From Saccoglossus kowalevskii (taxonomy: Eukaryota; Hemichordata; Enteropneusta; Harrimaniidae): DNA of 33,443 nucleotides. The translations under genes were made by a program, and so were the position numbers. Shown here piece by piece: positions 1-33,443 of the stretch (within the stretch, counting starts at the first letter, position 1; each line of letters starts with the position of its first letter). The notes below the pieces were generated by a model, which was not told the origin of the DNA, ran no database searches, and worked only from the letters and a program-made list of their open reading frames with translations. The stretch covers positions 1 to 33,443 of the forward strand of contig NW_003147620.1 of NCBI RefSeq assembly GCF_000003605.2, written 5' to 3'.

Positions 1-49
1 GGTTAGTACTTGCATGGGAGACCGGCTGGGAATACCATGTGTAGTAGGC
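1..49 (+). rRNA. 5S rRNA: 5S rRNA gene, 3' part only (window edge), ?>A
   Basis: Begins at about base 71 of the gene. The end reads GTGTAGTAGGC, with a C-to-T change in the 3' strand of helix I. The usual T5 after the gene is lost (AATATTGTTATTCC). Confidence 0.8.
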
Positions 50-147
50 TTATTAATATTGTTATTCCACCGTACATACCAACTTTTTCCCGGGGATTTT
101 TTGCCTAGCCGAAGTATTAAATTACATCCAATTCCGACGAATATCCA

Positions 148-266
148 GCCTACTGCCAAACCATTGCAGAATACACCAGTTCTCGTCCGATCAAAGAAGT
201 TAAGCTGCATCGCGCGTGGTTAGTTCTTGCATGGAAGACCGGCTGGGAATACCACCTGCAGTTGGC
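148..266 (+). rRNA. 5S rRNA: 5S rRNA gene copy 1, type A>B
   Basis: Carries the A>B marks CATCGCGCGTGG, ATGGAAGACC and ACCACCTG. Private changes are ATCAAAGAAG and the end CAGTTGGC, which puts a mismatch in helix I. Confidence 0.8.
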
Positions 267-363
267 TTATCAACATTTTTATTCCACCGTACATACCAAG
301 TTTTTTCCGGGATTTTTTGCCTTGCCGAAGCGTTAAACGACATGCAATTCTGACGAATGTTCA

Positions 364-482
364 GCCTACTGTCAAACCATTGCAGAAAACACCAGTTCTT
401 GTCCGATCACTGAAGTTAAGCAGCATCAGGCGTGGTTAGTACTTGCATGGGAGACCGGCTGGGAATACCACGTGCAGTAGGC
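364..482 (+). rRNA. 5S rRNA: 5S rRNA gene copy 2, type B>C
   Basis: B>C marks: ACTGTC at the 5' end, CTTGTCC in loop C and CATCAGG. Private: GCAGAAAACACC and AAGCAGCATC, the latter weakening helix II. Confidence 0.8.
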
Positions 483-579
483 TCATCAACATTTTTATTC
501 CACATTACATATTAACTTTAACCCAATTTTTTTTGCCTATCCGTAACATTAAATGACATCCAATTCCGACGAATATTCA

Positions 580-699
580 GTCTACTGCCAAACCATTGCA
601 GAATACACCAGTTCTCGTCGGATCGCTGAAGTTAAGCTGCATCGGGCGTGGTTAGTACTTGCATGGGAGACTGGCTGGGGAATATCTCCTGCAGTAGGC
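580..699 (+). rRNA. 5S rRNA: 5S rRNA gene copy 3, type C>D, 120 bp
   Basis: Starts GTCTAC instead of GCCTAC, has the C>D loop C mark TCGGATC, then CGCTG. An extra G in CTGGGG makes the copy 120 bp. The same 5' marks recur in the copy at 26738. Confidence 0.75.
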
Positions 700-796
700 T
701 TATCAACATTTTTTATTCCGACGTACATACTAACATTTTCTCGAGATTTGTTACCTAGCCGAAGTTTTAAATTACATCCAATTCCGACGATATTCA

Positions 797-915
797 GCCT
801 ACTGCTAAGCCAATGCTGAATACACCAGTTCTCGTCCGATCACTGAAGTTAATCTGCATCAGGCATGGTTAGTACTTACATGGGAGACCGGCTGGGAATA
901 CCACCAGCAGTAGGC
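797..915 (+). rRNA. 5S rRNA: 5S rRNA gene copy 4, type D>E
   Basis: D>E marks: GCTAAGCCAATGCTG in loop A and helix II, AATCTGCATCAGGCATGG, and TTACATGGG in box C. ACCACCAG near the end is shared only with 20796. The following spacer has no early T run. Confidence 0.75.
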
Positions 916-1012
916 TTATCAACATTAATATTCCACCGTACATACAAACTTTTTTCCGGGATTTGTTGCCTAGTCGAAGTATTAAATTACATCCAATTTC
1001 GACGAATATTCA

Positions 1013-1131
1013 GCCTACTGCCAAACCATTGTAGAATACACCAGTTCTCGTCCGAACACAGAAGTTAAGCTGCATCGGGCGTGGTTAGTACTTGCATGGG
1101 AGACCTGCTGGGAATACCACGAGCAGTAGGC
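1013..1131 (+). rRNA. 5S rRNA: 5S rRNA gene copy 5, type E>F
   Basis: E>F marks: GTAGAATAC, CCGAACACAG, GACCTGCTGG and ACGAGCAG. No indel. Confidence 0.8.
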
Positions 1132-1228
1132 TTATCAACATTTTTATTCCACTGTACATACAAACTTTTTCCCGGGATTTGTGGCCTAGCCGAAGTATTA
1201 AATTACATCCAATTCCGACGAACATTCA

Positions 1229-1347
1229 GCCTACTGCCAAACCATTATATAATACACCAGTTCTTGTCAGATCACAGAAGTTAAGATGCATCGGGCGTGG
1301 TTAGTACTTGCATGGGAGACCTGCTGGGAATACGACATGCAGTAGGC
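1229..1347 (+). rRNA. 5S rRNA: 5S rRNA gene copy 6, type F>B
   Basis: F>B marks: CTTGTCAGATCACAG and AAGATGCATC. Private: ATTATATAATAC in the helix II strand and TACGACATG. Confidence 0.8.
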
Positions 1348-1444
1348 GTATCAACATTTTTATTCCACCGTACATACCAACTTTTTCCCGGGATGTTTTG
1401 CTATGCCGAAGCCTTAAACGACATGCAATTCCGACGAATATTCA

Positions 1445-1563
1445 GCCTACTGTCAAACCATTGCAGAACACACCAGTTCTCGTCCGATCACTGAAGTTGA
1501 GGCGCATCGGGCGTGGTTAGTTCTTGCACGGGAGACCGGCTGGGAATACCACGTTCAGTCGGC
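1445..1563 (+). rRNA. 5S rRNA: 5S rRNA gene copy 7, type B>G
   Basis: B>G marks: AAGGCGCATCGGG, TTCTTGCACGGG and the end GTTCAGTCGGC, which leaves one U/C mismatch in helix I. Confidence 0.8.
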
Positions 1564-1660
1564 TCATCAACATTTTTATTCCGCATTACATACTAACTTT
1601 TTCCCATGATTTTTTGCCTAGACGAAGCATTAAATGACATACAAGTCGGACGAATAATCA

Positions 1661-1779
1661 GCCAACAGCCAAACCATTGCAGAATACACCAGTTCTCGTC
1701 CGATCACTGTAGTTAAGCTGCATCGGGCGTGGTTAGTACTTGCATGGCAGACCGGCTGGGAATACCACGTCCATTAGGC
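1661..1779 (+). rRNA. 5S rRNA: 5S rRNA gene copy 8, type G>A
   Basis: Starts GCCAACAGCC and ends CCATTAGGC, so helix I has several mismatches. Other G>A marks: CACTGTAGTT and ATGGCAGACC. Confidence 0.75.
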
Positions 1780-1877
1780 TCATCAACATTTTTATTCCAC
1801 CGTACATACTAACTTTTTCCCCGTGATTTTTTGCCTAGCCGAAGTATTAAATTACATCCAATTCCAACGAATATCCA

Positions 1878-1996
1878 GCCTACTGCCAAACCATTGCAGA
1901 ATACACCAGTTCTCGTCCGATCACAGAAGTTAAGATGCATCGGGCGTGGTTAGTACTTGCATGGGAGACCTGTTGGGAATACCACATGCATTAGGC
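1878..1996 (+). rRNA. 5S rRNA: 5S rRNA gene copy 9, type A>B (second form)
   Basis: Differs from the CGCGCG form of A>B: has ATCACAGAAG, AAGATGCATC, GACCTG and ACATGCATTAGG. This form follows G>A copies. Private: CTGTTGGG. Confidence 0.8.
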
Positions 1997-2093
1997 TTAT
2001 CATCATTTTTATTCCACCGTACATACCAACTTTTTCCCGGGATTTTTTGCCTTGCCGAAGCGTTAAACGACATGCAATTCTGACGAATAGTCA

Positions 2094-2212
2094 GCCTACT
2101 GTCAAACCATTGCAGAACACACCAGTTCTCGTCCGATCACTGAAGTTAATCTGCATCGGGCGTGGTTAGTACTTGCATGGCAGACCAGCTGGGAATACTA
2201 CGTGCATTAGAC
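2094..2212 (+). rRNA. 5S rRNA: 5S rRNA gene copy 10, type B>A
   Basis: 5' part of B>G kind and 3' part of G>A kind (ATGGCAGACC, GCATTAG). It reads ACTACGTG and ends TTAGAC, so the last helix I pairs are broken. Confidence 0.75.
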
Positions 2213-2309
2213 TCATCAACATTTTTATTCCACCGTACATACTAACTTTTTCCCGGGATTTTTTGCCTAGCCGAAGTATTAAATTACATCCAATTCCGAC
2301 GAATATCCA

Positions 2310-2428
2310 GCCTACTGCCAAACCATTGCAGAATACACCAGTTCTCGTCCGATCACTGAAGTTAATCTGCATCGCGCGTGGTTAGAACTTGCATGGAAGA
2401 CCGGCTGGGAATACCATGAGCAGTAGGC
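2310..2428 (+). rRNA. 5S rRNA: 5S rRNA gene copy 11, type A>A
   Basis: Two A spacers in a row. The gene has AATCTGCATCGCGCG, TTAGAACTTG, ATGGAAGACC and ACCATGAG. Confidence 0.8.
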
Positions 2429-2525
2429 TTATCAACATTTTTATTCCACCGTACATACCAACTTTTTCCCGGGATTTTTTGCCTCGCCGAAGTATTAAAT
2501 TACATCCAATTCCGACGAATATCCA

Positions 2526-2644
2526 GCCTACTGCCAAACCATTGCAGAATACACCAGTTCTCGTCCGATCACTGAAGTTAAGCTGCATCGCGCGTGGTTA
2601 GTACATGCATGGAAGACCGGCTGGGAATACCACCTGCAGTAGGC
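2526..2644 (+). rRNA. 5S rRNA: 5S rRNA gene copy 12, type A>B
   Basis: CGCGCG form of A>B with AGTACATGCATGG, a mark shared with the copy at 29765. Confidence 0.8.
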
Positions 2645-2741
2645 TTATCAACATTTTTATTCCACCGTACATACCAACTTTTTCCCGGGATTTTTTGCCT
2701 TGCCGAAGCGTTAAACGACATGCAATTCTGACGAATATCCA

Positions 2742-2860
2742 GCCTACTGTCAAACCATTGCAGAACACACCAGTTCTTGTCCGATCACTGAAGTTAAGCT
2801 GCATCAGGCGTGGTTAGTACTTGCATGGGAGACTGGCTGGGAATACCACGTGCAGTAGGC
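2742..2860 (+). rRNA. 5S rRNA: 5S rRNA gene copy 13, type B>C
   Basis: Standard B>C copy with CTTGTCC, CATCAGG, GACTGGCTGG and ACCACGTG. Reads the same as the copies at 3606, 6637 and 14854. Confidence 0.85.
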
Positions 2861-2958
2861 TCATCAACATTTTTATTCCACATTACATATTAACTTTAAC
2901 CCAATTTTTTTTTGCCTAGCCGTAGCATTAAATGACATCCAATTCCGACGAATATTCA

Positions 2959-3077
2959 GCCTACTGCCAAACCATTGCAGAATACACGAGTTCTCGTCGG
3001 ATCACTGAAGTTAAGCTGCATCGGGCGTGGTTAGTACTTGCTTGGGAGACCGGCTGGGAATACCACCTGCAGTAGGC
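2959..3077 (+). rRNA. 5S rRNA: 5S rRNA gene copy 14, type C>D
   Basis: Loop C TCGGATC and ACCACCTG mark C>D. Private: ATACACGAG. Shares CTTGCTTGGGAG with 20473, 30200, 31064 and 32358. Confidence 0.8.
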
Positions 3078-3173
3078 TTATCAAATTTTTATTCCACCGT
3101 ACATACTAACATATCCCGGGATTTGTTTGCCTAGCCGAAGTATTAAATTACATCCCATTCCGACAAATATTCA

Positions 3174-3293
3174 GCCTACTGCTAAGCCAATGCTGAATAC
3201 ACCAGTTCTCGTCCGATTCACTGAAGTTAAGCTGCATCGCGCGTGTTTAGTACTTGCATGGAAGACCGGCTGGGAATACCATGTGCAGTAGGC
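3174..3293 (+). rRNA. 5S rRNA: 5S rRNA gene copy 15, type D>A, 120 bp
   Basis: D-type 5' part (GCTAAGCCAATGCTG) joined to a CGCGCG, GGAAGACC, ACCATGTG 3' part. One extra T in GATTCACTG and GCGTGTTTAG damage the internal region. Confidence 0.7.
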
Positions 3294-3389
3294 TTATCAC
3301 ATTTTTATTCCACCGTACATACTAAGTTTTTTCCGGGATTTTTTGGCTAGCCGAAGTATTAAATTACATCCAAATCCGACGAATATCCA

Positions 3390-3508
3390 GCCTACTGCCA
3401 AACCATTGCAGAATACACCAGTTCTCGTCCGATCACTGAAGTTAAGCTGCATCGCGCGTGGTTAGAACTTGCATGGAAGACCGGCTGGGAATACCACCTG
3501 CAGTAGGC
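3390..3508 (+). rRNA. 5S rRNA: 5S rRNA gene copy 16, type A>B
   Basis: CGCGCG form with TTAGAACTTG, GGAAGACC and ACCACCTG. No indel. Confidence 0.8.
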
Positions 3509-3605
3509 TTATCAACATTTTTATTCCACCGTACATACTAACTTTTTCCCGGGATTTTTTGCCTTGCAGAAGCGTTAAACGACATGCAATTCTGACGAAT
3601 ATTCA

Positions 3606-3724
3606 GCCTACTGTCAAACCATTGCAGAACACACCAGTTCTTGTCCGATCACTGAAGTTAAGCTGCATCAGGCGTGGTTAGTACTTGCATGGGAGACTGG
3701 CTGGGAATACCACGTGCAGTAGGC
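3606..3724 (+). rRNA. 5S rRNA: 5S rRNA gene copy 17, type B>C
   Basis: Standard B>C sequence. Followed by the longest class C T run. Confidence 0.85.
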
Positions 3725-3768
3725 TCATCAACATTTTTATTCCACATTACATATTAACTTTAACCCAA

Positions 3769-3780
3769 TTTTTTTTTTTT
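3769..3780 (+). repeat. Longest poly-T tract of a class C spacer (T12)
   Basis: Class C spacers carry a T run after AACCCAA. Its length is 8 to 12 in intact cases, and it is broken by G or C in others (near 4205, 10479, 19555 and 26039). It could act as a second, fail-safe Pol III terminator, and it varies like a mononucleotide microsatellite. Confidence 0.6.
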
Positions 3781-3825
3781 GCCTAGCCGTAGCATTAAAT
3801 GACATCCAATTCCGACGAATATTCA

Positions 3826-3944
3826 GCCTACTGCCAAACCATTGCAGAATACACCAGTTATCGTCGGATCACTGAAGTTAAGCTGCATTGGGCGTGGTTA
3901 GTACTTGCATGGGAGACCTGCTGGGAATACCACATGCAGTAGGC
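3826..3944 (+). rRNA. 5S rRNA: 5S rRNA gene copy 18, type C>B
   Basis: C>D-like 5' part (TCGGATC) and F>B-like 3' part (GACCTGCTGG, ACATGCAG), with GCATTGGGCG between. Looks like a recombinant that skips D, E and F. Confidence 0.75.
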
Positions 3945-4040
3945 TTATCAACATTTTTATTCCACCGTACATACCAACTTTTCCCGGGATTTTTTGCCTT
4001 GCCGAAGCCTTAAACGACATGCAATTCTGACGAATGTTCA

Positions 4041-4158
4041 GCTACTGTCAAACCATTGCAGAACACACCCGTTCTTGTCCGATCACTGAAGTTAAGCTGC
4101 ATCAGGCGTGGTTAGTACTTGCATGGGAGACTGGCTGGGAATACCACGTGCAGTAGGT
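4041..4158 (+). rRNA. 5S rRNA: 5S rRNA gene copy 19, type B>C, 118 bp
   Basis: One C lost at the start (GCTACTG), and the last base is T (GTAGGT). Both ends of helix I are affected. CACACCCGTTC is private. Confidence 0.7.
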
Positions 4159-4257
4159 TTATCATCATTTTTATTCCACATTACATATTAACTTTAACCC
4201 AAATTTTCTTTTGCCTATCCGTAGCATTAAATGACATCCAATTCCGACGAATATTCA

Positions 4258-4376
4258 GCCTACTGCCAAACCATTGCAGAATACACCAGTTCTCTTCGGA
4301 TCACTGAAGTTAAGCTGCATCGGGCGTGGTTAGTACTTGCATGGGAGACCGGCTGGAAATACCACCTGCAGTAGGC
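4258..4376 (+). rRNA. 5S rRNA: 5S rRNA gene copy 20, type C>D
   Basis: Has CTCTTCGGATC in loop C and GGCTGGAAATAC. The following spacer has only T3 at the terminator place. Confidence 0.75.
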
Positions 4377-4472
4377 TTATCAACATTTATATTTCACCGT
4401 ACATACTAACATTTCCCGGGATTTGTTGCCTAGCCGAAGTATTAAATTACATCCAATTCCGACGAGTATTCA

Positions 4473-4591
4473 GCCTACTGCCAAACCATTGTAGAATACA
4501 CCAGTTCTCGTCCGAACACAGAAGTTAAGCTGCATTGGGCGTGGTTAGTACTTGCATGGGAGACCTGCTGGGAATACCACATGCAGTAGGC
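4473..4591 (+). rRNA. 5S rRNA: 5S rRNA gene copy 21, type D>B
   Basis: E>F-like 5' part (GTAGAATAC, CGAACACAG), then GCATTGGGC, GACCTG and ACATGCAG. Skips E and F. Confidence 0.8.
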
Positions 4592-4688
4592 TTATCAACA
4601 TTTTTATTCCACCGTACATACCAACTTTTTCCCGGGATTTTTTGCCTTGCCGAAGCCTTAAACGACATGCAATTCTGACGAATATTCA

Positions 4689-4808
4689 GCCATACTGTCA
4701 AACCATTGCAGAACACACCAGTTCTTGTCCGATCACTGAAGTTAAGCTGCATCAGGCGTGGTTAGTACTTACATGGGAGACTGGCTGGGAATACCACGTG
4801 CAGTAGGC
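4689..4808 (+). rRNA. 5S rRNA: 5S rRNA gene copy 22, type B>C, 120 bp
   Basis: An inserted A gives GCCATACTGTC in helix I. TTACATGGG replaces TTGCATGGG in box C. Confidence 0.7.
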
Positions 4809-4907
4809 TCATCAACATTTTTATTCCACATTACATATTAACTTTAACCCAATTTTTTTTTTGCCTAGCCGTAGCATTAAATGACATCCAATTCCAACGA
4901 ATATTCA

Positions 4908-5026
4908 GCCTACTGCCAAACCATTGCAGAATGCACCAGTTCTCGTCGGATCACTGAAGTTAAGCTGCATCGGGCGTGGTTAGTACTTGCATGGGAGACC
5001 GGCTGGGAATACCACATGCAGTAGGC
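4908..5026 (+). rRNA. 5S rRNA: 5S rRNA gene copy 23, type C>B
   Basis: Intact helix I ends, with ATGCACC and loop C TCGGATC. Otherwise close to consensus, with ACCGGCTGG and ACATGCAG. Confidence 0.8.
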
Positions 5027-5123
5027 TTATCAACATTTTTATTCCACCGTACATACCAACTTTTTCCCGGGATTTTTTGCCTTGCCGAAGCGTTAAACGA
5101 CATGCAATTCTGACGAATATTCA

Positions 5124-5242
5124 GCCTACTGTCAAACCATTGCAGAACACACCAGTTCTCGTCCGATCACTGAAGTTAAGCTGCATCGGGCGTGGTTAGT
5201 ACTTGCATGCGAGACCGGCTGGGAATACCATGTGCAGTAGGC
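5124..5242 (+). rRNA. 5S rRNA: 5S rRNA gene copy 24, type B>A, near consensus
   Basis: Keeps CTCGTCCGATCACTG, CTGCATCGGG and ACCGGCTGG. Departures are ACTGTC, GAACACACC, ATGCGAGACC and ACCATGTG, the last only a wobble pair in helix V. Confidence 0.85.
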
Positions 5243-5251
5243 TTATTAACA

Positions 5252-5256
5252 TTTTT
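5252..5256 (+). terminator. Pol III terminator T5 (example)
   Basis: Five T residues lie at +10 to +14 after the gene end at 5242. RNA polymerase III stops at runs of four or more T on the non-template strand. The same T5 follows most copies of classes A, B, C, F and G. Class E spacers lack it. Confidence 0.65.
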
Positions 5257-5307
5257 ATTCCACCGTACATACCAACTTTTTCCCGGGATTTTTTGCCTAG
5301 CCGAAGT

Positions 5308-5316
5308 ATTAAATTA
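5308..5316 (+). promoter_or_regulatory. TATA-like element upstream of a 5S copy (example of class A form)
   Basis: ATTAAATTA lies at -32 to -24 from the gene start at 5340. Insect 5S genes are known to use an upstream TATA-like box near -30. Spacers of classes A, D, E and F keep this form. Class B has GTTAAACGA, and classes C and G have ATTAAATGA, at the same place. Confidence 0.5.
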
Positions 5317-5339
5317 CATCCAATTCCGACGAATATCCA

Positions 5340-5458
5340 GCCTACTGCCAAACCAGTGCAGAATATACCAGTTCTTGTCCGATCACTGAAGTTAAGCTGC
5401 ATCGCGCGTGGATAGTACTTGCATGGAAGACCGGCTGGGAATATCACCTGCAGTAGGC
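5340..5458 (+). rRNA. 5S rRNA: 5S rRNA gene copy 25, type A>B
   Basis: CGCGCG form with several private changes: CAGTGCAG, AATATACC, CTTGTCC, GGATAGTAC and ATATCACCTG. Confidence 0.8.
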
Positions 5459-5555
5459 TTATCAACATTTTTATTCCACCGTACATACCAACTTTTTCTC
5501 GGGATTTTTTGCCTTGCCGAAGCGTTAAACGACATACAATTCTGACGAATATTCA

Positions 5556-5674
5556 GCCTACTGTCAAACCATTGCAGAACACACCAGTTCTTGTCCGATC
5601 ACTGAAATTAAGCTGCATCAGGCGTGGTTAGTACTTGCATGGGAGACTGGCTGGGAATACCACGAGCAGTAGGC
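5556..5674 (+). rRNA. 5S rRNA: 5S rRNA gene copy 26, type B>F
   Basis: B>C-like gene through GACTGGCTGG, then ACGAGCAG and an F spacer: a switch near the gene end. GAAATTAAGC is private. Confidence 0.8.
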
Positions 5675-5772
5675 TTATCAACATTTTTATTCCACTGTAC
5701 ATACAAACTTTTTCCCGGGATTTGTTGCCTAGCCGATGTATTAAAATTACATCCAATTCCGACGAATATTCA

Positions 5773-5891
5773 GCCTACTGCCAAACCATTGTAGAATACA
5801 CCTGTTCTTGTCAGATCACAGAAGTTAAGATGCATCGGGCGTGGTTAGTACTTGCATGGGAGACCTGCTGGGAATACCACATGCAGAAGGC
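5773..5891 (+). rRNA. 5S rRNA: 5S rRNA gene copy 27, type F>B
   Basis: F>B marks with CACCTGTTCTTGTCAG. Ends GCAGAAGGC, a mismatch in helix I. Confidence 0.8.
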
Positions 5892-5988
5892 TTATCAACA
5901 TTTTTATTCCACCGTACATACCAACTTTTTCCCTGGATTTTTTGCCTTGCCGAAGCGTTAAACGACATGCAATTCTGACGAATAGTCA

Positions 5989-6107
5989 AGTTACTGTCAA
6001 ACCATTGCAGAACACACCAGTTCTCGTCTGATCACTGAAGTTAAGCTGCATCGGGCGTGGTTAGTTCTTGCACGGGAGACCGGCTGGGAATACCACGTTC
6101 AGTCGGC
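5989..6107 (+). rRNA. 5S rRNA: 5S rRNA gene copy 28, type B>G, altered 5' end
   Basis: The start reads AGTTACTG in place of GCCTACTG: three substitutions in helix I with no matching change at the 3' end. Also GTCTGATC. Confidence 0.65.
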
Positions 6108-6204
6108 TCATCAACATTTTTATTCCACATTACATACTATGTTTTTCCCATGATTTTTTGCCTAGACGAAGCATTAAATGACATACAAGTCGGACGAATA
6201 ATCA

Positions 6205-6323
6205 GCCAACAGCCAAACCATTGCAGAATACACCAGTTCTCGTCCGATCACTGTAGTTAAGCTGCATCGGGCGCGGTTAGTACTTGCATGGCAGACCGGC
6301 TGGGAATACCACATACATTAGGC
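6205..6323 (+). rRNA. 5S rRNA: 5S rRNA gene copy 29, type G>A
   Basis: GCCAACAGCC start. Private: GGGCGCGGTT and ACATACATTAGG. Confidence 0.75.
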
Positions 6324-6420
6324 TCATCAACATTTTTATTCCACCGTACATACTAACTTTTTTCCGGGATTTTTTGCCTAGCCGAAGTATTAAATTACAT
6401 CCAATTCCGACGAATATCCA

Positions 6421-6539
6421 GCCTACTGCCAAACCATTGCAGAATACACCAGTTCTCGTCCGATCACTGAAGTTAAGCTGCATCGCGCGTGGTTAGAACT
6501 TGCATGGAAGACCGGCTGGGCATACCACCTGCAGTAGGC
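6421..6539 (+). rRNA. 5S rRNA: 5S rRNA gene copy 30, type A>B
   Basis: CGCGCG form with TTAGAACTTG and CTGGGCATACC. Confidence 0.8.
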
Positions 6540-6636
6540 TTATCAACATTTTTATTCCACCGTACATACCAACTTTTTCCCGGGATTTTTTGCCTTGCAG
6601 AAGCGTTAAACGACATGCAATTCTGACGAATATTCA

Positions 6637-6755
6637 GCCTACTGTCAAACCATTGCAGAACACACCAGTTCTTGTCCGATCACTGAAGTTAAGCTGCATC
6701 AGGCGTGGTTAGTACTTGCATGGGAGACTGGCTGGGAATACCACGTGCAGTAGGC
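6637..6755 (+). rRNA. 5S rRNA: 5S rRNA gene copy 31, type B>C
   Basis: Standard B>C sequence. Confidence 0.85.
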
Positions 6756-6855
6756 TCATCAACATTTTTATTCCACATTACATATTAACTTTAACCCAAT
6801 TTTTTTTTTTGCCTAGCCGTAGCAATTAATGACATCCAATTCCGACGAATATTCA

Positions 6856-6974
6856 GCCTACTGCCAAACCATTGCAGAATACACCAGTTCTCGTCGGATC
6901 ACTGAAGTTAAGCTGCATTGGGCGTGGTTAGTACTTGCATGGGAGACCTGCTGGGAATACCACGTCCATTAGGC
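6856..6974 (+). rRNA. 5S rRNA: 5S rRNA gene copy 32, type C>A
   Basis: TCGGATC and GCATTGGGCG, as in the copy at 3826, but ends CGTCCATTAGGC like a G>A copy. Recombinant join inside the 3' third. Confidence 0.75.
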
Positions 6975-7071
6975 TCATCAACATTTTTATTCCACCGTAC
7001 ATACTAACTTTTTCCCGGGATTTTTTGCCTAGCCGAAGTATTAAATTACATCCAATTCCAACGAATATCCA

Positions 7072-7191
7072 GCCTACTGCCAAACCATTGCAGAATACAC
7101 CAGTTCTCGTCCGATCACAGAAGTTAAGATGCATCGGGCGTGGTTAGTACGTGCATGGGAGACCTGCTGGGGAATACCACATGCATTAGGC
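7072..7191 (+). rRNA. 5S rRNA: 5S rRNA gene copy 33, type A>B (second form), 120 bp
   Basis: AAGATGCATC form with AGTACGTGC and an extra G in GCTGGGG. Confidence 0.75.
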
Positions 7192-7288
7192 TTATCAACA
7201 TTTTTATTCCACCGTACATACCAACTTTTTCCCGGGATTTTTTGCCTTGCCGAAGCGTTAAACGACATGCAATTCTGACGAATAGTCA

Positions 7289-7407
7289 GCCTACTGTCAA
7301 ACCATTGCAGAACACACCAGTTCTCGTCCGATCACTGAAGTTAAGTTGCATCGGGCGTGGTTAGTTCTTGCACGGGAGACCGGCTGGGAATACCACGTTC
7401 AGTCGGC
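7289..7407 (+). rRNA. 5S rRNA: 5S rRNA gene copy 34, type B>G
   Basis: Has AAGTTGCATC where B>G copies usually read AAGGCGCATC. CACGGG and CAGTCGGC are kept. Confidence 0.8.
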
Positions 7408-7504
7408 TCATCAACATTTTTATTCCACATTACATACTAACTTTTTCCCATGATTTTTTGCCTAGACGAAGCATTAAATGACATACAAGTCTGACGAATA
7501 ATCA

Positions 7505-7622
7505 GCCAACAGCCAAACCATTGCAGAATACACCAGTTCTCGTCCGATCACTGTAGTTAACTGTATCGGGCGTGGTTAGTACTTGCATGGCAGACCGGCT
7601 GGGAATACCACGTGCATTAGGC
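7505..7622 (+). rRNA. 5S rRNA: 5S rRNA gene copy 35, type G>A, 118 bp
   Basis: One base lost at GTTAACTGTATC, inside box A, so the internal promoter spacing is changed. Confidence 0.7.
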
Positions 7623-7719
7623 TCATCAACATTTTTATTCCACATTACATACTAACATTTTCCCGGGATTTTTTGCCTAGCCGAAGTATTAAATTACATT
7701 CAATTCCGACGAATATCCA

Positions 7720-7838
7720 GCCTACTGCCAAACCATTGCAGAATACACCAGTTCTCGTCCGATCACTGAAGTTAAGCTGCATCGCGCGTGGTTAGAACTT
7801 GCATGGAAGACCGGCTGGGAATACCATGTGCAGTATGC
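7720..7838 (+). rRNA. 5S rRNA: 5S rRNA gene copy 36, type A>A'
   Basis: CGCGCG, TTAGAACTTG, ACCATGTG. Ends CAGTATGC, one helix I mismatch. Confidence 0.8.
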
Positions 7839-7935
7839 TTATCAACATTTTTATTCCACCGAACATACCAACATTTTCCCGGGATTTTTTGCCTTGCCGA
7901 AGCGTTAAATTACATCCAATTCCGACGAATATCCA

Positions 7936-8054
7936 GCCTACTGTCAAACCATTGCAGAACACACCAGTTCTTGTCCGATCACTGAAGTTAAGCTGCATCA
8001 GGCGTGGGTAGTACTTGCATGGGAGACTGGCTGGGAATACCACGTGCAGTAGGC
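7936..8054 (+). rRNA. 5S rRNA: 5S rRNA gene copy 37, type A'>C
   Basis: B>C gene marks after an A/B hybrid spacer. GCGTGGGTAG is private. Confidence 0.8.
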
Positions 8055-8153
8055 TCATCAACATTTTTATTCCACATTACATATTAACTTTAACCCAAAT
8101 TTTTTTTTGCCTAGCCGTAGCATTAAATGACATCCAATTCCGACGAATATTCA

Positions 8154-8271
8154 GCCTACTGCCAAACCATTGCAGAATACACCAGTTCTCGTCGGATCAC
8201 TGAAGTTAAGCTGCATCGGGCGTGGTTAGTACTTGCATGGAGACCGGCTGGGAATACCATCTGCAGTAGGC
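8154..8271 (+). rRNA. 5S rRNA: 5S rRNA gene copy 38, type C>D, 118 bp
   Basis: One G lost in box C (GCATGGAGACC). ACCATCTG near the end. Confidence 0.7.
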
Positions 8272-8367
8272 TTATCAACATTTTAATTCCACCGTACATA
8301 CTAACATTTCCCGGGATTTGTTGCCTAGCCGAAGTATTAAATTACATCCAATTCCGACGAATATTCA

Positions 8368-8486
8368 GCCTACTGCTAAGCCAATGCTGAATACACCAGT
8401 TCTCGTCCGATCACTGAAGTTAATCTGCATCAGGCATGGTTAGTACTTACATGGGAGACCGGCTGGGAATACCACGAGCAGTAGGC
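8368..8486 (+). rRNA. 5S rRNA: 5S rRNA gene copy 39, type D>E
   Basis: Standard D>E marks, including CATCAGGCATGG and TTACATGGG. Confidence 0.75.
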
Positions 8487-8583
8487 TTATCAACATTATT
8501 ATTCCATCGTACATACAAACTTTTTCCCGGGATTTTTTGCCTAGCCGAAGTATTAAATTACATCCAATTCCGACGAACATTCA

Positions 8584-8702
8584 GCCTACTGCCAAACCAT
8601 TATAGAATACACCAGTTCTTGTCAGATCACAGAAGTTAAGCTGCATCGGGCGTGGTTAGTACTTGCATGGGAGACCGGCTGGGAATACCTTGTGCAGTAG
8701 GC
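8584..8702 (+). rRNA. 5S rRNA: 5S rRNA gene copy 40, type E>A
   Basis: ATTATAGAAT and CTTGTCAGATCACAG 5' part, consensus-like CTGCATCGGG and ACCGGCTGG, ending CCTTGTGCAG like the copy at 14421. Confidence 0.8.
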
Positions 8703-8799
8703 TTATTAACATTTTTATTCCACCGTACATACCAACTTTTTCCCGGGATTTTTTGCCTAGCCGAAGTATTAAATTACATCCAATTCCGACGAATATTCA

Positions 8800-8918
8800 G
8801 CCTACTGCCAAACTATTGCAGAATACACCAGTTCTCGTCCGATCACTGAAGTTAAGCTGCATCGGGCATGGTTAGTACTTGCATGGGAGACCAGCTCGGA
8901 ATACCACGTGCAGTAGGC
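8800..8918 (+). rRNA. 5S rRNA: 5S rRNA gene copy 41, type A>D
   Basis: AACTATTGCAG, CGGGCATGG and CCAGCTCGGAATAC. The last disturbs the helix IV and V junction. Confidence 0.75.
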
Positions 8919-9014
8919 TCATCAACATTTTTATTCCAACGTACATACTAACATTTCTCGGGATTTGTTACCTAGCCGAAGTTTTAAATTACATCCAATT
9001 CCGACGAATATTCA

Positions 9015-9133
9015 GCCTACTGCTAACCCAATGCTGAATACACCAGTTCTCGTCCGATCACTGAAGTTAATCTGCATCAGGCATGGTTAGTACTTACATG
9101 GGAGACCGGCTGGGAATACCACGAGCAGTAGGC
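9015..9133 (+). rRNA. 5S rRNA: 5S rRNA gene copy 42, type D>E
   Basis: D>E marks with GCTAACCCAATGCTG. Confidence 0.75.
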
Positions 9134-9230
9134 TTATCAACATTATTATTCCACCGTACATACAAACTTTTTCCCGGGATTTGTTTCCTAGCCGAAGTAT
9201 TAAATTACATCCAATTCCGACGAATATTCA

Positions 9231-9349
9231 GCCTACTTCCAAACCATTGTAGAATACACCAGTTCTCGTCCGATCAAAGAAGTTAAGCTGCATCGGGCGT
9301 GGTTAGTACTTGCATGGGAAACCTGCTGGGAATACCACGAGCAGTAGGC
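9231..9349 (+). rRNA. 5S rRNA: 5S rRNA gene copy 43, type E>F
   Basis: CCTACTTCC start and ATGGGAAACC in box C, both shared with the copy at 27168. Confidence 0.8.
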
Positions 9350-9446
9350 TTAACAACATTTTTATTCCACTGTACATACAAACTTTTTCCCGGGATTTGT
9401 TGCCTAGCCGAAGTATTAAATTACATCCAATTCCGACGAATATTCA

Positions 9447-9565
9447 GCCTACTGTCAAACCATTGCAGAAGACATCAGTTCTCGTCCGAACACTGAAGTT
9501 AAGGCGCATCGGGCGTGGTTAGTTCTTGCACGGGAGACCGGCTGGGAATACCACGTTCAGTCGGC
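9447..9565 (+). rRNA. 5S rRNA: 5S rRNA gene copy 44, type F>G
   Basis: B>G-type gene directly after F, so the second B of the cycle is missing. GCAGAAGACATC and CCGAACACTG are private. Confidence 0.8.
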
Positions 9566-9662
9566 TCATCAACATTTTTATTCCACATTACATACTAACT
9601 TTTTCCCATGATTTTTTGCCTAGACGAAGCATTAAATGACATACAAGTCGGACGAATAATCA

Positions 9663-9781
9663 GCCAACAGCCAAACCATTGCAGAATACACCAGTTCTCA
9701 TCCGATCACTGTAGTTAAGCTGCATCGGGCGTGGTTAGTTCTTGCATGGCAGACCGGCTGGGAAAACCACGAGCATTAGGC
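9663..9781 (+). rRNA. 5S rRNA: 5S rRNA gene copy 45, type G>A
   Basis: CTCATCCG shared with 27604. GGAAAACCACGAG is private. Confidence 0.75.
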
Positions 9782-9878
9782 TCATCAACATTTTTATTCC
9801 ACCGTACATACTAAATTTTTCCCGGGATTTTTTGCCTAGCCGAAGTATTAAATTACATCCAATTCCAACGAATATCCA

Positions 9879-9997
9879 GCCTTCTGCCAAACCATTGCAG
9901 AATACACCAGTTCTCGTCCGATCACAGAAGTTAAGATGCATCGGGCGTGGTTAGTACTTGCATGGGAGACCTGCTGGGAATACCACATGCAGTAGGC
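9879..9997 (+). rRNA. 5S rRNA: 5S rRNA gene copy 46, type A>B (second form)
   Basis: Starts GCCTTCTGCC, a helix I mismatch. AAGATGCATC, GACCTG, ACATGCAG. Confidence 0.8.
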
Positions 9998-10094
9998 TTT
10001 TCAACATTTTTATTCCACCGTATATACCAACTTTTTCCCGGGATTTTTTGCCTTGCCGAAGCGTTAAACGACATGCAATTCTGACGAATAATCA

Positions 10095-10213
10095 GCCTAC
10101 TGTCAAACCATTGCAGAACACACCAGTTCTCGTCTGATCACTGAAGTTAAGATGCATCGGGCGTGGTTAGCACTTGCATGGGAGACCGGGTGGGAATACC
10201 ATGTGCGGTAGGC
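10095..10213 (+). rRNA. 5S rRNA: 5S rRNA gene copy 47, type B>B
   Basis: GTCTGATC, AAGATG, TTAGCACTTG, ACCGGGTGG and GTGCGGTAGGC. Two B spacers in a row. Confidence 0.8.
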
Positions 10214-10310
10214 TTATTAACATTTTTATTCCACCGTACATACCAACTTTTTCCCGGGATTTTTTGCCTTGCCGAAGCGTTAATCGACATGCAATTCTGA
10301 CAAATATTCA

Positions 10311-10429
10311 GCCTACTGTCAAACCATTGCAGAACACACCAGTTCTTGTCCGATCACTGAAGTTAAGCTGCATCGGGCGTGGTTAGTACTTGCATGGGAG
10401 ACCGGCTGGGAATACCATGTGCAGTAGGC
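10311..10429 (+). rRNA. 5S rRNA: 5S rRNA gene copy 48, type B>C, near consensus
   Basis: Unlike other B>C copies it keeps CTGCATCGGG, ACCGGCTGG and ATGGGAGACC. CTTGTCC and ACCATGTG are the main departures. Confidence 0.85.
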
Positions 10430-10529
10430 TCATCAACAATTTTATTCCACATTACATATTAACTTTAACCCAAATTTTTGTTTTGCCTAGCCGTAGCATT
10501 AAATGACATCCAATTCCGACGAATATTCA

Positions 10530-10648
10530 GCCTACTGCCAAACCATTGCAGAATACACCAGTTCTCGTCGGATCACTGAAGTTAATCTGCATCAGGCATG
10601 GTTAGTACTTACATGGGAGACCGGCTGGGAATACCACGAGCAGTAGGC
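10530..10648 (+). rRNA. 5S rRNA: 5S rRNA gene copy 49, type C>F
   Basis: C>D 5' half (TCGGATC) and D>E 3' half (AATCTGCATCAGGCATGG, TTACATGGG, ACGAG): the join falls inside the gene. Confidence 0.75.
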
Positions 10649-10745
10649 TTATCAACATTTTTATTCCACTGTACATACAAACTTTTTCCCGGGATTTGTT
10701 TCCTAGCCGAAGTATTAAATTACATCCAATTCCGACGAATATTCA

Positions 10746-10864
10746 GCCTACTGCCAAACCATTGTAGAATACACCAGTTCTTGTCAGATCACAGAAGTTA
10801 AGATGCATCGGGTGTGGTTAGTTCTTGCATGGGAGACCTGCTGGGAATACCACATGCAGTAGGC
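10746..10864 (+). rRNA. 5S rRNA: 5S rRNA gene copy 50, type F>B
   Basis: F>B marks with GGGTGTGG and TTAGTTCTTG. Confidence 0.8.
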
Positions 10865-10961
10865 TTATCAACATTTTTATTCCACTGTACATACCAACTT
10901 TTTCCCGGGATTTTTTGCCTTGCCGAAGCGTTAAACGACATGCAATTCTGACGAATATTCA

Positions 10962-11080
10962 GCCGACTGTCAAACCTTTGCAGAACACACCTGTTATTGT
11001 CCGATCACTGAAGTTAAGCTGCATCGGGCGTGGCTGGTACTTGCATGGGAGACCGGCTGGGAATACCAAGTGCAGTATGC
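10962..11080 (+). rRNA. 5S rRNA: 5S rRNA gene copy 51, type B>C, many changes
   Basis: GCCGACTG, AACCTTTGC, CACCTGTTATTG, GGCTGGTAC, CCAAGTG and the end GTATGC: six private changes across stems and promoter. Confidence 0.7.
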
Positions 11081-11180
11081 TCATCAACATTTTTATTCCA
11101 CATTACATATTAACTTTAACCCACATTTTTTTTTTGCCTAGCCGTAGCATTAAATGACATCCAATTCCGACGAATATTCA

Positions 11181-11299
11181 GCCTACTGCTAAGCCAATGC
11201 TGAATACACCAGTTCTCGTCCGATCACTGAAGTTAATCTGCATCAGGCATGGTTAGTACTTAGATGGGAGACCGGCTGGGAATACCACGAGCAGTAGGC
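11181..11299 (+). rRNA. 5S rRNA: 5S rRNA gene copy 52, type C>E
   Basis: D>E gene marks straight after a C spacer. CTTAGATGGG in box C is private. Confidence 0.75.
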
Positions 11300-11398
11300 T
11301 TATCAACATTATTATTCCACCGTACATACAAACTTTTTCCCGGGATTTGTTTCCTAGCCGAAAGTATTAAATTACATCCAATTCCGACGAAATATTCA

Positions 11399-11518
11399 GC
11401 CTACTGCTAAGCCAAATGCTGAATACACCAGTTCTCGTCCGATCACTGAAGTTAATCTGCATCAGGCATGGTTAGTACTTACATGGGAGACCGGCTGGGA
11501 ATACCACGAGCAGTAGGC
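11399..11518 (+). rRNA. 5S rRNA: 5S rRNA gene copy 53, type E>E, 120 bp
   Basis: D>E gene with an extra A (GCCAAATGCTG). Two more single-A insertions sit in the spacer just upstream. Confidence 0.7.
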
Positions 11519-11615
11519 TTATCAACATTATTATTCCACCGTACATACAAACTTTTTCCCGGGATTTGTTTCCTAGCCGAAGTATTAAATTACATCCAAT
11601 TCCGACGAATATTCA

Positions 11616-11734
11616 GCCTACTGCCAAACCATTGTAGAATACACCAGTTCTTGTCAGATCACAGAAGTTAAGATGCATCGGGCGTGGTTAGTACTTGCAT
11701 GGGAGACCTGCTGGGAATACCACATGCAGTAGGC
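11616..11734 (+). rRNA. 5S rRNA: 5S rRNA gene copy 54, type E>B
   Basis: F>B-like gene (GTAGAAT, CTTGTCAG, AAGATG) directly after E. Confidence 0.8.
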
Positions 11735-11831
11735 TTATCAACATTTTTATTCCACTGTACATACCAACTTTTTTCCGGGATTTTTTGCCTTGCCGAAGCG
11801 TTAAACGACATGCAATTCTGACGAATATTCA

Positions 11832-11950
11832 GCCTACTGTCAAACCATTGCAGAACACACCAGTTCTCGTCCGATCACTGAAGTTAAGGCGCATCGGGCG
11901 TGGTTAGTTCTTGCACGGGAGACCGGCTGGGAATACCACGTTCAGTCGGC
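11832..11950 (+). rRNA. 5S rRNA: 5S rRNA gene copy 55, type B>G
   Basis: Standard B>G copy. Confidence 0.8.
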
Positions 11951-12050
11951 TCATCAACATTTTTATTCCACATTACATACTAACTTTTTCCCATGATTTT
12001 TTGCCTAGACGAAAGCATTAAAATAACATACAAGTCGGACGACTAAATCA

Positions 12051-12169
12051 GCCAACAGCCAAACTAGTGCAGAATACACCAGTTCTCGTCCGATCATTGT
12101 AGTTAAGCTGCATCGGGCGTGGTTAGTACTTGCATGGCAGACCGGCTGGGAATACCACGTGCATTAGGC
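12051..12169 (+). rRNA. 5S rRNA: 5S rRNA gene copy 56, type G>A
   Basis: AAACTAGTGC and GATCATTGTAG. The upstream spacer carries several extra A residues. Confidence 0.72.
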
Positions 12170-12266
12170 TCATCAACATTTTTATTCCACCGTACATACT
12201 AACTTTTTCCCGGGATTTTTTGCCTAGCCGAAGTATTAAATTACATCCAATTCCGAAGAATATCCA

Positions 12267-12385
12267 GCCTACTGCCAAACCATTGCAGAATACACCAGTT
12301 CTCGTCCGATCACTGAAGTTAAGCTGCATCGCGCGTGGTTAGAACTTGCATGGAAGACCGGCTGGGAATACCATGTGCAGTAGGC
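12267..12385 (+). rRNA. 5S rRNA: 5S rRNA gene copy 57, type A>A'
   Basis: CGCGCG, TTAGAACTTG, GGAAGACC, ACCATGTG. No indel. Confidence 0.8.
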
Positions 12386-12482
12386 TTATCAACATTTTTA
12401 TTCCACCGTACATACCAACGTTTTTCCGGGATTTGTTGCCTTTCCGAAGCGTTAAATTACATCCAATTCCGACGAATATCCA

Positions 12483-12601
12483 GCCTACTGACAAACCATT
12501 GTAGAATACACCAGTTCTCGTCCGATCACAGAAGTTAAGCTGCATCGGGCGTGGTTAGTACTTGCATGGGAGACCTGCTGGGAATACCACGAGCAGTAGG
12601 C
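12483..12601 (+). rRNA. 5S rRNA: 5S rRNA gene copy 58, type A'>F
   Basis: E>F-like gene with ACTGACAAACC and ATCACAG. Confidence 0.8.
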
Positions 12602-12698
12602 TTATCAACATTTTTATTCTACTGTACATACAAACTTTTTCTCGGGATTTGTTTCCTAGCCGAAGTATTAAATTACATCCAATTCCGGCGAATATTCA

Positions 12699-12817
12699 GC
12701 CTACTGCCAAACCATTGTAGAATACACCAGTTCTTGTCAGATCACAGAAGTTAAGATGCATCGGGCGTGGTTATTACTTGCATGGGAGACCTGCTGGGAA
12801 TACCACATGCAGTAGGC
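12699..12817 (+). rRNA. 5S rRNA: 5S rRNA gene copy 59, type F>B
   Basis: F>B marks with GGTTATTACTTG at the start of box C. Confidence 0.8.
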
Positions 12818-12914
12818 TTATCAACATTTTTATTCCACTGTACATACCAACTTTTTCCCGGGATGTTTTGCCTTGCCGAAGCGTTAAACGACATGCAATT
12901 CTGGCGAATGTTCA

Positions 12915-13033
12915 GCCTACTGTCAAACCATTGCAGAACACACCAGTTCTCGTCTGATCACTGAAGTTAAGGCGCATCGGGCGTGGTTAGTTCATGCACG
13001 GGAGACCGGCTGGGAATACCACGTTCAGTCGGC
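12915..13033 (+). rRNA. 5S rRNA: 5S rRNA gene copy 60, type B>G
   Basis: GTCTGATC and TTCATGCACGG. Confidence 0.8.
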
Positions 13034-13130
13034 TCATCAACATTTTTATTCCACATTACATACTAACTTTTTCCCATGATTTTTTGCCTAGACGAAGCAT
13101 TAAATAACATACAAGTCGGACGAATAATCA

Positions 13131-13248
13131 GCCAACAGCCAAACCATTGCAGAATACATCAGTTCTCGTCCGATCACTGTAGTTAAGCTGCATCGGGCGT
13201 GGTTAGTACTTGCATGCAGACCGGCTGGGAATACCACGTGCATTAGGC
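13131..13248 (+). rRNA. 5S rRNA: 5S rRNA gene copy 61, type G>A, 118 bp
   Basis: One G missing in box C (TTGCATGCAGACC). Also ATACATCAG. Confidence 0.7.
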
Positions 13249-13343
13249 TCATCAACATTTTTATTCCACCGTACATACTACTTTTTCCCGGGATTTTTGC
13301 CTAGCCGAAGTATTAAATTACATCCAAATCCGACGAATATCCA

Positions 13344-13462
13344 GCCTTCTGCCAAACCATTATAGAAATACACCAGTTCTTGTCAGATCACAGAAGTTAA
13401 GATACATCGGGCTTGGTTAGTACTGTATGGGAGACCTGCTGGGAATACCACATGCAGTAGGC
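13344..13462 (+). rRNA. 5S rRNA: 5S rRNA gene copy 62, type A>A, two balancing indels
   Basis: Extra A in TATAGAAATACACC and a lost base at TACTGTATGG, where box C begins. AAGATACATC and GGGCTTGG are shared with the next copy. Confidence 0.68.
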
Positions 13463-13557
13463 TTATCAACATTTTTATTCCACCGTACATACCAACTTTT
13501 CCCGGGATTTTTGCCTAGCCGAAGTATTAAATTACATCCAATTCCGACGAACATTCA

Positions 13558-13676
13558 GCCTACTGCCAAACCATTATAGAATACACCAGTTCTTGTCAGA
13601 TCACAGAAGTTAAGATACATCGGGCTTGGTTAGTACTTGCATGGGAGACCTGCTGGGAATACCACATGCAGTAGGC
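13558..13676 (+). rRNA. 5S rRNA: 5S rRNA gene copy 63, type A>B
   Basis: F>B-like gene after an A spacer, with AAGATACATCGGGCTTGG. Confidence 0.78.
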
Positions 13677-13773
13677 TTATCAACATTTTTATTCCACCGT
13701 ACATACCAACTTTTTCCCGGGATTTTTTGCCTTGTCGAAGCCTTAAACGACATGCAATTCTGACGAATATTCA

Positions 13774-13892
13774 GCCTACTGTCAAACCGTTGCAGAACAC
13801 ACCAGTTCTCGTCCGATCACTGAAGTTAAGGCGCATCGGGCGTGGTTAGTTCTTGCACGGGAGACCGGCTGGGAATACCACGTTCAGTCGGC
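13774..13892 (+). rRNA. 5S rRNA: 5S rRNA gene copy 64, type B>G
   Basis: AACCGTTGC is shared with 19171. Otherwise standard B>G. Confidence 0.8.
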
Positions 13893-13989
13893 TCATCAAC
13901 ATTTTTATTCCACATTACATACTAACTTTTTCCCATGATTTTTTGCCTAGACGAAGCATTAAATGACATACAAGTCGGACGAATAATCA

Positions 13990-14107
13990 TCCAACAGCCA
14001 AACCATTGCAGAATACACCAGTTCTCGTCCGATCACTGTAGTTAAGCTGCATCGGGCGTGGTTAGTACTTGCATGGCAGACCGGCTGGGAATACCACGTC
14101 ATTAGGC
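13990..14107 (+). rRNA. 5S rRNA: 5S rRNA gene copy 65, type G>A, 118 bp
   Basis: The first base is T (TCCAACAGCC) and one base is lost near the end (ACGTCATTAGGC). Confidence 0.68.
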
Positions 14108-14204
14108 TCATCAACATTTTTATTCCACCGTACATACTAACTTTTTCCCGGGATTTTTTGCCTAGCCGAAGTATTAAATTACATCCAATTTTAACGAATA
14201 TCCA

Positions 14205-14323
14205 GCCTACTGCCAAACCATTGCAGAATACACCACTTCTCGTCCGATCACAGAAGTTAAGATGCATCGGTCGTGGTTAGTACTTGCATGGGAGACCTGC
14301 TGGGAATACCGCATGCATTAGGC
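14205..14323 (+). rRNA. 5S rRNA: 5S rRNA gene copy 66, type A>B (second form)
   Basis: CACCACTTC, CATCGGTCG and ACCGCATGCATT. The last is shared with 28035. Confidence 0.78.
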
Positions 14324-14420
14324 TTATCAACATTTTTATTCCACCGTACATACCAAATTTTTCCCGGGATTTTTTGCCTTGCTGAAGCGTTAAACGACAT
14401 GCAATTCTGAAGAAAAGTCA

Positions 14421-14539
14421 GCCTACTGTCAAACCATTGCAGAACACACCAGTTCTCGTCCGATCACTGAAGTTAAGCTGCATCGGGCGTGGTTAGTACT
14501 TGCATGGGAGACCGGCTGGGAATACCTTGTGCAGTAGGC
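14421..14539 (+). rRNA. 5S rRNA: 5S rRNA gene copy 67, type B>A, closest to consensus
   Basis: 5S rRNA is the small structural RNA of the large ribosomal subunit. This copy keeps CTCGTCCGATCACTG, AAGTTAAGCTGCATCGGG, TTAGTACTTGCATGGG and ACCGGCTGGG. Helix I pairs GCCTACTG with CAGTAGGC. It departs only at ACTGTC, GAACACACC and CCTTGTG. A T5 follows at the usual place. The upstream element is the degenerate class B form, and the spacer there has private changes (AGAAAAGTCA). Confidence 0.88.
14470..14517 (+). promoter_or_regulatory. Internal control region of a near-consensus 5S copy (box A, IE, box C)
   Basis: Known 5S genes are driven from inside the gene: TFIIIA binds box A, the intermediate element and box C, then TFIIIC and TFIIIB recruit RNA polymerase III. 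In this copy box A lies near 14470-14484 (AAGTTAAGCTGC), the intermediate element near 14487-14492 and box C near 14500-14517 (TTGCATGGGAGACC). All other copies have the same region with class-specific changes. Confidence 0.7.
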
Positions 14540-14637
14540 TTATTAACATTTTTATTCCACCGTACATACCAACTTTTTCCCGGGATTTTTTGCCTAGCCG
14601 AAGTATTAAATTACATCCAATTCCGACGAATTATCCA

Positions 14638-14756
14638 GCCTACTGCCAAACCATTGCAGAATACACCAGTTCTCGTCCGATCACTGAAGTTAAGCTGCAT
14701 CGCGCGTGGTTAGTACTTGCATGGAAGACCGGCTGGGAATACCACCTGCAGTAGGC
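14638..14756 (+). rRNA. 5S rRNA: 5S rRNA gene copy 68, type A>B
   Basis: CGCGCG form but with TTAGTACTTG kept. Confidence 0.8.
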
Positions 14757-14853
14757 TTATCAACATTTTTATTCCACCGTACATACCAATATTTTCCCGG
14801 GATTTTTTGCCTTGCCGAAGCGTTAAACGACATGCAATTCTGACGAATATTCA

Positions 14854-14972
14854 GCCTACTGTCAAACCATTGCAGAACACACCAGTTCTTGTCCGATCAC
14901 TGAAGTTAAGCTGCATCAGGCGTGGTTAGTACTTGCATGGGAGACTGGCTGGGAATACCACGTGCAGTAGGC
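14854..14972 (+). rRNA. 5S rRNA: 5S rRNA gene copy 69, type B>C
   Basis: Standard B>C sequence. Confidence 0.85.
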
Positions 14973-15071
14973 TCATCATCATTTTTATTCCACATTACAT
15001 ATTAACTTTAACCCAAATTTTTTTTTGCATAGCCGTAGCATTAAATGACATCCAATTCCGACGAATATTCA

Positions 15072-15190
15072 GCCTACTGCCAAACCATTGCAGAATACAC
15101 CAGTTCTCGTCGGATCACTGAAGTTAAGCTGCATCGGGCGTGGTTAGTACTTGCATGGGAGACCGGCTGAGAATACCACCTGCAGTAGGC
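15072..15190 (+). rRNA. 5S rRNA: 5S rRNA gene copy 70, type C>D
   Basis: TCGGATC and GGCTGAGAATAC. The rest is consensus up to ACCACCTG. Confidence 0.8.
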
Positions 15191-15286
15191 TTATCAACAT
15201 TTTAATTCCACCGTACATACTAACATTTCTCGGGATTTGTTGCCTAGCCGAAGTATTAAATTACATCCAATTCCGACGAATATTCA

Positions 15287-15405
15287 GCCTACTGCTAAGC
15301 CAATGCTGAATACACCAGTTCTCGTCCGATCACTGAAGTTAATCTGCATCAGGCATGGTTAGTACTTACATGGGAGACCGGCTGGGAATACCACGAGCAG
15401 TAGGC
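15287..15405 (+). rRNA. 5S rRNA: 5S rRNA gene copy 71, type D>E
   Basis: Standard D>E copy. Confidence 0.75.
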
Positions 15406-15502
15406 TTATCAACATTATTATTCCACCGTACATACAAACTTTTTCCCGGGATTTGTTGCCTAGCCGAAATATTAAATTACATCCAATTCCGACGAATATT
15501 CA

Positions 15503-15620
15503 GCCTACTGCAAACCATTGTAGAATACACCAGTTCTCGTCCGATCACAGAAGTTAAGCTGCATCGGGCGTGGTTAGTACTTGCATGGGAGACCTGCTGG
15601 GAATACCACGAGCAGTAGGC
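15503..15620 (+). rRNA. 5S rRNA: 5S rRNA gene copy 72, type E>F, 118 bp
   Basis: One C lost in ACTGCAAACC at the helix I and loop A boundary. Confidence 0.72.
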
Positions 15621-15716
15621 TTATCAACATTTTTATTCCATGTACATACACACTTTTTCCCGGGATTTGTTGCCTAGCCGCAGTATTAAATAACATCCAA
15701 TTCCGACGAATATTCA

Positions 15717-15835
15717 GCCTACTGCCAAACCATTGTAGAATACACCAGTTCTTGTCAGATCACAGAAGTTAGGATGCATCGGGCGTGGTTAGTACTTGCG
15801 TAAGAGACCAGCTGGGAATACCACGTGCAGTAGGC
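15717..15835 (+). rRNA. 5S rRNA: 5S rRNA gene copy 73, type F>hybrid (G/C)
   Basis: TTAGGATGCATC and a damaged box C (CTTGCGTAAGAGACC). The spacer after it is G on the left and C on the right. Confidence 0.72.
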
Positions 15836-15932
15836 TCATCAACATTTTTATTCCACATTACATACTAACTTTTTCCCATGATTTTTTGCCTAGCCGTAGC
15901 ATTAAATGACATCCAATTCCGACGAATATCCA

Positions 15933-16051
15933 GCCTACTGCCAAACCATTGCAGAATACGCCAGTTCTCGTCCGATCACAGAAGTTAAGATGCATCGGGC
16001 GTGGTTAGTACTTGCATGGGAGACCTGCTGGGAATACCACATGCATTAGGC
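15933..16051 (+). rRNA. 5S rRNA: 5S rRNA gene copy 74, type hybrid>B
   Basis: Second-form A>B gene (AAGATGCATC, ACATGCATT). ATACGCC is private. Confidence 0.78.
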
Positions 16052-16148
16052 TTATCAACATTTTTATTCCACCGTACATACCAACTTTTTCCCGGGATTT
16101 TTTGCCTTGCCGAAGCGTTAAACGACATGCAATTCTGACGAATAGTCA

Positions 16149-16267
16149 GCCTACTGTCAAACCATTGCAGAACACACCAGTTCTCGTCCGATCACTGAAG
16201 TTAAGCTGCATCGGGCGTGGATAGTTCTTGCACGGGAGACCGGCTGGGAATACCACGTTCAGTCGGC
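16149..16267 (+). rRNA. 5S rRNA: 5S rRNA gene copy 75, type B>G
   Basis: AAGCTGCATCGGG kept rather than AAGGCG. GGATAGTTC is private. Confidence 0.8.
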
Positions 16268-16364
16268 TCATCAACATTTTTATTCCACATTACATACTAA
16301 CTTTTTCCCATGATTTTTTGCCTACACGAAGCATTAAATGACATACAAGTCGGACGAATAATCT

Positions 16365-16483
16365 GCCAACAGCCAAACCATTGCAGAATACACCAGTTCT
16401 CGTCCGATCACTGTAGTTAAGCTGCATCGGGCGTGGTTAGTACTTGCATGGCAGACCGGCTGGGAATACCACGTGCATTAGGC
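16365..16483 (+). rRNA. 5S rRNA: 5S rRNA gene copy 76, type G>A
   Basis: Standard G>A gene. The base before it is T (ATCT in place of ATCA). Confidence 0.75.
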
Positions 16484-16580
16484 TCATCAACATTTTTATT
16501 CCATCGTACATACAAAATTTTTCCCGGGATTTTTTGCCTAGCCGAAGTATTAAATGACATCCAATTCCGACGAATATCCA

Positions 16581-16699
16581 GCCTACTGCCAAACCATTGC
16601 AGAATACACCAGTTCTCGTCCGATCACTGAAGTTAAGCTGCACCGCGCGTGGTTAGAACTTGCATGGAAGACCGGCTGGGAATACCATGTGCAGTAGGC
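16581..16699 (+). rRNA. 5S rRNA: 5S rRNA gene copy 77, type A>A'
   Basis: CTGCACCGCGCG is private. The following T run is cut to T3 (CATTTGTATTCC). Confidence 0.78.
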
Positions 16700-16796
16700 T
16701 TATCAACATTTGTATTCCACCGTACATACCAACATTTTCCCGGGATTTTTTGCCTTGCCGAAGAGTTAAATTACATCCAATTCCGACGAATATCCA

Positions 16797-16915
16797 GCCT
16801 ACTGCCAAACCATTGCAGAATACACCAGTTCTCGTCCGATCACTGAAGTTAATCTGCATCAGGCATGGTTAGTACTTACATGGGAGACCGGATGGGAATA
16901 CCACGAGCAGTAGGT
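16797..16915 (+). rRNA. 5S rRNA: 5S rRNA gene copy 78, type A'>E
   Basis: Consensus 5' half, then D>E 3' half (AATCTGCATCAGGCATGG), CCGGATGGG, and T as last base (TAGGT). Confidence 0.75.
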
Positions 16916-17012
16916 TTATCAACATTATTATTCCACCGTACATACAAACTTTTTCCCGGGATTTGTTGCCTAGCCGAAGTATTAAATTACATCCAATTCC
17001 GACGAATATTCA

Positions 17013-17131
17013 GCCTACTGCCAAACCATTGTAGAATACACCAGTTCTCGTCCGAACACAGAAGTTAAGCTGCATCGGGCGTGGTTAGTACTTGCATGGG
17101 AGACCTGCTGGGAATACCACGAGCAGTAGGC
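17013..17131 (+). rRNA. 5S rRNA: 5S rRNA gene copy 79, type E>F
   Basis: Standard E>F copy with CCGAACACAG. Confidence 0.8.
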
Positions 17132-17228
17132 TTATCAACATTTTAATTCCACTGTACATACAAACTTTTTCCCGGGATTTGTAGCCTAGCCGAAGTATTA
17201 AATTACATCCAATTCCGACGAATATTCA

Positions 17229-17347
17229 GCCTACTGCCAAACCATTGTAGAATACACCAGTTCTCCTCTGAACACAGAAGTTAAGCTGCATCGGGCGTGG
17301 TTAGTACTTGCATGGGAGACCTGCTGGGAATACCACATGCAGTAGGC
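17229..17347 (+). rRNA. 5S rRNA: 5S rRNA gene copy 80, type F>B
   Basis: CTCCTCTGAACACAG in loop C. AAGCTGCATCGGG rather than AAGATG. Confidence 0.78.
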
Positions 17348-17444
17348 TTATCAACATTTTTATTCCACCGTACATACCAACTTTTTCCCGGGATTTTTTG
17401 CCTTGTCGAAGCCTTAAACGACATGCAATTCTGAAGAATATTCA

Positions 17445-17563
17445 GCCTACTGTCAAACCATTGCAGAACACACCAGTTCTCGTCCGATCACTGAAGTTAA
17501 GGCGCATCGGGCGTGGTTAGTCCTTGCACGGGAGACCGGCTGGGAATACCACGTTCAGTCGGC
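17445..17563 (+). rRNA. 5S rRNA: 5S rRNA gene copy 81, type B>G
   Basis: Standard B>G copy with TTAGTCCTTGCACGG. Confidence 0.8.
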
Positions 17564-17660
17564 TCATCGACATTTTTATTCCACATTACATACTAAATTT
17601 TTCCCATGATTTTTTGCCTAGACGAAGCATTAAATGACATACAAGTCGGACGAATAATCA

Positions 17661-17779
17661 GCCAACAGCCAAACCATTGCAGAATACACCAGTTCTCGTC
17701 CGATCACTATAGTTAAGCTGCATCGGGCGTGGTTAGTACTTGCATGGCAGACCGGCTGGGAATACCACGTCCATTAGGC
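17661..17779 (+). rRNA. 5S rRNA: 5S rRNA gene copy 82, type G>A
   Basis: CACTATAGTT is private. Ends CCATTAGGC. Confidence 0.75.
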
Positions 17780-17876
17780 TCATCAACATTTTTATTCCAC
17801 CGTACATACTAACATTTTCCCGGGATTTTTTGCCTAGCCGAAGTATTAAATTACATCCAATTCCAACGAATATCCA

Positions 17877-17995
17877 GCCTACTGCCAAACCATTGCAGAA
17901 TACACCAGTTCTCGTCCGATCACAGAAGTTAAGATGCATCGGGCGTGGTTAGTACTTGCATGGGAGACTGGCTGGGAATACCACGTGCAGTAGGC
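17877..17995 (+). rRNA. 5S rRNA: 5S rRNA gene copy 83, type A>C
   Basis: A>B second-form 5' part, B>C 3' part (GACTGGCTGG, ACGTG). The B unit is skipped. Confidence 0.78.
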
Positions 17996-18092
17996 TCATC
18001 AACATTTTTATTCCACATTACATATTAACATTTACACATGATTGTTTGCCTAGCCGTAGCATTAAATGACATCCAATTCCGACGAATATTCA

Positions 18093-18210
18093 GCCTACTG
18101 CCAAACCATTGCAAATACACCAGTTCTCGTCGGATCACGGAATTTAAGCTGCATCGGGCGTGGTTAGTACTTGCATGGGAGACCGGCTGGGAATACCACC
18201 TGCAGTAGGC
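18093..18210 (+). rRNA. 5S rRNA: 5S rRNA gene copy 84, type C>D, 118 bp
   Basis: One base lost in ATTGCAAATAC. TCACGGAATTT alters box A. Confidence 0.7.
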
Positions 18211-18306
18211 TTATCAACATTTATATTTCACCGTACATACTAACATTTCCCGGGATTTGTTGCCTAGCCGAAGTATTAAATTACATCCAATTACGACGAA
18301 TATTCA

Positions 18307-18425
18307 GCCTACTGCTAAGCCAATGCTGAATACACCAGTTCTCGTCCGATCACTGAAGTTAATCTGCATCAGGCATGGTTAGTACTTACATGGGAGACCG
18401 GCTGGGAATACCACGAGCAGTAGGC
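18307..18425 (+). rRNA. 5S rRNA: 5S rRNA gene copy 85, type D>E
   Basis: Standard D>E copy. Confidence 0.75.
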
Positions 18426-18522
18426 TTATCAACATTATTATTCCACCGTACATACAAACATTTTCCCGGGATTTGTTGCCTAGCCGAAGTATTAAATTAC
18501 ATCCAATTCCGATGAATATTCA

Positions 18523-18641
18523 GCCTACTGCCAAACCATTGTAGAATACACCAGTTCTCGTCCGATAACAGAAGTTAAGCTGCATCGGGCGTGGTTAGTA
18601 CTTGCATGGGAGACCTGCTGGGAATAACACGAGCAGTAGGC
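18523..18641 (+). rRNA. 5S rRNA: 5S rRNA gene copy 86, type E>F
   Basis: CCGATAACAG and GGAATAACACG. Confidence 0.78.
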
Positions 18642-18738
18642 TTATCAACATTTTTATTCCACTGTACATACAAACTTTTTCCCGGGATTTGTTGCCTAGC
18701 CGCAGTATTAAATTACATCCAATTCCGACGAATATTCA

Positions 18739-18857
18739 GCCTACTGCCAAACCATTGTAGAATACACCAGTTCTCGTCCGATCACTGAAGTTAAGCTGCA
18801 TCGGGCGTGGTTAGTACTTGCATGGGAGACCTGCTGGGAATACCACGAGCAGTAGGC
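18739..18857 (+). rRNA. 5S rRNA: 5S rRNA gene copy 87, type F>F
   Basis: Two F spacers in a row. Keeps CTCGTCCGATCACTG and CTGCATCGGG. Confidence 0.8.
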
Positions 18858-18954
18858 TTATCAACATTTTAATTCCACTGTACATAAAAACTTTTTCCCG
18901 GGATTTGTAGCCTAGCCGAAGTATTAAATTACATCCAATTCCGACGAATATTCA

Positions 18955-19073
18955 GCTTACTGCCAAACCATTGTAGAATACACCAGTTCTCGTCCGAACA
19001 CAGAAGTTAAGCTGCATCGGGCGTGGTTAGTACTTGCATGGGAGACCTGCTGGGAATACCACATGCAGTAGGC
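18955..19073 (+). rRNA. 5S rRNA: 5S rRNA gene copy 88, type F>B
   Basis: Starts GCTTACTG (helix I wobble). CCGAACACAG. Confidence 0.78.
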
Positions 19074-19170
19074 TTATCAACATTTTTATTCCACCGTACA
19101 TACCAACTTTTTCCCGGGATTTTTTGCCTTGTCGAAGCCTTAAACGACATGCAATTCTGACGAATATTCA

Positions 19171-19289
19171 GTCTACTGTCAAACCGTTGCAGAACACACC
19201 AGTTCTCGTCCGATCACTGAAGTTAAGGCGCATCGGGCGTGGTTAGTTCTTGCACGGGAGACCGGCTGGGAATACCACGTTCAGTAGGC
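19171..19289 (+). rRNA. 5S rRNA: 5S rRNA gene copy 89, type B>hybrid (G/B)
   Basis: Starts GTCTAC, has AACCGTTGC, AAGGCG and CACGGG, and ends TTCAGTAGGC rather than TTCAGTCGGC. Confidence 0.77.
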
Positions 19290-19386
19290 TCATCGACATT
19301 TTTATTCCACATTACATACTAAATTTTTCCCGGGATTTTTTGCCTTGACGAAGCATTAAACGACATGCAAGTCGGACGAATAATCA

Positions 19387-19505
19387 GCCTACTGTCAAAC
19401 CATTGCAGAACACACCAGTTCTTGTCCGGTCACTGAAGTTAAGCTGCATCAGGCGTGGTTAGTACTTACATGGGAGACTGGCTTGGAATACCACGTGCAG
19501 TAGGC
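19387..19505 (+). rRNA. 5S rRNA: 5S rRNA gene copy 90, type hybrid>C
   Basis: B>C marks with TCCGGTCACTG, TTACATGGG and GGCTTGGAATAC. Confidence 0.76.
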
Positions 19506-19604
19506 TCATCAACATCTTTATTCCACATTACATATTAACTTTAACCCAAATTTTTGTTTGCCTAGCCGTAGCATTAAATGACATCCAATTCCGACGAATA
19601 TTCA

Positions 19605-19723
19605 GCCTACTGCCAAATCATTGCAGAATACACCAGTTCTCGTCGGATCACTGAAGTTAAGCTGCATCGGGCGTGGTTACTACTTGCATGGGAGACCGGC
19701 TGGGAATACCACCTGCAGTAGGC
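19605..19723 (+). rRNA. 5S rRNA: 5S rRNA gene copy 91, type C>D
   Basis: AAATCATTGC and GGTTACTACTTG. Followed by T3 only. Confidence 0.78.
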
Positions 19724-19819
19724 TTATCAACATTTATATTTCACCGTACATACTAACATTTCCCGGGATTTGTTGCCTAGCCGAAGTATTAAATTACATC
19801 CAATTACGACGAATATTCA

Positions 19820-19938
19820 GCCTACTGCTAAGCCAATGCTGAATACACCAGTTCTCGTCCGATCACTGAAGTTAATCTGCATCAGGCATGGTTAGTACTT
19901 ACATGGGAGACCGGCTGGGAATACCACGAGCAGTAGGC
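19820..19938 (+). rRNA. 5S rRNA: 5S rRNA gene copy 92, type D>F
   Basis: D>E gene followed by an F-like spacer with CATTTCTTATTCC, so no T4 at the usual place. Confidence 0.75.
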
Positions 19939-20036
19939 TTATCAACATTTCTTATTCCACTGTACATACAAACCTTTTCCCGGGATTTGTTACCTAGCCG
20001 CAGTATTAAATTACATCCAATTCCGACGAATATTCA

Positions 20037-20155
20037 GCCTACTGCCAAACCATTGTAGAATACACCAGTTCTTGTCAGATCACAGAAGTTAAGATGCATC
20101 GGGCGTGGTTAGTACTTGCATGGGAGACCTGCTGGGAATACCACATGTAGTAGGC
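20037..20155 (+). rRNA. 5S rRNA: 5S rRNA gene copy 93, type F>B
   Basis: F>B marks. Ends ATGTAGTAGGC. Confidence 0.8.
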
Positions 20156-20253
20156 TTATCAACATTTTTATTCCACCGTACATACCAACTTTTTCCCGGG
20201 ATTTTTTGACTTTGCCGAAGCTTTAAACGACATGCAATTCTGACGAATATTCA

Positions 20254-20372
20254 GCCTACTGTCAAACCATTGCAGAACACACCAGTTCTTGTCCGATCAC
20301 TGAAGTTAAGCTGCATCAGGCGTGGTTAGTACTTGCATGGGAGACAGGCTGGGAATACCACGTGCAGTAGGC
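20254..20372 (+). rRNA. 5S rRNA: 5S rRNA gene copy 94, type B>C
   Basis: B>C marks with GACAGGCTGG. Confidence 0.8.
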
Positions 20373-20472
20373 TCATCAACATTTTTATTCCACATTACAT
20401 ATTAACTTTAACCCAATTTTTTTTTTTGCCTAGCCGTAGCATTAAATGACATCCAATTCAGACGAATATTCA

Positions 20473-20591
20473 GCCTACTGCCAAACCATTGCAGAATACA
20501 CCAGTTCTCGTCGGATCACTGAAGTTAAGCTGCATCGGGCGTGGTTAGTACTTGCTTGGGAGACCGGCTGGGAATACCACCTGCAGTAGGC
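20473..20591 (+). rRNA. 5S rRNA: 5S rRNA gene copy 95, type C>D
   Basis: TCGGATC and CTTGCTTGGGAG. Confidence 0.8.
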
Positions 20592-20687
20592 TTATCAACA
20601 TTTTTATTCCACCGTACATACTAACATTTCCCGGGATTTGTTGCCTAGCCGAAGTATTAAATTACATCCAATTCCGACGAATATTCA

Positions 20688-20806
20688 GCCTACTGCTAAG
20701 CCAATGCTGAATACACCAGTTCTCGTCCGATCACTGAAGTTAATCTGCATCAGGCATGGTTAATACTTACATGGGAGACCGGCTGGGAATACCTCCAGCA
20801 GTAGGC
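20688..20806 (+). rRNA. 5S rRNA: 5S rRNA gene copy 96, type D>E
   Basis: GGTTAATACTTACATGGG and ACCTCCAG. The following spacer has ATTAATATTCC as after 915. Confidence 0.75.
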
Positions 20807-20903
20807 TTATCAACATTAATATTCCACCGTACATACAAACTTTTTCCCGGGATTTGTTGCCTAGTCGAAGTATTAAATTACATCCAATTTCGACGAATAT
20901 TCA

Positions 20904-21022
20904 GCCTACTGCCAAACCATTGTAGAATACACCAGTTATCGTCCGAACACAGAAGTTAAGCTGCATCGGGCGTGGTTAGTACTTGCATGGGAGACCTGCT
21001 GGGAATACCACGAGCAGTAGGC
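20904..21022 (+). rRNA. 5S rRNA: 5S rRNA gene copy 97, type E>F
   Basis: CAGTTATCGTCC and CGAACACAG. Confidence 0.8.
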
Positions 21023-21119
21023 TTATCAACATTTTTATTCCACTGTACATACAAAGTTTTTCCCGGGATTTGTTGCCTAGCCGAAGTATTAAATTACATC
21101 CAATTCCGTCGATCATTCA

Positions 21120-21238
21120 GCCTACTGCCAAACCATTATAGAATACACCAGTTCTTGTCAGATCACAGAAGTTAAGATGCATCGGGCGTGGTTAGTACTT
21201 GCATGGGAGACCTGCTGGGAATACCACATGCAGTAGGC
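21120..21238 (+). rRNA. 5S rRNA: 5S rRNA gene copy 98, type F>B
   Basis: Standard F>B with ATTATAGAAT. Confidence 0.8.
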
Positions 21239-21335
21239 GTATCAACATTTTTATTCCACCGTACATACCAACTTTTTCCCGGGATTTTTTGCCTTGCCGA
21301 AGCTTTAAACGACATGCAATTCTGACGAATATTCA

Positions 21336-21454
21336 GCCTTCTGTCAAACCATTGCAGAACACACCAGTTCTCGTCCGATCACTGAAGTTAAGGCGCATCG
21401 GGCGTGGTTAGTTCTTGCACGTGAGACCGGCTGGGAATACCACGTTCAGTCGGC
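21336..21454 (+). rRNA. 5S rRNA: 5S rRNA gene copy 99, type B>G
   Basis: Starts GCCTTCTG. TTGCACGTGAGACC is shared with 31709 and 33221. Confidence 0.8.
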
Positions 21455-21551
21455 TCATCAACATTTTTATTCCACATTACATACTAACTTTTTCCCATGA
21501 TTTCTTGCCTAGACGAAGCATTAAATGACATACAAGTCGGACGAATAATCA

Positions 21552-21670
21552 GCCAACAGCCAAACCATTGCAGAATACACCAGTTCTCGTCCGATCACTG
21601 TAGTTAAGCTGCATCGGACGTGGTTAGTACTTGCATGGCAGACCGGCTGGGAATACCACGTGCATTAGGC
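21552..21670 (+). rRNA. 5S rRNA: 5S rRNA gene copy 100, type G>A
   Basis: CATCGGACGTGG is private among G>A copies. Confidence 0.75.
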
Positions 21671-21767
21671 TCATCAACATTTTTATTCCACCGTACATAC
21701 TAACTTTTTCCCGGGATTTTTTGCCTAGCCGAAGTATTAAATTACATCCAATTCCGACGAATATCCA

Positions 21768-21886
21768 GCCTACTGCCAAACCATTGTAGAATACACCAGT
21801 TCTCGTCCGATCACAGAAGTTAAGCTGCATCGGGCGTGGTTAGTACTTGCATGGTAGACCTGCTGGGAATACCACGAGCAGTAGGC
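21768..21886 (+). rRNA. 5S rRNA: 5S rRNA gene copy 101, type A>F
   Basis: GTAGAAT, ATCACAG and ATGGTAGACC. The last is shared with 24358. Confidence 0.8.
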
Positions 21887-21983
21887 TTATCAACATTTTT
21901 ATTCCACTGTACATACAAACTTTTTCCCGGGATTTGTTGCCTAGCCGAAGTATTAAATTACATCCAATTCCGACAAATATTCA

Positions 21984-22102
21984 GCCTACTGCCAATCCAT
22001 TGTAGAATACACCAGTTCTTGTCAGATCACAGAAGTTAAGATGCATCGGGCGTGGTTAGTACTTGCATGGGAGACCTGCTGGAAATACCACATGCAGTAG
22101 AC
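21984..22102 (+). rRNA. 5S rRNA: 5S rRNA gene copy 102, type F>B
   Basis: CAATCCATTG, CTGGAAATACC and the end GTAGAC. Confidence 0.76.
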
Positions 22103-22199
22103 TTAACAACTTTTTTATTCCATCGTACATACCAACTTTTTCTCGGGATTTTTTGCCTTGCTGAAGCGTTAAACGACATGCAATTCTGACGAATATTCA

Positions 22200-22318
22200 G
22201 CCTACTGTCAAACCATTGCAGAATACACCAGTTCTCGTCCGATCACTGAAGTTAATCTGCATCAGGCATGGTTAGTACTTACATGGGAGACCGGCTGGGA
22301 ATACCACCTGCAGTAGGC
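22200..22318 (+). rRNA. 5S rRNA: 5S rRNA gene copy 103, type B>D
   Basis: ACTGTC start, then AATCTGCATCAGGCATGG and TTACATGGG, then ACCACCTG: parts of three types in one gene. Confidence 0.75.
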
Positions 22319-22414
22319 TTATCAACATTTATATTTCACCGTACATACTAACATTTCCCGGGATTTGTTGCCTAGCCGAAGTATTATATTACATCCAATT
22401 ACGACGAATATTCA

Positions 22415-22533
22415 GCCTACTGCTAAGCCAATGCTGAATACACCAGTTCTCGTCCGATCACTGAAGTTAATCTGCATCAGGCATGGTTAGTACTTACATG
22501 GGAGACCGGCTGGGAATACCACGAGCAGTAGGC
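22415..22533 (+). rRNA. 5S rRNA: 5S rRNA gene copy 104, type D>E
   Basis: Standard D>E copy. The upstream TATA-like box reads ATTATATTA. Confidence 0.75.
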
Positions 22534-22630
22534 TTATCAACATTATTATTCCACCGTACATACACACTTTTTCCCGGGATTTGTTGCCTAGCCGAAGTAT
22601 TAAATTACATCCAATTCCGACGAATATTCA

Positions 22631-22748
22631 GCCTACTGCCAAACCATTGTAGAATACACCAGTTCTCGTCCGATCACAGAAATTAAGCTGCATCGGGCGT
22701 GGTTAGTACATGCATGGGAGACCTGCTGGGTATACCACAGCAGTAGGC
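22631..22748 (+). rRNA. 5S rRNA: 5S rRNA gene copy 105, type E>hybrid (F/B), 118 bp
   Basis: One base lost in ACCACAGCAG. Also AGAAATTAAG, AGTACATGC and GGGTATACC. Confidence 0.7.
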
Positions 22749-22845
22749 TTATCAATATTTTTATTCCACTGTACATACAAACTTTTTCCCGGGATTTTTT
22801 GCCTTGCCGAAGCTTTAAACGACATGCAATTCTGACGAATATTCA

Positions 22846-22964
22846 GCCTACTGTCAAACCATTGCAGAACAAACCAGTTCTCGTCCGATCACTGAAGTTA
22901 AGGCGCATCGGGCGTGGTTAGTTCATGCACGGGAGACAGGCTGGGAATACCACGTTCAGTCGGC
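22846..22964 (+). rRNA. 5S rRNA: 5S rRNA gene copy 106, type hybrid>G
   Basis: B>G gene with GAACAAACC, TTCATGCAC and GACAGGCTGG. Confidence 0.77.
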
Positions 22965-23061
22965 TCATCAACATTTTTATTCCACATTACATACTAACTT
23001 ATTCCCATGATTTTCTGCCTAGACGAAGCATTAAATGACATACAAGTCGGACGAATAATCA

Positions 23062-23180
23062 GCCAACAGCCAAACCATTGCAGAATACACCAGTTCTCGT
23101 CCGATCACTGTAGTTAAGTTGCATCGGGCGTGGTTAGTACTTGCATGGCAGACCGGCTGGGAATACAACGTGCATTAGGC
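23062..23180 (+). rRNA. 5S rRNA: 5S rRNA gene copy 107, type G>A
   Basis: AAGTTGCATC and ATACAACGTG. Confidence 0.75.
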
Positions 23181-23277
23181 TCATCAACATTTTTATTCCA
23201 CCGTACATACTAACTTTTTCCCGGGATTTTTTGCCTAGCCTAAGTATTAAATTACATCCAATTCCGACGAATATCCA

Positions 23278-23396
23278 GCCTATTGCCAAACCATTGCAGA
23301 ATACACCAGTTCTCGTCCGATCACTGAAGTTAAGCTGCATCGCGCGTGGTTAGAACTTGCATGGAAGACCGGCTGGGAATACCATGTGCAGTAGGC
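23278..23396 (+). rRNA. 5S rRNA: 5S rRNA gene copy 108, type A>A'
   Basis: Starts GCCTATTGCC (helix I wobble). CGCGCG and ACCATGTG. Confidence 0.8.
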
Positions 23397-23493
23397 TTAT
23401 CAACATTTTTATTCCACCGTACATACCAACTTTTTCCCGGGATTTTTTGCCTTGCCGAAGCGTTAAATGACATCCAATTCCGACGAATATCCA

Positions 23494-23612
23494 GCCTACT
23501 GCCAAACCATTGCAGAATACACCAGTTCTCGTCCGATCACTGAAGTTAAGCTGCATCGCGCGTGGTTAGTACTTGCATGGAAGACCGGCTGGGAATACCA
23601 CCTGCAGTAGGC
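23494..23612 (+). rRNA. 5S rRNA: 5S rRNA gene copy 109, type A'>B
   Basis: CGCGCG form with TTAGTACTTG and ACCACCTG. Confidence 0.8.
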
Positions 23613-23708
23613 TTATCAACATTTTTATTCCACCGTACATACCAACTTTTTCCAGGATTTTTTGCCTTGCCGAAGCGTTAAACGACGTGCAATTCTGACG
23701 AATATTCA

Positions 23709-23827
23709 GCCTACTGTCAAACCATTGCAGAACACACCAGTTCTTGTCCGATCACTGAAGTTAAGCTGCATCAGGCGTGGTTAGTACTTACATGGGAGAA
23801 TGGCTGGGAATACCACGTGCAGTAGGC
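23709..23827 (+). rRNA. 5S rRNA: 5S rRNA gene copy 110, type B>C
   Basis: TTACATGGGAGAATGG in box C. Confidence 0.77.
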
Positions 23828-23926
23828 TCATCAACATTTTTATTCCACATTACATATTAACTTTAACCCACATTTTTTTTTGCCTAGCCGTAGCATTAAA
23901 TGACATCCATTTCCGACGAATATTCA

Positions 23927-24045
23927 GCCTACTGCCAAACCATTGCAGAATACAACAGTTCTCGTCGGATCACTGAAGTTAAGCTGCATCGGGCGTGGTT
24001 AGTACTTGCATGGGAGACCGGCTGGGAATACCACCTGCAGTAGGC
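23927..24045 (+). rRNA. 5S rRNA: 5S rRNA gene copy 111, type C>D
   Basis: ATACAACAG and TCGGATC. Followed by T3 only. Confidence 0.78.
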
Positions 24046-24141
24046 TTATTAACATTTATATTTCACCGTACATACTAACATTTCCCGGGATTTGTTGCCT
24101 AGCCGAAGTATTAAATTACATCCAATTACGACGAATATTCA

Positions 24142-24260
24142 TCCTACTGCTAAGCCAATGCTGAATACACCTGTTCTCGTCCGATCACTGAAGTTAATCT
24201 GCATCAGGCATGGTTAGTACTTACATGGGAGACCGGCTGGGAATACCACGAGCAGTAGGC
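24142..24260 (+). rRNA. 5S rRNA: 5S rRNA gene copy 112, type D>hybrid (E/A')
   Basis: First base is T (TCCTACTG). CACCTGTTC. The spacer starts as E and ends as A'. Confidence 0.72.
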
Positions 24261-24357
24261 TTATCAACATTATTATTCCACCGTACATACAAACTTTTTC
24301 CCGGGATTTTTTGCCTTGCCGAAGCGTTAAATTACATCCAATTCCGACGAATATCCA

Positions 24358-24476
24358 GCCTACTGCCAAACCATTGTCGAATACACCAGTTCTCGTCCGA
24401 TCACAGAAGTTAAGCTGCATCGGGCGTGGTTAGTACTTGCATGGTAGACCTGCTGGGAATACCACGAGCAGTAGGC
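24358..24476 (+). rRNA. 5S rRNA: 5S rRNA gene copy 113, type hybrid>F
   Basis: ATTGTCGAATAC and ATGGTAGACC. Confidence 0.78.
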
Positions 24477-24573
24477 TTATCAACATTTTTATTCCACTGT
24501 ACATACAAACTTTATCCCGGGATTTGTTGCCTAGCCGAAGTATTAAATTACATCCAATTCCAACGAATGTTCA

Positions 24574-24692
24574 GCCTACTGCCAAACCATTGTAGAATAC
24601 ACCAGTTCTTGTCAGATCACAGAAGTTAAGATGCATCGGGCGTGGTTAGTACTTGCATGGGAGACCTGCTGGAAATACCACATGCAGTAGGG
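24574..24692 (+). rRNA. 5S rRNA: 5S rRNA gene copy 114, type F>B
   Basis: CTGGAAATACC, shared with 21984. The last base is G (GTAGGG). Confidence 0.76.
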
Positions 24693-24789
24693 TTAACAAC
24701 ATTTTTATTCCACCGTACATACCAACATTTTCCCGGGATTTTTTGCCTTGCTAAAGCGTTAAACGACATGCAATTCTGACGAATATTCA

Positions 24790-24908
24790 GCCTACTGTCA
24801 AACCATTGCAGAACACCCCAGTTCTCGTCCGATCACTGAAGTTAAGGCGCATCGGACGTGGTTAGTTCTTGCACGGGAGACCGGCTGGGAATACCACGTT
24901 CAGTAGGC
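24790..24908 (+). rRNA. 5S rRNA: 5S rRNA gene copy 115, type B>G
   Basis: AACACCCCAG and CGGACGTGG. Ends TTCAGTAGGC, so helix I is better paired than in other B>G copies. Confidence 0.8.
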
Positions 24909-25006
24909 TCATCAACATTTTTATTCCACATTACATACTAACTTTTTCCCGTGATTTTTTGCCTAGACGAAGCATTAAATGACATACAAGTCTGACGAAT
25001 AATCCA

Positions 25007-25125
25007 GCCTACAGCCCAAACCAGTGCAGAATACACCAGTTCTCGTCCGATCACTGAAGTTAAGCTGCATCGGGCGTGGTTAGTACTTGCATGGGAGACC
25101 GGCTGGGAATACCACTGCAGTAGGC
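25007..25125 (+). rRNA. 5S rRNA: 5S rRNA gene copy 116, type G>B, balancing indels
   Basis: GCCTACAGCCCAAACC has one extra C and ACCACTGCAG has one base lost. The middle of the gene is consensus. Confidence 0.73.
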
Positions 25126-25222
25126 TTATCAACATTTTTATTCCACCGTACATACCAACTTTTTCCCGGGATTTTTTGCCTTGCCGAGGCGTTAAACGAC
25201 ATGCAATTCTGACGAATATTCA

Positions 25223-25341
25223 GCCTACTGTCAAACCATTGCAGAACACACCAGTTCTTGTCCGATCACTGAAGTTAAGCTGCATCAGGCGTGGTTAGTA
25301 CTTGCAAGGGAGACCGGCTGGGAATACCACGTGCAGAAGGC
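25223..25341 (+). rRNA. 5S rRNA: 5S rRNA gene copy 117, type B>C
   Basis: TTGCAAGGGAG in box C. Ends GCAGAAGGC. Confidence 0.78.
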
Positions 25342-25439
25342 TCATCAACATTTTTATTCCACATTACATACTAACTTTAACCCAAATTTTTTTTGCGTAG
25401 CCGTAGCATTAAATGACATCCCATTCTGAGGAATATTCA

Positions 25440-25558
25440 GCCTACTGTCAAACCATTGCAGAACACACCAGTTCTCGTCCGATCATTGAAGTTAAGCTGC
25501 ATCGGGCGTGGTTAGTACTTGCATGGGAGACCGGCTGGGAATACCATGTGCAGTAGGC
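25440..25558 (+). rRNA. 5S rRNA: 5S rRNA gene copy 118, type C>A, near consensus
   Basis: CTCGTCC and CTGCATCGGG kept, ATGGGAGACC and helix I intact. Departures: ACTGTC, GAACACACC, GATCATTG and ACCATGTG. Confidence 0.85.
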
Positions 25559-25656
25559 TTATTAACATTTTTATTCCACCGTACATACCAACTTTTTCCC
25601 GGGGATTTTTTGCCTAGCCGAAGTATTAAATTACATCCAATTCCGACGAATATCCA

Positions 25657-25775
25657 GCCTACTGCCAAACCATTGCAGAATACACCAGTTCTCGTCCGAT
25701 CACTGAAGTTAAGCTGAATCGCGCGTGGTTAGTTCTTGCATGGAAGACCGGCTGGGAATACCACCTGCAGTTGGC
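25657..25775 (+). rRNA. 5S rRNA: 5S rRNA gene copy 119, type A>B
   Basis: AAGCTGAATCGCGCG is private. Ends CAGTTGGC. Confidence 0.8.
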
Positions 25776-25872
25776 TTATCAACATTTTTATTCCACCGTA
25801 CATACCAAGTTTTTTCCGGGATTTTTTGCCTTGCCGAAGCGTTAAACGACATGCAATTCTGACGAATGTTCA

Positions 25873-25991
25873 GCCTACTGTCAAACCATTGCAGAACACA
25901 CCAGTTCTTGTCCGATCACTGAAGTTAAGCAGCATCAGGCGTGGTTAGTACTTGCATGGGAGACCGGCTGGGTATACCACGTGCAGTAGGC
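25873..25991 (+). rRNA. 5S rRNA: 5S rRNA gene copy 120, type B>C
   Basis: AAGCAGCATCAGG and GGGTATACC. Confidence 0.8.
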
Positions 25992-26088
25992 TCATCAACA
26001 TTTTTATTCCACATTACATATTAACTTTAACCCAATTTGTTTTGCCTAGCCGTAGCATTAAATGACATCCAATTCCGACGAATATTCA

Positions 26089-26207
26089 GTCTACTGCCAA
26101 ACCATTGCAGAACACACCAGTTCTCGTCCGATCATTAAAGTTAAGCTGCATCGGGCGTGGTTAGTACTTGCATGGGAGACCGGCTGGGAATACCATGTGC
26201 AGTAGGC
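26089..26207 (+). rRNA. 5S rRNA: 5S rRNA gene copy 121, type C>A
   Basis: Starts GTCTAC. GATCATTAAAG weakens helix III. Otherwise consensus. Followed by T3 (AATATTTGTATT). Confidence 0.8.
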
Positions 26208-26305
26208 TTATTAATATTTGTATTCCACCGTACATACCAACTTTTTCCCGGGGATTTTTTGCCTAGCCGAAGTATTAAATTACATCCAATTCCGACGAAT
26301 ATCCA

Positions 26306-26424
26306 GCCTACTGCCAAACCATTGCAGAATACACCAGTTCTCGTCCGATCAAAGAAGTTAAGCTGCATCGCGCGTGGTTAGTTCTTGCATGGAAGACCGG
26401 CTGGGAATACCACCTGCAGTTGGC
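26306..26424 (+). rRNA. 5S rRNA: 5S rRNA gene copy 122, type A>B
   Basis: ATCAAAGAAG and the end CAGTTGGC, as in the copy at 148. Confidence 0.8.
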
Positions 26425-26521
26425 TTATCAACATTTTTATTCCACCGTACATACCAAGTTTTTTCCGGGATTTTTTGCCTTGCCGAAGCGTTAAACGACA
26501 TGCAATTCTGACGAATGTTCA

Positions 26522-26640
26522 GCCTACTGTCAAACCATTGCAGAAAACACCAGTTCTTGTCCGATCACTGAAGTTAAGCAGCATCAGGCGTGGTTAGTAC
26601 TTGCATGGGAGACCGGCTGGGAATACCACGTGCAGTAGGC
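26522..26640 (+). rRNA. 5S rRNA: 5S rRNA gene copy 123, type B>C
   Basis: GCAGAAAACACC and AAGCAGCATC, as in the copy at 364. Confidence 0.8.
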
Positions 26641-26737
26641 TCATCAACATTTTTATTCCACATTACATATTAACTTTAACCCAATTTTTTTTGCCTAGCC
26701 GTAGCATTAAATGACATCCAATTCCGACGAATATTCA

Positions 26738-26856
26738 GTCTACTGCCAAACCATTGCAGAATACACCAGTTCTCGTCGGATCGCTGAAGTTAAGCTGCAT
26801 CGGGCGTGGTTAGTACTTGCATGGGAGACCGGCTGGGAATACCTCCTGCAGTAGGC
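26738..26856 (+). rRNA. 5S rRNA: 5S rRNA gene copy 124, type C>D
   Basis: GTCTAC, TCGGATCGCTG and CCTCCTG, as in the copy at 580 but without its extra G. Confidence 0.8.
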
Positions 26857-26952
26857 TTATCAACATTTTTATTCCAACGTACATACTAACATTTCTCGGG
26901 ATTTGTTACCTAGCCGAAGTTTTAAATTACATCCAATTCCGACGAATATTCA

Positions 26953-27070
26953 GCCTACTGCTAAGCCAACGCTGAATACACCAGTTCTCGTCCGATCACT
27001 GAAGTTAATCTGCATCAGGCATGGTTAGTACTTACATGGGAGACCGGCTGGAATACCACGAGCAGTAGGG
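26953..27070 (+). rRNA. 5S rRNA: 5S rRNA gene copy 125, type D>E, 118 bp
   Basis: CCAACGCTG. One G lost in GGCTGGAATACC. The last base is G (GTAGGG). Confidence 0.7.
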
Positions 27071-27167
27071 TTATCAACATTATTATTCCACCGTACATAC
27101 AAACTTTTTCCCGGGATTTGTTTCCTAGCCGAAGTATTAAATTACATCCAATTCCGACGAATATTCA

Positions 27168-27286
27168 GCCTACTTCCAAACCATTGTAGAATACACCAGT
27201 TCTCGTCCGATCACAGAAGTTAAGCTGCATCGGGCGTGGTTAGTACTTGCATGGGAAACCTGCTGGGAATACCACGAGCAGTAGGC
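27168..27286 (+). rRNA. 5S rRNA: 5S rRNA gene copy 126, type E>F
   Basis: CCTACTTCC and ATGGGAAACC, as in the copy at 9231. Confidence 0.8.
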
Positions 27287-27383
27287 TTAACAACATTTTT
27301 ATTCCACTGTACATACAAACTTTTTCCCGGGATTTGTTGCCTAGCCGAAGTATTAAATTACATCCAATTCCGACGAATATTCA

Positions 27384-27506
27384 GCCTACTGTCAAACCAT
27401 TGCAGAACACACCAGTTCTCGTCCGATCACTGAAGTTAAGGCGCATCGGGCGTGGTTAGTTCTTTCTTGCACGGGAGACCGGCTGGGAATACCACGTTCA
27501 GTCGGC
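27384..27506 (+). rRNA. 5S rRNA: 5S rRNA gene copy 127, type F>G, 123 bp
   Basis: A 4-bp duplication gives TTAGTTCTTTCTTGCACG, pushing box C away from box A. B>G-type gene directly after F. Confidence 0.7.
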
Positions 27507-27603
27507 TCATCAACATTTTTATTCCACATTACATACTAACTTTTTCCCATGATTTTTTGCCTAGACGAAGCATTAAATGACATACAAGTCGGACGAATAA
27601 TCA

Positions 27604-27721
27604 GCCAACAGCCAAACCATTGCAGAATACACCAGTTCTCATCCGATCACTGTAGTTAAGCTGCATCGGGCGTGGTTAGTACTTGCATGGCAGACCGGCT
27701 GGGAGAACCACGTGCATTAGC
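27604..27721 (+). rRNA. 5S rRNA: 5S rRNA gene copy 128, type G>A, 118 bp
   Basis: CTCATCCG, GGGAGAACC, and one G lost at the end (CATTAGC). Confidence 0.7.
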
Positions 27722-27818
27722 TCATCAACATTTTTATTCCACCGTACATACTAACTTTTTCCCGGGGTTTTTTGCCTAGCCGAAGTATTAAATTACATCC
27801 AATTCCAACGAATATCCA

Positions 27819-27937
27819 GCCTACTGCCAAACCATTGCAGAATACACCAGTTCTCGTCCGATCACTGAAGTTAAGCTGCATCGCGCGTGGTTAGAACTTG
27901 CATGGAAGACCGGCTGGGAATACCATGTGCAGTAGGC
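27819..27937 (+). rRNA. 5S rRNA: 5S rRNA gene copy 129, type A>A'
   Basis: CGCGCG, TTAGAACTTG, ACCATGTG. No indel. Confidence 0.8.
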
Positions 27938-28034
27938 TTATCAACATTTTTATTCCACCGTACATACCAACTTTTTCCCGGGATTTTTTGCCTTGCCGAA
28001 GCGTTAAATTACATCCAATTCCGACGAATATCCA

Positions 28035-28153
28035 GCCTACTGCCAAACCATTGTAGAATACACCAGTTCTCGTCCGATCACAGAAGTTAAGATGCATCGG
28101 GCGTGGTTAGTACTTGCATGGGAGACCTGCTGGGAATACCGCATGCATTAGGC
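28035..28153 (+). rRNA. 5S rRNA: 5S rRNA gene copy 130, type A'>B (second form)
   Basis: GTAGAAT, AAGATG and ACCGCATGCATT. Confidence 0.78.
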
Positions 28154-28250
28154 TTATCAACATTTTTATTCCACCGTACATACCAACTTCTTCCCGGGAT
28201 TTTTTGCCTTGCCGACGCATTAAACGACATGCAATTCTGACGAATATTCA

Positions 28251-28369
28251 GCCTACTGTCAAACCATTGCAGAACACACCAGTTCTTGTCCGATCACTGA
28301 AGTTAAGCAGCATCAGGCGTGGTTAGTACTTGCATGGGAGACCGGCTGGGAATACCACGTGCACTAGGC
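28251..28369 (+). rRNA. 5S rRNA: 5S rRNA gene copy 131, type B>C
   Basis: AAGCAGCATCAGG. Ends GCACTAGGC, a helix I mismatch. Confidence 0.78.
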
Positions 28370-28470
28370 TCATCAACATTTTTATTCCACATTACATATT
28401 AACTTTAACCCAAGTTTTTTTTTTTGCCTAGCCATAGCATTAAATGACATCCAATTCCGACGAATATTCA

Positions 28471-28589
28471 GCCTACTGCCAAACCATTGCAGAATACACC
28501 AGTTCTCGTCGGATCACTGAAGTTAAGCAGCATCGGGCGTGGTTAGTACTTGCATGGGAGACCGGCTGGGTATACCACCTGCAGTAGGC
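28471..28589 (+). rRNA. 5S rRNA: 5S rRNA gene copy 132, type C>D
   Basis: AAGCAGCATCGGG and GGGTATACC. Followed by T3 only. Confidence 0.78.
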
Positions 28590-28685
28590 TTATCAACATT
28601 TATATTTCACCGTACATACTAACATTTCCCGGGATTTGTTGCCTAGCCGAAGTATTAAATTACATCCAATTACGACGAATATTCA

Positions 28686-28804
28686 GCCTACTGCTAAGCC
28701 AATGCTGAATACACCAGTTCTCGTCCGATCACAGAAGTTAAGCTGCATCGGGCGTGGTTAGTACTTGCATGGCAGATCTGCTGGGAATACCACGAGCAGT
28801 AGGC
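28686..28804 (+). rRNA. 5S rRNA: 5S rRNA gene copy 133, type D>F
   Basis: D-type 5' part (GCTAAGCCAATGCTG) with E>F-type 3' part. ATGGCAGATCTGC is private. Confidence 0.76.
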
Positions 28805-28901
28805 TTATCAACATTTTTATTCCACTGTACATACAAACTTTTTCCCGGGATTTGTTGCCTAGCCGCAGTATTAAATTACATCCAATTCCGACGAATATTC
28901 A

Positions 28902-29020
28902 GCCTACTGCCAAACCATTGTAGAATACACCAGTTCTTGTCAGATCACTGAAGTTAGGATGCATCGGGCGTGGTTAGTACTTGCATGGGAGACCGGCTGG
29001 GAATACCACCTGCAGTAGGC
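28902..29020 (+). rRNA. 5S rRNA: 5S rRNA gene copy 134, type F>D
   Basis: GTAGAAT, CTTGTCAGATCACTG and TTAGGATG, then C>D-like ACCACCTG. Confidence 0.77.
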
Positions 29021-29116
29021 TTATCAACATTTTAATTCCACCGTACATACTAACATTTCCCGGGATTTGTTGCCTAGCCGAAGTATTAAATTACATCCAA
29101 TTCCGACGAATATTCA

Positions 29117-29235
29117 GCCTACTGCTAAGCCAATGCTGAATACACCAGTTCTCGTCCGATCACTGAAGTTAATCTGCATCAGGCATGGTTAGTACTTACA
29201 TGGGAGACCGGCTGGGAATACCACGAGCAGTAGGC
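29117..29235 (+). rRNA. 5S rRNA: 5S rRNA gene copy 135, type D>E
   Basis: Standard D>E copy. The spacer has ATTATCATTCC. Confidence 0.75.
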
Positions 29236-29332
29236 TTATCAACATTATCATTCCACCGTACATACAAACTTTTTCCCGGGATTTGTTGCCTAGCCGAAGT
29301 ATTAAATTACATCCAATTCCGACGAATATTCA

Positions 29333-29451
29333 GCCTACTGCCAAACCATTATAGAAAACACCAGTTCTTGTCAGATCACAGAAGTTAAGATGCATCGGGC
29401 GTGGTTAGTACTTGCATGGGAGACCTGCTGGGAATACCACATGCGGTAGGC
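29333..29451 (+). rRNA. 5S rRNA: 5S rRNA gene copy 136, type E>B
   Basis: ATTATAGAAAACACC, CTTGTCAG, AAGATG and ATGCGGTAGGC. Confidence 0.78.
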
Positions 29452-29548
29452 TTATCAACATTTTTATTCCACCGTACATACCAACTTTTTCCCGGGATTT
29501 TTTGCTATGCCGAAGCCTTAAACGACATGCAATTCTGACGAATATTCA

Positions 29549-29667
29549 GCCTACTGACAAACCATTGCAGAACACACCAGTTTTCGTCCGATCACTGAAG
29601 TTAAGCTGCATCGGGCGTGGTTAGTACTTGCATGGGAGACCGGCTGGGAATACCATGTGCAGTAGGC
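29549..29667 (+). rRNA. 5S rRNA: 5S rRNA gene copy 137, type B>A, near consensus
   Basis: CTGCATCGGG, TTGCATGGGAGACC and ACCGGCTGGG intact. Departures: ACTGACAAACC, GAACACACC, GTTTTCGTCC and ACCATGTG. Confidence 0.85.
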
Positions 29668-29764
29668 TTATTAACATTTTTATTACACCGTACATACCAA
29701 CTTTTTCCCGGGATTTTTTGCCTAGCCGAAGTATTAAATTACATCCAATTCCGACGAATATCCA

Positions 29765-29883
29765 GCCTACTGCCAAACCATTGCAGAATACACCAGTTCT
29801 CGTCCGATCATTGAAGTTAAGCTGCATCGCGCGTGGTTAGTACATGCATGGAAGACCGGCTGGGAATACCACCTGCAGTAGGC
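29765..29883 (+). rRNA. 5S rRNA: 5S rRNA gene copy 138, type A>B
   Basis: GATCATTG and AGTACATGCATGG. Confidence 0.8.
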
Positions 29884-29980
29884 TTATCAACATTTTTATT
29901 CCACCGTACATACCAACTTTTTCCCGGGATTTTTTGCCTTGCCGAAGCGTTAAACGACATGCAATTCTGACGAATATTCA

Positions 29981-30099
29981 GCCTACTGTCAAAGCATTGC
30001 AGAACACACCAGTTCTTGTCCGATCACTGAAGTTAAGCTGCATCAGGCGTGGTTAGTACTTGCATGGGAGACTGGCTGGGAATACCACGTGCAGTAGGC
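29981..30099 (+). rRNA. 5S rRNA: 5S rRNA gene copy 139, type B>C
   Basis: B>C with AAAGCATTGC. Confidence 0.8.
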
Positions 30100-30199
30100 T
30101 CATCAACATTTTTATTCCACATTACATATTAACTTTAACCCAATTTTTTTTTTTGCCTAGCCGTAGCATTAAATGACATCCAATTCCGACGAATATTCA

Positions 30200-30318
30200 G
30201 CCTACTGCCAAACCATTGCAGAATACACCAGTTCTCGTCGGATCACTGAAGTTAAGCTGCATCGGGCGTGGTTAGTACTTGCTTGGGAGACCGGCTGGGA
30301 ATACCACCTGCAGTAGGC
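30200..30318 (+). rRNA. 5S rRNA: 5S rRNA gene copy 140, type C>D
   Basis: TCGGATC and CTTGCTTGGGAG, with ATCAAATTTTTATTCC after the gene, as at 2959. Confidence 0.8.
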
Positions 30319-30413
30319 TTATCAAATTTTTATTCCACCGTACATACTAACATTTCCCGGGATTTGTTGCCTAGCCGAAGTATTAAATTACATCCAATTC
30401 CGACGAATATTCA

Positions 30414-30532
30414 GCCTACTGCTAAGCCAATGCTGAATACACCAGTTCTCGTCCGATCACTGAAGTTAAGCTGCATCGCGCGTGGTTAGAACTTGCATGG
30501 AAGACCGGCTGGGAATACCATGTGCAGTTGGC
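30414..30532 (+). rRNA. 5S rRNA: 5S rRNA gene copy 141, type D>A'
   Basis: GCTAAGCCAATGCTG 5' part, CGCGCG 3' part. Ends CAGTTGGC. Confidence 0.77.
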
Positions 30533-30629
30533 TTATCAACATTTTTATTCCACCGTACATACCAACTTTTTCCCGGAATTTTTTGCCTTGCCGAAACGTT
30601 AAATTACACCCAATTCCGACGAATATCCA

Positions 30630-30748
30630 GCCTACTGCCAAACCATTGCAGAATACACCAGTTCTCGTCCGATCACTGAAGTTAAGCTGCATCGCGCGTG
30701 GTTAGTACGTGCATGGAAGACCGGCTGGGAATACCACCTGCAGTAGGC
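30630..30748 (+). rRNA. 5S rRNA: 5S rRNA gene copy 142, type A'>B
   Basis: CGCGCG form with AGTACGTGCATGG. Confidence 0.8.
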
Positions 30749-30845
30749 TTAACAACATTTTTATTCCACCGTACACACCAACTTTTTCCCGGGATTTTTT
30801 GCCTTGCCGAAGCGTTAAACGACATGCAATTCTGACGAATATTCA

Positions 30846-30964
30846 GCCTACTGTCAAACCATTGCAGAACACACCAGTTCTTTTCCGATCACTGAAGTTA
30901 AGCTGCATCAGGCGTGGTTAGTACTTGCATGGGAGACTGGCTGGGAATACCACGTGCAGTAGGC
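30846..30964 (+). rRNA. 5S rRNA: 5S rRNA gene copy 143, type B>C
   Basis: B>C with CTTTTCCG in loop C. Confidence 0.8.
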
Positions 30965-31063
30965 TCATCAACATTTTTATTCCACATTACATATTAACTT
31001 TAACCCAATTTTTTTTTTGCCTAGCCATAGCATTAAATGACATCCAATTCCGACGAATGTTCA

Positions 31064-31182
31064 GCCTACTGCCAAACCATTGCAGAATACACCAGTTCTC
31101 GTCGGATCACTGAAGTTAAGCTGCATCGGGCGTGGTTAGTACTTGCTTGGGAGACCGGCTGGGAATACCACCTGCAGTAGGC
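31064..31182 (+). rRNA. 5S rRNA: 5S rRNA gene copy 144, type C>D
   Basis: TCGGATC and CTTGCTTGGGAG. Confidence 0.8.
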
Positions 31183-31277
31183 TTATCAAATTTTTATTCC
31201 ACCGTACATACTAACATTTCTCGGGATTTGTTGCCTAGCCGAAGTATTAAATTACATCCAATTCCGACGAATATTCA

Positions 31278-31396
31278 GCCTACTGCCAAACCATTGTAGA
31301 ATACACCAGTTCTCGTCCGAACACAGAAGTTAAGCTGCATCGGGCGTGGTTAGTACTTGCATGGGAGACCTGCTGGGAATACCACGAGCAGTAGGC
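31278..31396 (+). rRNA. 5S rRNA: 5S rRNA gene copy 145, type D>F
   Basis: E>F-type gene (GTAGAAT, CGAACACAG) directly after D, so E is missing. Confidence 0.8.
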
Positions 31397-31492
31397 TTAT
31401 CAACATTTTTATTCCACTGTACATACAAAATTTTCCCGGGATTTGTTGCCTAGCCGAAGTATTAAATTACATCCAATTCCGACGAACATTCA

Positions 31493-31611
31493 GCCTACTG
31501 CCAAACCATTATAGAATACACCAGTTCTTGTCAGATCACAGAAGTTAAGATGCATCTGGCGTGGTTAGTACTTGCATGGGAGACCTGCTTGGAATACCAC
31601 ATGCAGTAGGT
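31493..31611 (+). rRNA. 5S rRNA: 5S rRNA gene copy 146, type F>B
   Basis: CATCTGGCG, CTGCTTGGAATAC and T as last base (TAGGT). Confidence 0.76.
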
Positions 31612-31708
31612 TTATCAACATTTTTATTCCACCGTACATACCAACTTTTTCCCGGGATTTTTTGCCTTGCCGAAGCGTTAAACGACATGCAATTCTGACG
31701 AATATTCA

Positions 31709-31827
31709 GCCTACTGTCAAACCATTGCAGAACACACCAGTTCTCGTCCGATCACTGAAGTTAAGGCGCATCGGGCGTGGTTAGTTCTTGCACGTGAGAC
31801 CGGCTGGGAATACCACGTTCAGTCGGC
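31709..31827 (+). rRNA. 5S rRNA: 5S rRNA gene copy 147, type B>G
   Basis: Standard B>G with GCACGTGAGACC. Confidence 0.8.
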
Positions 31828-31924
31828 TCATCAACATTTTTATTCCACATTACATACTAACTTTTTCCCATGATTTTTTGCCTAGACGAAGCATTAAATG
31901 ACATACAAGTCGGACGAATAATCA

Positions 31925-32043
31925 GCCAACAGCCAAACCATTGCAGAATACACCAGTTCTCGTCCGCTCACAGAAGTTAAGATGCATCGGGCGTGGTTAG
32001 TACTTGCATGGGAGACCTGCTGGGAATACCACATGCATTAGGC
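31925..32043 (+). rRNA. 5S rRNA: 5S rRNA gene copy 148, type G>B
   Basis: G>A-type start (GCCAACAGCC) joined to an A>B second-form 3' part (AAGATG, ACATGCATT). GTCCGCTCACAG at the join. Confidence 0.75.
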
Positions 32044-32140
32044 TTATCAACATTTTTATTCCACCGTACATACCAACTTTTTCACGGGATTTTTTGCCTT
32101 GCCGAAGCGTTAAACGACATGCAATTCTGACGAATATACA

Positions 32141-32259
32141 GCCTACTGTCAAACCATTGCAGAACACACCAGTTCTCGTCCGATCACTGAAGTTAAGCTG
32201 CATCAGGCGTGGTTAGTACTTGCATGGGAGACTGGCTGGGAATACCACGTGCAGTAGGC
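32141..32259 (+). rRNA. 5S rRNA: 5S rRNA gene copy 149, type B>C
   Basis: Keeps CTCGTCC, unlike most B>C copies. CATCAGG and GACTGG. Confidence 0.82.
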
Positions 32260-32357
32260 TCATCAACATTTTTATTCCACATTACATATTAACTTTAACC
32301 CAATTTTTTTTGCCTAGCCGTAGCATTAAATGACATCCAATTCCCGACGAATATTCA

Positions 32358-32478
32358 GCCTACTGCCAAACCATTGCAGAAATACACCAGTTCTCGTCGG
32401 ATCACTGAAGTTAAGCTGCATCGGGCGTGGTTTAGTACTTGCTTGGGAGTCCGGCTGGGAATACCACCTGCAGTAGGC
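32358..32478 (+). rRNA. 5S rRNA: 5S rRNA gene copy 150, type C>D, 121 bp
   Basis: Extra A in GCAGAAATACACC and extra T in GTGGTTTAGTAC. GGGAGTCCGG in box C. Confidence 0.68.
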
Positions 32479-32573
32479 TTATCAAATTTTTATTCCACCG
32501 TACATACTAACATTTCCCGGGATTTGTTGCCTAGCCGAAGTATTAAATTACATCCAATTCCGACGAATATTCA

Positions 32574-32692
32574 GCCTATTGCTAAGCCAATGCTGAATAC
32601 ACCAGTTCTCATCCGATCACTGAAGTTAATCTGCATCAGGCATGGTTAGTACTTACATGGGAGACCGGCTGGGAATACCACGAGCAGTAGGC
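32574..32692 (+). rRNA. 5S rRNA: 5S rRNA gene copy 151, type D>E
   Basis: Starts GCCTATTG. CTCATCCG. Confidence 0.75.
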
Positions 32693-32789
32693 TTATCAAC
32701 ATTATTATTCCACCGTACATAAAAACTTTTTCCCGGGATTTGTTACCTAGTCGAAGTATTGAATTACATCCAATTTCGACGAATATTCA

Positions 32790-32908
32790 GCCTACTGCCA
32801 AACCATTGTAGAATACACCAGTTCTCGTCCGAACACAGAAGTTAAGCTGCATCGGGCGTGGTTAGTACTTGCATGGGAGACCTGCTGGGAATACCACGAG
32901 CAGTAGGC
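32790..32908 (+). rRNA. 5S rRNA: 5S rRNA gene copy 152, type E>F
   Basis: CCGAACACAG. The upstream box reads ATTGAATTA. Confidence 0.8.
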
Positions 32909-33005
32909 TTATCAACATTTTTATTCCACTGTACATACAAAATTTTTCCCGGGATTTGTTGCCTAGCCGAAGTATTAAATTACATCCAATTCCGACGAAC
33001 ATTCA

Positions 33006-33124
33006 GCCTACTGCCAAACCATTATAGAATACACCAGTTCTTGTCAGATCACAGAAGTTAAGTTGCATCGGGCGTGGTTAGTACTTGCATGGGAGACCTG
33101 CTGGGAATACCACATGCAGTAGGG
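33006..33124 (+). rRNA. 5S rRNA: 5S rRNA gene copy 153, type F>B
   Basis: AAGTTGCATCGGG. The last base is G (GTAGGG). Confidence 0.78.
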
Positions 33125-33220
33125 TTATCAACATTTTTATTCCACCGTACATACCAACTTTTTCCCGGGTTTTTTGCCTTGCCGAAGCGTTAAACGACAT
33201 GCAATTCTGACGAATATTCA

Positions 33221-33339
33221 GCCTACTGTCAAACCATTGCAGAACACACCAGTTCTCGTCCGATCACTGAAGTTAAGGCGCATCGGGCGTGGTTAGTTCT
33301 TGCACGTGAGACCGGCTGGGAATATCACGTTCAGTCGGC
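33221..33339 (+). rRNA. 5S rRNA: 5S rRNA gene copy 154, type B>G
   Basis: GCACGTGAGACC and GGAATATCACG. Ends CAGTCGGC. Confidence 0.8.
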
Positions 33340-33436
33340 TCATCAACATTTTTATTCCACATTACATACTAACTTTTTCCCATGATTTTTTGCCTAGACG
33401 AAGCATTAAATGACATACAAGTCGGACGAATAATCA

Positions 33437-33443
33437 GCCAACA
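33437..33443 (+). rRNA. 5S rRNA: 5S rRNA gene, first 7 bases only (window edge), G>?
   Basis: GCCAACA after a G spacer, as expected for the start of a G>A copy. Confidence 0.6.

What the first reader, a model, noticed from the sequence alone, without database searches (positions are those of the whole stretch)
1..33443. Eight-unit higher-order repeat hidden inside a 5S rDNA array
Spacers sort into seven classes that follow A-B-C-D-E-F-B-G in a preferred order. By eye, 12 of 14 G spacers with a visible successor are followed by A, and 15 of 21 C spacers by D. The B class splits in two by its successor: before C the gene reads CATCAGG, before G it reads AAGGCGCATC. Such order is known for alpha satellite but is unexpected in 5S rDNA, where units are usually homogenised one by one.
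Basis: seen in the sequence. Interest (0 to 1): 0.72.

Follow-up and report, generated by a model that had tools for sequence, protein, structure and literature searches.

The report
Scrambled nine-unit satellite from 5S genes
A long tandem array is built from decayed copies of a ribosomal 5S gene whose nine kinds of copy still follow one preferred cyclic order, probably the worn remains of a higher-order repeat of the sort known from human centromere DNA.

Summary
The order is real; the eight-unit period is not. The window, a whole contig of an unnamed 572 Mb genome, holds 153 full ~216-bp units, each with a decayed 5S-like gene. They fall into nine classes that follow the cycle A-E-F-H-I-B-G-C-D. 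Each half of the array gives the same cycle; 118 of 152 junctions obey it (shuffle maximum 49). Identity does not peak at lag 8 (z 0.33) or 9 (z 0.83); order fades within a few units. Breaks look like unequal homologous exchange: chimeric units, breakpoints mostly in the gene, jumps between classes sharing a spacer; 18 junctions stay unexplained. Stretches of two other contigs keep the cycle (37 of 42 and 26 of 40 junctions); two more have other classes with orders of their own. It is not the genome's working rDNA, found elsewhere with mostly 1.1-1.6 kb units, but a 5S-derived satellite: its consensus differs from the working gene only by pair-preserving changes at paired sites, while the classes diverged without that constraint. 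Known kinds, new combination. Location, species and expression are unknown.

The parts
1..33443 (+). whole window: tandem array of about 216-bp units, each a 120-bp 5S-like gene plus a spacer of about 96 bp; 153 full units cut from gene start to gene start, 148 to 33220, partial units at both ends
   Evidence: Rfam 5S_rRNA, 154 matches above the gathering score
22631..25007 (+). longest run in canonical order, 11 units, A-E-F-H-I-B-G-C-D-A-E (its first unit is painted as a D/A chimera)
148..1877 (+). canonical run of 8 units, I-B-G-C-D-A-E-F
1878..2093 (+). example of the recurrent H/A chimeric unit; the same H to A switch is in units 9, 33, 46, 66, 74 and 83
14421..14637 (+). example of the recurrent E/G/H chimeric unit (also units 24, 118, 137); the query of the genome search, 98% matches in contigs C1639 and C242

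Best explanation
The window is a piece of a satellite DNA family that arose from a once-functional 5S rRNA gene variant plus a short spacer. A stretch of nine diverged units was amplified as a block, giving a nine-unit higher-order repeat. Out-of-register homologous exchange between unlike units, mostly inside the 5S-like part or in spacers shared by two classes, then deleted and duplicated parts of the block, leaving local order without a period. Shown here: nine classes, one cyclic order, its loss with distance, chimeric units and shared spacers at many of the breaks, the same order in two other contigs, no excess of pair-preserving changes among the class consensuses. Inferred: that a regular nine-unit array once existed, that exchange rather than another route scrambled it, and that the copies are no longer working genes.
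For: Cycle found in each half separately, 59 of 76 and 58 of 75 junctions predicted in the other half (the classes themselves were defined on the whole window). 118 of 152 junctions canonical under a painting with no preferred order, shuffle maximum 49. 34 chimeric units: left junction canonical in 25 of 34, right in 25 of 34, both in 20. 22 of 29 distinct switches wholly in the gene, 15.1 expected, P .0065. 16 of 34 non-canonical junctions fit a switch in a shared spacer. Order fixed from the window holds in L032 (37 of 42) and L034 (26 of 40), shuffle maxima 14 and 12. Simulated exchange from a perfect nine-unit array keeps all nine classes and leaves lag-9 sharing near chance. Pair-preserving changes between working gene and satellite consensus, 8 of 8 paired sites; class consensuses 8 of 33, 7.7 expected.
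Against: No regular nine-unit array was seen in the window or in the four other stretches read, so the intact repeat is inferred. 18 of 152 junctions remain unexplained. The simulation leaves all boundaries canonical (1.0, observed .78) and gives .35 chimeric units (observed 34 of 153), so it is not a full match. P values treat copies of one event as independent. Units against their class consensus keep pairs somewhat more often than expected (93 of 237, 70.2 expected), which hints at some leftover constraint or at exchange between classes.
Confidence: 0.77

Rival explanations
1. There never was a regular nine-unit array. Short blocks of neighbouring units were copied together many times, so that neighbourhood was inherited and preferred successors arose without any period ever existing.
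For: Order is first-order only; second-order context adds nothing beyond a first-order chain. Shared blocks are at most 6 units long and lie at scattered lags. No intact array was found.
Against: The nine preferred successors close into a single cycle through all nine classes, the same in both halves and in two other contigs. 3 windows of nine units are in full order. A decayed cycle predicts the same first-order statistics, so these do not separate the two.
Confidence: 0.14
2. These are working 5S genes of a special type (for example oocyte-type), kept in large numbers and in order.
For: Every unit keeps a recognisable full-length 5S; the overall consensus folds as a 5S at -47.1 kcal/mol, the working gene at -50.5; some copies in another contig reach 102 bits.
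Against: Class consensuses fold at -35.0 to -44.3 and keep 33 to 37 of 38 pairs; 8 of 33 paired changes keep pairing, 7.7 expected; within classes gene and spacer vary alike.0435 and .0462. Between classes the gene varies less than the spacer (.1015 and .1394), which is weak evidence the other way.
Confidence: 0.05
3. The scrambled order is an assembly artefact: classes were joined wrongly when a collapsed repeat was assembled.
For: The contig is nothing but repeat, with no unique flank, and such arrays are easily misassembled. The sequencing method is not known to me.
Against: 34 odd junctions and 45 internal switches in 153 units, one per two units or so, far closer than a long read is long. 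The same chimeric unit recurs in the window and at 98% identity in two other contigs. Indels against class consensus are few (40 cells in 153 units; rare insertion columns, held by under 8% of units, had been dropped).
Confidence: 0.04

Closest known systems
PcP190 satellite DNA of frogs (PMC11675491, abstract and introduction passages)
   Same: 5S-derived satellite with a unit of about 190 bp: a 120-bp region like the 5S gene plus a short variable region
   Different: no ordered unit classes are mentioned in the passages seen (the words 'higher-order' and 'HOR' were not found in that text); the genome here was not shown to be a frog's and no kinship of sequence was tested
Alpha satellite with decayed class order (SF3 pentamers, mixed domains with hybrid monomers; PMC4496801, passages)
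   Same: unit classes with a preferred cyclic order of which only remnants are visible, and hybrid units proposed as the result of heavy deletion
   Different: unrelated sequence; the founder here is a 5S gene; the cycle has nine members
Amplified 5S rDNA of pikes, Esox (PMC5437419, passages and section 19)
   Same: very many 5S units with short spacers (95-116 bp in 94% of units) in long tandem blocks; arrays differ in spacer variants
   Different: judged potentially functional and homogeneous by its authors; 'higher-order' there means block layout, not a cyclic order of unit classes
5S rDNA cluster of C. elegans (PMC8961926, passages)
   Different: long units (976 bp canonical) that differ by a few bases; a map of one cluster, no cyclic order in the passages seen

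Membership tests
5S rDNA-derived satellite DNA | tandem unit contains a region homologous to the 5S gene | tested here: met
   154 Rfam matches; consensus gene 91.7% identical to the genome's working 5S gene
5S rDNA-derived satellite DNA | distinct from the working rDNA, with decay of the gene | tested here: met
   separate 5S arrays elsewhere; no excess of pair-keeping changes among class consensuses
5S rDNA-derived satellite DNA | abundant and heterochromatic | tested here: inconclusive
   353 matches as a lower bound, listed ones in 16 other contigs; chromatin state and total amount unknown
Functional 5S rDNA | copies under constraint for the 5S fold | tested here: not met
   class consensuses: 8 of 33 paired changes keep pairing, 7.7 expected; units against class consensus 93 of 237, 70.2 expected, a mild excess
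Functional 5S rDNA | transcribed by RNA polymerase III | not testable with these tools
   no expression data
Higher-order repeat (alpha-satellite sense) | unlike units within the block, in a fixed order | tested here: met
   nine classes, 118 of 152 junctions canonical, replicated in L032 and L034
Higher-order repeat (alpha-satellite sense) | identity peaks at the multi-unit period, blocks nearly identical | tested here: not met
   lag 8 z 0.33, lag 9 z 0.83; same-class identity .951 both near and far; filed only as a decayed remnant

The most novel reading that the evidence does not exclude
One retired 5S gene variant founded a satellite family whose separate arrays each grew their own set of unit classes and their own order, as human chromosomes did with alpha satellite, and the arrays now lose that order by exchange inside the 5S-like part; the family may serve as centromere DNA.
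Probability: 0.35. Interest if true: 0.68.

Novelty: new variant of a known kind. Interest (0 to 1): 0.5.

Why it matters
Higher-order repeats are best known from alpha satellite. Here the founder is a gene with a known fold, so the likely state of the founder unit, the end of constraint (pair-preserving changes before, random ones after) and the breakpoints of later exchange can be read from sequence. That makes it a good case for measuring how ordered satellites form and decay, and it shows that not every 5S-like array is homogenised unit by unit.

Tried and rejected
Rejected: an eight-unit period; large recent block duplications in the window (no megablast match of at least 432 bp at 96% identity; runs of units at 95% or more are at most 6 long). 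Considered and held unlikely: working or oocyte-type 5S. The 18,217 first-look candidates were not used as a copy number, since only 47 were scored and loose candidates may be chance.

Led nowhere: plasmid search with one unit (no match); phage search with the working 5S gene (no match, of no real use here); paper search for strings of the working 5S gene (0 papers); a COX1 family search meant to place the species (not completed). First 10 kb of contigs C3790-C3799 and C3802-C3809: no match to the satellite in what could be read (some of these stretches came back masked).

Data handling: one search found 154 gene anchors; the 153 units between them were used. Alignment columns held by under 8% of units were dropped from then on. 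In one search, 9 of 153 units in clusters smaller than 5 were left out of the transition table; later calls assign every unit to a class. The number of classes depends on the cut: 9 of at least 5 units at .07, 6 at .09. In other loci only pieces of 190-245 bp were used: 43 of 45 in L032, 41 of 43 in L034, 45 of 45 in L033, 45 of 46 in L035, so a few junctions there bridge a dropped piece.
Full report
WHAT IS THERE. It is one uninterrupted tandem array (1-33439, period 216, 154.7 copies) with 154 5S_rRNA matches above the gathering score, best 96.6 bits; the 150 listed are all on the + strand and cover the whole model. I cut 153 full units at the gene start; mean pairwise identity is .884.

CLASSES AND ORDER. 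Average-linkage clustering at the .07 cut gives nine classes of at least five units, 144 of 153 units. Every unit was then assigned to its nearest class consensus. The commonest successors form one closed cycle, A-E-F-H-I-B-G-C-D and back to A; 99 of 152 unit-level steps follow it. Painting each unit base by base with the nine consensuses, with no preference for any order at the junctions, raises this to 118 of 152; shuffled units give a best-successor sum of 36.7 on average and 49 at most in 2000. Each half alone yields the same nine successors and predicts 59 of 76 and 58 of 75 junctions of the other half (classes had been defined on the whole window). In a tree of the 119 non-chimeric units eight of the nine classes are exact clades and the ninth (I) lacks one of 12 members.

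Spacer-only clustering gives seven classes. A and I have identical consensus spacers; F and H differ by 2, C and D by 2. This matching of names is my inference from the quoted gene motifs.

NO PERIOD. Identity by unit lag is flat: lag 8 .8852 (z 0.33, rank 24 of 60), lag 9 z 0.83; adjacent units are less alike than random pairs (lag 1 .8776, z -2.8). Class information is 1.717 bits at lag 1 and at shuffle level from lag 4. The share of pairs at the canonical offset falls .651.450.300.195.128.082 over lags 1-6, a little below powers of .651 plus chance. Second-order context adds nothing beyond a first-order chain. Identity within a class is .951 for pairs up to 20 units apart and for pairs more than 60 apart. 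So the array has local order without a period.

HOW ORDER WAS LOST. In the painting 34 of 153 units are chimeras of two or more classes. Their left junction is canonical in 25 of 34 and their right junction in 25 of 34, both in 20; had the starting class run on to the end of the unit, 1 of 34 right junctions would be canonical. Of 45 switches 29 are distinct; 22 of the 29 lie wholly in the gene, 15.1 expected (P .0065); the H to A switch is in six units, the E to G switch in four. Of the 34 non-canonical junctions, 16 are what a switch in a shared spacer would give (A=I, F~H, C~D): 16 of 26 eligible, binomial P 5e-9, reached by .0008 of 5000 random pairings; 18 stay unexplained. These P values treat copies as independent events and overstate. 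About 70 simulated exchanges from a perfect nine-unit array give the observed unit-level order, keep all nine classes and leave lag-9 sharing near chance; but the simulation keeps every boundary canonical (observed .78) and makes .35 of units chimeric (observed 34 of 153). Together this points to unequal homologous exchange between unlike units. That a regular array came first is inference.

OTHER ARRAYS. A genome search with one unit gave 353 matches, a lower bound (36 of 1009 candidates scored); the matches listed lie in 16 contigs, the window's not among them. L032 (C1639) and L034 (C242) hold the same classes; with the cycle fixed from the window, 37 of 42 and 26 of 40 junctions are canonical, plus 3 and 10 explained by shared spacers; shuffles reach at most 14 and 12. 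They may be parts of the same physical array as the window. L033 (C2420) and L035 (C2833) do not use these classes (median distance to the nearest class 17 and 16), and L033 shows no clear canonical excess (7 of 44, shuffle mean 5.4, maximum 11). They have classes of their own in non-random order: at the .06 cut 28 of 39 top successors in L033 (shuffle maximum 22 in 2000) and 19 of 32 in L035 (maximum 18), at .07 28 of 39 (21) and 21 of 34 (20); the L035 excess is small. At the .06 cut the two share no class, at .07 and .08 they share two. Yet the overall consensus of each differs from the window's by one base, so the arrays look like separate radiations from one founder unit.

NOT THE WORKING GENES. 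The genome has other 5S arrays, on C3485 (unit mostly about 1139 bp) and on C2212 and C3801 (mostly about 1579 bp), scoring 101-113 bits in the copies scored. In the 30 kb read for this, 14 of 16 genes are 98-100% identical to the working gene taken from L003, the other two 95.8 and 97.5%. The satellite consensus is 91.7% identical to the best of them over the gene, and no match longer than the gene was found there. Against the working gene the satellite consensus has 10 differences, one of them a gap; all 8 at paired sites keep pairing, six of them as three two-sided changes (7/113, 18/62, 31/48), so that 38 of 38 pairs stand in both (the structure is the predicted fold of the satellite consensus). 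Among class consensuses 8 of 33 paired changes keep pairing, 7.7 expected. Within classes gene and spacer vary alike (.0435 and .0462); between classes the gene varies less (.1015 and .1394). So the founder looks like a functional 5S variant, and the classes arose after constraint had ended or weakened. A mild excess of pair-keeping in units against their class consensus (93 of 237, 70.2 expected) speaks slightly the other way.

KNOWN AND NEW. 5S-derived satellites are known: PcP190 in frogs (PMC11675491, passages), with Hoplias and Plantago cases named in passages of PMC5437419 and Plantago also in PMC11202950 (passages). Remnant class order and hybrid monomers are known from alpha satellite (PMC4496801, passages). 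The pike paper (PMC5437419, passages and section 19) uses 'higher-order' for block layout. C. elegans 5S variants lie in a reproducible order (PMC8961926, passages). Four searches of open PMC text listed no paper whose title or start of abstract reports a cyclic order of unit classes in a 5S-derived satellite; most subscription papers are not held, so this is weak evidence of novelty. I rate it a new variant of a known kind.

LIMITS. Species, chromosome position, sequencing method and expression are unknown. The likeness of the working gene to animal 5S genes is recalled, not tested. The window has no flanks.

Noticed in passing
L017 (contig C3795, first 10 kb): A tandem array of U5 snRNA genes, 11 Rfam matches at about 970-bp spacing.
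   Followed up: no
L013, L015, L016, L018-L022 (contigs between C3791 and C3802, first 10 kb each): A run of neighbouring contigs made partly or wholly of other short tandem repeats, best periods 126/42, 62, 51, 277/92, 136, 137, 39 and 58 bp.
   Followed up: no
L001-L011 (C3485; C2212 and C3801): Two kinds of working-type 5S array in one genome, units of about 1139 and 1579 bp, with genes nearly alike and spacers that look unrelated in the stretches read; the spacers were not aligned.
   Followed up: partly
L033 (C2420) and L035 (C2833): Arrays of the same satellite with other unit classes and orders of their own, but an overall consensus one base from the window's.
   Followed up: partly
window, class consensuses: The classes are themselves mosaics: A has the gene nearest D (5 differences) but the spacer of I (0); H has the gene nearest I (3) but the spacer nearest F (2).
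   Followed up: partly
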